Shown: one piece after another, positions 1-64,000 of the stretch
Layout of the letters: every line of letters starts with the position of its first letter
Numbering within the stretch: position 1 is the first letter of the stretch
Source: Perkinsus olseni
Lineage: Eukaryota; Perkinsozoa; Perkinsida; Perkinsidae
Length of the DNA: 64,000 nt
Direction of reading: 5' to 3'
Assembly: GCA_013115135.1 (NCBI GenBank)
Contig: JABANP010000200.1
Location: forward strand, 24,317-88,316
Position numbers and translations under genes: made by a program
Notes under the pieces: generated by a model
The model's database searches: none
Seen by the model: the letters and a program-made list of their open reading frames with translations, nothing else
Told to the model about the DNA's origin: nothing

Positions 1-960
1 TGACGATGCCGCACTGAGCGAGCACCGTTATGATCTGGAGGGATGGAGGGATCGTGCTGTCGCCCAGACACTGAGTGAGCACTGAGGAGCTCCAGGCCAC
101 GAGTAGAAGGCGAAGGGCGCCGTAGAAGAGCAAAACCATACCGTAGACACTTGTTGAATGGTAGTGATAGTAGATTAGTAAGAAAAGGTATCCGAGCTCG
201 GTGATGATGCCATCCACGACTATTACCAGGCCTCCCCTAGCGTATAGGAGGGAGGCGAGGATACCTAAAAGGAGTACGCTGCTGGTAGTAGAGGTGGGCG
301 GCAGTACGGGTACGGCTTGGTACGGAGTACGGGTAGGGTTCCGCAACCGTACTCCCCGTCACAGCCGTTTCTGAGTACGGAGCGAGTGCGCCTGCACAGT
401 ACGCTAGTCGCTAGAGCCCGGCTATTTGATGGCAGTGAGCGGGGCTACATGTACTACCGAAGATGGACACAAGATGGTGAGGGAGGACCACAGGCCTCCA
501 TGTTAATCCATGGTAGAGGTCGTAGAGGAGATGCCCAAGACTGTGAGTGAGCAGGAAGACCACCAATGGTTGGGACTTGTTAGAACTGAACGCCAGAGGA
601 GAGGGATCGGTGGTCAAGTCCTGGTGAAGATACTCACTTAAAGACCCCAGTGAAGAGTACGTCGGCATGGAGGACGACTGAGACTACACCGAACCCAACG
701 GCCACTAATGCGTTGACCAGGCATGCCACATCGTACGCCTTCTTGAGGTCATCCCCGTCATCGCGACAGGCCCGCTGGTGGATGACTACGTACATCCCCG
801 AAGGACGCTATTACGTAGACAGCCTCCTCGGGCAGACAGAACATGATTGAAAAAGACCGTGGAACCAACTTCTCACTGGTTCCCGACCGGACACCAGTGG
901 CTGGTCACCATCATCCTCGCTCTTGCCGCCTGTACAGCGGCGTCAGAGCTAGCGATAACC
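1..960 (-). CDS. TLC-domain membrane protein, copy C (3' end outside window)
   Basis: Third and most divergent member of a tandem TLC (TRAM/LAG1/CLN8) family; such proteins are polytopic membrane proteins linked to lipid metabolism or transport. Reading right to left, an exon around 650-810 encodes an amphipathic start and a membrane helix (VACLVNALVAVGFGVVSVV). A 52-nt GT-AG intron (about 588-639) leads to SLGHLLYDLYHGLTW followed by LPHHLVSIFG, the paired-histidine TLC core. A further intron follows, then exons in 1-300 encode GGLVIVVDGIITELGYLF and a last membrane helix, matching the LANAMNTFITELGS segment of the neighbours. The start lies in small exons near 860-960 that I could not fix. 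Unlike copies A and B, I saw no frame breaks between the exons read. The stop codon is beyond the left edge. Substrate unknown. Confidence 0.6.
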
Positions 961-1082
961 ATCATCCATTCTACTCACAGTAAAAAGCCAGCCCACTTTG
1001 GTGACAACACTTGAACGCTACATGAACAGGAAATTGGTCGGAAATTAATGATACGCTTTCAAGGACTTCTAATACTGGTCAT

Positions 1083-2685
1083 TCACGCAGGCCACTGCGA
1101 CGGGTTTCTTCCTATCACTGGTACGTTCCTCGCTCTTGCAGCACCCACTGCCTTCTCATCATCTCCAAGTATCTCATCATCAGTCGTCGTTTCCTTCTCA
1201 ACTTTGCTACCCGACTCTCGCTCCTTGCGCAAGATCTTTCTGAGCTTGCGCCAGTGGACGAGCAGGAACTTCAGATTCACTACGAAGAGCATCAACTGCA
1301 GCGATATCATCACAATAGGGGCCCACCATGGGGTATACTGCGGTCGGCGGAGGAGTGACAGCTTGGTAAAATACTAAGACGCTGTATGCCAGGAATATAA
1401 GACGAGAGACCGAGTAAGCCGCTACGAAGATTATGTAGGTTCGAGTGGACTTATGGGAGTTGTAGTAGTTGTACATGACAGAGCCCATCTCGGTGATGAA
1501 AGTGTTCACAGCATTGGCCAGGCCAAAGACGTTGGCGATATCGGATAAACCAAAACCTGAGGGAACAGCAGTACGGTTTTCCAATGATTACAATAATAAC
1601 GCCGAGAGGTTCTTTGTATCCCTACACAGTGAAAAGGGGTCGTGGCCCAGAACTGAATCATCGACGAATTTCTGGTGAGCTCGAAGGAGGCTGCATAAAG
1701 TCTGCAAAAGTGAGGCCGCTGTGCCAGTGGCGTAGTGGCCTCATTTTTGCATGTTGCATCCTCTTCGTTTCTAGATACTGTGGTTCCCTCCGCTGCACTA
1801 CACTCAGCCGTTTCGCGTCAGCTCGCTCTGTGACGACGAAAAGTAGTGAGCCGCTGTGATTCGAGCATGACACCTTCGCATACTAGCTGGACGGAACAGT
1901 ACGATCGTAGACGCCCATTACCGATGCAGTGAATAACAAATCCTAAGAGCCTTCGCTACGGCTATTGAGTTTGGTCACATTACGGAGCTGAGTTCAACCC
2001 CATCAAACCTCCCCCACCCCTTCTATTACCAGCAATGGCCACAGCATGATGCGGGATGAACTTCCTGTCCCATGAGAGAACATGTATCGGAGTCATACAA
2101 GAAGTATCCAATGTTGAAGTATTGCAGCGTATTCACTAACTTGTGGTCTGAATTATACCTAACACCATCATCATCATAGACAGACGGGAAGAAGCCAGCA
2201 GTCGAGAGAATCCATGGCTATGCAAGGACCGACGCCAGTAAGCCCCCTTATTACGCATAGGAAGCGTTGGTGGTGACCAACTCATTCCAGTTGGTGATGA
2301 TGACTCCGAGGGCTATGACCATAGCCGTTACATGGTGGAACATCGAGGCTAGGTCACAGGACTTCCGCACCGACCCATTCTGGTAGAGGTAAAACATGAA
2401 GACCGATCCACATAAAAAGAAGGAAGTCACGACTCCAGTAGGGTCATCAGTGAACATCCTGGCTGGCTCGGTGGGAGGTTTCTTGCCGTCGAGGGATGAG
2501 TTCCCCGGAGAGAACCAGGAGAGATGATAAAACGAAGACTGAGACATCGAGAGCAGGGCCTCGAGAGGATGAGTATGGCAGACTTATTAGAGGTAACATA
2601 ACAACACTTTGAAGATGAGAAGAAGCAGTTCAGGATGCCACTCGAGCGTAAATGACTTGAAGCCTGAGAACTGTGGCGAGTACAT
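1083..2685 (-). CDS. TLC-domain membrane protein, copy B (two +1 frame offsets)
   Basis: TLC-family gene read from an ATG at 2685. The first exon gives a membrane helix (EWHPELLLLIFKVLLCYL). The exon at 2251-2480 gives DLASMFHHVTAMVIALGVII. After an intron ending in a TTAG acceptor near 2160 comes NTLQYFNIGYFLYD, then a WDRKF-PHHAVAIAG TLC core, then LSDIANVFGLANAVNTFITEMGSVMYNYYN and a last helix pair, ending at 1083 with a charged tail. Compared with copy A the frame is lost twice by one extra base: after YFLYDS (about 2115) and after the GP of VGP (about 1325). Homology resumes at once in the +1 frame each time. Either this is a young pseudogene, or the sequence carries base errors, or the frame is recoded. 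Acyl or lipid role is family knowledge only. Confidence 0.55.
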
Positions 2686-2956
2686 CTGATCTGGATCACA
2701 GTACTACCCACTGAGTATGTTAGGTTGGCATTGGCTCAAGGGCCAACGCCTTGCTCGAGAAACAAAATCGACGCTCTAACTGCCGCGAGTGCAGTCCAGA
2801 GGTCCTCAACAAATGAAGAAGTTGGTAGATTTATGGTATGTATTTTAGCGCTCCTTCCACCAAAGGCGAAATTAAGCTGCTATTGGTGTCTCCGCGAGAG
2901 TGACACCGTGAGTACGACTCCTCAAAATACGCTTTGGTATGGCCGGATAATCATCA

Positions 2957-3956
2957 TCACTCACGGAGAGGCTCTCCTCCTCCACTTCCCTTCGAGGCTG
3001 TTCTTCCTCGCCAATCTTGGCCGTTTCCTTCCAGAGGCCTCGGAGCTGCTTTCTGGCCCGTTAGGATCCTGTACAGCTTCCTTACGTGCGTTAATAAGAA
3101 CTTGAAGTTGATAACGAAGAGGGAAGATTGCAGTATGACCATCGCGTAGGGAGCCCAAGCTGGATACTCTGAGCCTGCTGGTGGGTGGGCTGCTTGCCAG
3201 AGAATACAAGTGCTCCAGAACAGGAAAAATAATCTTGAAATTGAGTAGGCCACGACGAAGATCGTGTAGGTGAGAGTGGAGCGACGAGTGTTGTAGTAGT
3301 TGTACATGATAGGAGCCCAGTTCCGTTATAAAAGTATTCATCGCATTGGCCAGGCCGAATACATTGGCAACATCAGACAGTAGGAAACCTGAGGAGGAGT
3401 GATGAGGAGTTCGGAAAGGTGCGGTACGGGTAGTAGTAGTAGTACTACCAGCAATTGCGACTATATGATGGCCGAGGAACTTCCGGTCCCAAGTAACTAC
3501 ATGGGCCAAGTCATAAGTAGAAGTAACCAATATTAAAGTGCTGCAGCACATTGACCAAGGGGTAGTCGGTGTTGTGCCTGGGGGAGTGCAAGAGGCGATC
3601 TCTCGAGAAACGATGAAGATGCACGACCACAGCCGATGACCCTGTAGAAACGCGAAGATGGATAATTTCGGATACTCGTGAAGGCTGCGTTTGCTGGAGG
3701 CACGCACAGGTGACAACGAGTCTACTACCCACTACTCCTACTACCCGAAACTGGCCATGGTCCAGAAGGAATCCCAGTTGATGATGATGACACCAGCGGC
3801 CAAGACCATAGACACAACATGGTGGAACATCGCCACGTATTGGCTGGCCTTGTTAACATCACCTTTCAGTCGGTACAGCTCGACAAAGAAGAGAACCCCA
3901 CAGAGGAAGCACGATGATAGTGCTACGGTCGAATCTTCAAATACTGGCTGAACCAT
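2957..3956 (-). CDS. TLC-domain membrane protein, copy A (two +1 frame offsets)
   Basis: Upstream-most member of the minus-strand TLC trio. The exon at 3741-3956 encodes two helices (TVALSSCFLCGVLFFVELY; YVAMFHHVVSMVLAAGVIII). The next exon begins near 3590 with NVLQHFNIGYFY and continues with YDLAHVVTWDRKFLGHHIVAIAG (TLC core, paired His). A GT-AG intron of about 60 nt is followed by FLLSDVANVFGLANAMNTFITELGS and a C-terminal membrane block, SRLFFLFWSTCILW then FVINFKFLLTHVRKLYRIL, ending at 2957. One extra base disrupts the frame between GYFY and YDL (about 3527) and again at GS/MYNYY (about 3310). The ATG at 3956 may lie inside an intron acceptor, so an earlier first exon like that of copy B is likely. 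Family assignment is solid; integrity is not. Confidence 0.55.
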
Positions 3957-4760
3957 AAGATACTAGGTGGTTAGGTGGTTAAAAGATACCTATCCAATAT
4001 CTCATGCAAGATAGCCAACCCCTACTGCACGGCTCGCCGACTCTGAAAATCCGGGCACAATCCCTGACTCTTGTAAACTGGCGCTTTGGTCGACACAGCA
4101 ATGTCACTAACGTCTCGTTCCAGGTGTTCTATAGACTGTTTCTCCTGCGCTACGCTTCTCAAATCCAGGAGAGGTGGTAGCCTATCAACGCCCGCATTGT
4201 GCCCAGAAAACGCCGGTGCCGCGAATTGAACCCGGGTGCATCATGCGTGACGCAACCCTCTGCCACTGTTATCGTAGAACTGTCAGCAGCGTATACGAGG
4301 TTGGGGCGTGGTGTAGAGGAGAGTCTTCTTTGCTAGATATTTCCGAGAGAGCAGAGGATGGCCCCCAACCAGAGGAACCGAACACCGACAGCCGTGGGGC
4401 TCCAAGCGTTTTGAAGCTCAGAACCACTGATGAGATTGATGAGTCGAAAGGCTTAAGATTCGCCCTGGCCCCGCCAACTCGGAAGCATGCAGTGGGGACG
4501 AAAAAAGATTCCTCTCCTCGTTCTAGTCGAGAGACAAAATGAATGATAATCAACAACAAACCTTGCGAGACTAATAAAAAGGAGCTGGATAAAAGACCTC
4601 TGTGGTCACCACCCAGCCCGTGTGACCCCTTTGGAAGGCCAGAAGGCTCAGTCTGCCGGACGCAGAGCCTCCGCGGTTCTCGTCTTAGGTAATCTACTAA
4701 GAATTCTATTAAGATCAGAAAGGTAAGCACTCGGACAACAGAACTTGTGTCGGTATCAAA
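3957..4760. other. intergenic region, no supported gene
   Basis: Spacer between the TLC cluster and the 3' end of SUGCT. Two overlapping open frames (4174-4542 plus, 4269-4730 minus) are each the antisense of the other, have no recognisable domain and no homologue in the window, so I do not call them. A short GGGTTCAATTCG tRNA B-box-like stretch sits near 4210-4225 on the minus strand, but no cloverleaf can be folded around it. Confidence 0.4.
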
Positions 4761-6519
4761 CTACGAGGAATCCTTCGTCATAATATGGATAACCCGATCC
4801 TTGGCCAGAGTGTTCATCTTTTCGGTTGAGTATCCAAGGCAGTTCCTCAAGACCCATTCTGTATGTTCTCCGAGTGCTGGTGGAGGCAACGATTTCTCAG
4901 TCTCTGGCGGTGCTGGGTCGAACTTTACTGCGGGGCCAACGACTTCGATCGGCCCTGATACAAACGACAACACCTGACACGATGTAACCGTGAGCGACGA
5001 CTCACCAGCCGTGGTGTGCTCCACAGTCATCCTCATGCCTCTGGCCAGCACTTGGGGGTCCGAGAAAACCTGATGAGGACACCCATCAGCATGACAATGA
5101 TGGAGCGCCGAACGCACGCCCTCCATGTTGTTCAGCTTGTCATTGGCCAACCGTTGCTTGTGAGGGAGAGCGTCGAGTAGGGCCATCCATTCGTCGGTCG
5201 GCTTCGTCTTCAGAATGCCATTCAGGATACCATTGAGCTCCTCTCGGTTGGCGCATCGGGCCTCATTGGTCTTGAATCTGACACCTATCGCTACGAATTA
5301 TCATCCTCTTCAGAGGCCTCTCACTTTTCGTCCATCTCGAGATCTGGTCTGCCCATGACGTTGCAGAAGCTATTCCACTGGGCGTCGTTCAAGGCCCCCA
5401 CCACGATGTGGCCGTCTGCTGTCGGGAAGGCCTGCAGAGAGAAGCAAATAGCAAGGCGCTGAGGGCGGCAGGACTCACTCCGTACGGCACAATATTGGGG
5501 TGCTGCGTACCCCTGCGGACACACTCCTCGCCACTGATGAGGTAACCACTAGCAACATTGGCCAACGCTGATACTTGGGACTCCAGTAGACTGCACTTCA
5601 CATGGCGACCCTCACCAGTCACCTTAGCGTTGTACAGGGCAGCCAGGACACCACCTTCCAAAGGGACTGTGTATAGCGGAGGATGGCAGATGACCCCCGC
5701 GTACCATGAAGATGGAGACCTGTGAGAATGTCCGTCCATGCCACCCCTACTTTGACAGGCTGGTCACCAATCCCAGTACATGCCATCATGCCACCACGCC
5801 CCTCGATCATCACCGCGTATCCTGCGAGAGTCATGTCTACCTCCTAGGAGCCAGTCACCTACCGGGCTTGTCCTTCAATGGTCCCGTGTCACCATAGCCA
5901 GTCAGACTGCCGTACACCAAGGCCGGGTTGAGCTCTCGTAGGGACTCGTAATCCAAACCGTATCTTGCCAGCGTGCCAGGCACATAGTTTTCTGAAGTAG
6001 ACGAGCGTGACGGGCCTCATGTCCGGGCCCAGGAGCCTTACCCAGAAGTATGTCGCTGACCTTGACCAGATCTTTGATGATCTGCTGCCCCTCAGGGCTC
6101 TTCAAGTTCACTCCAATGCTACGCTTATTCCTGCCATAATCCAATGCCAGGCCTCGGGATACCTGACTAACCTGTTTGGAGCCAGAAAATACGCGGACTC
6201 GTGGCCTTTCTCCGTGAAGGGAGGGCCCCACGCTCGAGCGTCATCGCCCACTCCAGGCCTCTCAACCTTGATAACCTCTGCCATAGAGCAGGCATCCACA
6301 AAGAGGGCCCAGACGACCCCCTTACCAGCGCCGTAGTCAGCCAGCATCATACCGCAATACGGCCCGGCCAGAATCCGACTCAGGTCCACCACTCTGACTC
6401 CGCGTAGAGGGAAGTGATGCCGTGGATGCCGGCGTGGAGCTGTACGCCCGTCGGCCGAGGTAGGTAGCGGTGAGAGCGAGACGTTGTTGCAGGGGACGGA
6501 TGTTGATTACACCAGCCAT
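4761..6519 (-). CDS. SUGCT: class III CoA-transferase, SUGCT-like (succinyl-CoA:glutarate CoA-transferase)
   Basis: CaiB/BaiF family CoA-transferase. The order of motifs follows mitochondrial SUGCT closely: [22 protein letters not shown], then [40 protein letters not shown], a [18 protein letters not shown] block, [38 protein letters not shown], and a C-terminal [13 protein letters not shown] and [27 protein letters not shown]. In that enzyme CoA moves from succinyl-CoA to glutarate in lysine/tryptophan breakdown; substrate here is inferred. The 5' exon from the ATG at 6519 is Arg/Ser/Thr-rich with RRAYSST, like a mitochondrial presequence, but joins the domain in a different frame, so an intron near 6410-6450 is needed. 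Introns are very short; one of about 32 nt (4974-5005) is well supported. AMACR-type racemase is the main alternative. Confidence 0.8.
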
Positions 6520-6780
6520 AGCGATGGCAACTGATACTACGTCACATTGCTGGTCTAGAGTGTGCCCTAGACTACTGTTAGTGTCGCCTTCAAGGGGCTA
6601 GCGACATGATCCTGCGCATGCGTACGGCGTGTCTAGCTTCTCGCCGGCCTGTCCCCATTCGGGACTCCCGGGAGCGCCCCATTCCCGCGTCACGCAACGC
6701 TGTTGGAGCTCCCAAAGGACATCCTAGAGTGGCGGAGGGTCAGACTGATGGCGGACGGCCCCTGGCGAAGTTCTGATCCA

Positions 6781-7068
6781 CTAGGTGCCAAGGTCCATGA
6801 AGACTCGTTCTCCTCCGATCGCGGCCCCTGAAAGGTACTGAGACAGGTACTGTATCATCCTCATTGATCCTGAGTGGAACGCCCTCCATCTCTCTTGAGA
6901 GATCAGTGAATCGAAGCCAGAGAGCTCGGTCTGCCGCCACAAGTCGACTAACAACTCGACACAGTCTTCAATAGAAAATACGATACCTACAGCTAGTATG
7001 CAGAGAAGCTTCGAAGACCACCACCCCGCTGCCACTTCACTGATCTTTTTCTTGTCGTCTATGACCAC
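6781..7068 (-). CDS. unassigned exon, one membrane segment
   Basis: An open stretch downstream of the KDEL receptor stop and upstream of SUGCT, same strand. It starts right after a TTACAG acceptor near 7069 rather than with an ATG, so it is probably a 3' exon whose first exon would lie near 7070-7150. It encodes a basic start (DDKKKISEV), a hydrophobic helix (LLCILAVGIVFSI), then a soluble tail of about 60 residues ending in FMDLGT. I do not recognise it. It could be the last exon of a small membrane protein or a chance open frame; the hydrophobic helix next to a clean acceptor is the only support. Confidence 0.25.
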   Translation of the reverse strand: MVIDDKKKISEVAAGWWSSKLLCILAVGIVFSIEDCVELLVDLWRQTELSGFDSLISQERWRAFHSGSMRMIQYLSQYLSGAAIGGERVFMDLGT

Positions 7069-7162
7069 TGTAATGGTATTGCGTCAATGGTAGTGGTTGA
7101 CGATATCACCCTCAGACTTGGCGGCCAAAAACCATAATGAGTGGGAGAGAAGCTAGTCACCA

Positions 7163-8628
7163 TTATACTGCGTCGCTGAGAATGAAGGTCACCGGAACTC
7201 CCTTACGAAGACTGAAAAGAGACGGGTGGTAGACGGGAGAACGATAACAGCAGATACCTACCAGTTGATGTAATGGTAGATGAAATCACCCATAACGATC
7301 AGCTGTAGCAATTGCATCAACATCACCCAGTACCTACAGTAAAAGTAGGAACTATTCTGTACTCTAGACGACTTGTAAAGAAACCGGAGAACGTGAAACC
7401 AAGGAGCCGACAAGCAGCGAGGAGATGACACCCCAGGCCCAGACTAGGTGGCGATGGGTGAAGCCGGCAACACCGCAATAGATGTAACCAGCGTAATGAC
7501 ATCCAAAGACGGGAGCGTGATTCACATGACAACCGGCGGCACAGTTAACTACCCGACATAAGCCTTTGTGGGGTACTTAGGGTCATTCAGTTCCTTATAG
7601 GATGACCACCAGAAGATAAAAGAGCAAACCTGAGTCGAACAACCGGTCACAGAATGAGGACATCCCACATTACTACCCTGCTCAGAGCCTGTCCAGCGAG
7701 GAAGTGACTTGTGAAGGCCTGAACCTAGAGACAGAGTCACCATAGCGATCGAAGCAGGGTGGAGGCGTTGACTCACCTTTCCTTGCTTTTGGAACATGAA
7801 CAACTGGGGCAGTACAGTGACAGATTCCAAGTACAGGGCGTAGGTCCACGCTATGTCAGCCGGCCTGACAGAGGGACCGCTGGGCGGGTGAAGGGAAGGC
7901 GGCGGAGGAGATCCTACATGAATGCGTTAAGACTTGGATGGAAGATGACGGCCAAGACCAATGCAATGATCATGAGGTAGACGTGCTTGAACGTGTCAGC
8001 TCCTGCCTCGTAAGTGGCTCTATAACGAACACGGCAGAAGTATCTGAGCCCTTGAGTTGGTATGGATGGTGATGGGGGAGAGTATAGTACACCACAGTCC
8101 CCGCCAAACACAGGCTGATAGCCTCAGTGAGCTGATACAGCCAATCGCCCGATCGGTCGTAGGGTAGGTATCTAAGGTCGAAGCTGGGTGAAGATCCAGA
8201 GGTCAAGAACAGTACTACCCTTCGAATGGTATGATGGACATCAATCTGCATGCACTAACCAAAGTATAACACTCGAACATCTTCAATGACACTCCGCTGA
8301 CCGACTTGGAGGTCTCTAAGATACCATCAAACGTGAACTAAAGATACGCCTCCCTCTGAAGGTGAAGTTACCGATCTTAACAACGACCATGAGGAAGGAG
8401 AACATGCTGATCATGGAGCTGATGGTAAGCAGCATAGAGAAGTCCCAGTCAGATGATAGGTAGAATAACACTAATCCCACCAGAGTGAAGATGCCCCAGA
8501 AACGTATGTTGTCCTGAGCTCATCGAAGGTGATAGAAACAGAGGCGACTTTGTTATTACCATATTATCGGCCAACCATATTTTGCGTTTCTCAGGATCCT
8601 GTAGTGCCGCGACGAAGCCCGTTGCCAT
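7163..8628 (-). CDS. KDELR: ER lumen protein-retaining receptor (KDEL receptor family, long form)
   Basis: Seven-membrane-helix receptor that returns escaped ER proteins from the Golgi. Seen in order: an N-terminal extension from the ATG at 8628 with an added hydrophobic helix (FWGIFTLVGLVLFYL), then SSMISMFSFLMVVVKIG, SLKMFECYTLVSACR (matching the family KSQ-LYALVF-TRY segment), YFCRVRYRATYEAGADTF (matching the KFKATYD-NHDTF loop), LMIIALVLAVIFHPS, MESVTVLPQLFMFQKQGKV (family signature E-V-ILPQLFM) and a final LLQLIVMGDFIYHYIN. The last exon gives a short basic tail ending at the TAA at 7163. At least six short introns are needed. The extended N-terminus resembles the longer ERD2-like proteins of plants and protists more than yeast ERD2. 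Divergently arranged with SPT16. Confidence 0.8.
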
Positions 8629-9064
8629 GGATAACAACAAATAGGAGGACCACTGCCGGTATCAAGATACTCTGTCCGAGGAAGTCTCTCGCTACACAGA
8701 ACGACTTGAGTACCATCCTCTCTGGCTGGACCGCTGATGAGGTGCTGCGCGTCCAGGCCATGTGCCGAACATGGTTACCGACACTAGTTGTCGAAATTTG
8801 GAGTCGCCGACGTCACCGCGCGCGCCATTGTAATCGATCCATTTTGACTGGTCTTTCACCGCGGTTCCGCCTAGTGGTACTGTTGGTGGCTCGGTCGTAG
8901 GTGTCTGATTGGGACTCAAGCTAAGCCATCTTACGTATTTGTATCCGTCAATGTTCAACCTAAGATACGTTCCATGTAGCCGGCAAAGTCGTCGATTTTC
9001 TTGTGTTGAGTACTTTAATCCCGCGAAAACCGGAGGGTGTTGCGCAGTGGGACATTGTCTCAGC
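8629..9064. promoter_or_regulatory. divergent intergenic region between KDEL receptor and SPT16
   Basis: About 436 bp separating two divergently oriented conserved genes; it must hold both upstream regions. No TATA-like or other motif stands out. Open frames crossing it are extensions from the SPT16 5' exon or its antisense. Confidence 0.4.
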
Positions 9065-12000
9065 ATGACTGACCCGACCCTCAGCCCTGCTACACCAGCC
9101 AATGGTAGGCGGTCTGAAGGTAGCGGCTCCGTGAAGCTCGAAGGCAGCTCGTCTCCGAAGAGCGCATCCTCCAACCAGCAACAGCAGCAGGCTGAGAAAA
9201 AGGCAGCAGGGTGATCAGGGGTCCGGTATCATAAACCTCGTCACTAGAATCTTAGTTATCAGAGTATCTCAGGTTGATCATTGCTTTTTACGGTGTTAGG
9301 GAAAGCTTCTAACGTCGAATAATGAGGCTGTTTGATGGGGGTCCGGTATCATCAACTTCGTCATCGGAATGGAGTATCTTAGGTCAATCATTGCTCTTCA
9401 CGGTGTTAGGGAAAGCTTCGTACGTCGAATGATGAGGATGTTCGAGCACTGGCCAGAGAAGCAGCAGGCGGTGGTAAGTATCCCTTCCTACCACACCCCT
9501 CCGTACACAGCCCTTGCACAGGCCCTGGTTGCTGGAGAGCTCAGCGACGATGCCGTCGAACAGAAGACTCTTGCTATGCAACAGTGGCTGTTGGGTGGAG
9601 AACTGCCGGAAACTATTATGGTAGTGTCGGTAGCATAAAAATCTACTAAGGTTAATGCGCAGGTCATCTTCGGCGGAGATGAGAAAAAACGGTCACTGTG
9701 GATTCTTAGCGATCAGAGACGCGTTGACATGTTAGAACGGCTCCTGACTGGAGTCCCTTTGGATGGCAAGTAATGATACCCTTATCAGCTGCCTGCAGCC
9801 GCTAAGCTCATTCCGCACCACAGGTTTACTATTCAGTACGAAGTACTTGATGGTAACAACGATACGGCTGTCTATGATAAGGTCTTCAGTAATAATTGTG
9901 ACAGCAGGAAGACCCGCGGCGTATCCAGAGCTTCAGGCACGGCTAAGACGATGGCAGGAGATCGTAAATGCCAAGTGGGTTTGTTAAAGAAGGAAAAGCA
10001 CGTCGGGAAAATGGCCAAGGGGTTTACTAAATATGTAAAAATATAGTAGCGTCAGAGGTGGGCGGAGCGTCGGTGCCTTGTAGTGTTCTTCGACCGAGAC
10101 TATGGCTCATGATTGCATCGCTAACGCTACGGCCACTGTGAGCTCATGGATGGTGGTAAAGGACGCAGAGGAAGTGGAGAATATGAAGAGGAGCGCAGTT
10201 TTCAGTAAGTTGTGGTATGAGGTTTGTAGACGTGACGTACTGGTGCTTCGTAGGTACCTTGTTAATGAAGCAAGTTATGGTACGGGATGTCGAGTCGGTA
10301 GTAGGGGTGGTTTGAGGGGAGCGTGGCTGGAGCGTTGGGGGCCTCAGGTTATTGAAAATGATACTAAAAAGACGCACGAAGCCATTTGTGACACAGTCGA
10401 GTCGGCGGCGGAAAACAAGGACATGCTTGCCCGGTGGGCTAAGAAATTTCCTTACTTGGGTGAAGGTAGTGTGGGTTCGGTCGAGCCACGTGTCGTGGCT
10501 GTGCTGCTTCTGGGGTTGACAGAATAATTGAACTCGTGAGGTCGTTTGCTTAGATAAAGCGGTTGATGTGATATACACGTTGATACAGTCTGGGAAGGAG
10601 TTCAAGCTGCGCCCCGACGTCCAACCCAATCAGGAGGCCTTGGACTTCAGCTGTATCGTCGCCTCGGTTGGGGCTAAGTATCGGGAGTATTCCACTAACA
10701 TCACCAGTACGTACCGAAGGGGATCTGGAGGGTAGCGCTCATGATGATGGGCAGGAACGCTGATTGTCGACCCGACCAAGCATCAGAGGGCATATTACAA
10801 CCTCTGCCTCTCTACCATGGATACCATTATTAAGAGTGAGAAGGTGGCTACTGTAGTGACGGTGATTGGAGGTGGCGTCCGTAGGTATCAACGGGAAGGA
10901 GTCCGTCACTTGTCAAGAGGTTTACAACGCTGCTGTTGAGCACATTAAGTCGAAGGTACGGTCGTAGGCGAGTCAGCGATGAGCCCCATCCCTGTCCTCC
11001 TCAGGCCTCGACCGTTGAGTTCCTTCACGATGCCTTGTCACAGTTCCAGACTGATTGCGGGTACTCGATCGGCTTGGAGTTCAGAGATGGCCATATGCTG
11101 CTGAACGCTAAGAACCATAAGCATGTAAGTTGCGCGTGGTGTCGACTAGTAGAGTTTGGATGGATCTATTGGGCTGCCTCATTACTTCGACCCGAGCTCA
11201 CGCCGCGTACACGAATCACTGTATTGGCGCCAAAAATCTCGGGTTTGTGCAACAAGGGTGGTGTCCTGAAGTTCTCGGATCTGCTCATGGCAAAGTTGGG
11301 GAAGTTGTGGTACGTCCATTGCTACTATTTCTGGATTAGATAACCCCGGGGATGTGCCTGAACCTGAGCGTTGGCTTCGCGGGCGATAAGATGGTTAATG
11401 AGAAGAAGAAGCCTTACGCGGTATGGGTGTGCGACTCGGCGTATATTTCAACGGGGCCTGATGGAAAGATGAAGGTTGGTGGATGTCTGCCGTTGAGGGC
11501 GCTGCATGATGGTGTTGTAGGTGGAGCTACTGACGTCAGGGATGTCGTCGGGAAAGGATGAAGTCATGTAGGCGCGGGTTCGATCCCTGGCGAGGGTATT
11601 ATATCGGCACTTAAAATACAGGTACTACCTGGACACTGATCAACCCGGGGAGAACGAGGATGTTGTGAAGAGTGAGAGGAAGGAGGGTTCGAAGAAGGAA
11701 AAGAAAAGCAAAAAGGAAAAGAAGCAGCACGGTACGCCTCTGGGTCTTTGGGACTCTGGTGGAAACCGAACACCGATGGATCAGATAAGACCCCGGACAG
11801 GTCGAAGAAGGAGAAGAGGCGTCGGGAAGAGGCTAAGTCGAGTAGTCGAAGGCACAAGCATAAGAAGGATGATCTCATCATCGAATCACGGTGAGCCGGA
11901 GGGCTGGAGAGAACGTTAGGGGGAGTTGGGATCGGAGTGAAGCGGTGGTTGCATGCTGGCCGATGATGGAGAAAAAGATATTTCGGGATGGTATCCATGA

Positions 12001-13048
12001 TGGGTTCTTTGTAGGCTTCGTACTCGTCGTAACAGAGCGACTGCGGAGGATGAGGAGGAGAGGAAGCGACTCATGGACCAACAATATGAGTTAAGGGCTC
12101 GGAAAGTGGAGGAATGCCGGGCGAGGCTCCTACGATCGGGCGAGGATGCTGGTGATGCTGATGCTGATGCTACGGCTAAGAATAAGTGCTTGGATACTTG
12201 CAAGGTAGGGCCACCGAGGTCATCCGAGTGCTCATCAGTACTAGCTCGACATCGATTTACTTTTTATAAGTGTCCCTCTGCGCATGGTGGAGTTTGACGT
12301 TGTTGTTCTATTGTTAGTCCTACTCGACCCCGGATGATATTCCTCACGACATTCGCACGACCAAGCTGACGGTTGACGCCAAACACGACACTCTGCTGGT
12401 ACCTATCAACGGCACTTTGGTGCCCTTCCATATACGGACCATCAAGAACATCAGTAAACCCAACGATGAGGGAGGGAAGTACACGTCTATCCGTAAGTCC
12501 TTTCGAGGCGTGAAGCGGTGGTACCTTCTTGATGGTCGGTCAGGTATCAACTTCCATGCGCCCGGAACCAGCTTCGTTCAACAAGATATGTTCCCAGAGT
12601 CGAACAGGTAGTGGTAGCAGGCCTTTGGAGATGTTTGGAATGTCTTTTTGTAGGAGCAAGCAGACTTTGATTTACCTTAAGGAGCTCAACTACCGTTCGG
12701 AGGATGGTCGGAACCTGCAGGCGGTGTTTAGGTAGTGCCTGAAGGTGCTGCTTCTTGTGGGGGATGGTGGTGATGTAGGGGGCTGAAGGAACTTCAGAAG
12801 AGGCAGAGAACCCGGGAGTTGGAGGCCAATACTATGAAGGACATCAAAGAGCAACCGTCGTTGAAGTTGATCAAGGACAGGAGCCGGCCAGTACTCAGGT
12901 GCTCGAGTCTCCTGCCGACTGGCTTGATGAACGCAGCGTGTCTCGTGGTCAGGGACCTTAATGTGAAGCCACAGCTCGGTTCCACTGGCCGCAACAGGGC
13001 GGTGGGAACTCTGGAGGCGCACCAGAACGGCTTCAGGTGGGGGCACGG

Positions 13049-13079
<31 letters not shown>

Positions 13080-15209
13080 TCCGTGAGTGGGCATCGTACC
13101 GGTGTAGGTTCACCTCTTCGCGTGCTGAGCATGTTGATATCATCTACCGCAATATCGCTCATGCCATCTTCCAGCCTTGCGAGAACGACCAGACGGTGTT
13201 GCTGCACTTCAACCTGAAGGACCCAATACTGGTAGGAGAGCTAGAGGGCGATGGTCTATGATGATTGTGGTGATCAGGTTGGTGGAAAGAAGAAGACCTA
13301 CGATATTCAGTTCTATACTGAGACGAGGTCGGCTGGTGATGACCTTGGCACCCGAAGGAGGGTACTAGTGGGGAGAGAAGGCGGGGTGGTGGCTGGATCA
13401 GTTCTCGCCGGAAATGTTGAGCTCGTGCACAGGAGGGACTTTGTGTTACGGAGGGATATTCTTTCGTCGGAGAGGTTGGACTCATAGAACGCAACCAGGG
13501 TAAATGTGGTAGATGAGTAGAGAACCAATGGTGTGATGGGAGTAGGCCACTGGTAGACAGTCTGTAGCTTTATAGTACCGCTCGCCCTGGCACGACTCGA
13601 TAGTCTTACGGTCTACCGGGGTCCGACAGGGTTGTTATTTTCGAACTTGCTGTGCGCTGATGATCAAGCTCGGTATGGCGTTCATGGTTGTCCTCCAATT
13701 CAGGCTGGATACGACCCTGATGAGATTATGGATGAACAGAGGGAGCGGGAAATGATAACAAAGTTGAACAAATTATTCCGGTACTGCCATCACTCACCTG
13801 CGGACCTCTTTTCTCTCTGATTCTCACTCGACCGTCAGGGAATTCGTACGGCAGGTGGAGGAGCAGGTGTGGTCTCAATACGCTCCCAACCTGGAGTTCG
13901 ACATGCCCTATCGTGAGCTTGGTTTTACTGGTAAGCCTATGGTCCCTCGCCGCAGCCGCTGCATGTGTTTACGATGAAGGTACTCCCAACAAGGCGCATG
14001 TTGACATCTTTCCTTGTCGGGATTGTATAGTAGCATTAACCGATTGGCCTGCCTACGTGCTTAGTCTCAGGAATATCGACATCGTCTACTTTGAGAGGGT
14101 AGTACAGGGGAACTGTGGTTGACACTGAGGGGCGGTCTGCCAGGACACAAGTCCATGAGCTCACGGGCTTTGAAATCCCTTCACCGCACAATCTGGTGGT
14201 AGCGTTGCACTGTCGCGCATCCGGCCGGATTGGGCAAGTGGAACTTGGACGATCGTCCTGCCCTAGCCGAGGACTGTCCGCAGGATGGGTGTGATGGCGT
14301 GGGATGGTTTTTATGTAGGTCTCCTTCAATCTGCGTAACTTCGACATGACCTTCATTTTCAAAGACTATACTCAAACTCCTGCGAGAATCTCTATTATAC
14401 CTACTGAGAGCCTGGACCAGATCAAGCAGTGGTTGGGAGAATTAGGGGTAGGTCTCGGGTTCGATTCCCACGCTGGGTGTTTTGCAAAGGTTGTAATGCT
14501 ATTGCATTCAGATTGTATGGTATCAAGGGCCTACCAACATGAACTGGACTAACATCATGAAGGAAATTAATAAGTGAGTTGTGGAAGGAGTGGTATGGTG
14601 ACCGGCACGCAAGCTCAAACCTTTCAGGAATAAGCAAGCATTCATTGACAACGGCGCGTGGGAAGGATGGTTCGGTGAATCGGTTGAGGAAGGTAGGTCG
14701 GCAAGGCTCCTTGTTTGGACCATTCAAGTATAGCAGGTTCTGATGACGGTATGGACGAGGGTGATGAGGAGTACACAGAAAGCGAAGACAGCGATGTTGA
14801 GTCTGAGGCTGGAGGCTCCGAGTAGGTCCATAATCATCGCTGTCGTCCTCCGCCGGACGTATCTTTATCTGGCTTATGTGTACGGCTTCAACCTCAGATA
14901 CAAAGGGGGCGGTTCTGATAGCGACTCTGGGAGCAGTTTCTTGGGTGAGTCATCGTGTTAGTCGATGAGATGCAGTATTTTTATTCCGTTAGTTGACGAG
15001 GATTCTGACTCTGACTCGGAGGTCTCTCTGGCGTCGGACGAATCTGAAGGGCTCAGCTGGGATGAACTGGAGAAGAAGGCAGCCAATGTAATGCACTATG
15101 CAGCCTGGGGTGATTTACTTCGGCGATATGGCAGGAGGATCGGAAGCGTCGTCGCAGTCCTGAGAGTTCCGAGAAAAAGAGGCCGGCGTCTAAGAAGAAG
15201 AGACGATGA
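9065..15209 (+). CDS. SPT16: FACT complex subunit SPT16
   Basis: Histone chaperone subunit of FACT, which loosens and rebuilds nucleosomes for polymerases. Evidence by position: a Ser/Gln-rich start, then ESFVRRMMRMFEHW (matching the family F-RRLK-LY--W start) at 9410; peptidase-like N-terminal domain exons to about 12.2 kb with a Lys-rich linker near 11.7 kb (KKEKKSKKEKK); middle domain LVPINGTLVPFHIRTIKNISK (12.4 kb); NGFR-FTSSRAEHVDIIYRN and IAHAIFQPCENDQTVLLHFN (13.0-13.3 kb), a near-diagnostic SPT16 block; QFYTET; NIDIVYFERV (14.07 kb); DMTFIFKDYTQTPARISIIP and LDQIKQWL (14.35 kb); NWTNIMKEI (14.55 kb). It ends in an acidic stretch, a LSWDELEKKAA motif and a basic KKRPASKKKRR tail, stop at 15207-15209. 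More than a dozen introns; several carry repeats. The first intron fits exactly in phase (9211-9409). Confidence 0.88.
9218..9440 (+). repeat. imperfect tandem duplication covering SPT16 exon 2 start
   Basis: Two copies of a roughly 110-120-bp segment start at about 9218 and 9338 (both with GTCCGGTATCAT near the start). Each carries a GTGTTAG acceptor followed by GGAAAGCTTC. The second copy (acceptor at 9408-9409) opens the real exon reading ESFVRRMM. The first copy (acceptor at 9298-9299) would hit a TAA at 9310-9312, so it is a decayed extra exon start now inside intron 1. A 10-bp indel separates the copies. Confidence 0.8.
13049..13079 (+). repeat. (ATC)n microsatellite in an SPT16 intron
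   Basis: About ten ATC units. Frame and homology place it in a short intron between NGF (ending in a split AG/G codon at about 13038) and RFTSSRAEHVD (after a GTGTAG acceptor). The apparent poly-His or poly-Ile run in the open frames is therefore not expected in the protein. Confidence 0.85.
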
Positions 15210-15616
15210 GTTGGTTTGGATGGGGTAACGCTGTAACGTTCATTCATCTACTACTAATATTGCTAATATTACCACTACCTGAGGGCGGCGGCACCGGTCG
15301 TTGTCGTCTCTCGGTAAGCACGTCGTTAATCTCCAAAGACCTTTCGATCAACTGTGATTGTTACCATCATCAATTACACTTTTCGTCAGGAGTGCATTAT
15401 CCTTTATTATTGTCCTTGCGTTCAATGCTCACGATCCTGCATGAAGGGATCTTATCGGATGCGCATGCTGGCACTACGCAAGTGTGAAAGATACGTCTGT
15501 TAGCTGAACATTCTGCTGCCTTTTCTCTTCGCTCGGTAGCGGAAAGTTGATTTTCATCTGACAGTTTTTCGACGGGCATTTTAATCATCCATAGCTTGTT
15601 TAACTTCATCAGTAGA

Positions 15617-16874
15617 ATGCAACCGTTCCAGTCGACACCAAGTAGCCATTACATCGGCAGTACCAGCGGCAGCGCGACAGGAGGGGGGTCGGTCCAGTCG
15701 CCGTGGGCGGCTGCATCAACATCATCATCAGCAGCGCCTGGTGGTGGGGCATGGCAGGGAGGCTCATCTGGGGAGTTCCCGGACTTCTATCAAGGTAGGG
15801 GTTCACGCGTAGTGTCAGCTTGCTAATATCATTACCGTAGGTGCTGCCGGTGGTGGGGTGACTTCCCCGTCCGCATCTTCAATGGGAGGTACCGGCGTTC
15901 TACCACCGCGTCAGCCATCCCTAGGCGGAGGCTCTATGGGAGGAGCAGGCCCTCAGCACCCAACGCCTGGAGGGGGGTCCATGGGAGAGTTCGGTACAAG
16001 GCCTAGCCCAGTGGCCGACTTCACACGGTTTGTGACAGATACAGACGACGATGATTTGGCCAATGAACCTCCTCTGTTAGAAGAACTAGGTGGGTGTCTG
16101 CTGCCCATTTCTGTTGTTTTTCCCTCATGCTCGTGTGAACAGGTATCGATTTGGATGCTATAGCAGCCCGTATAAAGTCTATCCTCTTTTTCCGTGGTGT
16201 CAGCCAGAACCTTATGCAAGACACTGATCTTGGAGGTGAGGGGAAGGCGACCTTGAAGGACATCAGCAGCAGCCGACGTCCACTCAGGTCCACTACTCAT
16301 CGCAGCAGCCTTCGGTACAATGCTAGTGCTTGCCGGAAAGGTAGTCTCTTACGATGTTCTTTTCTTCATGAGCGTATCTCAGGTTCACTTTGGTTACATA
16401 TACGGTTTGGGGATGGTGGGCTGTCTGGGTATTTATTTATTAACTAACGTCATGAGCCCTAAGAAGAACGGAATAGATCTTTACACAACGATGAGCATCC
16501 TAGGTAGTATTCTTCTCAGGGCCAGCCATTACCCTCGCTTTTGCAGGATACGGATTGCTCCCAGTAGTTTTCCTCGCGGCTGCAGCGGTGTTCTTCAAGT
16601 TCACAGGGGCCCCAGGTGGGACCTGCTCCAGTCAGCCACCATCATCATCCTGGCATGCGTCTTTGGCCCAGGTATAATAGTGGCCGTTCTGAACGTGTTG
16701 TGGTGCACTTTGACCGCTAGTCGGTTCTTAGAAGCGGCAGTTGATATGCAGAATCAACGATGGTTAATAGCCTACCCAGTGGCCATGGTGTAAGCCTGCA
16801 TCAATTGACTCGTTCCGCCCCTTGTATATGCTTTATGCAGGTATACAGTGTTTGTTATTATAACTGTCTTCTGA
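15617..16874 (+). CDS. YIPF5: YIPF5-type Yip1-domain Golgi protein
   Basis: Five-helix Yip1-domain protein of the ER-Golgi interface, family partners being Rab GTPases and YIF1. Exon 1 (15617-15795) and exon 2 give a Gly/Ser/Pro-rich cytosolic half ending in NEPPLLEELG, the conserved family motif. After an intron ending near 16141 comes IDLDAIAARIKSILF and DTDLGG (family D-DL-GP). The membrane half reads [51 protein letters not shown] (family VLGYCLLPM), then WCTLTASRFLEAA, QRWLIAYPVAMV and, after a last intron, YTVFVIITVF and stop TGA at 16872-16874. Motif order and spacing match animal and yeast members. Introns are 45-60 nt with clear GT-AG ends. Confidence 0.85.
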
Positions 16875-17281
16875 GGTATAGTGCCCGGTGGTGCTGTGCT
16901 GAGTAACAACTCCTCCTCCGGACAGGGAAGGGCAGTACTGAATGATGATATATCATTAGAAGCAATGCCGTGTACTGTTTTTCGATAGTCAGTGTTTTGT
17001 TCACAGTCCCAAGTCACGTGACAAAGAGACTCGAAGAGTAATGACCGTATGATAGACATCTTTGGTGTCTCGCTGATGCTTGACGGAGATGTGGCCATCA
17101 GCCACCCAGCATGCATTGATACGTTAAACGAACAACTTCGATCCCTGATAAGCAACGTTCAACCCTGGATACCATCAATATCATCTGGGCCCTGCTGTTT
17201 CCATGGATTGAGCCACCCGATGGTCACTCCAACACTACAGTCACACAGCGTGGCCACTGACAACACTATCTAGCATGCCAC

Positions 17282-17834
17282 TCAACGACGAACCCCGCGC
17301 TGCTTCTTCCTTCTCGGGACAACATTGTTGAACTCAGCGTGATTGGCGCCGGCCGGGGAAGCAGGATGGTCCTCTGCATGGTCGGGTTGAAGGTTGTCAG
17401 TCGCACCGCCATCTGCTGGGCTAGTCGTCGTGGCTGCTGCTGGTTGGGCACCACTTGCCCTTGTCGTAGCATCAACGGGGTATGGTGATTGAGTGGCAGG
17501 ATGAGCCGTAGAGGCCTCTCCGGTCGGGGGTGGTGGAGGGCGGGGGCCGGTGTCACTCCTTCTCGGACACTGAAGACGCGACAGTCCATCGTTTCCGAGG
17601 TCGATCCCGGGCACTCACATGTGGATTGAACAAGGAGTACGCTGAGGCACCGACGATGTTGGATATAAAAGTGTAGAACCGCATGTGTATGATTTGAAGG
17701 ACGGTAATAGCTGCAAGCGTTGATGCATCGGCTTCTTTGCGACCAACGACGGGGCAACAGCGTTGGTGCTCGAAGCGCCGTTTTCCAGTGGCGAGCGCGA
17801 AAATGTACACTTCCCGATCATCTCCGATTCCCAA
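17282..17834 (-). CDS. small membrane protein with proline-rich tail, unknown
   Basis: Convergent with YIPF5. An exon at about 17630-17750 encodes a hydrophobic segment, LAAITVLQIIHMRFYTFIS, then IVGASAYSLFNPH. A GT-AG intron of about 50 nt (donor GTGAGT near 17625) joins it in frame to CPRRSDTGPRPPPPPTGEA and an Ala/Pro/Thr-rich tail that ends KKQRGVRR at 17282. The 5' end is not fixed; an ATG at 17834 opens the same frame. I do not recognise the family. The clean in-phase intron argues for a real gene; the low-complexity tail argues for caution. Confidence 0.4.
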
Positions 17835-18750
17835 GCACTCGTGTTATCCAAGATAACTCTATTCACGCGATGCGAGCTCACGCACGAGAATACTTCTCTT
17901 TTGAGTTAAAGAAACAGTATAATTGGTACTCGCATTCAAAAGTTGTATAAATGAGCTGAGAAGTGGGGAAGCTCTCCGAATGGTTCGAATGCCCTAGCCA
18001 AGGCTCGAACTCATGCCTCACCGCTTCATAATCGGTTACTACATCCTATCGCGCAGCAGACGACCCTCACGCTCTCCGTGTTAAGGCCGCCTTCGTAGTC
18101 CTTCGTTGCTATTCCCGTAGTAACCGCAAGGACCAAAACTGCTCACCAGGACCAGAACCACGCGTCGGCACGTTCAAGATGGCACGCTTGAGAACTTGCA
18201 AGATCCGGTAGTGCGCACGTACAAATCGATTTTCGATCTCGAGGTTCGAGCTATCCCTCGTAGACAAGCTAGATTATCACTTTAAGGAGAACGTATCTAT
18301 CGAAGCGTAGTAGCAGTGTGATGAGCATGGCCCGTGTCCGGCTTGAATGATCTCGCTCGTTCAGAGACAGACCTGAGCTATGCCCTCGCCGAGTACGCGA
18401 GCTCACAGCTCAGCCAATACAGGTATGCACTATAGTGACAAGATGGTGACGACTACAGTGTACACTATGTAACAGCTACAGCCTGGCTTAGTACTACTTA
18501 GCTGTTAGACTATCATCGCTGCACTTACCTTTACTGCTACTGCATATCGTTAGACTTAGATAACCGTCTGATCTCACTATGCGCCCAGCGCTCGCGTGCA
18601 GGAGTATATGTACGTGCTACACTCAGCTTAGCTTAGTAAGCTGTAGATCACGTTATTGCCTAGATCCCCTCGAGTCCAATTTTACGTTTCTTCTAGCGTC
18701 GTCTCTAATAGCCCCACTGTACCCAGTTATAGTGCAGCGTACGTTTCCTG
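17835..18750. other. intergenic region, no supported gene
   Basis: About 900 bp with no convincing open frame. Near 17995-18060 a GAGTTCGAGCC B-box-like block lies on the minus strand next to a CCG/CGG arm holding ATTATGAAG, but the arms do not pair like a working tRNA. The rest presumably includes the upstream region of the next secreted-family gene. Confidence 0.35.
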
Positions 18751-19515
18751 ATGGCTCGGTCATCCATCAAGTACCCCTCCCACGGCTCATGTTTCAGCGG
18801 CCTATCTATCAGCCTCTTCTTCTTGTACGTCCCGCAAGTGGTGCTTTCGGTCCCCGGTGCCCTATTATACACTGCTGATTATCCCCCGGATTGCGCTGGT
18901 GGTATACATCCGCAACGCTTCAGAATTGATGGGTTCGTTCGCGAAGGCCAGTGCATTTATGCTACTTTCAGAAATGACTCCGGTACGACTCAGATAGAGA
19001 ATTTTGGTGTAATTCTGAAATCGGACGGACCTCCACCAGCCGCCAAGATGAAGGTGCAGATGAACGTTGGCGATGGCAACAAAGTCAGCTTGGAGACCAG
19101 CGGCCGCGTTGAGCTCAATTTCGACAATGATACGCAGTACTTCAACTTGATCCTGAGTTCGACGAGCAACTCTTTCAGTGAGGTCAACGAGGACGGGCTG
19201 ATTGAATGCAATATACAGGGCGATGCTCTCATGGGATTCTATAATGGTCCCTCGGACAGGGAGTATGGAACCGGAAATTACATCATCAAGGGTGTCGCTG
19301 ATATCAATGGAGTGGGCCTCTATTCGCCTTATTCCGCGGTATCCACACCAGAGAAATACGAGATTCGACAAGTTCTGAGAATGAGAAAGAGAGGTGACAA
19401 TGGCACCAGCTTCTTCTTCGCTTTTCGTGTGGATCTTCTCGGTGGGGATCCTGGAGAGGAAGAGTTGGTGGACAGGTATCAAGATGATGTCATTGAAGCT
19501 TCTCTGACTTTCTGA
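18751..19515 (+). CDS. family S secreted protein, divergent member (S1)
   Basis: Single open frame of 254 aa with no intron needed. A hydrophobic stretch at residues 13-35 (GLSISLFFLYVPQVVLSVPG) looks like a signal peptide or anchor. It shares with the other family S members a YTADYPPDCAGG block (YTVLADHPPGCNGG in S4), a conserved cysteine in EGQCIY/NGTCVY and the ILKSDGPP/LLIKSNLPD segment, then beta-rich spacing (RVELNFDNDTQYFNLIL against NTQLSLGTDEVYLRLAL) and a LYSPYS motif. Overall similarity is low, so it is an old paralogue at the left end of the array. Function unknown; secretion is inferred from the leader only. Confidence 0.65.
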   Translation: MARSSIKYPSHGSCFSGLSISLFFLYVPQVVLSVPGALLYTADYPPDCAGGIHPQRFRIDGFVREGQCIYATFRNDSGTTQIENFGVILKSDGPPPAAKMKVQMNVGDGNKVSLETSGRVELNFDNDTQYFNLILSSTSNSFSEVNEDGLIECNIQGDALMGFYNGPSDREYGTGNYIIKGVADINGVGLYSPYSAVSTPEKYEIRQVLRMRKRGDNGTSFFFAFRVDLLGGDPGEEELVDRYQDDVIEASLTF

Positions 19516-20715
19516 TGCGTTCACGGGTGCGCTCTCTCACGCGGTCTTCGCATCTTGGTCGGCGATCGAACTTTTCTGGTTAATAGACTATTACTAATAG
19601 CAGCATAAGTCTGTTATAACCATCATTTTGCCGTCCTGTCTGATATTTCGAGCGATAAAATTCAGGATGATAATATTCATCTTGAAACCTCAAAAATCAT
19701 CGGAAGCTTCGATCACCGACTTGTTAGGATGATCTTCAGCTTTCTCACCTGTCCGCTTCCCAGCGGCCTCAAAGCAAAGCTTTTGCGTTCTCGCAGTCTC
19801 GTCGAGCTTGTGTGTAGGAGAACCGAAGTGGATTTTTCTATTATATTCGAATGCTTAGATTCTACACGTGGCTTCAAGCGCTGTTAGACCTATGATGCAC
19901 CGAATGCACAGTCAATTCTCCTCGGGCTCCATCGAATCGAAAATCCAGATAGCGACGCATTAACTCACTGACACTGGGGGTGCTGCATTGGTTGAGTTGA
20001 CTCTCTTTTTCCTGGCTGCAGCAGCGCTTGTTCCTCTCAATCGGCATCACGAGCGGTTTCAAAGGTGGCTTCCACAGAACCCCTCGCACGTGTGCAGGTT
20101 GTATCAAGTGAACCAAACCCCCAAAGACTTACTCATCGTACTAGAAGGATAAGTACGATGAATAACGTATCAACTAATAACGTATTGACACAGTAATGAC
20201 TGATACGTCATGTAACAGGCACTAAAGGAACAACCGATCCGTACACAAAAATAAGCAACAGCACAGGCGTATCTCATCATGTTGCTGCCTTAGCGATCCT
20301 CTGCTTCACGCCGGAACCGGCACGCAGCCCACCGACACAGAGCTTTCATTTATCCAAAGTCCCCTTTGCTCTTCTCATGGGTGTACCACTGGGTACTGTA
20401 CGAGCTGTCAGTGTATGGCCCAAAACTGTACGTCTGGAAGCTGTGCGGATCAAGCTTGCACGAATGTGATTTCTACGAGTTGTCAATGTACCGAGCGATC
20501 CCACCGCGGAAGGAGTCTTTCTTCGTGCTACACGTATGCTCATACCTCCCTGGGCGACAATACGCAAGAAGGGGTAGACAGAAAGAGGCGCGGCACGGGC
20601 GGATCGGAGTTAATTTCCACTCACTGTAACCGCTGCACGTACCAGAGCCTCAGAGAAGAGAAGAGAAGTAAAGTTTACTTCTCTACTGTTTACTTAGTAA
20701 ACACCGAATGTAGAA
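19516..20715. other. spacer left of family S relics
   Basis: No gene recognised. An open frame around 20415-20735 is cysteine-rich (AQNCTSGSCADQAC) but has no homologue or leader. At 20651-20700 there are two nested perfect odd palindromes: AGAGAAGTAAA/TTTACTTCTCT with 11-bp arms around one base, and GTTTACT/AGTAAAC with 7-bp arms. Confidence 0.35.
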
Positions 20716-20719
20716 GTGC

Positions 20720-21050
20720 GTCTAGACGTTGTTGATAATGCTTCTCACGGAGTTGCGAACCTTCCTGCATAGTAGGTTCTGGTGACACTCGTGTATTCAA
20801 TCTCCAATCTACAACCATCACTAGATCCTCTGCCGACCATACCTTCTCAACTAGGCAGGTTATAAACCTAACCAAGCTGACTAAGTACAGTTATTCCATC
20901 CGTTTTACTCCCTGGGCCGAGAGTACTCACCGGACTGCTGAGGGGGCACAGCAGCCAATGGCCGTCGGCCATTCAGTGTTGGGAAGGTTGGGGTTGACGG
21001 GGTCTTCTATCCACTAACTCCACTTGCGTAAGGTTCTAGTAGGGGCGTCA
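20720..21050 (+). pseudogene. family S 3' relic
   Basis: Nucleotide similarity to the last third of S3 (27950-28260) without an open frame: GCTTCTCACGGAGTTGCGAACCTTC, then TCTGCCGACCAT, CTTCTCAACTA-GCAGG-TATAAACCTAA and the terminal GGCCATTC-GTGTTG-GAAGGTTG block. The 5' two thirds are missing. It marks a former tandem member. Confidence 0.7.
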
Positions 21051-21333
21051 TCCCCTAGTATGAGGTCTCTGAGTCCAGCTCCGCGATTGAAGCCAGGTAA
21101 TCCTTTTGGAATCTCGAGGAGATGTGTCTCAGCCTCTCGCGGCCCTCCTCTCTCAAGTGATTGAGACGACGAGAGTATTGGTGTGACTCACCGACAATCT
21201 CCTCTTCAGTAACCTTGGCCTTGTCGCCATTCCGCTGAGTATTGTTGCGTTCTCACAGTTCACAGAAGCTTATGGGAGCGGCGAAGCCTTTCGAAGAAGC
21301 GACGTCTTTGCCTCACTCGTATTAAGATTACTC

Positions 21334-21353
21334 TCAATGCCATTGAGTCAATG
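21334..21353. repeat. fold-back triplet (TCAATG)
   Basis: TCAATG, C, CATTGA, G, TCAATG. The uninterrupted form CTCTCAATGGCGCG occurs at 24342 and CTCTCAACGGCGCG at 25301; gain here is 14 bp. Confidence 0.95.
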
Positions 21354-21806
21354 GCCTGACAGTCGCGAAGGGTTCTGATCATCTGTTGAGGGCCTCAACA
21401 GAACCCCATCAGAACCCCGACTCAACTTGAGGCTAATAACATTTCTACTCTACACTTCCGTAGTTGTCACGTCGCCGCATCCGTTGACTACTGCGGTGAT
21501 GCAGCTGTATATACTACCGTTAAAGGTGCTCAAGTAACAGGATCTGATTCGGGTTCCGCTTTCGCCGCTCTCAAGTGGTTATTGTGAAGCAGCGTAGGCT
21601 AGTTCAGGATGGGGTTTTGTCGAAGCCGCCGGGTAATCAAGTACCGGATCGAGCAGACACACCCATCAAAGTTTCCGGTAAACTCTGCTGAATGGATGAG
21701 TCTATACCATTCGCAAGCTTACTCGGTGGGTGAGGCCGACGTGCCGACCCTCCAAGATATGACATCAGCGAGTAAAGGCAGCAGTTTGATGGTAGGGACG
21801 AAGTAG

Positions 21807-21826
21807 GCCCTAGTAGGGCCGCCCTA
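21807..21826. repeat. fold-back triplet (GCCCTA)
   Basis: GCCCTA, G, TAGGGC, C, GCCCTA. Exact. Twelve bases from the next triplet. Confidence 0.95.
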
Positions 21827-21837
21827 CTCGACCCTAT

Positions 21838-21857
21838 TCAATACTATTGAGTCAATA
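21838..21857. repeat. fold-back triplet (TCAATA)
   Basis: TCAATA, C, TATTGA, G, TCAATA. Exact in all three units; the second spacer base does not match the flank rule. Confidence 0.9.
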
Positions 21858-22516
21858 GGGAAATCAAGTCGGCGAATAGAAGGTCAGTATAGCGGCGGAA
21901 CTCGAATGGGAAGCTCATTTTGGATGATGAGGCTACCAATTCGGTGATTGAAAACGACAATGCCGCGACAGGCGTCACTACTGTCGGTGACAGTTCAGAC
22001 AGTGCCAGAAGGCAGTGTCTCCATGTGAACTGCGGCCCTCTACTCCTTGAGAGCGGATATGCTCTAGCCATACTGGCCCAGCATATACTTTGCGGTATGT
22101 CAATGGTCGGGGGATAGTGTCTGCCTCGAGTTGGTGTATGAACTGCGAGCTCGGATGAAGTCAGGCCCAGACGCCCGGTGTGCCGATGTCACTCCCGAGG
22201 TCAGCTCGTCTGTCTCCCTGCTGTCTACAATCGGCCCCCTCTAGATATCACTATATCCGGTCGTCGGCACAGCAAATACAACGCTGAAGGTCTTCTTTTC
22301 TCTCCGTGTACTACTGTGCTATTGTTGTACATGTAGATGTTGTTGTTCTTTGAAGATAAGCCCCGTGAGAAGGCATTAGTTGTGTTAATTTGCAACGGTT
22401 AGTGGCGCGAACTTCATGCGTGCGACTTGACTACCAGGGCGGAGATGATCGATGCTTGTATAGCCAAAAGAATTCAGAACTCGAGAACTATTCTCCTTTG
22501 CCTTACACCGGCCTTA

Positions 22517-22536
22517 AGCCGGCCCGGCTTAGCCGG
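22517..22536. repeat. fold-back triplet (AGCCGG)
   Basis: AGCCGG, C, CCGGCT, T, AGCCGG. Exact, both spacer bases follow the flank rule. Confidence 0.95.
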
Positions 22537-22649
22537 GGGAGGAACCGCATCAAACAACACTTGCCTTGCGTTGTTTGGTTACAGACACCCCCTGGAAGAT
22601 CTCCTTGTCCATCCTAGTTACCTTGTGACACAGGGCTTGTGATTTTCAA

Positions 22650-23437
22650 ATGAGCAACTCCACAATCAAGCTTCGCTTTAGCTGGCTCCACCGCGGGATT
22701 CTCTTGTTGGCCTACACCGCAGTGATGGTGGTTTCAGACGAATCCTACACCGTTGTTGCTGACCACCCTCCGGGTTGCAATGGTGGCCCCGGTTCAGCAA
22801 GCACTTCTAATGACATCGAGATCCTCTAGACGGTACCTGCGTCTACATGATGGGTGGGCTGAACTCCGATGGAGGAAATGCACGGAGTATCGGGATGCTC
22901 ATCAAATCCAATCTACCCGATTCAGAACTAGGTGACTATGGTACCTTGAAGTTACAGTGGAACATAGTAGAAAGCGATACCAGCCCTACAGCTTTCAGTA
23001 TAGACAGTGCGAATGTTACTCAGCTTAGCCTCGGTACCGATGAAGTCTTCCTTCGGTTGGCTCTCACCTCGAATGACATCGCCGGCATCTTTGACCACGA
23101 GGGAAAATTTGTTATGAAGATAAGTTCTCATGTCCTTGCTTACTTCAACGAAGCTCTCCACGAGCATGCGAATCTGGCTACTGCGTGGCACTATCTCGAA
23201 GGTTCTGCTGATGATAGTGGATTCAGCCTCTACTCCCCTCTTGTCAGGGCCGACGCTGTAGCTTCGGCTGGACATTCCTACTCGGTAAGGCATGCTCTGG
23301 TTCTCACCAGGCTGTCTCACGACAGCTATCACATCCGTTTCAGCTTCGGAGCTGAGGGTACCTACGTGACTTCAGAGGGGGTGGAGCGGTCCTTCAATAT
23401 TGATAAGAATATCGTCGAAGGTGCTCTGTATTATTAA
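22650..23437 (+). pseudogene. family S member S2, frameshifted
   Basis: Close paralogue of S4 at DNA level from ATGAGCAACTCCACAATC to the terminal stop. The leader reads SWLHRGILLLAYTAVMVV, then the DHPPGCNGGPGSAS block. At 22827-22829 the frame meets TAG: the S4 sequence ATCCTAAATGGTACC is here ATCCTCTAGACGGTACC, two bases longer. Downstream the reading frame is open and highly similar to S4 to its end (VEGALYY). The break is either a young null allele or a sequence error; the rest shows no decay, so inactivation would be recent. Confidence 0.75.
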
Positions 23438-23550
23438 TACATTTTGTAGAAGCCATCGTTGCATGGTCTCAGTTGGGAGTTTCTTCTCCTGATTCATCAG
23501 TTAGGCATATTCAAGTTCTTAAATGCCGTATAAACCTTCTCATTAGTTTC

Positions 23551-23570
23551 TCGAGCGGCTCGAGTCAAGC
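23551..23570. repeat. fold-back triplet (TCGAGC)
   Basis: TCGAGC, G, GCTCGA, G, TCAAGC (one mismatch in the last unit). The matching place after S4 (about 30850, TTTCAAGCC) lacks it; gain 14 bp. Confidence 0.9.
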
Positions 23571-23809
23571 CAGAGGGAGACCTTTCTACCAAGCAGTTCA
23601 CGTTGATTAGAATCAACCATACCAGGTAGTTAAAGAGTCTTGGCTACTTGGGGTGGCGCAAGTGTTAATATGGCTCCCGCACCGTCCCTTTTCTAGTCCC
23701 TCTGGCTTCGTTGCCATACCGCTGAGTAGTATTGCGTTTTCACAGTCCACGGTCCGCAGGAGCTGAGGTGAGCGTCAATGCAGCGGAAGAGTAACGTCCG
23801 TAAATCCGG

Positions 23810-24060
23810 GAGGATTCAGCCTCTACTCCAACCCCTCGAAAAATCCTCCGCCGACATTCCTTCTCATCCAGGTGGGCCATAGCCCTGACCGAGCTCACTG
23901 AACACAGCTCTTACATCCGCTTCAGCTGCAGGGCCGAGGGTACTCAGCGGACTGCTGACGGGTACACTGGCCATTCGGTGTTGAAAAGGTTGTGGTTGGC
24001 AGGGTTTTCTATCCATGAACTCCATTTTATGAGGTTTCAGCAGGGGCTTCATCCCTTAGT
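23810..24060 (+). pseudogene. family S 3' relic
   Basis: Fragment similar to the last 250 bp of S3/S4: GGATTCAGCCTCTACTCC, then the TCACTGAACACAGCTCTTACATCCG block and GCCATTCGGTGTTGAAAAGG. No frame is kept and the 5' part is absent. It directly follows S2, so two family copies once lay here. Confidence 0.7.
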
Positions 24061-24064
24061 ATCT

Positions 24065-25825
24065 TAATTCAACTCTTTGCTCGAAACCAGCTGACCCTTT
24101 TGTAGCTTGAAGAGATCTGCCTCAGCCACTAACGGCCCTCACTCTATCCAGTGATTGAGGCGACGAAAGTGTTGTAGTGACTCACCGACAATCTCCTCTT
24201 CAGTAACCTTGGCCTTGTCGCCATTCCGCTGAGTATTGTTGCGTTCTCACAGTCCACAGAAGCTCATGGGAGCGGCGACGAAGCAACGAAGAAGCCTTTC
24301 GAAGAAGCAACGTCTTTGCCTCACTCGTCTTAAGATTACTCTCAATGGCGCGATAGTTGTTGCCTCACTCGTCTTAAGATAATCTTAAGGGTGTGCCTTT
24401 TTTCCGAAAACGCGAAAACGTTTCCTTTCCGGAAATTTCCACTGGAAATATCTGGAAATGAGCGGAAATGATGGAAACACTAAATTTTTGCGCACGCCCT
24501 GACGGGCGCGGAGAATTGTTGACCAATCCTTGGTGACTTGCTTTCTTGCGCCATTTCTCAACGCACTAAAGAGCGGAAACATTATGGAATTACCTCCCCA
24601 GTGACCGCTTACCTCACCTTCTACCTGCTGAACACCAGTCATGGCACATGGTAGAGCACCTGGGCACTGCCCAGTAGGCATCGGGAGGATGTTGATCAGC
24701 CCTTGGTCACTCGCTCTCTTGCTCCATTCCTCAACGTACTCGAGCATGTGAGTACGCAAGTAATTGTAAGTTATTCTTTACTTAAGTTAACTTAAGTGAT
24801 TGTAAGTTTGCTGGACACCCGAGTCCAATCGACTCGGTAGTACCGAGTCGGTACGAGTCGGTACACAGAAGAAGTATCGCAGAAGTCGGTACACGCAAGT
24901 CAACGCATAGGCCCAAAGGCCGAAGACTCTTCGGAGCTGAAGACTTATTGTCCGCCACCAAATGATAGCGCCCACCAAGAAAATAAGTGCCAGCTTTGGC
25001 GGAGTTGCGCGAAGACGTAGATCATCCACGGTGGATGATTTGCGGCAGATCTTCGTCCTGTCCTTCTATGAGGAGTTTTATATTATAAACCACGAAAAAA
25101 ACAGATCTCATGCGAAAATCGGTAAAAATGGCCCAGTGTCGTAAATTTTCTTCACTTGCGCGAAGAAATGAAGCCACTCTTCTTCGTGCATACATGTTTC
25201 CGGAAATTTCCACGTCGTATATTTCCATCGGAGATTTTCGGAAATTTCCGGGAGGAAAAATCGCACAAAATGGAAACAGCACTTAATAAGATTACTCTCA
25301 ACGGCGCGACAGTCGCGAAGGGTTCTGATCATCTGTTGAGGCTAACAACACTTATGCTCTACACTTCCGTAGTTGTCACGTCGCCGCATCCGTTGACTAC
25401 TGCGGTGATTGTGCTATGAAAGGTGCCCAAGTAACAGGATCAAATTTTGCTTTCACTGGCGCCACTTTCAATTGATCATTTTGATTCGCAGTTTGTCAAG
25501 CAACGCAGACCCGTTCAAGGTGAGGCCTGGTCCGAGCCGCTTGACTCAAGCGGTTACTCAAGCGGCTTGAGTAACCGAGTATCGGATCGAGCAAACACTC
25601 CAATGAAAGTTTCTCGTAGACTGTGCTATATGGAAGAGTCTATGCCACTCAGAAGTCAGCAGATCAGCGAGTAAAGACAGCATTTCGGCGGAGGGTCGAA
25701 ATAGGAAAATCAAGTTGGCGAGTAGAAGAGGTCAGTTCAGCGGCGGCCCTCGAATGGGGAGTTCATTTTGGCGGACAAGGCTCCCTAAGAAGCATCTGTC
25801 CGCGACGTGGGAGGATTTGTGGTGA
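24065..25825. other. array spacer, partly homologous to 21.1-22.6 kb
   Basis: No gene. Contains the recurring CTCACCGACAATCTCCTCTT and GGTTCTGATCATCTGTTGAGG blocks. A distinct AT-richer part (24380-25290) has repeated GGAAATTTCC-type stretches near 24425-24480 and 25195-25260, possibly an inserted repeat. Dense palindromes lie at 24370-24385, 24780-24800, 24834-24853 and 25546-25595. Confidence 0.5.
24834..24853. repeat. fold-back triplet (TCGGTA)
   Basis: TCGGTA, G, TACCGA, G, TCGGTA. Exact, and followed by one more CGAGTCGGTAC. Confidence 0.95.
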
Positions 25826-25829
25826 CCCA

Positions 25830-26420
25830 CTTACCAGCAGGCGTTGATCCTTTGGGACTAGCATCGTGACTAACCCTCTTCTTCTCGGTGAAGTTATACG
25901 CAGCCTGCGTAATGCAGGCTGCTGTCAGTACGGTGTCCGAAGGCTTTGACAACGAATAGGAATTGTATCTGATAAGGAGTGGTTTGGGGTCTCCCCGGTA
26001 TGCCAGCTGTGCAGACAATGTCAGCCTGACATACTCTTCAAGACGTCAAAGAGCTTTGCTTTAGCTTCTTTGCACCATCACCAGTACTCAAAACGACTAC
26101 AGCCTGGAAGTTGCAGAAAACGGAAGAGTTTACTCAGCCAATGCTACCAGTAGGGTCATGGGAGGAGTGCGAGTATGGACACGGCCGTGTAGCAGGGCTA
26201 AACACACTGGTCCTATCGTGGTATCGCAACCATTCCGAATGGTTAGGAGGGACTTAGGGGCGGACAGGTGGCCCTGCTGGTACGTAGCCAAATGGAACCG
26301 GAGAGTTCAACACCTATAGAGCAAAGCGGGACATCCGAGCAGGCACGGTGAGTGGTGATGCTGTTGCTCACTAATGGTCAGCCCAGGGGATGAGCTCACG
26401 ATAGACTACCACCAGTAAGG
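25830..26420 (+). pseudogene. decayed copy of the SET-domain gene
   Basis: Runs parallel at nucleotide level to the SET gene at 32.9-33.55 kb: GGCGTTGATCCTTT, CAGGCTGCTGTCAGT, GAATTGTATCTGATAA, GAGCTTTGCTTTAGCTTCTTTG, CAGCCAATGCTACC, GGTATCGCAACCATTCCGAATG and GAGCTCACGATAGACTACCACCAG. Where the good copy reads NHSECHSN, this one reads NHSEW and then stops. The 5' start of the domain is missing. It also carries a 14-bp fold-back insertion (25899-25918) absent from the good copy. Confidence 0.75.
25899..25918. repeat. fold-back triplet (ACGCAG) in SET relic
   Basis: ACGCAG, C, CTGCGT, A, ATGCAG (one mismatch). The good SET gene has CACACGCAGGCTGCTG at 32976; gain 14 bp. Confidence 0.9.
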
Positions 26421-26699
26421 AGGGGGCCTCTCCGAGTGGCCTTCAACGATGGGTTCCTCCGAGTTGGGGCGCGTGCGGAGTAGCATTGTTACTACCACTT
26501 CCGTCGCGTGTGCCTGGATTTGTGATCGCTACAGGTGATGAGCATGTACCAACTTTGGGAGTGAAGTCTGAGGGGTGGATTTTGTGCAAGAAAGACTGTT
26601 CCTCCATCGCAGGAGACGGTGCCACCGTCACTGTGAGTCGCGGTGAACCGCCAAGTTGGTGTATCTTCGCCGAGGAGGGTGAGAAGATTCCCCAGCATT

Positions 26700-26835
26700 G
26701 AAGAGGGCAGTAGAATAAAGCAAAGAAGTACAACCACGATGAGGAGGCTAACGACGAGGCGACGAAAAAGTCCAAGAGGACAGTGCTGAGTGGCGAGACG
26801 AGCGCTTGCTACGACATGACACGCCTTAGGCAGCC
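26700..26835 (+). pseudogene. relic of KLHDC4 5' end
   Basis: AAGAAGTACAACCACGATGAGGAGGCTAAC and GCGACGAAAAAGTCCAAGAGGAC match the Lys-rich first exon of KLHDC4 (33790-33875: GAAGAACAAGCAGGCC, GCGACGAAGAAGTCCAAGAGG). It stands in the same order and spacing behind a SET relic as KLHDC4 stands behind the SET gene, so one duplication carried the junction of both genes. Confidence 0.65.
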
Positions 26836-26989
26836 GAAGGGCGGCATGCTCCCACATAGCGGGGGCCCGCAACCCGGTGAGTTGAAGCGAAGCGTTCCGA
26901 TGGTGACCCCTGTCTCCTTGTAGAAACCGGATCTCTTATTTCGTTTGCGATCATGCTCGGGCCGAACTGGCCCAACCAATACCTTGCGG

Positions 26990-27009
26990 TATGTCTGACA
27001 TACTATGTC
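26990..27009. repeat. fold-back triplet (TATGTC)
   Basis: TATGTC, T, GACATA, C, TATGTC. Exact. The homologous CGGTATGTCAATGG at 22093 lacks it; here an additional 21-bp direct repeat follows. Confidence 0.95.
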
Positions 27010-27505
27010 AGTGATCACTGCGGTAGGTCAGTGATCAAGGGGATAGTCTTTGCCTCGAGCTGGAGCTTGACCAGCGACCTCGGAGGAAGTCAAAGCCAGT
27101 CGCTTATCGTGTGTTGATGCCGCTGGTGCTCTCTCTCCAGATGTTTCTGAAGCAATTCCTTGGCAAAGCAGGTACAACGTCAGAAGTCTCTTTACTCTTA
27201 AAGTAGCGTGCGGTGGTCAACTGCTATTATTATTCAGTAAGGGCCCCGTGACAAGGTCTCGGATGTGTTCATATGCATCGACTAGTGGCGCGATAATCAC
27301 ACGTGCGGGGGTGCCATCACGATCGGAGGCAATCTATTTTTGCGTAGTCGAAAACAGTCCGAACAGTCCGAGAGGTATGCTCTCTATGCCTCCCACCGGC
27401 TCCAAGCGATGAGAGGAACCCTAGCGAACAATTTACTTTGTGTTTCAGTTGGCGGCTTCAACTAGGCTACAACTGGAATGATCCTAGTTGCTTCGTGGTT
27501 CTGAA

Positions 27506-28248
27506 ATGACCAGCTCTACTATCAAGGTTCGCTTCAACTGGCTTCACCGTGGGATTCTATTGTTGACGTTCACCGCAGTGATGGTCTTATCGAACGAATC
27601 CTACACCGTTATTGCTGACCATCCTGCGGGTTGCAACGGTGGCCTAAACGGTGCCTGCTTCTACACGATGAATGGGCTGAACTCCGATGGAGCTAAGCAA
27701 CAGGGTATGGGTTTGCTTATCAAATCGAATATACCGGATAGTATCGGGCCGATACGGAACTAGATGACTATGGTATCTTGAAGTTACAGTGGAACATAGG
27801 AGAAAACGATACCAGCCCTACAGCTTTCAGTATGGAGGCTTCTGGCAACACTCAGCTCAATTTTGGTGACGAGGACATTTACTTGCGATTGGAGAAGGTG
27901 CCAGAGAAAAACATCAGCTACAACGACAGAAGACCCTGTGATGCTCGTATGCTCTATGCTTCTCACGGAGTTGCGAACCTTCTTACGCCGTGGTACTACA
28001 TCGCAGGTTCTGGTGACACCAGTGGAATCAACCTCTACTCTAACACCGTCAAGACATCCTCTGCCGACCATTCCTTCTCAACTAAGCAGGATATAAACCT
28101 AATCAAGCTGATTCATTACAGCTATCACATGCGTTTTACTTCCAGAACCGAGGGTACTTATCGGACTTATGCGGGCGTACAGCGGCCATTCGTTGTTGAA
28201 AAGGTTGTAGTTGATGGGGTCTTCTCTCTAGTACCTCCAAGTTCATAA
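27506..28248 (+). pseudogene. family S member S3, broken by a 14-bp fold-back insertion
   Basis: Starts MTSSTIKVRFNWLHRGILLL with the same leader as S4, then DHPAGCNGG and a shortened loop lacking the GPGSASTSDDIEIL segment of S4. At 27735-27754 a palindromic 14-bp gain relative to S4 (30228-30245) shifts the frame and gives a stop at the TAG near 27763. From 27778 the original frame is open to 28248 (KLQWNIGENDTSPTAFS onward) and differs from S4 by many replacements, including a VPPSS end instead of VEGALYY. Thus an older, diverged member inactivated by one small event. Confidence 0.75.
27735..27754. repeat. fold-back triplet (CCGATA) breaking S3
   Basis: CGGATA, G, TATCGG, G, CCGATA (one mismatch in the first unit). 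S4 has CCCGATTCAGAACTAGG; gain 14 bp. Confidence 0.9.
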
Positions 28249-28259
28249 GGTTTCAGCAG

Positions 28260-29955
28260 AGGCTTCATCTCTTAGTGTGATGTCTCTGAGCTCAGCTCCG
28301 TGCTTGAAGCCAGCTAATTCTTTTGTAACCTTGTAGGTATTTGGGTCGGGCACTCGCGGCTCTTGAGTGATTGACACGAAGAGGGTGTTGGTGTGAGCCA
28401 CCGGAAACCCCCTCGTAAGTAGCCTTGGCCTTCTCGCCAATTCATTCAGTAGTATTGCGTTCTCACAGTTCACAGGGGCTCACGTGAGCGGCAAAGCCGC
28501 CCGAGCTTCGGGCCTCGGATAAGCGAAGTCTTTGCTTCGTTGGCAGTGAAATTACTCTCAAGAGCGACTCAGTCATCCGGGGCTCCGATCATCTGTTGAG
28601 CTGATAAAACTTCTACTCCACACTCTCATAGTGCTCATACCGCCGTAGTGCTTATCCGGTGATTGAGTCACCGCAGAAGTCTTCTGCGATGCTGGTGCTA
28701 CATAAAGGTGCCCCAGTAGCAGGATCTGATTCAGGTTACACTTTCGCCACTTTCAATTGGTCATCGTGAAGCAACGTAGACTCGTTCAGGGTGAGGCTTG
28801 GCCCGAGCCGCTTGCAGAAAATTCTGCTGGATGGCCGAGTCTAGTCCATCCCGATGCCTACTCGGCCTAGAGTGAGGCCGTTATGCAACACTCGGGGACT
28901 TCACATCCGCGAGTAAAGACAGCGGTTTGGCGGTAGGGTCGAGAAAGAGACATCAAGTTGGCGAATGAGGATGTCAGTTTAGCGGCGGGCCTCGAATAGG
29001 GAGTTCTGTTTCGCGAGTGAGGCTGCCGATTTCACGATTAAGGAGAACAATCTCGCCGATAAGGATAACACTTCCGGGAATCAGTTCCGTTTATCGGGAC
29101 AGGGTCCCGGGTCCCTCTTGACGGACCCCATAGTTGAATCGGGAGCACTTGCGGCGACTCACTTACCAGCAGGAGCTGATCCTTTCGTCGAGCGCGGGCT
29201 CAAGCTGCAGGTGATAGGCATGAACGTGCTTTGAGAGTGAAGCCTCAAAGTAGATTTGTTCGACAAAGGCTCTTCCCCCACCGCGGAAGACGGTGGTCAC
29301 GCCACTGGTGCCAAGGCGCGAGACGAACGTTTGATACATCATGACACATGATAACCCGCCTGAGGCCTCCACAACCCGGCAACTTGAAGCGAAACGTTTC
29401 AGTAGTGGCGCCTGTCTCCATGTAGACAGCGGCTCTCTCACGCTTATGCTCGAGTCGAATAGGCTCAGCCAATGCTTCACGGTACATCAGCGATCGAAGG
29501 CTATTGTCTGCCTCGAGCTGGAGTATGACCTGCGACCTCGAAGGATGTCAGGCCCGGACGCCAGTTGCGCGGACGCCGCTACCGATGTTGGGTGGTTTGT
29601 ATCCCTGCTGTCTGCCGTTGCAACCCTCTCGAGATGTCTCTGAACCTATTCGTCGGCACAGCAGATACAACCTGAAAGGTCTTTCTCCCCTCTGAGTAGT
29701 GTGCGGTGGTCAACTGACATTGTTCTGTATCAAGTGGCTCCATGACAGGGTTCTAGATGGGTTCATATGCGTTGACTAGTGGCGCGAAAGGCATGCGTGC
29801 GGGGTTGCCATCACGATCGGACGCGATCGATTCTTGCGTAGCCAAAAGCAATCCGAACTCGAAAAATAGCCTTCTTCGCCTGCCACCGGCATTATAGTTG
29901 GCTACAAACGCTCTCTGGAAGATCTCCCTGTTCGTTCTAGTTACCTCGTGCTTCT
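28260..29955. other. array spacer with a short SET/KLHDC4-junction relic
   Basis: Homologous to the other array spacers. At 29160-29345, CTTACCAGCAGGAGCTGATCC and GCAGGTGATAGGCATGAACGTG, ending GCGAGACGAACG, parallel 26510-26820 and the SET-KLHDC4 junction at 33608-33650. This is a third, shorter relic of that duplication. The block 29660-29830 recurs ahead of S3 (27165-27310) and S2 (22265-22450). No open gene. Confidence 0.55.
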
Positions 29956-29958
29956 CAT

Positions 29959-30747
29959 ATGACAAACTCCACGATCAAGGTTCGCTTCAACTGGCTCCAC
30001 CGCGGGCTTCTCTTGTTGACCTTCACCGCGGTGATGGCCCTATCAAACGAGTCTTACACTGTTCTTGCCGACCATCCTCCGGGTTGCAATGGTGGGGGTC
30101 CGGGATCGGCGAGCACTTCTGATGACATCGAGATCCTAAATGGTACCTGCGTCTACATGATGGGTGGGCTCAACGCCGATGGAGAGAAGGCACGGAGTAT
30201 CGGATTGCTTATCAAATCCAATCTACCCGATTCAGAACTAGGCGACTATGGTACTTTGAAGTTGCAGTGGAACATAGTAGAAGGCGATACCAGCCCTACA
30301 GGTTTCAGTATGGAGGCTTCCGGCAACACACAGCTCAGCCTCGGTACTGATGAAGTCTACCTACGCTTAGCTCTCGGTCCAAACCACATCGTCACCTTTG
30401 ACGACAACGAGGGGAAATTTGTTGTGGAGATAGCATCTCATGTGCTTGCCTACTTCAACGAAGCTCTCCACGAGCATGCGAATCTGCCTACTGCGTGGTA
30501 CTATCTTGAAGGTTCTGCTGATAATGGTGGATTCAGCCTGCACTCCCCTCTTGTCAAGGCCGACGCTGTAGTTTCTGCTGGTCACTCCTTCTCGACCAGG
30601 CAGGCTCTGGTCGTCACCCAACTGTCTCACGACAGCTATCACATCCGTTTCAGCTTCGGAGCTGAGGGTACCTACGTGACTTCAGAGGGGGTACAGCGGT
30701 CCTTCAGTGTTGATAAGGATATCGTCGAAGGTGCTCTGTATTATTAA
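29959..30747 (+). CDS. family S secreted protein S4 (intact)
   Basis: The only intact typical member: 262 aa, one exon. Residues 13-27 (HRGLLLLTFTAVMAL) after a basic start form a likely signal peptide, followed by the family block DHPPGCNGGGPGS, a conserved NGTCVY cysteine, GLLIKSNLPDSELGDYGTL, a DEVYLRLAL strand and the C-terminal half YHIRFSFGAEGTYVTSEGV-QRSF. It has few cysteines, several possible N-glycosylation sites (NES, NGT) and looks beta-rich. Function unknown; I know no named domain. Upstream lies the conserved cassette block seen before S2 and S3, probably including its promoter. Confidence 0.75.
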   Translation: MTNSTIKVRFNWLHRGLLLLTFTAVMALSNESYTVLADHPPGCNGGGPGSASTSDDIEILNGTCVYMMGGLNADGEKARSIGLLIKSNLPDSELGDYGTLKLQWNIVEGDTSPTGFSMEASGNTQLSLGTDEVYLRLALGPNHIVTFDDNEGKFVVEIASHVLAYFNEALHEHANLPTAWYYLEGSADNGGFSLHSPLVKADAVVSAGHSFSTRQALVVTQLSHDSYHIRFSFGAEGTYVTSEGVQRSFSVDKDIVEGALYY

Positions 30748-31344
30748 TACATTTTGTACAAGCCACCTCAGTTGGCAGTTCTTCTGGTTCATCATCAGTG
30801 AGGCGCATTCGAGCTTTTAAAGCTGTATTGAGCTTCTCATTCATCTTTCAAGCCAGAGGGGGACGACCCTCCGCCAAAGCAGTTCACAATAAATGAGTCA
30901 ACCCTTACGATATGAAGTAGTTATAGTCTTGATTACTTGGGATGACGTATGTGTTGCCAACACAGTGTTGGTGTGTCTCAGCGACCATTCTCTTTCTAGT
31001 CCCTCTGGCTTCGTTGCCATTCACCTGAGTAGTATTGCGTTTTCACAGTCCACAAGAGCTGACGTCACAGGCAAAGCTGCCGAAAGAGTAACGTCCTTGC
31101 CTGATCAGCAATGAGTTTCCCCTCACAGGTTGATGAGACTCCACTGTACCGTTGTTGTTGGTAATCCACGATTAGCTCTCGTAACCTGAAACTCTAACCC
31201 TGGTTTCCCGCCTTGTGTCTGCGTCCACACAGGCACTCAAAAGCATTAGGACTTTCGAAATTTAGGAGAGACGTTCCGAGTCGACACTTGCGGAATGCAC
31301 GTCGGTTCGAACCCTTCACTCGACAAAAGTTCTCTCACAAAGTT

Positions 31345-31640
31345 GAGGGGCCTATTTCAAAATTCTCTTTAAAGAAGCATTCTTGAGCTTCTTGCGTGTG
31401 AAACCGCCAAATTTTGCCTTAACGGCTTTCAAAATCCTCCTTTAAGAACCTCAAGAAGGATTCTTTAAACCATCAGCTTCTTGAGGTTCAAGAACCCTTC
31501 TTAAAGGAGCCATTCATTAAGGAAGGCTTCCTGTAAGAACCTCGTTTTCACACGCTAAAATGCGTAAGAAGCTTCAAGAAGGTCATAACCTATTTCAAAA
31601 ATCTGATCTTCATGAACTTCTCGTTTCAAGAAACTTAACC
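31345..31640. repeat. CTTCTTGAGG-rich fold-back repeat, copy 1
   Basis: Begins GGGCCTATTTCAAAATTC-TCTTTAAAGAAG. Runs of CTTCTTGAGG and CCTCAAGAAGG alternate on both strands across about 290 bp, so it can fold on itself extensively. It is followed by CCTATTTCAAAAATCTGATC, a second partial start. Confidence 0.55.
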
Positions 31641-31969
31641 TACCCGGGGGTAGGTTAAAGAGAAGTTTTGACGCTTCATCCGGTGGTCTCTGTACAAGTC
31701 GGCCGCAAAGCTCGACAAAGTGTCTCTAACCACGGGCGATGTTGTACCCTCGAATCGAACCCGCGACCTCGAGCGTGTAAGCCAGATGGCCCAACCAGCC
31801 GACCAAACTAGCAAAAAAATTGTGCGCTGATTAGTCATCCGTAACGATACACTCTTTCGACTTGTCCGACTTGTTAGTACTCCCGCCTTGCCTCGCACGG
31901 TAGCGAGAGAGCCACACACACGAAGGCACTATGATGGAGGGTGAACTACGAACTCCTACCCCGGGCTAC

Positions 31970-31989
31970 CCCAAGACTTGGCGGCCAAG
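31970..31989. repeat. fold-back triplet (GCCAAG)
   Basis: CCCAAG, A, CTTGGC, G, GCCAAG (one mismatch in the first unit); flank rule satisfied on both sides. Confidence 0.85.
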
Positions 31990-32053
31990 TCTTCGGGTAT
32001 ATCAACACTATCCATTCAACGAAGATTATGGAATAAGCGATATTAGTATGTAG

Positions 32054-32073
32054 TTCATATTATGAACTTCATA
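32054..32073. repeat. fold-back triplet (TTCATA)
   Basis: TTCATA, T, TATGAA, C, TTCATA. Exact units; first spacer base departs from the flank rule. Confidence 0.9.
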
Positions 32074-32582
32074 GGGTGTAGCCTGCGCACTATGAAGCCT
32101 TCACCGTGTAGGCTGCGACATAACACAACGTGGGTTATTGGCCCCGGGTTCGAATCCCACGTGCGTCAAGTCCCACGTCGCCTCGAATTTCCTTTCAAGC
32201 TTCCATGTTTCTAATAGCTCAGCCATTGACATATCCGCTAAGACATCTGCTACGTCGCATAGGATATCCCCTTGGGACGCTTTCATTAAGCAGGATTCAA
32301 TAAAAACTCTAGCGATGCTCTTCAGGATGAGTGCAACCGGAATACGATGTGGCAGCTGCAGTAACAGTACCGCAGAGATCATCGGTTGCAGCGACCTAAC
32401 TGCTCATGGGACGGGAGCTGACTCGTTGGAGTTGATGCTACGGAATAGATGAGGGCGCAGGCGAACGTCATCGCGGAAGGTTAAACTACAACTAACAGTG
32501 GAGACCTTTGGCTGTATTCATATTTGCCGGCAGGCTGCAAATGTATCCCACCGTTAAGCGTTGATTTATTGAACGACCCCTC

Positions 32583-32740
32583 GGGCCTATTTCAAAATTC
32601 TCTTTAAAGAAGAGCTTCTTGAGGTTTAAGAAGCTCTTTAAAGAAGGAGCTCAGGAACCATAATGGATTTCAAAATTTTGAGCTTCCTTCAAGAGGACCT
32701 CTTGAATCTCAGGAAGTCTTCCTGAAGGTGCCATGAAGAA
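32583..32740. repeat. CTTCTTGAGG-rich fold-back repeat, copy 2
   Basis: Starts with the same GGGCCTATTTCAAAATTC and TCTTTAAAGAAG as the copy at 31345, then AGCTTCTTGAGGTTTAAGAAG and further inverted AGGA/TCCT runs. A shorter member of the same dispersed family, just ahead of the SET gene. Confidence 0.55.
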
Positions 32741-32784
32741 AATACGCAGACGGGTTGGAGAAGTAAACTTTTGACGGATGCCTT

Positions 32785-33598
32785 CCACTAATCAGCGTTG
32801 TCCAGGCTCCCGAGGAACGGTATGCTCAAATCCTGAGACACCTGCGTGACGGCCCTGTGGTGAAACTGGGAGTATCCCCTATTCACGGTGTTGGAGTATT
32901 TGCTGTTACTGCCATATCATCGGGCATCGATCCTTTCCGAGTAGTATCGCGACTATCTCTCTTCAATCCCCGGTGAAATCACACGCAGGCTGCTGTCAGT
33001 GAGGGGTCTAAAGGTTCTGACGACCAATACGAGATTGTATCTGATAAAGAGTTGTTGGAGGTCTCTCCGGTAGGCTGTTAAGGCGGTCCCTCTCCGAGCT
33101 GATATACTCCTCAGGAAGTCAGAGAGCTTTGCTTCAGCTTCTTTGCGCCGTTTACCACTACTGAAGACGACTACAGTCCGGAAGTTGGGGAAGACGGAAA
33201 AATTTACCCAGTCAATGCTACCGGTAGAACCGGGAGTGGCGTGGGAGTATGGTCACTGCCTTGTAGTAGGGCTGAACACTTTGGACGTGTCGTGGTACCT
33301 CAACCATTCTGAATGTCATTCTAATGTGGAGCTTGTCGAAGTAGTAGTCGAAGGTGCTTGGGAGTGGACAGCTGAGCCTGCTTGTATGTAGCCAAAGGGT
33401 CCTGGAGAGTTCAACACCTACCGGACGAAGCGAGACATCCAAGCAGGCACGGTGAGGGGCGGTGCTGTTGCTCACTAATGATCAGCTCAGGGGAGGAGCT
33501 TACGATAGACTACCACCAGTTGGGAGAGGCCTACTATAATAGAGTTATGGAAGCCCCTGTGCATGACGCGGAGAGACGAGCCAGCCGGGATGATCAGT
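32785..33598 (+). CDS. SET-domain protein (likely lysine methyltransferase)
   Basis: Coherent SET domain once short introns are removed. Exon from about 32785: RYAQILRHLRDGP then VSPIHGVGVFAVTAISSG (SET start G-G-FA---I--G). A linker (SDDQYEIVSDKELLEVSP) is followed by an intron of about 45 nt, then REL-CFSFFAPF. A 44-nt intron splits NAT from VGLNTLDVSWYLNHSECHSNVELVE (family NHSC-PN, with Ser-Glu-Cys here). A 51-nt intron removes an in-frame TAG at 33389, then FNTYRTKRDIQAG and, after about 45 nt, ELTIDYHQLGEAYYN (family GEEL--DY). Stop at 33596-33598. Exon phases agree at each junction. The join after GIDPF and the start codon are not resolved. Protein methyltransferase activity is family knowledge; target unknown. 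Confidence 0.6.
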
Positions 33599-33758
33599 GA
33601 TTTAGCTGCTGCAGGTGATAGGCATGTCTATCGGAAAATGCTGTACTATTGATGATACTTTGCACTCTCTTTCTCCCTTACCTGATATTTGCGTTGGACA
33701 TGAACAATCAGGGTTTGGGATCGCGAGTCGATGGCACCGGGATAGACGGTAGTGTATA

Positions 33759-36700
33759 ATGGCTAAGAAGGACAAGAAGACCGCGGCGTTGGAGAAGGCG
33801 GCACGAAAAGAAGCGAAGAAGAACAAGCAGGCCGAGAAGGCTAATAAAGGGGCGACGAAGAAGTCCAAGAGGGTAGTGCCACGGGGCAGCACGATTACTC
33901 GTTACCCCATCGGTTGTGAGGCGGTTGACTGTATTGGCCGAGAAGTGTCGAATCATCTCAGGAGCTTGCCGCTGCAGGAGAGGAAGATATTGAGGTCTTG
34001 CTCAACCGAATGGACAACGACCCCAAGACTAGGGAGGTAGTACTGAGGGGAGACTTTTTAGTTTCACCTTGAGGCTCTCCTTGAAGCATCGATATGAGAA
34101 ACCTGTCTCGGTGAATGATTTCTTCGCTGATCTGAACTTGGTGCAGTTTGGCCAAGCGTAAAGGTGGCTAATGTGTCCTCTACTATGCCGCATATACTCC
34201 TCCCGGACGTTGACGAAGAAATACTTGTGCGTCGTTCCATTTAGTTGGAAGGACAGAAGAAGGTTCGAACGGAAGTGTTGGAGGCCCCTCCCTCCCCTCG
34301 GCTGAATATGTCAATGACCGTCACCAACAGTGGCGATGTCCTCGTTTTGGCGGCGAGTAAGTCGCTGCTGGTCCTGCGCTGAATGAGAACCTGTGATCCC
34401 ACGTCCTTCTAGGTTCTTCGACGGAGATCGTCAAACTGTTTATAATGATACCTTCCGGTGGGACATAGATAAGGGAGAATGGAAGAAGGTAGTAGCAGCA
34501 GGCGCTGACGTCAACCTTCACCGGCCATTCGGGTCGACACTATTCGAGCGTTAGTAGAGGGCTCCTTGGGAATGCCGCTGCCCAAGGCAGTGGAATGAGA
34601 ATCCTCGCATGATGGGAAGAACACGCTGATACCACCGGAGTTTGGTGGCGAAGAGGATGATTTTTTTCTCCTTTCTCGGGATCTTAGCCCCACCATGGTC
34701 GAATTGATGCTACTTATGCTCTTGGAGTCTTCGGACAGTGTGGTTACGTTCTCGAGGGATTCCACCGTCTATTGCGTCGGAGTATATGTTTTCAGATCGA
34801 GCCTCCAGTGTCTCCGAAGCCTCGCTGCGCTCATCAAGCCGTCTTGGTTAACAACAGATACGTCTACATCTTCGGTGGCGAGTTCTCGACTGTTTCACAG
34901 GTCGGCAGTGGGGCGCAGCTTCGCTCAGAGGACACCATCTTTCCGTAGTTCCATCACTACCGCGACCTCTGGCGGTTTGACCTCAAGACCAACTTGTGGG
35001 AGGAGATCAAGGCTACGGGAGATCGACCATCGCAGAGATCGGGCCACCGAATGCTGGTCGGATGACGGTTGTTCGTAGCAGCCTTCCGACCATTAGGGCT
35101 CCTCAGGTGTGGAAGGGATACATTATCCTCTTTGGTGGCTTCTATGATACTTTCCGCGAGTGCAAGTACTTCAACGACTTGCACATGTTCAACATTACCG
35201 AGGAGAAGTGGTACAAGGTTGACTTCTCCAGTGTTCCCTCGCTTAACTTGCCGGCGCCTCGGGTGAGTTGGAAGGAGGGAAGGCCTCAGAAGGGATGGCG
35301 GCCTTGGATTCTTCAGGGTGGTTGTCTGTTCTTCGTGCACCCCCAAGCGGACATGGCATACCTTTACGGTGGCTATAGCCGTGACACTAAGCAGAACGCG
35401 ACCAGTGGCACTGAGCACACGTAATTTCGTGGCGCGTGACGTATTTCCGGTGCCCCATAGCGGATGATATCATTGTCTTTCTCGTCGTCAGTGACATGTG
35501 GGCTTTAAACCTGAAGAATGCAGCTAATACGCTGAAGCCTACATGGGAGCGGTTGTCGAAAAAAGGTGCCTAGGAGGGCCGAGGGGTTCTCCGGTACTCG
35601 TGCTTCAGGTCCTGCACCATCCAAGCGGAGCGGTATGGCCTGTGCTGTTTACAAGAACCGTTGTCTCGTCTTCGGAGGAGTCACGGACGAGGATAAGCCT
35701 GGCTTGACTCTGGAGAGCCGCTTCTACAACGACCTCCACGCTTTTGATATGGAAAGAAAGAGGTTGGTCAGCGTATAGTGGTCAGTGGAGTTCCGCGCAT
35801 CCTCGGTGGTCATCAGGTGGTATGTGTTGGATTATAAGCTCGGTCAGAAGAAGCCTCAGGAGAAGAAGAGCCGACGGAACAAGGAGGGGAAGTCCAGCAA
35901 GGCCAACACCTCTACGTTTGCTGCATCCGTTTCGGTACCGCACTTGGGCGGGGCCTGTGAACCTCACTTCTCTGCTTTCCCGAAGGTCGTTTAACGAGGA
36001 TCTCACAGTGCTTTATTCCTGCTTAACTTAGGAAGATGAAGGCTGAGCAGCGTTCTTAGCGTCTTTTGTGGTGTCAGGATCCTACCGAGAGTCTCTCCGC
36101 GGAGGAAGAGGAAGATGAGACGGCGAAATTTGAATGGCAGTTCGAGTACGTGGATGAGAATGGACAGTTGGTGACGATGATAATTCCGGAAGAGGATCGG
36201 ACGTCTTCCGAGGAGAGTGATGAGGATCAGCGGACGCCGGCTGCTACTCCTACTGGGTATGCTTACTCCGTGACACATCGCAAACATGAAGTTTTGACTA
36301 TGCACCTCCTTTTGCAGGAGGGCTGAGGTAGAGGAGCCGATAGCGACGCCGGAGGTGCTGCGAGCTCGACGAGCAGAGGGGCTTGCGACTGTACAGGAGG
36401 AGGAGGCATGTCCGACGCTGATTGATGAGAAGGGTGGTAGCGGGATTGTTGTAGCTGGGGGGGGAGGCCATGGCGTGTCAGGTAGCGAAGAGAAGCAAGC
36501 AACACCAGAGGCTGGCGCTACCGGCGTTGGGAAGATGACGGCCGCTGAGGCTCTGAAGACGGGGAACGTAGATCTCCCTGTGGAGAGGATCAACTCCGCG
36601 CTGCTGGTGAAGGGTCACACGCTCATCGTGTACGGAGGACTGCGAGAGGTGGGCGGCATTGATGGTCTTGGTGGGGCAAGGTGTGGCCGTCTTCAGTATG

Positions 36701-37835
36701 GCGACCGAGAAGTGACTTTCGACGACTGCTGGTCTTTGGATCTTCGACAGAGGACGAAGTGGACCTGTCTGCTCAAGGGAACCATGAGTGAGCAGAAATG
36801 GATGGGTGAGTCGTGGTCGGGCGAGGAGCTCGGCTGGGATATCAGAGCAGGTTCTGATGACGAGCTGTCTGATGATGATGAGGGAGAGGAGGGGGACGGG
36901 GACCTCGATGATGCTGACTGGAGCAGCTCCGGTGAAAGCAGCGACGATGACGAGGAGGAGGTTGAGGAAGTGGAGCAGCAGCAGCAGCAGGAGGAGAAGA
37001 AAAAGAAGGTATCGTGTTGTCCTCTGAGGGTTGATGATGATGGTGGTGGTTGGCAAGAATGGTCGTCAGGCCTCTCGGAAGTCGGCGAAGTTACGGGAGA
37101 GGATGGAGGATATACGCTCCCAGTGGGATCTCAAGGAGGAGTATACGCCTCGACTCGAGGAGAGCCTTAGGGACTTCGCTAAACGGTAGGGATGGCTGAG
37201 TGACGCGGTCGGCGAGGCATCGTCGTGTAGGACCATGGATCATTGGGCCGAGGTGCAAGAGGCTAAGATGATAGAGGAGGCCAAGGGGTCGGGGGACATG
37301 GACAATGCTGAGCTTAGGAGGGCTATAATGGACAGGAAGGAAGTCCGGAGGTGGGCGCTCTCAGGGGCCGATTGTACTCGTCCGATCGAAAGAGCGCAGA
37401 GTCGCTATCATCTCATTGCCGTGCCGCTACTGTGATGCATGTCTCCAGGTTGGCATTCTCCCTTGGCTGAGGAGCGGTACAACGAAGTCAGAGATGTGCT
37501 GGTCGAGTTGAAGGAGATGGAGGAAGAACAAGCAGTAGGCTGCCTGCGTGTGGATCATTACTGCACGGCCGTCTTGCCGTGCTTCTTTGGGGCCTCTGCA
37601 GTTCACGTCCGGCATACGATCAGCTGCGTGATTCATTTCAGAGAGATCTTGCAATCTTTTACTGTGGATTGCCGTAGCGTCAGGCTATGCGCTTCGGTGT
37701 TCTCGCCGGAATCCTCGTCTCGACTTGGATTCGTTGTTTCAAATTCTCGTCTGTTGTCAGGCGTGCGAGGAGGATGATGATACTCACCATCATCATCACC
37801 ACCACCATAAGCATAAAGAGTGGCAAGAGCGGTAG
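33759..37835 (+). CDS. KLHDC4: Kelch-repeat protein, KLHDC4 family
   Basis: Matches KLHDC4 from end to end. Lys-rich start (MAKKDKKTAALEKAARKEAK), then ELAAAGEEDIEVLLNRM, PPSPRLNMSMTVTNSGDVLVL, FFDGDRQTVYNDTFRWDI, KPRCAHQAVLVNNRYVYIFG, FHHYRDLWRFDLKTNLWEEI, PSQRSGHRML, WKGYIILFGGFYDTFRECKY, YFNDLHMFNI, CLVFGGVTDEDK, FYNDLHAFDM, a basic linker (KKPQEKKSRRNK), FEYVDENGQLVTMI, INSALLVKGHTLIVYGGL and VTFDDCWSLDL. Acidic and low-complexity tail from 36.85 kb, then EESLRDFAKR and LAEERYNEVRDVLVELKEME, the conserved C-terminal block. The last exon is His-rich and ends at the TAG at 37833-37835. About ten short introns; a longer one (about 34550-34795) interrupts the second Kelch unit. Molecular role in the cell is poorly known for the family. 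Confidence 0.85.
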
Positions 37836-38317
37836 CAAGAAGGAGAAAAAATGAATAACCTTACGTGGCCAGAACTGTCTGTTCCCCTTCCTTCGAACGT
37901 TTCTTCTTACGTTTGTTTCCTCACAGTCGCCTCTGTTCTTGGTTTGAGTGAATGTTGTCATCGGACGTCTGCGAGTGTCCTCGGTACCTCAACCTCGGGT
38001 ATGCTAGCACGGCCATAGGCTTATCTTTCTCAAGCTCTTCCTTCCCCCGCTCCCGCTGAGTTCGGCAAGTGGTTCGAGGCCTGGGTTCTGTTTCCTCATG
38101 CGGCCCTAGATGTCAACTCCGCAATATCTTCTAGCTTCTTCCTGCGCTGGTCGCTGCGCTACGAACGAAATCGAGAATGCCAATAACCGGGGTTTCTATA
38201 TCCCGAGCGCTGCGCTGTTTCTGCTGGACTGGGTAGCTGTTCAGAGATTGTAGCTAGTACCGCAGTGGACCGACTGCTGAGCAGGGAGTTGTCTTTCACT
38301 TACGCACAGCACACTGG
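37836..38317. other. intergenic region, nothing recognised
   Basis: About 480 bp between KLHDC4 and the first helical-repeat gene. No open frame of note; part of it may belong to the 5' end of the next gene, whose start is not firmly fixed. Confidence 0.35.
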
Positions 38318-39971
38318 ATGATTCCGGAACTCCGGGGAGTTCACGTCGAGAAGCTACTGCAGATCATCGCTTCGACCTCATCTTCAACCTTGACGCAATC
38401 TGAGTATGTGTACCTCACCGTGGCCCTCAATCGAGCTTCGAAGGCTGCAAGTCGCCCTAGATCGGGAGAATGGGAGGACACTGTGGGCGAGTGGCTCCGC
38501 AATCACGCCGGCCGCATGCCGGTCCGTCAAGCAACTCTGACGATGAATGCATTGGCCCGGGCAGGAGCGGGGGATTCTTGTGGTTGGATAGGAGAGTCTC
38601 TGAAGGCTCTACTGGAGCACACCGGCGACCTAGTGGCGCAGGACCTATCACTGGCCCTCAATGCAGCCGCAAAAGTGTTGGCGGATGAAAACAAACGCCC
38701 TGCTGGAGGCGTACCAGAAGAGGTCTTGTCTCTGTGCGAGGAAGTCCTCTCCCGCGCCCTCCCTCGACTCGCAAAGGATCTCTCCCCACAGGGGTTTGCT
38801 AACGTAAGATGCTGGTTTGCCCATTATGGCTGCTGTCGCCGAGTCGGAAGTTCCTCAGGTCCTGCACGCATGCGCTAAGCTGAAGATCCGCCCCTCAGCT
38901 CTAATAGTTGTAGAAAAGTTTTGTATCAGCCCACTGCTGAGAGGATCCGATTCATCGAACCCTCTCTTGGGGATGAACCGCCAAGAGCTGTCTCTCCTTA
39001 TCTACTCCCTTTCTCGTCTCTTTCCTCCGTCGAATGGCTCGGTTAGAGCAGTATTCGAGTTCGCGGCACCCATAGTCACCAGCAACGAGAGTCTTAAGGG
39101 CATGCAAGTGTCCGAGTTAGCGATGATACTGCATTCCTTCGAGAAGGCTAACTTTATTCCGGAGGATGGAATTATCAAACGACTGAGCTACTTCACTGCG
39201 CCTGTCGTCGATAAGATGAGCATCGCCGAGCTGGCCAATGTTGGCAAGTTCTTCGTCGGCTGCGGAGCTCCGGACTACTCTTTTCTCATGGAGTGTTCGA
39301 GGCGTCTTCGTTGTATACCCGAGCACCAACTCCGCTCCGCCCAGAATTTGTCCCTGTTGATGGGAATTTACGCCAAGGCTCTGGTCAGAGACGTGCCATT
39401 GGTTTGCGGAGTGCTGCTCGCTGCCTTCATGTCATGCGAGAACCCAGACCCTCCCTCCGTCGCCCGAACGCTACTGGCAATTTCTCGACTGGACTTGGTC
39501 AGAAACATCGACAAGTCCCACAGACAGAACCTTCTGCGGCTCGCCCGGAGAAGTTTGGCGAGCTCGGATCAGCATTCCCTTGTGTGTCTTGCATATGCTC
39601 TTTGTACTCCCGGTTGGGATATCGACATTGGGCTGTTACACGATTCTCTGTTGTTGGCTGCTGAACCTCTGGTCCTGCATAAAGCAACGTTTGGACCTCA
39701 GCTCGCTGTTGCTATGCAAGTTGCAGGGATCACCTCGGAGCTCACTCTGCGGCAGTTGAGGTCGCTATCGTGGCTCTGGGATGCATCCACCGATGTATCT
39801 CGATCTGGCGAAGGCCTCGATGCTCTGCGACTGTCGGCCGTGCAAGAGGAGGTTACACTTACCGTTCAACGAGTTTTGATCGATGATGGCGATGCAACGC
39901 TCGAGAGGGAAGCTCTAGTTAATGACATCTGGGGATGTGACTTACTGATAAAGAGTTCTTCCCATGGATGA
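38318..39971 (+). CDS. helical-repeat protein 1, organelle RNA-binding type
   Basis: Two exons joined by a 40-nt intron (about 38802-38841, donor GTAAGA, acceptor CCGAG) that restores frame as GFAN/SEVPQVLHACAKL. The protein consists of repeated alpha-helical pairs of about 37 residues with LS-LIYSLSRL, ELAMILHSFEKA, ELANVGKFFVGCG, LSLLMGIYAKA and VARTLLAISRLDL. This pattern fits the OPR/HPR-like helical repeats of organelle RNA-binding proteins in apicomplexans and relatives. The C-terminus (VNDIWGCDLLIKSS) lines up with the second gene, whose WGCDMLV segment resembles the start of a RAP domain; a full RAP domain is absent. No clear targeting peptide at the chosen start, so a 5' exon may be missing. 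Confidence 0.55.
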
Positions 39972-40078
39972 TGGTGTTTCTGACGCTGTTTCCGAAGTAT
40001 GCGGTTGGTGTTTGAGTTCCCTGCCCCTCGGGTCATTTGAAATCTTCAGGGTACTCGCCCGATCACTGAGAACCCTCA

Positions 40079-41720
40079 ATGGTAACCGCTTGCTCCGTCT
40101 TCCGCGAGACACTTACGGCCATGGGGGCTCGAAGAGCTATTGAGAAGGCTTGGCGTGGCCCACCTCTCTTGAGGCTGATCTCCTCTTGTGCTGCGCGACC
40201 GAACATCGCCAGTCCGATGGGTCAGGTAGCGGGAGATCGACAGAGTAGGTTAGGAAACCTCAAGTTCGAGCTCTTGTCGAAGGCGTGCGGGGTATTCCGC
40301 GATCTATCGAAGACCGGGGAGAACAAGATGGAAGAGAAGACAATTTCGAGCGGGTGGGAGTCTTATCTTTTCGAGGCTGCTTCCAAGGGCATCTTGCCTG
40401 GACTGGATATGGCGGAGTGGGCTGAAGTGAGTTTCGCCTGTGGCATCTCCTCGGATGCTTTTCGGGATACTTCCTCGTCGATCCTCTATAATATGTGCAT
40501 CTTCTCAGATTCTCCGTGCGAGTGGTACGAGATCGGCATCCACAGAGATGAGAGGTTTTCTTGAGCGTCATTTCATGTTGCCAGTCGTCAAGGCGAGAAC
40601 GAAGATCGAAGCCGAGGTGGCACTCTCGTTTGTGTCCTCGCTCGCGAATATTTATCGAAGGAGCACTCCGCAGCTGAACGCTTTCCTCAACAGGGTTTGT
40701 GCTGACATGTCGTCTGCCAGAAAATTCGGGTCTTTCTCGAAAGTTGAGCTAATTGCCTTCGTCTCTGCACTCGGAAGGTGTGGTTACACGCCCGAAGCGA
40801 TCGTGATGATGAACATTGGAAGTGTTCTGAGACGTCGGGTGGACGAGCTCGACTTCGCTGACTGTGCTGCGGTTTTCAAGTTCTACTCGCGCTGTAAGCA
40901 TGCTGATGACACACTCTTCAAGATGCTTCAAGCGCGTCTGAGGTCAACCCATGTCGAATTCGATCAAGCTGTGGCTCCTTCTCTGCTATCATCTCTTGCA
41001 CACTTGAGATTGGTGGATGACGGGGACTTCGTTGCAAGATCGATAGTACCGCAGCTGATGGATTCGGGAAAGTTGTCATCCGAAGGTTGCGTTCGAGTTG
41101 TCATCGCCTTGACCAAGCTCGACATCGTGCGTGCTCTGCGACCGGGTGACCGTGAGTCGCTGCTCGCCCTTGCAGCCGAAAGTGCGCAGGTCTGCAACCT
41201 TCGGAGCATTTCGGCTCTGTGCTATAACCTTTGTCAATCGTCATGGGGAGGGGAAGGATTGCCAGTCATTCGTAAAGCACTAGAGCGGCTGTATTGGAAT
41301 CTGGAGCAGATGGCTGAGGAGACTATTGCTAGACAGATCGGTATCTCGATACAAGCACTGGACTGGACTCGTTTGGATGCTGAGTCACTCCGTTGTCTTC
41401 TGAGGCTGCGAGTGTCGAGCGAAGCAGCACTCAATGCGCTACCGCGAGTGGCTGAGCCGCGACTCTCAGGGATTCACGGAGAAGTGAGGGCTGCACTGAA
41501 GAGTATGGGCATACCGAAGCTTTTTGAGAACGAAGTGAAGATCGATGCTTTCTGGGGCTGTGACATGCTTGTTACACTGGTTTCTGAGGTTCGGTATCCG
41601 ATTAGTCTTGCGTTCACCTGTGGTGACAACAATGACCTGCGCTGCGCCAATGATACCACTAGCACTGACAAAATAGCACGGATGATGATGAGCAAGGCAT
41701 GTAATACGATGGAGATTTGA
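40079..41720 (+). CDS. helical-repeat protein 2, tandem paralogue with partial RAP-like end
   Basis: Begins MVTACSVFRETLTAMGARRA, basic and hydroxylated like a mitochondrial leader. Exon 1 ends MAEWAE; an 84-nt intron (about 40426-40509, GTGAGT to TTCTCAG) joins in frame to ILRASGTRS. Exon 2 holds helical repeats (VALSFVSSLANIYRR, ELIAFVSALGRCGY, DCAAVFKFYSRCKH, APSLLSSLAHLRL, CVRVVIALTKLDIV, SISALCYNLCQSSW). The C-terminus, IHGEVRAALKSMGI then VKIDAFWGCDMLVTL, looks like the first half of a RAP domain (V---L---GI---DI), but the AIEVDGP part is not seen. Same strand and order as gene 1, 107 bp downstream. A copy of its last 430 bp lies at 46.87 kb. RNA binding in an organelle is inference. 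Confidence 0.6.
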
Positions 41721-43587
41721 ACTCACCGACTTGAACCGGACGAACTGCGTGAGTGTGAGTTCGAAGGCCAACGCCCGAGAACCGGCTTAGTCAGGCTAGT
41801 AAAGATTAGCTGAGGATAGCTTGAGAAGGGTTAGTTACATCAAGCCTTAATGAACTTATAGTTCATGAAGCCAGGAATGTAGCACTCACACATAAGGGTG
41901 AGATAAACCCGAGGCGCGTCCTTCCCTCTCGGCAGAAGCAGCTGTCACAATGCAGATGCTGTGCACTACAGAGGACACTAGGTCTTCCGACAGTGTGCCG
42001 ACCACATGCATCATCTCCGAGACTCGAACTATCTCATACCGAGGCTGAACACTGTCAATTGCAACCTCTGTAGGTGACTGCAAGTGCTCTCTCATATCAT
42101 TTGTTTTCAGCATTCGCTTTCTTTTTGAAGGCCAGCTGAAGTGGGAGCAGAGGCTCACAGTAATTTTGCCATATCTGTACCTCGGTTCGCACAGATTGCT
42201 ATTCGCCTAAAAGTTTGAAGAGCTGCAGCGCCCATCAGGCCGTAGACTTTCTCCTGATTAATGCGCTGCTACATTTAAGGTTTAGCACCCTTCAGGAGTC
42301 TTCATTATGTTCAGAAATAAGGGCTGCTCTACTGGTCATCAGTGATCACATCCAGTCTGGCACTGGGTTCTAAATAACACAATTGGCCCACAAGGAAGTC
42401 AAAACAGTGGCGTACCTCGGAAATGGGAACTAATTATAAGAAACGAATAAGGATCTTTGTTTCCGAAGGAGATATCTCGCCGGGAAGGACGTGTTTCTGA
42501 GGACGTCAATTTTGTGGATTTGCAAGCCGCAATAATTGTGCACGAGTTATCTTGGGTCGTGTACCTCCAAGAGAACAGCATATCTTACCACCAGGGTTCT
42601 ATAATATAAACTTAACATTATATAAACCCTGCCTAGCTGCAAACTTGAACCTGGGAAGCTCCCAGCATAACGCAAACCAGTTGGAAACCGGTCCTGCAGT
42701 TCACATGTATCATGTAACATGACATGCTGCAATCCCGTGATTTCTAAATCAACGTAGACCCATCCTAGACAGGTATCACCCAACCAGTTCTCGGGTCTGT
42801 GACTGTCTCTCCTTCCCGGTTGCTCGACCATTTGCAACACGTGCTGTGTCCCATCTACTTCAGAGGACCGTTTCCATCCGCACAGCCGCATCATTTCAGC
42901 CCTGCACGACCCTACGCGGCATTGAATTCAGCTCAGGGAGATTTCCGCGCCCGCTCAGCTGGATCTACTGCGGGAGACTCCCGCCGGGAGCCGAGCCGTT
43001 CCAAACTCGAGCTTCCAATTGTCGCGTTCACGCACGCGCGCACCGCTGGTGGGGCTTCAGGTAAAAGGGGCGGTGAATCGCACCAGTTGCCGCCTTTGGT
43101 CCGGTACCGCTAGCGTCCACGCTTCTTCTCATTCCCTAGCGAACCCGAGTGATGAAGGGCCGAAGGTTGAGGCCGATTCATTCCTTCTCCGGCCCGATGT
43201 CATTCCGGTGGAGGGAAGAGGACAGGGACAAAGACAAGGACTTTTCTTCTGAGAAGAGCTCCTCTGCTGCATCAGTGCATCAGTGCAGGGCCCTTCGTGT
43301 TAAATGAATCAGTCTTACTCTTCTTATGGTTTAGTAAACGAGTAGCAAACCAGGTTTACGGAGTCGATAATCCGGCAGCACTAGTTCGAATCGCTGTACT
43401 ATTATCTGCCATCACTAGGTCACGGTAGCAGCTACGGGGACGTCCTGTGGCTAGCACCTAGCTTCGTTACTCTCCCAGGCGCCAAAGGCCAGCGGCTTGC
43501 CGCCAGACCCCCGGGCGGGTTCCTCGAAACTCACCGCGTTGTAAATTCGTTTCTGTTTGGCTAGTTGTTAAGTCTTGACGAGTCGTG
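41721..43587. other. spacer upstream of family F copy 1
   Basis: No supported gene. The whole stretch has a diverged counterpart at 47273-49118 (for example TCAAGCCTTAATGAACTTATAGTTCATGAAGCC in both, interrupted by small indels), showing the extent of the segmental duplication. The last 60 bp (GCCAGTTGTTAAGTCTTGAC-type) precede every family F start and probably belong to the promoter or 5' UTR. A tRNA-like CTAGTTCGAATCGC stretch lies near 43388. Confidence 0.5.
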
Positions 43588-45211
43588 ATGATCCAACTAA
43601 CTATTCTAAGCATCATTTACGCTGTCCACGCGGAGTTCACGGGTAGGGCGGCGGTCTTCCATGCTACGACGACGAACCTTTGCAATAAAGATGTGAAGGA
43701 CGCTCATGGCAATCCCGTCCCCTGTGGCAAATCTCGAGCTAGAGAGACTCTCGGGTTGACGTTGCCTGGTATGGAGGACGGTTCTCTCACTACAAGGGAG
43801 CATATCATTATTGCTAAAGACGGCAACGTGAGGGTCAAAGCCATGCCAAGCCGCCCCTATCAGTATTTCATGTACACCGAGACTCCGAAGAACGTCAAAC
43901 TTCATCAGCTGTACAACCACCAAGCCATCGCCCTCGCCGACAGTACGCCCGAGTTCGAAGCGCAGCGCCTCTACGGTGCTGGGCTGAGTGAAGATGGTTG
44001 GACTGACGAAGGCATGACCAATCTCGACGGCAAAACGTTACACAGGTGGACCAAGCGAGGGCCACAGGGCCTCGATAAGGCCTCTGGCTTCAATTACACA
44101 GCCGTCTATCAGACTTGTACGCACCCTGATGTTTGGACGTTCTATACCGACTCAGATGACTCAGCACCTGTGAAGCTGGTCGGGTCTAACTCCTTCTGCA
44201 ACAAGGCCTTGAGAGTTACAGAGTACTCCAACTACCGCACTTTGGATGAAACGCTCACTGTGGAGGACTCTATCAAAGAAGTGCACACCATGTATGGTAT
44301 CGGGTCTCGTATATTATCTGTTGGAGAGAGTCAGGAGGTTCCCAAAGTATGTGAAGATCTCCTGGGGGCTCCCTACGTGTGTGAGTCTGAACGGGAGTTC
44401 TTCGGAGACGGTCAAGAGGTTGATTGGATACCTTCTGGCAGGAGGATGCGTGGAGCTACAGAGAGCCAGGATATCATCCCGTACTTCGACGTTGCCGAGG
44501 GCACTGCGGCTTATACGTTCTTCCATCACCAATATGAGAGGCGCCTCCTTCAACTGCTCAAATTTGAGTTCCCCAGCAATTGCAACAACACCGGTGGAAC
44601 ATCTGCTCTGAACTTCTGCCTCTTCGTCGCCGTCGATGCGACTTTGTCGACTTACACGCTGAAGGCAGGGCTGACGTTTGTTGATGTCAATGATAAGAAC
44701 AAAAAGGCTTTCCTCTTCGTCGATGTTGTAATCGGCAAGGATCAGGGACAGCCTGTTCTAAAGTTGGAGGTCGTGGCCCAGGGATCAGTCACGGTGTGGC
44801 AGATGGGCGAAGGAGTCAGTTTAAGTATCGTAGTGTCGATTCAGGGCAAGGCCTCGGATGATACAGCAAAAAAATATATTCACGGCAGAAATGCAAATAT
44901 CGGTTTCATTCAATGTGAATCTCCCCGTGGTCGGAAGCATCATGGACTGCACTGTCTATGCAAAGATTGGTATCACAGCGGCTCCGAACAACGTTATCAC
45001 GGCCTATGGTGAGATCGGTGCAAGCATATCCCTGCTCGTTGCTGGTGCTGGTGCTGGTGTTAACATCAAGGGGAACACGCTCAACAACCAGCCTAACACG
45101 TGGGCTTTCAAGTCGGAGGTATTCTTGACCGCGTGGGTGAACATCCTCGTATGGAGCGACAGCTGGAGATGGTCTTGGGAGATCTGGCATGCTAGCCCAG
45201 TCTATTTCTGA
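43588..45211 (+). pseudogene. family F secreted protein, copy 1 (frameshift in A-run)
   Basis: Same 540-aa frame as copy 3 from the ATG at 43588. Signal peptide MIQLTILSIIYAVHA, then EFTGRAAVFHATTTNLCNKD. Frame is open to about 44865, where ACAGCAAAAAAATATATTC replaces ACGGCCCAGAAGATATTTC and adds one A. The frame then stops at 45012, while the original frame continues open to the TGA at 45209-45211 (FNVNLPVVGSIMDCTVY onward). The single extra base in an A7 run could be a sequencing error. Otherwise very similar to the other copies. Confidence 0.75.
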
Positions 45212-45805
45212 AAACAATCCTAAATCCCAACAAAGGTCCCGAGTCTACACTACTAACTCCATGATCACTGCTACCAAAGTTATTTTCGAATTATTCCGAT
45301 TCTAAACCTTGCTGCTCCTCCTCACTGCGCGGAAGGTCTAAGGAAGGGACGATGCCCATGCGAAGCTCAGCTGCTTGGTCTCCCACTTTGTTGATTCTCT
45401 AATGCCTATTTTCGATTTATTAGACTTGGCCACTTAAAAGAGGGCACTGCTCCCATTCGCTATTTCTCTCGAAGGAGTTAGTGCACCATACTTGTAGTTA
45501 CACCACGCCGACGCTTTGGGCGTGGACGTGGACTCCTCACCGATATCCCGTGTAATATCTCTTGTCAAGTCATCTTACCGTAAGATTCTTACGGATGAAC
45601 TTTGTTAACCGATCGAGTAACCTCATTATAATCATTATGATGAAACGATGATTGTCATATAATTTCGACGTCGTAGTCAGCCTGGTGGAGGCCGTATTCT
45701 TGAAATCAGACCTGCTTATATGAGCTATATGAGCTTTCCATATACCAGACAAGATGAGATCTCAAATGCTTAGGCGGTTGGGTTGAGTCAATACTAAGTT
45801 GTAAA

Positions 45806-45825
45806 CCCAGGCCCTGGGTCCCAGG
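45806..45825. repeat. fold-back triplet (CCCAGG)
   Basis: CCCAGG, C, CCTGGG, T, CCCAGG. Exact. Lies a few bases from where the other array units have a different triplet (ACCAAG). Confidence 0.95.
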
Positions 45826-46692
45826 GTGCCAAATCAACCTTCACTAGCGACTTAGCTGATGCCCCGCTGCTGCACCTCTGTGTCGAATGTTCCCCACACA
45901 GCCGGCTTCACCGATGGTATGTGGCTCCGTCCATACCTTCAGAAGAGTCTCTGCAAACCGGAGAAATGAGAGAAACTCGTATCATTCGTTCGGTTGATTC
46001 GAGAGTCGCGAACTCTCTTAGAAGTTGGAAAGAGTAACTCATCGTGAGTTCGGGTTCGTGGAGCCAAATGCGCGTTGAGTCAGAGCGCAAAGGTCGGCTG
46101 CAGATAAGCCCCGTCATTCATATCGTCCAGAAGTAACCCGCTATGGAGGCACGGGGAGGGGTGAGATTTCTTCACTGAGGTAGGATATCGTCAAAACCAG
46201 AGTGCCGACCATCGCAGCTCTCGTCTAGTATTTTTAACTCATTAGCATCCGTCGTAGTCACCGCCACTTGAGCACCCATTAAGCTATTCAGAGGTACACA
46301 ATTGAGGTCCCCAGTTTGGGCTCTGACGTCTTGCAAATGACAAGTATGCTCATAAGACTATTCTGACATCTGGTAGCGTGCGGGTCCACGGGGAACCGTT
46401 CACGGCCCTTCGCGGTGGGAAGTTCGTCAGTGACGAATCGTCACGTGTGGCATGATAGTCGGCACACTTATGCTTCCTAGCTATTTGCAGGCCTGCGGGC
46501 ATCGTGCTTGAATCAAGCGCCTTGGTGGTCGAATTAATAATCCGGGTTCGCCGCTTTCCATTCACCATCTCCGAAAAAGCGTCTGAACTGCAGGGTTCTC
46601 GAGGGCGGGCGCCGAACAGTAGCGCTTACTCATGCTGGCCCAGCACTGCTCAGCAGTGCTGCTGCTGGATGGCGGCTTATCTGCATTTTTCT

Positions 46693-46712
46693 TCGAGGTC
46701 CTCGAATCGAGG
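46693..46712. repeat. fold-back triplet (TCGAGG)
   Basis: TCGAGG, T, CCTCGA, A, TCGAGG. Exact. Confidence 0.95.
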
Positions 46713-46728
46713 ACTTTGCGTCAGGACC

Positions 46729-46748
46729 ATAAGGACCTTATGATAAGG
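46729..46748. repeat. fold-back triplet (ATAAGG)
   Basis: ATAAGG, A, CCTTAT, G, ATAAGG. Exact. Confidence 0.95.
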
Positions 46749-46820
46749 TATTTGTTCTCAGAAAGGACGATGAGAATATCGCACTTCTGGCCCTCCTTAG
46801 TAAGAGAAAGAGCTCCTTTC

Positions 46821-46840
46821 TTGAGGACCTCAAGTTGAGG
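46821..46840. repeat. fold-back triplet (TTGAGG)
   Basis: TTGAGG, A, CCTCAA, G, TTGAGG. Exact; 26 bp before the edge of the duplicated HPR2 fragment. Confidence 0.95.
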
Positions 46841-46866
46841 TGCTCACGGTCCTCCGTGAGCAGGAT

Positions 46867-47272
46867 TGGAATCTGGAGCAGATGGCTGAGGAGACGATTG
46901 CTAGACAGATTGGTATCCCAATGCAAGTGCTGGACTGGACTCGTTTGGATGCTGAGTCACTTCGTTGTCTTCCGAGGCTGCGGGTGTCGAGCGAGCAGAA
47001 GTGTCGAGCCGCGGCTCTCAGGAATTCACGGAGAAGTGAGGGCTGCACTGAAGAGTATGGGCATACCGAAGCTTTTTGAGAACGAAGTGAAGATCGATGC
47101 TTTCTGGGGCTGTGACATGCTTGTTACACTGGTTTCTGAGGTTCGGTATCCGATTAGTCTTGCGTTCACCTGCGGTGACAACAATGACCTGCGCTGCGCC
47201 AATGATACCACTAACACTGACAAAATAGCACGGATGATGATGAGCAAGGCATGTGATACGATGGAGATTTGA
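46867..47272 (+). pseudogene. duplicated 3' fragment of helical-repeat gene 2
   Basis: From TTGGAATCTGGAGCAGATGG onward it repeats 41294-41720 almost base for base, through WGCDMLVTLVSEVRYPIS and the same stop. A deletion near 47000 (GTGTCGAGCGAGCAGAAGTG instead of the longer AAGCAGCACTCAATGC-containing stretch) breaks the frame. The break to the left is abrupt. It came with the downstream spacer and family F copy 2 as one duplicated segment. Confidence 0.85.
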
Positions 47273-47956
47273 ACTCACCGACTTGAACCGGACGAACTGC
47301 GTGAGTGTGAGTTCGAAGTCCAGCGCCGAGCACCGGCTTAGTGAGGCTAGGAAAGATTAGTTGAGGATAGCTTGAGAAGGGTTAGTTACATCAAGCCTTA
47401 ATGAACTTATAGTTCATGAAGCCAGGAATGTAGTACTCAGATATGAGGGTATGAGCCACTTCCTTTCCTCTCGCCAGAATCTGGCTGATTCAATCAGGTA
47501 CCACGATGCGGTTGCTGTGCACTACAACGGACACTGGATTTTCCGACAGTGTGCCAACCACGTGCATCATCTCCGAAACTAGAACTATCTCATACCGAGG
47601 CTGAACACTCTAAACCTCTGTCGGTGACTGCAAGGGCTCTCCCATATCATGTGATATGAGGGCTCCCTCAATGAGTTCGGGTTTCCCCTCATATAAAACC
47701 TGCCTAGCTGGGAACTTGAATGTTCCTGCCCAGATCGACTTCAAGAATGAGCAGCGCGCAGGGGAGAAGGTTCGATGCCGCCTACAGTGAGACTTCCGTA
47801 CGAGGAAGAGATATGCTTCTTGGAGGCTCGTACGTCCAGCCTCGCCCGCCTGCACGAATTAGAAAGATCAATTTCTGCTCAATACCATTCAGAAGTCTGT
47901 TCGACGGGCCGCTCGTCACGGGCGAGGGCCTCGACGCGAGGCCGTTATGCCAACAC

Positions 47957-47976
47957 TCGAGGTCCTCGAGTCGAGG
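47957..47976. repeat. fold-back triplet (TCGAGG)
   Basis: TCGAGG, T, CCTCGA, G, TCGAGG. Exact. The related spacer at 28883 reads ACACTCGGGGACTTC; gain 14 bp. Confidence 0.95.
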
Positions 47977-48796
47977 ATATCACACTAGTGGATAAAGACA
48001 GCAGATCGGCGGTAGGGTCGAAATAGGGACATCAAGTTGGCGAATGAGGACTCCTTATTCGCCTCCTCATGGAGGAGATCAGTCCAGCGGCGGGACTTGA
48101 GCGGGGACTTCAATTCCGCAAAGAAGGCTCCCAATTTCATGATTAACGCAAACAACTCCGCCGATGAGGGCTTCAACCCCGGGAATCACACTTTGACCTG
48201 AGGTTCTATCAAACATGAAACTTCACACGGTGCTTTAACGCAATCGAACCTTCCAGATAGCGCAACTCTACGCGACCGTTGGAAATCAGTTCCGCAGTTC
48301 ACATGTGACATGACATGTTACATACTTTCTTAATTTCTCAATCAGGATGCGTAGACCAACCCTGAGTTACCTAGAGTAGGCGCACGTATCGGGTCTGCGA
48401 GTGTCCCTCCTTCCTGGCCGTGTGTAACACATGCTATGTTGCTAGCTGGTTCGGAGGACCGTTTCCATGCGCGCAGCTGGGATCATTTGAGCCCTACATG
48501 ACTCGACGCGAACCTCCCTCAGAGTCTGCGGGACTCTCAGCGGGACTTCCGCTCCCGCTGCGGGAACCGAGCCGTCCCATCTGTCGCCTTCGCGCATGCG
48601 TGCGCCAGGTGAATGAGGCAATGAACCGGACCAGTTGCCGACTTGGTCGAGTACTGCTACCGTCCACTCTTCTCTCATGCTTCATCTATCATTGGCGATG
48701 TAGTGTCGGTAATTGAGGTTAATAGACTCTCCCTCCGGCCCGGTGTTATTCCGGTGGAGTGAAGGGGACAAGGACAGGGACAATGGTGGGAAGTAT

Positions 48797-48816
48797 CACC
48801 ACCGTGGGGACCCCAC
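48797..48816. repeat. fold-back triplet (CCCCAC)
   Basis: CACCAC, C, GTGGGG, A, CCCCAC (one mismatch in the first unit); flank rule satisfied. Confidence 0.85.
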
Positions 48817-49118
48817 GTCACCACCTTCTCTTCTGAGAAAGGCTCCTCCGCTGCACTGTCGCAGCATGGTCCTTTGGGTCCAATGAATCAGTCTTACACT
48901 TCTTGTGGTTTGCGGATGTCAATCATTCGCCAGTACTCTTGTAACTCGCTCCTGACAGGGTCCACGGTAGCTGCTACGGGAACCTCTTGAGGCTAGCACA
49001 TAGCCTTCTCTTCGTCGCCACTTGCGAAGGGATCAGCCCCTTCGGGCGAGTTCCTCGAGACTCACCACAGTCTAGATTCGTTCGTGTTTGGCCAGTTGTT
49101 AAGTCTTGACAAGTCGTG

Positions 49119-50743
49119 ATGATCCAACTAACTATCCTATGCGTCATTTACGCTGTCCACGCGGAGTTCACGGGTAGGGCGGCGGTCTTCCATGCTACGA
49201 CGACTAACCTTTGCAATAAAGATGTGAAGGACGCTCATGGCAATCCCGTCCCCTGTGGCAAATCTCGAGCTAGAGAGACTCTCGGGCTGACGTTGCCTGG
49301 TATGGAGGACGGTTCTCTCACTACAAGGGAGCATATCATTATTGCTAAAGACGGCAACGTGAGGGTCAAAGCCATGCCAAGCCGCCCCTATCAGTATTTC
49401 ATGTACACCGAGACTCCGAAGAACGTCAAACTTCATCAGCTGTACAACCATCAAGCCATCGCCCTCGCCGACAGTACGCCCGAGTTCGAAGCGCAGCGCC
49501 TCTACGGTGCTGGGCTGAGTGAAGATGGTTGGACTGACGAAGGCATGACCAATCTCGACGGCAAAACGTTGCACAGGTGGACCAAGCGTGGGCCACAGGG
49601 CCTCGATAAGGCATCTGGCTTCAATTACACAGCCGTCTATCAGACTTGTATGCACCCTGATGTTTGGACGTTCTATACCGACTCTGATGACTCAAAACCT
49701 GTGAAGCTGGTCGGGTCAAATTCCTTCTGCAACAAGGCCTTGAGAGTTACAGAGTACTCCAACTACCGTACTTTGGATGAAACGCTCACTGTGGAGGACT
49801 CTATCAAAGAAGTGCACACCATGTATGGTATCGGGTCTCGCATATTATCTGTTGGAGAGAGTCAGGAGGTTCCCAAAGTATGTGAAGATCTCCTGGGGGC
49901 TCCCTACGTGTGTGAGTCTGAACGGGAGTTCTTCGGAGACGGTCAAGAGGTTGACTGGATACCTTCTGGCAGGAGGATGCGTGGAGCTACAGAAAGCCAG
50001 GATATCATCCCGTACTTCGACGTTGCCGAGGGCACTGCGGCTTATACGTTCTTCCATCACCAATATGAGAGACGCCTCCTTCAACTGCTCAAATTTGAGT
50101 TCCCCAGCAATTGCAACAACACCGGTGGAACATCTGCTCTGAACTTCTGCCTCTTCGTCGCCGTCGATGCGACTATGTCGACTTACACGCTGAAGGCAGG
50201 GCTAACGTTCGTTGATGTGAATGATAAGAACAAAAGAAGGCTTCCCTCTTTGTCGCAGTCGTGATCGGCAAAGAACTTGGCAAGAAGGTTCTGAGGTTGG
50301 AGGTCGTGGCCCAGGGATCAGTCACTGTGTGGCAGATGGGCGCAGGAGTCAGCTTAAGTATCGTGGTCTCGGTCCAGGGTAAAGTCTCAGATGATACGGC
50401 CCAGAAGATATTTCGAGCTGAGATAAAGATATCGGTTTCATTCAATGTGAATCTCCCCGGGTTCGGAAGCGTCATGGACTGCACTGTCTATGCAAAGATT
50501 GGTATCACAGCGGCTCCGAACAACGTTATCACGGCCTATGGTGAGATCGGTAGAAGCATATCCCTGCTCTTTGCTGGTGCTGGTGCTGGTGTTAACATCA
50601 AGGGGAACACGCTCAACAACCAGCCTAACACGTGGGCTTTCAAGTCGGAGGTATTCTTGACCGCGTGGGTGAACATCCTCGTATGGAGCGACAACTGGAG
50701 GTGGGCTTGGGAGATCTGGCATGCTAGCCCAGTCTATTTCTGA
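49119..50743 (+). pseudogene. family F secreted protein, copy 2 (2-bp frameshift)
   Basis: From the ATG at 49119 the frame follows copy 3 with few changes up to VNDKNK at about 50230, where AACAAAAGAAGGC replaces AACAAGAAGGC (+2 bp) and the frame stops at 50264. The original frame reopens (GKELGKKVLRLEVVAQGSV) and runs to the TGA at 50741-50743. All residues around the break are otherwise intact, so loss is recent or an error. Signal peptide MIQLTILCVIYAVHA present. Confidence 0.78.
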
Positions 50744-51393
50744 AGACGAATTACTCACTAAAGGTCACAGTCTGCACTACTATTTCCGTGGTCACTGCTA
50801 CCAAAGTTATTTTTGAATTATTCCGAATCTGAACCTTGCTGCTTCTCCTCACTGCGCGGAAGGTCTAAGGAAGGATGGAGCCCATGCGAAGCCCAGCTGC
50901 TAGGTCCCCCCTTTGTTGATGATCTAATGTCTATTTCCGATCCGTCATACTTGGCCTCTTAAAGAAGGGCACTGTTCTCATTTGCCACCCTCTCGGAGGA
51001 GTTAGTGCACCATACTTGAAATTATACCTCGCGGACGCTTTGAAGTCTGCGAGCGTGGACTCCTCGCCGATATTCCATGTAATATCCCGTGTCAAGTCAT
51101 CTTACGGATGAAGTTTATTAACCTATCGAGTGATCTGATTATAATAATGATGATAAAACGATAATTTCTACATAGTTTTGACGTCGTAGTCAGCCTGGTG
51201 GAGTCGGTATTCTTGAAACACGACCTGCTAATATGAGCTATATGAGCTATTAATATACCAGGAAGACGATATCTCAAATGCTTGAGAGGTTGGGTTGAAA
51301 GGGTCAATATCGCAAACAGAGCTCCAAGAGTGATACGCTACCACCTACTACCGGAGCAACGCGACCGTCCGCATCGGTATTTTAACCTACGGT

Positions 51394-51413
51394 ACCAAGA
51401 CTTGGTAACCAAG
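51394..51413. repeat. fold-back triplet (ACCAAG), shared with 56719
   Basis: ACCAAG, A, CTTGGT, A, ACCAAG. Exact and present in both near-identical array units, so older than their duplication. Confidence 0.95.
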
Positions 51414-51490
51414 TTAACCTTCACTAGCTATGCAGCTGATGTCCCTCTGCTGCAACTTTATGTCGAATGTCTTCACACGGCCGGCTTCGC

Positions 51491-51510
51491 CGATGGACCA
51501 TCGGCGATGG
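51491..51510. repeat. fold-back triplet (CGATGG), unit-specific
   Basis: CGATGG, A, CCATCG, G, CGATGG. Exact. The other unit has the plain GCCGATGGTATG at about 56814; gain 14 bp with otherwise matching flanks. Confidence 0.97.
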
Positions 51511-51794
51511 TATGTGCTTCGTCCATACCTTCGGCCCGAAGGCTCCGGCAAACCGGAGAGATGAACTCGTATTGTTCTGTTCGGTAGATTTGACACTCGC
51601 GAACTCTCTCAGAAGATAGAAAGGGTAACCTATTGTGAGTTCGGGCTCGTGGTTCGGAGAGCCAGATGCGTCTGGGTCATGGCGCGAAAGCCAACAGAAA
51701 GTTGGTTGCAGATAACCCCCGTCATCCATATCATTCCAGAGTAACCAACCATAGAGGCACGGGAGGTGAGAGGGCTCCACCGGGGTCGGGTGTC

Positions 51795-51814
51795 GTCAAG
51801 ACTTGATGGTCAAG
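51795..51814. repeat. fold-back triplet (GTCAAG), shared with 57120
   Basis: GTCAAG, A, CTTGAT, G, GTCAAG (one mismatch in the middle unit). The older copy near 46185 has plain CGTCAAAACCAG. Confidence 0.85.
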
Positions 51815-52466
51815 TAACCAGGGTGCCGACCATCGCAGCTCTCGTCTAGTATTTCCTACTCCTTAGCATACGTCATAGTCACAGGGGGTCCCATCTCGCC
51901 AATGACAAGTACGCTCATAACACTTTACTGCCGCGCTCGTTGACCTAGGCGCCTAGGTATTCGCTTCCCCACTCACTCTTATTTTTACTGTGCCCCTGTA
52001 GGTGCCACGGGGGGGCCATTTTGCGCATGCGTGTGTGCATGCTTCTGGAGACTCGCTCTCTCCCTCTGCCTCTCTACTCGTTTTTCTGGGGTTTTCTACT
52101 TCTCTCCCCCAATTCTCACTTTCCTCCATAGGTGACACGGGGGACACTGCGCATGCATGTGTACATGCGTATTCAGATCGATATGTTCGATCCCGCTATT
52201 ATGACTCATCACTCGTAACCATACTGAATTGAGGGATGTTTGCTTTCGTTTGGAATGTTGCGATTCAGTACGATTGTCACGCTTCCTAATGGTTGAGGCG
52301 ACTGCCTCTGTGGCTAACCTACAGTTATCAGCAGTCCCGGACTTGAGTGGTCCGAGTGACCTGGCTACAATACTGTCAACTCGTATCATGCATGATGCCC
52401 GGTATTTCTACTCGTCCTGGCGGAAGATCTCTGTCAGAGCTGTTATAAAAAGGTCATTGTATTGTA

Positions 52467-52486
52467 CTCGGAGTCCGAGTCTCGGA
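52467..52486. repeat. fold-back triplet (CTCGGA), shared with 57791
   Basis: CTCGGA, G, TCCGAG, T, CTCGGA. Exact. Followed directly by an ACACAGAG-A-CTCTGTGT palindrome. Confidence 0.95.
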
Positions 52487-52742
52487 CACAGAGACTCTGT
52501 GTCACTCTGCGACAGAGTGGGAGAGCAACCAACTGTACTCACAAGTTTTGCTTGACAGATCTTATTCGGAGCGCTGGTTACACAGTCTCGTCGAATCAAG
52601 GAAACTCCGTGTAAAACGGGGAACCTGCTGCGAACGTCTGAGGATATCGTTCTCAGAGCAGCCTCTCGGCGCCGTGAAATGCTCCAGAGATCTTCAGAAA
52701 TTTTCCGGAAATTTGAACTTTTAATTACTCCTATCTAGCGGC

Positions 52743-53009
52743 ATGGGGGAAGACGATCGGATCTCGAATCGAGGTTCGGCCATTGATCCGACGAGCTTCA
52801 CCGTGCTTGTCCAAGACAGGATTCCTGTCGTGGTGAGGCTCAAAACTCAAAACCCCATAAGACACCCTGTCACAGGATATCTTACAAGGTTTCGAGTCGT
52901 AACCATTCAACTGAATGGTCGAATATTCTTTCTGGATGTAAATTTACCTAGTTCAGACATAGCCCGCGAGCTCGGTGGATCGGCTACTCGAGTTGTTCTC
53001 TCAGGCTGA
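52743..53009 (+). CDS. possible small ORF, 88 aa
   Basis: Open frame starting MGEDDRISNRGSAIDPTSF and ending TRVVLSG. Composition is protein-like (VLVQDRIPVVVRLKTQ, VTIQLNGRIFFLDVNLP, suggesting beta strands). It is also open in the duplicate at 58067-58333, but the DNA there is almost identical, so this is weak support. Followed by no other exon I can see; no known family. Confidence 0.25.
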   Translation: MGEDDRISNRGSAIDPTSFTVLVQDRIPVVVRLKTQNPIRHPVTGYLTRFRVVTIQLNGRIFFLDVNLPSSDIARELGGSATRVVLSG

Positions 53010-53042
53010 GGGTCTCAGCCAATAATCGAGTACGCGTGGCTT

Positions 53043-53062
53043 TCGAGACTCTCGAATCGGGA
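53043..53062. repeat. fold-back triplet (TCGAGA), shared with 58367
   Basis: TCGAGA, C, TCTCGA, A, TCGGGA (one mismatch in the last unit). Confidence 0.85.
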
Positions 53063-53656
53063 GCTCCCTGAAGTTTCCTGAAGCTAACCGAGTCGCCCAG
53101 TACTCACATTTCTCTCAAGCATCTCTCTCAGTTGTTCCTAGGCCCACGGCACCCTGGGTCTAGTATCCGTACGGAACGTACATAATGGGCAACCTGTAGG
53201 CCAGTTACCTGCTTCCTTTCCATCCTCCATTCAGCCCGTTTCGGCGATTTTATTGAGAGGCTCACCGTGTCGCTTCTGCGAGCAACAATCCTGCACAAGG
53301 GATCCCTTATTGGGACCGAATGAAAAATTGCGCTCCACCTGATTACAAGAACTGAATTTCAGCTCTTCAGGCCCACAGGAAGGCAACACGCCATGAGGGC
53401 TAGGCGGGAGGTTCTCACCCACTGGGAGCCAGATGCCCACGGTGGAAATATCGAGCACGCGTGTACCAGAGATATTCCTTGAATCGGTACGGATAGGTAA
53501 GTCTGCCAGAGCTCGGTGTTATGATTCCTTCGTCCACCAACCTCAGCTGCGTCGCTCAGGCCGACTCAGCGCTCATGCGACTCTGCCGTGGCATAGTCGG
53601 AGCCTCTGAGTTACAATCGGGTCTGAGTCCTCGGGCGGGTCAGAATCCTAGGGAGG

Positions 53657-53676
53657 TCCTCTGAGAGGACTCCTCT
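53657..53676. repeat. fold-back triplet (TCCTCT), shared with 58981
   Basis: TCCTCT, G, AGAGGA, C, TCCTCT. Exact. Confidence 0.95.
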
Positions 53677-53687
53677 CCCCTCCTCGC

Positions 53688-53707
53688 TAGACAGTGTCTA
53701 GTAGACA
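53688..53707. repeat. fold-back triplet (TAGACA), shared with 59012
   Basis: TAGACA, G, TGTCTA, G, TAGACA. Exact; 11 bp from the previous triplet. Confidence 0.95.
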
Positions 53708-54444
53708 CCGCAGTTGAGCTTCAACTGCAGGTGATCATCCAGGAAGCGAAGCAGGGGTCGAATCAGCTCACTTGAATCTCCTCTTCCCTATTCCACTATC
53801 TGACCGTGACACAGGGCTCGGGGTCGGCCTGCTAGCTAATATAGGCTAACCCTCCGGATGATTCCCTTGCTCCATTGCTGCTGCGTATCCACATAGTCCT
53901 TGAGGGGCAGCCAAGGGACTGTCCCTGTGCGCCTCTACCCACTGTGCGTCCGGTTCTCCCAGCAATCGTGGAACTAGTCACGCTATTGAAAATTCGTTCA
54001 CCTTATCTCTGAATTGAGGTCAGTTTCCTCTCTTTTGAGTCCTGTATTGAATAGCCACACTGTGTTCAGTTACAGTGCACATGGGTGCAGACCCACAGGA
54101 CGGCAACTCCACCTCAAGTTGCGGTCCGGAACTGTCCCCCCTCCAGAATCGAGTCCCTCCGTGACACTAGGACTAAGTGAACAGACAAGTCGGCCTGGCT
54201 CATCTTCTCTCCCTCTCCTCTGGAAGACTCTCTGGCCTGTCTTAATTATACAACGTACCTGTTTCGCTGAATGAGCATTTGGTATTTTCCACAGCCGGAG
54301 GCATGAAGCGTCTGAAACCTACCGCGGCTAGCCGATAGCTTTGTCTCTTCTCCTGCCCCCTCGGGCGAGTTCTATAAAGGTAATCGCTTGCCATAATGTA
54401 GATACGATGCTGCTTCGCCAGTTATCAATTCTTGACAGGTCACA

Positions 54445-56067
54445 ATGATCCAACTAACTTTTCTATGCGTCATTTACGCTGTCCACGCGGAGTTCACGGG
54501 TAGGGCGGCGGTCTTCCATGCTACGACGACGAACCTTTGCAATAAAGATGTGAAGGACGCTCATGGCAATCCCGTCCCCTGTGGCAAATCTCGAGCTAGA
54601 GAGACTCTCGGGCTGACGTTGCCTGGTATGGAGGACGGTTCTCTTACTACAAGGGAGCATATCATTATTGCTAAAGACGGCAACGTGAGGGTCAAAGCCA
54701 TGCCAAGCCGCCCCTATCAGTATTTCATGTACACCGAGACTCCGAAGAACGTCAAACTTCATCAGCTGTACAACCACCAAGCCATCGCCCTCGTCGACAG
54801 TACGCCCGAGTTCGAAGCGCAGCGCCTCTACGGTGCTGGGCTGAGTAAAGATGGTTGGACTGACGAAGGCATGACCAATCTCGACGGCAAAACGTTACAC
54901 AGGTGGACCAAGCGTGGGCCACAGGGCCTCGATAAGGCATCTGGCTTCAATTACACAGCCGTCTATCAGACTTGTATGTACCCTGATCTTTGGACGTTCT
55001 ACACCGACTCGGATGACTCAAAACCTGTGAAGCTGGTCGGGTCCAACTCCTTCTGCAACAAGGCCTTGAGAGTTACAGAGTACTCCAACTACCGCACTTT
55101 GGATGAAACGCTCACTGTGGAGGACTCTATCAAAGAAGTGCACACCATGTATGGTATCGGGTCTCGCATATTATCTGTTGGAGAGAGTCAGGAGGTTCCC
55201 AAAGTATGTGAAGATCTCCTGGGGGCTCCCTACGTGTGTGAGTCTGAACGGGAGTTCTTCGGAGACGGTCAAGAGGTTGACTGGATACCTTCTGGCAGGA
55301 GGATGCGTGGAGCTACAGAAAGCCAGGATATCATCCCGTACTTCGACGTTGCCGAGGGCACTGCGGCTTATACGTTCTTCCATCACCAATATGAGAGGCG
55401 CCTCCTTCAACTGCTCAAATTTGAGTTCCCCAGCAATTGCAACAACACCGGTGGAACATCTGCTCTGAACTTCTGCCTCTTCGTCGCCGTCGATGCGACT
55501 ATGTCGACTTACACGCTGAAGGCAGGGCTAACGTTCGTTGATGTGAATAATAAGAACAAGAAGGCTTCCCTCTTCGTCGATGTCGTAATCGGAAAGGAAC
55601 TTGGCAAGAAGGTTCTGAGGTTGGAGGTCGTGGCTCAGGGATCAGCCACTGTGTGGCAGATGGGCGAAGGATTCAGCTTAAGTATCGTCGTCTCGGTTCA
55701 GGGAAAGGTCTCAGATGATACGGCCCAGAAGATATTTCGAGCTGAGATAAAGATATCGGTTTCATTCAATGTGAATGTTCCCAGCTATGGAAGCATCATG
55801 GACTGTACTGTCTATGCAAAGCTTGGTATCACAGCGGCTCCGAACAACGTTATCACGGCCTATGGTGAGATCGGCAAGAGTATATCCCTGCTCATTGCTG
55901 GTGCTGGTGCTGGTGTTAACATCAAGGGGAACACGCTCAACAACCAGCCTGACAAGTGGGCTTTCAAGTCGGAGGCATTCTTGATCGCCTGGGTGAACCT
56001 CGGCGTGTGGAGTGAGTATTGGAGATGGGCTTGGGAGATCTGGCATGCAAGTCCGGTTTATTTCTGA
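54445..56067 (+). CDS. family F secreted protein, copy 3 (intact, 540 aa)
   Basis: The only family F copy open from ATG to stop, single exon. Residues 1-15 (MIQLTFLCVIYAVHA) are a signal peptide. The mature part begins EFTGRAAVFHATTT and has about ten cysteines, several N-glycosylation sites (NYT, NNT) and a C-terminal half of alternating strands (LRLEVVAQGSATVWQM, LSIVVSVQGKV, ISVSFNVNVP, GITAAPNNVITAYGEIG) with a small GAGAG turn, ending in WRWAWEIWHASPVYF. No named domain that I recognise; likely a lineage-specific extracellular protein. The 5' flank shared by all copies suggests common regulation. The tandem, near-identical, partly broken array looks like recent expansion. Confidence 0.8.
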   Translation: MIQLTFLCVIYAVHAEFTGRAAVFHATTTNLCNKDVKDAHGNPVPCGKSRARETLGLTLPGMEDGSLTTREHIIIAKDGNVRVKAMPSRPYQYFMYTETPKNVKLHQLYNHQAIALVDSTPEFEAQRLYGAGLSKDGWTDEGMTNLDGKTLHRWTKRGPQGLDKASGFNYTAVYQTCMYPDLWTFYTDSDDSKPVKLVGSNSFCNKALRVTEYSNYRTLDETLTVEDSIKEVHTMYGIGSRILSVGESQEVPKVCEDLLGAPYVCESEREFFGDGQEVDWIPSGRRMRGATESQDIIPYFDVAEGTAAYTFFHHQYERRLLQLLKFEFPSNCNNTGGTSALNFCLFVAVDATMSTYTLKAGLTFVDVNNKNKKASLFVDVVIGKELGKKVLRLEVVAQGSATVWQMGEGFSLSIVVSVQGKVSDDTAQKIFRAEIKISVSFNVNVPSYGSIMDCTVYAKLGITAAPNNVITAYGEIGKSISLLIAGAGAGVNIKGNTLNNQPDKWAFKSEAFLIAWVNLGVWSEYWRWAWEIWHASPVYF

Positions 56068-57036
56068 AGACGAATTACTCACTAAAGGTCACAGTCTGCA
56101 CTACTATTCCCACGGTCACTGCTACCAAAGTTATTTTTGAATTATTCCGAATCTGAACCTTGCTGCTTCTCCTCACTGCGCGGAAGGTCTAAGGAAGGAT
56201 GGAGCCCATGCGAAGCCCAGCTGCTTGGTCCCCCCTTTGTTGATGATCTAATGTCTATTTCCGATCCGTCATACTTGGCCTCTTAAAGAAGGGCACTGTT
56301 CTCATTTGCCACCCCTCTCGGAGGAGTTAGTGCACCATACTTGAAATTATACCTCGCGGACGCTTTGAAGTCTGCGAGCGTGGACTCCTCGCCGATATTC
56401 CATGTAATATCCCGTGTCAAGTCATCTCACGGATGAAGTTTAATAACCTATCGAGTAATCTGATTATAAAAATAATGATAAAACGATAATTTCTACATAG
56501 TTTTGACGTCGTAGTCAGCCTGGTGGAGTCGGTATTCTTGAAACACGACCTGCTAATATGAGCTATATGAGCTATTAATATACCAGGAAGACGATATCTC
56601 AAATGCTTGAGAGGTTGGGTTGAAAGGGTCAATATCGCAAACAGAGCTCCAAGAGTGATACGCTACCACCTACTACCGGAGCAACGCGACCGTCCGCATC
56701 GGTATTTTAACCTACGGTACCAAGACTTGGTAACCAAGTTAACCTTCACTAGCTATGCAGCTGATGTCCCTCTGCTGCAACTTTATGTCGAATGTCTTCA
56801 CACGGCCGGTTTCGCCGATGGTATGTGCTTCGTCCATACCTTCGGCCCGAAGGCTCCGGCAAACCGGAGAGATGAACTCGTATTGTTCTGTTCGGTAGAT
56901 TTGACACTCGCGAACTCTCTCAGAAGATAGAAAGGGTAACCTATTGTGAGTTCGGGCTCGTGGTTCGGAGAGCCAGATGCGTCTGGGTCATGGCGCGAAA
57001 GCCAACAGAAAGTTGGTTGCAGATAACCCCCGTCAT

Positions 57037-57056
57037 CCATATGATATGGACCATAT
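57037..57056. repeat. fold-back triplet (CCATAT), unit-specific
   Basis: CCATAT, G, ATATGG, A, CCATAT. Exact. The other unit has plain CATCCATATCATTCC at about 51725; gain 14 bp. Confidence 0.97.
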
Positions 57057-58066
57057 CATTCCAGAGTAACCAACCATAGAGGCACGGGAGGTGAGAGGGC
57101 TCCACCGGGGTCGGGTGTCGTCAAGACTTGATGGTCAAGTAACCAGGGTGCCGACCATCGCAGCTCTCGTCCAGTATTTCCTACTCCTTAGCATACGTCA
57201 TAGTCACAGGGGGTCCCATCTCGCCAATGACAAGTACGCTCATAACACTTTACTGCCGCGCTCGTTGACCTAGGCGCCTAGGTATTCGCTTCCCCCACTC
57301 ACTCTTATTTTTACTGTGCCCTGTAGGTGCCACGGGGGGCCATTTTGCGCATGCGTGTGTGCATGCTTCTGGAGACTCGCTCTCTCCCTCTGCCTCTCTA
57401 CTCGTTTTTTCTGGGGTTTTTCTACTTCTCTCCCCAATTCTCACTTTCCTCCATAGGTGACACGGGGGACACTGCGCATGCATGTGTACATGCGTATTCA
57501 GATCGATATGTTCGATCCCGCTATTATGACTCATCACTCGTAACCATACTGAATTGGGGATGTTTGCTTTCGTTTGGAATGTTGCGATTCAGTACGATTG
57601 TCACGCTTCCTAATGGTTGAGGCGACTGCCTCTGTGGCTAACCTACAGTTATCAGCAGTTCCGGACTTGAGTGGTCCGAGTGACCTGGCTACAATACTGT
57701 CAACTCGTATCATGCATGATGCCCGGTATTTCTACTCGTCCTGGCGGAAGATCTCTGTCAGAGCTGTTATAACAAGGTCATTGTATTGTACTCGGAGTCC
57801 GAGTCTCGGACACAGAGACTCTGTGTCACTCTGCGACAGAGTAGGAGAGCAACCAACTGTACTCACAAGTTTTGCTTGACAGATCTTATTCGGAGCGCTG
57901 GTTACACAGTCTCGTCGAATCAAGGAAACTCCGTGTAAAACGGGGAACCTGCTGCGAACGTCTGAGGATATCGTTCTCAGAGCAGCCTCTCGGCGCCGTG
58001 AAATGCTCCAGAGATCTTCAGAAATTTTCCGGAAATTTGAACTTTTAATTACTCCTATCTAGCGGC

Positions 58067-58333
58067 ATGGGGGAAGACGATCGGATCTCGAATCGAGGTT
58101 CGGCCATTGATCCGACGAGCTTCACCGTGCTTGTCCAAGACAGGATTCCTGTCGTGGTGAGGCTCAAAACTCAAAACCTCATAAGACACCCTGTCACAGG
58201 ATGTCTTACAAGGTTTCGAGTCGTAACCATTCAACTGAATGGTCGAATATTCTTTCTGGATGTAAATTTACCTAGTTCTGACATAGCCCGCGAGCTCGGT
58301 GGATCGGCTACTCGAGTTGTTCTCTCAGGCTGA
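58067..58333 (+). CDS. possible small ORF, 88 aa (duplicate)
   Basis: Counterpart of the 52743 frame with two replacements (NPIRHP to NLIRHP and GYLTRF to GCLTRF) and a few silent changes. Still open, but too similar to show selection. Confidence 0.25.
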   Translation: MGEDDRISNRGSAIDPTSFTVLVQDRIPVVVRLKTQNLIRHPVTGCLTRFRVVTIQLNGRIFFLDVNLPSSDIARELGGSATRVVLSG

Positions 58334-59240
58334 GGGTCTCAGCCAATAATCGAGTACGAGTGGCTTTCGAGACTCTCGAATCGGGAGCTCCCTGAAGATT
58401 CCTGAAGCTAACCGAGTCGCCCAGTACTCACATTTCTCTCAAGCATCTCTCTCAGTTGTTCCTAGGCCCACGGCACCCTGGGTCTAGTATCCGTACGGAA
58501 CGTACATAATGGGCAACCTGTAGGCCAGTTACCTGCTTCCTTTCCATCCTCCATTCAGCCCGTTTCGGCGATTTTATTGAGAGGCTCACCGTGTCGCTTC
58601 TGCGAGCAACAATCCTGCACAAGGGGTCCCTTATTGGGACCGAATGAAAAATTGCGCTCCACCTGATTACAAGAACTGAATTTCAGCTCTTCAGGCCCAC
58701 AGGAAGGCAACACGCCATGAGGGCTAGGCGGGAGGTTCTCACCCACTGGGAGCCAGATGCCCACGGTGGAAATATCGAGCACGCGTGTACCAGAGATATT
58801 CCTTGAATCGGTACGGATAGGTAAGTCTGCCAGAGCTCGGTGTTATGATTCCTTCGTCCACCAACCTCAGCTGCGTCGCTCAGGCCGACTCAGCGCTCAT
58901 GCGACTCTGCCGTGGCATAGTCGGAGCCTCTGAGTTACAATCGGGTCTGAGTCCTCGGGCGGGTCAGAATCCTAGGGAGGTCCTCTGAGAGGACTCCTCT
59001 CCCCTCCTCGCTAGACAGTGTCTAGTAGACACCGCAGTTGAGCTTCAACTGCAGGTGATCATCCAGGAAGCGCAGCAGGGGTCGAATCAGCTCACTTGAA
59101 TCTCCTCTTCCCTATTCCACTATCTGACCGTGACACAGGGCTCGGGGTCGGCCTGCTAGCTAATATAGGCTAACCCTCCGGATGATTCCCTTGCTCCATT
59201 GCTGCTGCGTATCCACATAGTCCTTGAGGGGCAGCCCAGG

Positions 59241-59430
59241 TGTGCCGAGAACCTAACTTTTTTACTAAGTAGCTCACGGGAGCACCTCTGTGCATGCGTG
59301 CAGAGAATTGTGTATTAGCTGAGTATCCTCAGCGTGGCGCTAGTAGTACCACACCATCATTTACAATTTTAAGTAGACCTTTGATTATTGACTCACAACT
59401 GCCCTTGTTGTGTTGCGCAATTTCGGCACA
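59241..59430. mobile_element. 190-bp MITE-like insertion with terminal inverted repeats
   Basis: Present in this array unit and absent at the matching place in the other (about 53912). Ends TGTGCCGA and TCGGCACA are perfect 8-bp inverted repeats. CAGG flanks both sides (59237-59240 and 59431-59434) as a likely 4-bp target duplication; the empty site reads CCAAGG. No coding capacity. A non-autonomous DNA transposon is the simplest reading. Confidence 0.75.
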
Positions 59431-60760
59431 CAGGGACTGTCCCTGTGCGCCTCTACCCACTGTGCGTCCGGTTCTCCCAGCAATCGTGGAACTAGTCACG
59501 CTATTGAAAATTCGTTCACCTTATCTCTGAATTGAGATCAGTTTCCTCTCTTTTGAGTCCTGTATTAAATAGCCACACTGTGTTCAGCTACAGTGCACAT
59601 GGGTGCAGACCCACAGGACGGCAACTCCACCTCAAGTTGCGGTCCGGAACTGTCCCCCCTCCAGAATCGAGTCCCTCCGTGACACTAGGACTAAGTGAAC
59701 AGACAAGTCGGCCTGGCTCATCTTCTCTCCCTCTCCTCTGGAAGACTCTCTGGCCTGTCTTAATTATACAACGTACCTGTTTCGCTGAATGAGCATTTGG
59801 TATTTTCCACAGCCGGAGGCATGAAGCGTCTGAAACCTACCGCGGCTAGCCGATAGCTTTGTCTCTTCTCCTGCCCCCTCGGGCGAGTTCTATAAAGGTA
59901 ATCGCTTGCCATAATGTAGATACGATGTTGCTTCGCCAGTTATCAATTCTTGACGAGTCGCAATGATCCAACTAACTATTCTAAGCATCATTTACGCTGT
60001 CCACGCGGAGTTCACGGGTAGGGCGGCGGTCTTCCATGCTACGACGACGAACCTTCGCAATAAAGATGTGAAGGACGCTCATGGCAATCCCGTCCCCTGT
60101 GGCAAATCTCGAGCTAGAGAGACTCTCGGGCTGACGTTGCCTGGTATGGAGGACGGTTCTCTTACTACAAGGGAGCATATCATTATTGCTAAAGACGGCA
60201 ACGTGAGGGTCAAAGCTATTCCAAGCCGCCCCTATCAGTATTTCATGTACACCGACACTCCGAAGGACGTCAAACTTCATCAGTTCTACAACCACCAAGC
60301 TTTCGCCCTCGTCGACAGTACGCCCGAGTTCGAAGCGCAGCGCCTCTACGGTGCTGGGCTAAGTAAAGATGGTTGGACTGACGAAGGCATGACCAATCTC
60401 GACGGCAAGAATTTGCACAGGTGGACCAAGCGTGGGCCACAGGGCCTCGATAAGGCCTCTGGCTTCAATTACACAGCCGTCTATCAGACTTGTATGTACC
60501 CTGATCTTTGGACGTTCTATACCGACTCTGATGAGTCAGCACCTGTGAAGCTGGTCGGGTCCAACTCCTTCTGCAACAAGGCCTTGCAAGTTACAGAGTA
60601 CTCCAACTACCGCACTCTAGATGAAACGCTCACTGTGGAGGACTCTATCAAAGAAGTGCACACCATGTATGGTATCGGGTCTCGCATATTATCTGTTGGA
60701 GAGAGTCAGGAGGTTCCCAAAGTATGTGAAGATCTCCTAGGGGCTCCCTACGTGTGTGAG

Positions 60761-60780
60761 TCTGAAGTTCAGACCCTGAA
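60761..60780. repeat. fold-back triplet (TCTGAA) in family F copy 4
   Basis: TCTGAA, G, TTCAGA, C, CCTGAA (one mismatch in the last unit). Copies 1-3 read GAGTCTGAACGGG; gain 14 bp, frame lost. Confidence 0.95.
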
Positions 60781-61419
60781 CGGGAGTTCTTCGGAGACGG
60801 CCAAGAGGTTGACTGGATACCTTCTGGTAGGAGGATGCGTGGAGCTACAGGAAGCCAGGATATCATCCCGTACTTCGACGTTGCCGAGGGCACTGCGGCT
60901 TATACGTTCTTCCATCACCAATATGAGAGGCGCCTCCTTCAACTGCTCAAATTTGAGTTCCCCAGCAATTGCAACAACACCGGTGGAACATCTGCTCTGA
61001 ACTTCTGCCTCTTCGTCGCCGTCGATGCGACCGTATCGACTTACACGCTGAAGGCAGGGATGACGTTCGTTGATGTGAATGATAAGAACAAGAAGGCTTC
61101 CCTCTTCGTCGCTGTCGTAATCGGCAAAGAACTTGGCAAGAAGGTTCTGAGGTTGGAGGTCGTGGCCCAGGGATCAGTCACTGTGTGGCAGATGGGAGAA
61201 GGAGTCAGCTTAAGTATCGTGGTCTCGGTTCAGGGTAAGGTCTCAGATGATACGGCGCAGCAGATATTTCGAGCTGAGATAAAGATGTCGGTCTCATTTA
61301 ACGTGAACCTCCCCGTGGTCGGAAGCGTCATGGACTGCACTATCTATGCAAAGATTGGTATCACAGCGGCTCCGAACAACGTTATCACGGCCTATGGTGA
61401 GATAGGTAGAAGCATATCC

Positions 61420-61439
61420 CTTCTCTGAGCAGGCTGCTC
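61420..61439. repeat. fold-back triplet (CTGCTC) in family F copy 4
   Basis: CTTCTC, T, GAGCAG, G, CTGCTC (one mismatch in the first unit). Copy 3 reads ATATCCCTGCTCATTGC; gain 14 bp. Confidence 0.95.
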
Positions 61440-61804
61440 ATTGCTGGTGCTGGTGCTGGGGTTAACGTGAAGGGGAACACGCTCAACAACCAGCCTAACA
61501 CGTGGGCTTTCAAGTCGGAGGTATTCTTGACCGCGTGGGTGAACATCCTCGTATGGAGCGACAGCTGGAGGTGGGCTTGGGAGATCTGGCATGCTAGCCC
61601 AGTCTATTTCTGAAGACAATCCCATGATGGGATAGGATTCCCCTCACAACAACTCCTGTCTGACAGGACAGGAGTCCTGTGGCGGTGCCATACCTTTGAA
61701 TTGTTCGGAACCCGAACTATAACGCCTCTTATTAGGCGGAAGATCTGAGAGATGACAAGCCTAGTGCCTCAGGGTGCTCGATCTCTTATTTTGACGCCTT
61801 ATAA

Positions 61805-61824
61805 TCTCTAGTAGAGATTCTCTA
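61805..61824. repeat. fold-back triplet (TCTCTA)
   Basis: TCTCTA, G, TAGAGA, T, TCTCTA. Exact. Confidence 0.95.
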
Positions 61825-62209
61825 CATTTTAAAATAATTTTCACTTGAAAAGACGAGGTATACCATTATCATTCGGCCCCCTACCGAGTTAGGTTTCCGT
61901 ATACGCAGGAAGTACGTGGCTATATTGTTTCATGTAATATCCCTCGTGGTGTGAACTTACCGATGTCGTTTATTTTTCTGTCCCACACTCAGGATAATAT
62001 CCTGGATATTCAATATTTTGAAATCTTGAATCTTACAATCTGCTGTTCAAGTCGGTATCGTTGGGATAGAACCTGTCCAGTCAATCTTTTGAGCCTTGGT
62101 GCACCGGACACTATGTCAGACATTTAAATGTTGGGTTAAAAAAAGTTGAGGAAGATTTGCTATTGATAGATATTCGTATACAGCCAACAGCTGTCTCACA
62201 TACCATGGG

Positions 62210-62229
62210 CTGGGACTCACAGCCTGTGA
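62210..62229. repeat. fold-back triplet (CTGTGA)
   Basis: CTGGGA, C, TCACAG, C, CTGTGA (one mismatch in the first unit); flank rule satisfied. Confidence 0.85.
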
Positions 62230-62332
62230 GAGTCTCTCCCCGTCGAGATTAGCGCTGACCTCGTGAACGGCATGCGAATAACCACCAGCTGTTCCCGAGA
62301 AATTCCGTCTTGATGTAGCCGGGCTGCAGCAG

Positions 62333-62352
62333 CTCGGTAACCGAGCCTCGGT
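62333..62352. repeat. fold-back triplet (CTCGGT)
   Basis: CTCGGT, A, ACCGAG, C, CTCGGT. Exact. Confidence 0.95.
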
Positions 62353-62716
62353 TGGTTGAGCCAAATGCTATCATCGGTCGGGTGATGCAGGTCGGACGCT
62401 TACGCTCACGCCACCCGCCTCGCCATCGCACACACTCGAACCGTCTCGCCCCTTTAGGCGGGACAGCCCCCCCCCTCCGGTAGTACTGGGTAACGGGCCG
62501 ATACCCGCATGGTAGCAAAGAATCTCGAAGGATGATTACCTCCTTAAAGGAGCTCGCGCCAACGCCAAACCTGAGTGTTCATCCGTTGAGTCAATGACAT
62601 TGACCTTGGAGACAACCATTCTCCAGTACAGATTCCTCGATTGGGGTCGAATTAAACGTTGCAATTTGCGTCATGTAGACCGTCACGGTCTGGTTACCTA
62701 AGTCGGTGCCCGACTC

Positions 62717-62736
62717 TCGGGCCGCCCGACTCGGGC
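62717..62736. repeat. fold-back triplet (TCGGGC)
   Basis: TCGGGC, C, GCCCGA, C, TCGGGC. Exact units; second spacer base departs from the flank rule. Another GCCCGA lies just upstream. Confidence 0.9.
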
Positions 62737-62848
62737 GGGTTACCTCCATTCATACTGACACGTTTCGTCCATGATATGTTCCGTTCACGACCTTTTCGTC
62801 CTTGAGCAGATTCTTACACCAGACTCGTCCGCGCTACTTTCGTCCAGC

Positions 62849-62885
62849 TCGGTATTACCGAGTCAGTAACCTGGTTACCGTAACC
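62849..62885. repeat. two nested fold-back triplets (TCGGTA; GTAACC)
   Basis: TCGGTA, T, TACCGA, G, TCAGTA (62849-62868, one mismatch) overlaps GTAACC, T, GGTTAC, C, GTAACC (62866-62885, exact). They are counted as two sites. Confidence 0.9.
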
Positions 62886-63458
62886 AATTTTGATCCAAGA
62901 CTGCTCACCGCCGGCTGCGGTGATCCATGGTGTTTATTTCCTTAATTGTGCGCGGTGTGTCCCTAAGTTGATATCTTTCGTAGATTGCACACAAGCTGCG
63001 CTAGTAGAGCGTGATGCTCAATAATATTAATAACAAATTCCTCTAAGAACCCACTAGATTTGAGTTTGGTACATCAATGACTCACGATACCGGCCACCTC
63101 TCCCTCCCCTACCTGTTACACACCTCAGGATCGATCCGGAGCCTTCAGACTCAACGAGCGGTTTTCGAGCCAGAAAAATCCCACTCAGTATGTTGGTATA
63201 CAGCTGGAGTCAATGTCGAGGTTCTTCTCTCTCGTATAATCGGGTTCGCTCAGTTTCAAGCGGGTCGGTGACCCGCCCAAGCTGCCCACAGTAAGAGGCA
63301 TGTTCCTCTTTTCGGTGAAGACCATGCTCGAACATCGTCCTGAAAACATCAAAGCCTCCGCCCTAGCTGAGCCATCGAGACCTCTACGAGCGGCATTCGC
63401 CGACCCACATGATTCACGCCCATCCAGGAACATCGTTCGGAAACAGTGCCTTCTACGG

Positions 63459-63478
63459 TCCTGGCCCAGGACTCCTGG
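63459..63478. repeat. fold-back triplet (TCCTGG)
   Basis: TCCTGG, C, CCAGGA, C, TCCTGG. Exact, flank rule satisfied on both sides. Confidence 0.95.
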
Positions 63479-63879
63479 GCGAGCGAGATATGCTCAGCTG
63501 CTGAGGTCGAACATCATGGCAGTGAAGACGGTCTTCAGAAGACTGGCTGTGAACTTTCGGTGGCCTAACTCAAGCAGCCGAACGTTGCTAAACCGTCTTA
63601 CTAAGGCCTGCCTCAAAGCAACACCTGAAGCCCCAGGTGACACTGATACCTCAGCGCGCCAGTGTAGGGGCAATTCCCTGGGACACGGAGCTAATCATCA
63701 CTGTCTCCTCCCAGGATCGATTACCTCCGCCCCGTTGAGACCAAATGGAGCGTCAAATGGTCGTGAGGTATCTCGTCCTAGCACTTCTGACAAGAACCTA
63801 TTGCTGGCGCATACTTTATAGAGGATTTCAATCGGTGAATAGATATTTGGAATGGTTGCCCACAGGAGACAGGGAGCCA

Positions 63880-64000
63880 CTCAAGTACCCGCATGGCTAG
63901 CAGATAGCTTTATTTCTTCGCCTGCCCCTCAGACAAGTCCTCTCAGGAAATCCATTCGCCATGATGTAGATACTGCTTTGCCAGTTATTCAGTCTTGACG
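63880..64000 (+). promoter_or_regulatory. 5' flank of a fifth family F copy
   Basis: GGCTAGCAGATAGCTTTATT, CGCCTGCCCCTCAGACAAGT, CATTCGCCATGATGTAGATAC and TTGCCAGTTATTCAGTCTTGACG reproduce the 120 bp ahead of copies 3 and 4 (54325-54444; 59843-59962). In those, the ATG follows the CTTGAC by 9-12 bp, so a fifth start codon is expected just past the window edge. Confidence 0.8.

What the first reader, a model, noticed from the sequence alone, without database searches (positions are those of the whole stretch)
21334..63478. A recurring 14-bp fold-back insertion: X-n-X'-n-X at 34 sites
Seen directly: 34 places carry a 6-mer, one base, its reverse complement, one base and the 6-mer again; 23 are exact and 11 have one mismatch. 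By chance an exact case should occur about 0.004 times in 64 kb (12 constrained bases). In nine direct comparisons with a paralogous stretch lacking it, the net gain is exactly 14 bp. The 6-mers differ from site to site, so this is not one dispersed element but a process acting on local sequence. I know of no described element or mutational process with this fixed size. Sites lie only in spacers, relics and the two secreted families; I saw none in the conserved genes or left of 21 kb.
Basis: partly seen in the sequence, partly recalled or inferred. Interest (0 to 1): 0.93.

Follow-up and report, generated by a model that had tools for sequence, protein, structure and literature searches.

The report
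Scars left by departing hAT transposons
The repeated 14-base insertions are most likely scars left where hAT-type jumping genes cut themselves out of the genome of a shellfish parasite, and their uniform shape makes a countable fossil record of lost transposons.

Summary
In the window X6-n-X6'-n-X6 occurs exactly 33 times; the other 24 loop combinations (0-4) give 0 or 1. The single bases are not free. In 78 of 92 distinct exact cases (window plus 200 kb of the same genome) n1 complements the base after the last X and n2 the base before the first X. So the unit is an 8-mer O written O[1-7]+rc(O)+O[2-8], gain 14. With O of 5-12 bases, only 8 peaks. This is what a hAT transposon would leave: 8-bp target duplication, flank hairpins offset by one base, opened to 3' overhangs that anneal over the duplicated 8 bases. 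O shows the hAT target bias T2/A7. A second class looks like both hairpins opened beyond the duplication and joined. The genome (Perkinsus olseni) holds hAT transposase domains and elements with 8-bp duplications and empty paralogous sites. No site was found filled in one copy and scarred in another (0 of 12), so which element made which scar is inferred. The chemistry is known; uniformity, density (about 17,500 exact scars by rough extrapolation) and scarcity of elements are unusual.

The parts
21333..21354 (.). 14-bp scar, O=CTCAATGG, exact
21806..21827 (.). 14-bp scar, O=GGCCCTAC, exact
22516..22537 (.). 14-bp scar, O=AAGCCGGG, exact
24833..24854 (.). 14-bp scar, O=CTCGGTAC, exact
26989..27010 (.). 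14-bp scar, O=GTATGTCA, exact
27734..27755 (.). 14-bp scar, O=CCCGATAC, 1 mismatch; two paralogues in the window have 8 bases there, one mismatch from O
30950..30971 (.). 14-bp scar, O=TGTGTTGG, exact
45572..45593 (.). 14-bp scar, O=ATCTTACG, exact; paralogues near 51.1 and 56.4 kb have a single O (0 and 1 mismatch)
45805..45826 (.). 14-bp scar, O=ACCCAGGG, exact
46423..46444 (.). 14-bp scar, O=TTCGTCAC, exact
46692..46713 (.). 14-bp scar, O=TTCGAGGA, exact
46728..46749 (.). 14-bp scar, O=CATAAGGT, exact
46820..46841 (.). 14-bp scar, O=CTTGAGGT, exact
47956..47977 (.). 14-bp scar, O=CTCGAGGA, exact
51393..51414 (.). 14-bp scar, O=TACCAAGT, exact; shared with the next tandem copy (56718-56739)
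51490..51511 (.). 14-bp scar, O=CCGATGGT, exact; the 99% identical tandem copy near 56.8 kb has a single O
52466..52487 (.). 14-bp scar, O=ACTCGGAC, exact; shared with 57790-57811
53656..53677 (.). 14-bp scar, O=GTCCTCTC, exact; shared with 58980-59001
53687..53708 (.). 14-bp scar, O=CTAGACAC, exact; shared with 59011-59032
56718..56739 (.). 14-bp scar, O=TACCAAGT, exact (copy of 51393-51414)
57036..57057 (.). 14-bp scar, O=TCCATATC, exact; the near-identical tandem copy near 51.7 kb has a single O, so this scar is probably younger than the duplication
57790..57811 (.). 14-bp scar, O=ACTCGGAC, exact (copy of 52466-52487)
58980..59001 (.). 14-bp scar, O=GTCCTCTC, exact (copy of 53656-53677)
59011..59032 (.). 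14-bp scar, O=CTAGACAC, exact (copy of 53687-53708)
60760..60781 (.). 14-bp scar, O=GTCTGAAC, 1 mismatch, inside the fourth copy of the PF20525 gene family; three paralogues have a single exact O
61419..61440 (.). 14-bp scar, O=CCTGCTCA, 1 mismatch, same gene copy; three paralogues have a single O (0, 1, 1 mismatch)
61804..61825 (.). 14-bp scar, O=ATCTCTAC, exact
62332..62353 (.). 14-bp scar, O=GCTCGGTT, exact
63458..63479 (.). 14-bp scar, O=GTCCTGGG, exact
20666..20702 (.). two-hairpin scar (class B), O=AAGTAAAC: O[1-7], rc(O), 7 bases matching the reverse complement of the flanks with one mismatch, rc(O), O[2-8]
25538..25571 (.). two-hairpin scar (class B), O=CGCTTGAG, spacer of 4 bases equal to the reverse complement of the right flank

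Best explanation
Each site is the repaired donor site of an excised hAT-superfamily transposon. (1) The element inserted and duplicated 8 bp, O = pXq (inferred for each scar; shown for some elements still in place). (2) At excision the transposase nicks one base outside each end and closes each flank into a hairpin, so the loop is the complement of the outermost base of O (flank hairpins are established for hAT; the one-base loop and its identity are seen directly in the scars). (3) A host nuclease opens the hairpins to leave 3' overhangs, at or beyond the far end of O (inferred from the strand geometry and from class B scars; the enzyme is unknown). (4) The left overhang q'X'p' and the right overhang pXq are exact complements because both are copies of O; they anneal over 8 bases, flaps are trimmed and gaps filled (inferred). 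The product is O[1-7]+rc(O)+O[2-8], a gain of 2x8-2 = 14, wherever beyond O the hairpins were opened. (5) When the overhangs do not anneal, both are kept and joined: O[1-7]+rc(O)+flank-derived bases+rc(O)+O[2-8].
For: Base rule: n1 = complement of q and n2 = complement of p in 78 of 92 distinct exact cases; the geometry expected from 5' overhangs (n1=q, n2=p) in 0 of 92. Only an 8-base O peaks: window exact counts for O of 5-12 bases are 2,1,1,26,0,0,0,0. Target bias: T at O2 in 40 of 78 and A at O7 in 29 of 78, p=8e-8; Hermes prefers nTnnnnAn with 8-bp duplications (PMC10368747, passage). One-base-loop palindromes with arms of 8 or more outside the scars: 41, against 14, 16, 15, 15 for loops 0, 2, 4, 6; loop 3 gives 36 and loop 5 gives 18, but these counts include again the one-base-loop palindromes with longer arms, 25 of the 41 having arms of 9 or more. 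Class B: 9 hits against 1 in the same-orientation control and 0 with loops 0, 2, 3, 4; 8 of 9 obey the base rule; in 7 (6 distinct) the spacer matches rc(flanks) with at most 1 mismatch, of which three distinct ones (spacers 7, 4, 12) are informative and the others have 0-2 bases. hAT transposase domains: 21 PF05699 matches, all over cut-off; one ORF of 643 aa with DUF4371 and the hAT dimerisation region. Four elements have the same 8 bp on both sides (C209, C457; C941; C816). The C941 element has two empty paralogous sites, one with O exact and one two mismatches off; the C816 element has four. Flank hairpins in hAT and V(D)J: PMC6900584 (passages). Palindromes and microhomology joining for Ac/Ds: PMC5873905 (passages), PMC1978519 (passages).
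Against: No site was found filled in one copy and scarred in another: of 12 paralogous sites of six elements (ten, two), none carries the predicted scar at the element's own O. The nearest case is the C206 element, whose left duplication lies in the right arm of a two-mismatch scar while its paralogue has a single O; its right end was not found. Experimental Ac/Ds scars are often varied (28 types among 128 in PMC5873905), though one site in Arabidopsis gave the same footprint in 11 of 17 excisions (PMC1978519); neither paper's passages show a 14-bp product. The apparent uniformity is partly detection bias, since short scars do not reveal themselves. The element ends found are few: 14 exact matches of family 1 and 3 of family 2, one of the 3 (C511) lying in a scar and not at an element. 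14 of 92 exact cores miss the base rule at one or both bases, which I put down to decay or chance.
Confidence: 0.92

Rival explanations
1. Replication template switching: a polymerase copies a few bases back from the nascent strand and returns, leaving X-n-X'-n-X without any transposon.
For: Fold-back insertions copied from local sequence are a known outcome of template switching (recalled). Scar sequence is always local.
Against: It gives no reason for a fixed 8-base unit, for the T2/A7 bias, for one-base loops, or for a duplicated 8-mer at both ends. hAT elements of the same genome duplicate 8 bp.
Confidence: 0.03
2. Excision of another transposon superfamily with 8-bp duplications (for example Merlin, P, Zisupton/KDZ) rather than hAT.
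For: Merlin elements are reported from Alveolata (abstract listed, PMC8101967). I did not search this genome for other superfamilies.
Against: Flank hairpins are described for hAT and not, as far as I recall, for these others; T2/A7 is the Hermes bias; hAT domains and hAT elements with 8-bp duplications are present.
Confidence: 0.04
3. A domesticated hAT-like nuclease (as Kat1 in Kluyveromyces) or a programmed excision step removes elements routinely, so scars are a regular product and not relics of selfish jumping.
For: Kat1 makes hairpin-capped breaks (PMC4763223, passages). Exact scars (57 in 200 kb) far outnumber the element ends that I could find.
Against: A nuclease alone does not duplicate 8 bp; an insertion must come first. 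No such gene was looked for or identified. Some elements are still in place.
Confidence: 0.05

Closest known systems
Excision footprints of Ac/Ds and Tam3 (hAT superfamily)
   Same: Palindromic (P-nucleotide) insertion centred on the complement of the base next to the transposon, with microhomology joining (PMC5873905 and PMC1978519, passages read).
   Different: There the footprints are varied and mostly short (28 types in 128; longest P insert 3 nt in Candida; arms up to 20 nt in budding yeast, as reported in PMC5873905). Here a 14-bp product that fits annealing over the whole 8-bp duplication prevails among the recognisable scars.
Hermes transposase chemistry
   Same: 8-bp duplication, nTnnnnAn preference (PMC10368747, passage), hairpin on the flank (PMC6900584, passages).
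   Different: Known from biochemistry and structures; here it is read back from genomic scars.
V(D)J coding joints with P nucleotides
   Same: A hairpin opened off centre adds a palindromic stretch.
   Different: RAG hairpins have no one-base offset and there is no target duplication to anneal (recalled).

Membership tests
hAT excision footprint | 8-bp target duplication flanks the scar | tested here: met
   O of 8 is the only peak among 5-12
hAT excision footprint | palindrome centred on the complement of the base next to the element (one-base loop) | tested here: met
   78 of 92 distinct exact cases obey it at both hairpins
hAT excision footprint | target preference nTnnnnAn | tested here: met
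   T2 40/78, A7 29/78, p=8e-8
hAT excision footprint | P nucleotides can run past the duplication into the flank | tested here: met
   class B: 7 of 9 hits (6 distinct) match rc(flank) with at most 1 mismatch; three have informative spacers
hAT excision footprint | hAT transposase and hAT elements in the same genome | tested here: met
   21 PF05699 matches; 643-aa ORF; four elements with matching 8-bp duplications
hAT excision footprint | same site seen filled in one copy and scarred in another | tested here: inconclusive
   0 of 12 paralogous sites carry the predicted scar; the C206 site holds a decayed scar next to an element
hAT excision footprint | varied footprints at one donor site, as in most Ac/Ds experiments | tested here: inconclusive
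   14 bp is the commonest of the 5-40 bp insertions between paralogues (10 of 31 rows); repeated excision from one site cannot be watched here
hAT superfamily (the elements) | catalytic residues intact in the transposase | not tested
   only domain matches were made

The most novel reading that the evidence does not exclude
In Perkinsus olseni hAT elements are cut out so efficiently, and their hairpin ends joined so uniformly by annealing over the 8-bp duplication, that scars outnumber remaining elements by hundreds to one. The genome would then hold a self-erasing transposon population, or a host excision step that acts almost always and through one repair route.
Probability: 0.3. Interest if true: 0.8.

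Novelty: new variant of a known kind. Interest (0 to 1): 0.6.

Why it matters
The 22-bp scar can be recognised without knowing the transposon or having a second genome, so past hAT activity could be counted and roughly dated in any assembly by one script. If the reading is right, hairpin-capped breaks in this protist are opened to long 3' overhangs and joined by microhomology, which bears on which repair enzymes it uses. A 14-bp gain shifts a reading frame, and two scars lie in one copy of a gene family here, so the process helps turn gene copies into relics.

Tried and rejected
Other arm lengths and loop sizes: no second peak. Simple duplications (X-X) or short P inserts as a further scar class: the 6-mer direct-repeat spacing scan is highest at spacer 8 (199) with smaller rises at multiples of three (0, 3, 6, 12, 15, 18); 7- and 8-mer repeats rise at periods of 9 and 12, which look like ordinary tandem repeats, so no clear second class. 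A high-copy short transposon family filling sites in the window or sample: the scans for an 8-bp duplication plus matching ends gave nothing convincing there; a weak candidate at window 15810-17861 is at chance level (2 hits at the right offset against 1 and 2 at shifted offsets). A site filled in one copy and scarred in another: sought with joined and single flanks of 11 elements (with sites read), in the tandem arrays of the window and in a repeat that carries the C941 element; none found. Searches were judged from match tables only, and each scored at most 40 candidates. The right end of the C206 element was not in the stretch fetched and the paralogue's right flank has no match on C206. 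ORF coverage of a stretch does not predict its scar count (rho 0.008), although scars avoid long frames. The family 2 end pattern with one mismatch is not above its control (45 against 38). On re-check, the 8 bases facing the scar at window 22621 differ from O at three places, so that case is weak.
Full report
What was checked. The window is part of a 61.5-Mb assembly of 968 contigs (C114:24317-88316). A window protein hits Perkinsus olseni proteins, two of them (FOZ60_004630 and FOZ60_004631) on a contig of 88,316 bases, the coordinate at which the window ends. In 264 kb (window plus twenty 10-kb stretches) loops (1,1) give 91 and the next best of 81 combinations gives 3.

The n bases are the key. 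Writing a site as p X n1 X' n2 X q, I asked how n1 and n2 relate to the flanking bases p and q. In my own working before (not recorded in a call) I had listed the joining geometries of two flank hairpins with a one-base offset; the data fit one of them. n1 = complement of q, and n2 = complement of p, in 25 of 29 each in the window, and both together in 78 of 92 distinct cases in 264 kb; the geometry expected if hairpins were opened to 5' overhangs fits 0 of 92. So the unit is an 8-mer O = pXq and the product is O[1-7]+rc(O)+O[2-8].

Size. With O of length 5 to 12 the exact counts are 2,1,1,26,0,0,0,0 in the window and 8,1,0,57,0,0,0,0 in the 200 kb; the expected chance counts at length 5 are about 1 and 3. 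Counts for 0, 1, 2 and 3 mismatches over 264 kb are 83, 66, 57 and 98. Twenty shuffles of the same sequence gave 0, 1 and 29 for 0, 1 and 2 mismatches in total; the three-mismatch class was not shuffled and I do not use it. The graded decay suggests scars of many ages (inference). By extrapolation the genome holds about 17,500 exact scars (bootstrap over the 20 stretches 8,600-29,200); I picked the stretches on contigs that had come up in earlier calls, so this is a rough figure.

Comparison of copies. Ten scars have a paralogue with 8 bases in place of 22 (window 22621, 27734, 45572, 51490, 57036, 60760, 61419; L031 2861 and 3416; L011 6592). In eight the paralogue's bases are exactly O, at 27734 one base differs, and at 22621 three differ. 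In an unselected list of insertions between paralogues, 14 bp is the commonest size between 5 and 40: 10 of 31 rows, 8 of them distinct scars. Two further copies of a repeat, about 95% like the C941 copy, carry one exact scar each that the C941 copy lacks (L032, O=TCATAAGC; L033, O=GTTTCTCG), so some scars are recent.

Target bias. O has T at position 2 in 40 of 78 and A at position 7 in 29 of 78, against a background of about 0.25. This is the nTnnnnAn preference of Hermes (PMC10368747, passage read).

A second product. Outside the 14-bp scars, palindromes with a one-base loop remain in excess (41 against 14, 16, 15, 15 for loops 0, 2, 4, 6). Loop 3 gives 36 and loop 5 gives 18, but any one-base-loop palindrome with longer arms is counted again there, and 25 of the 41 have arms of 9 or more. 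Several come in pairs that share O: O[1-7]+rc(O)+spacer+rc(O)+O[2-8]. There are 9 hits, 1 in the control orientation and 0 with loops 0, 2, 3, 4; 8 obey the base rule; in 7 (6 distinct) the spacer is the reverse complement of the left and right flanks with at most one mismatch, three of them with spacers long enough (4, 7, 12 bases) to be informative; two hits (L013, L037) do not fit. Hairpins opened past the duplication and joined end to end predict this.

The transposons. PF05699 finds 21 places, all over cut-off. One locus has an open 643-aa frame with DUF4371 and the hAT dimerisation region, inside an element with ends CAGTGGCGGCGCCA and CAGGAGCGGCGATG and TAGGGCTT on both sides. Two paralogous sites are empty there, one with exactly one TAGGGCTT and one with a form two bases different. 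A second element of this family has CCTGATTC on both sides and four empty paralogues. Another family ends in TAGAGATGGGCAAA (14 exact matches in the genome, 39 with at most one mismatch, 9 in the reversed control), with two members flanked by matching 8-mers. So hAT elements with 8-bp duplications exist here, and those with near-identical empty paralogues inserted recently (inference).

What is not shown. No site was seen filled in one copy and scarred in another. In one search ten paralogous sites of five elements were read: eight have the duplication's 8-mer once where the element's flank ends (one base different in two of them; for three of the elements only one flank was used), one diverges before the site, and one is the empty paralogue of C206. 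The two sites of C941 are empty as well. At C206 the left flank reads as a two-mismatch scar and the element begins right after it, which looks like re-use of a site; its right end was not found. So that this or that family made the scars is inference; that a hAT-type reaction made them is, I think, strongly supported by the 8-base unit, the one-base offset, the target bias and the class B scars together.

How it compares with print. Papers seen as passages: Ac/Ds in Candida (PMC5873905) describes palindromic insertions centred on the complement of the base next to the transposon and microhomologies, with varied footprints; Ds in Arabidopsis (PMC1978519) describes hairpin opening and microhomology joining, with one footprint in 11 of 17 excisions; Kat1 (PMC4763223) and a review (PMC6900584) describe hairpins on the flank; the Hermes paper (PMC10368747) gives the 8-bp target preference. 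That the nick lies exactly one base outside the end is recalled for Hermes; [quoted passage not shown] I found no report of a genome-wide uniform 14-bp hAT scar or of hAT scars in Perkinsus in the open library (searches; listings only for nearly all hits). Two subscription papers on yeast footprints were not held.

Verdict. A real, sharp and abundant signature; its chemistry is known, its uniformity and number are, as far as I could search, not described. The interest lies in a countable record of excision and in the question why scars so outnumber the elements found.

Noticed in passing
   Followed up: partly
L043 (C206), positions 379-400: A hAT element sits directly next to a decayed scar of nearly the same 8-mer, as if the site had been used twice; the paralogue L062 is empty.
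   Followed up: partly
L032 1542-2903: Eleven scars (at most 2 mismatches) within about 1.4 kb of one repeat copy.
   Followed up: no
L008 1270-1316, L016 4275-4319, L021 81-119: Perfect palindromes with one-base loops and arms of 23, 22 and 19 bases; possibly longer hairpin scars.
   Followed up: partly
window 287-392: A short repeat: 37 of the 43 genome matches listed for window 1-3000 fall here, at 71-81% identity (at most 40 candidates scored); nature unknown.
   Followed up: no
L011 868 and 6592: In one of two duplicated copies a second scar seems nested inside an older one.
   Followed up: no
L048 (C511) 392-413: An exact scar whose letters happen to match the family 2 transposon end, one of only three exact genome matches of that end.
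   Followed up: no
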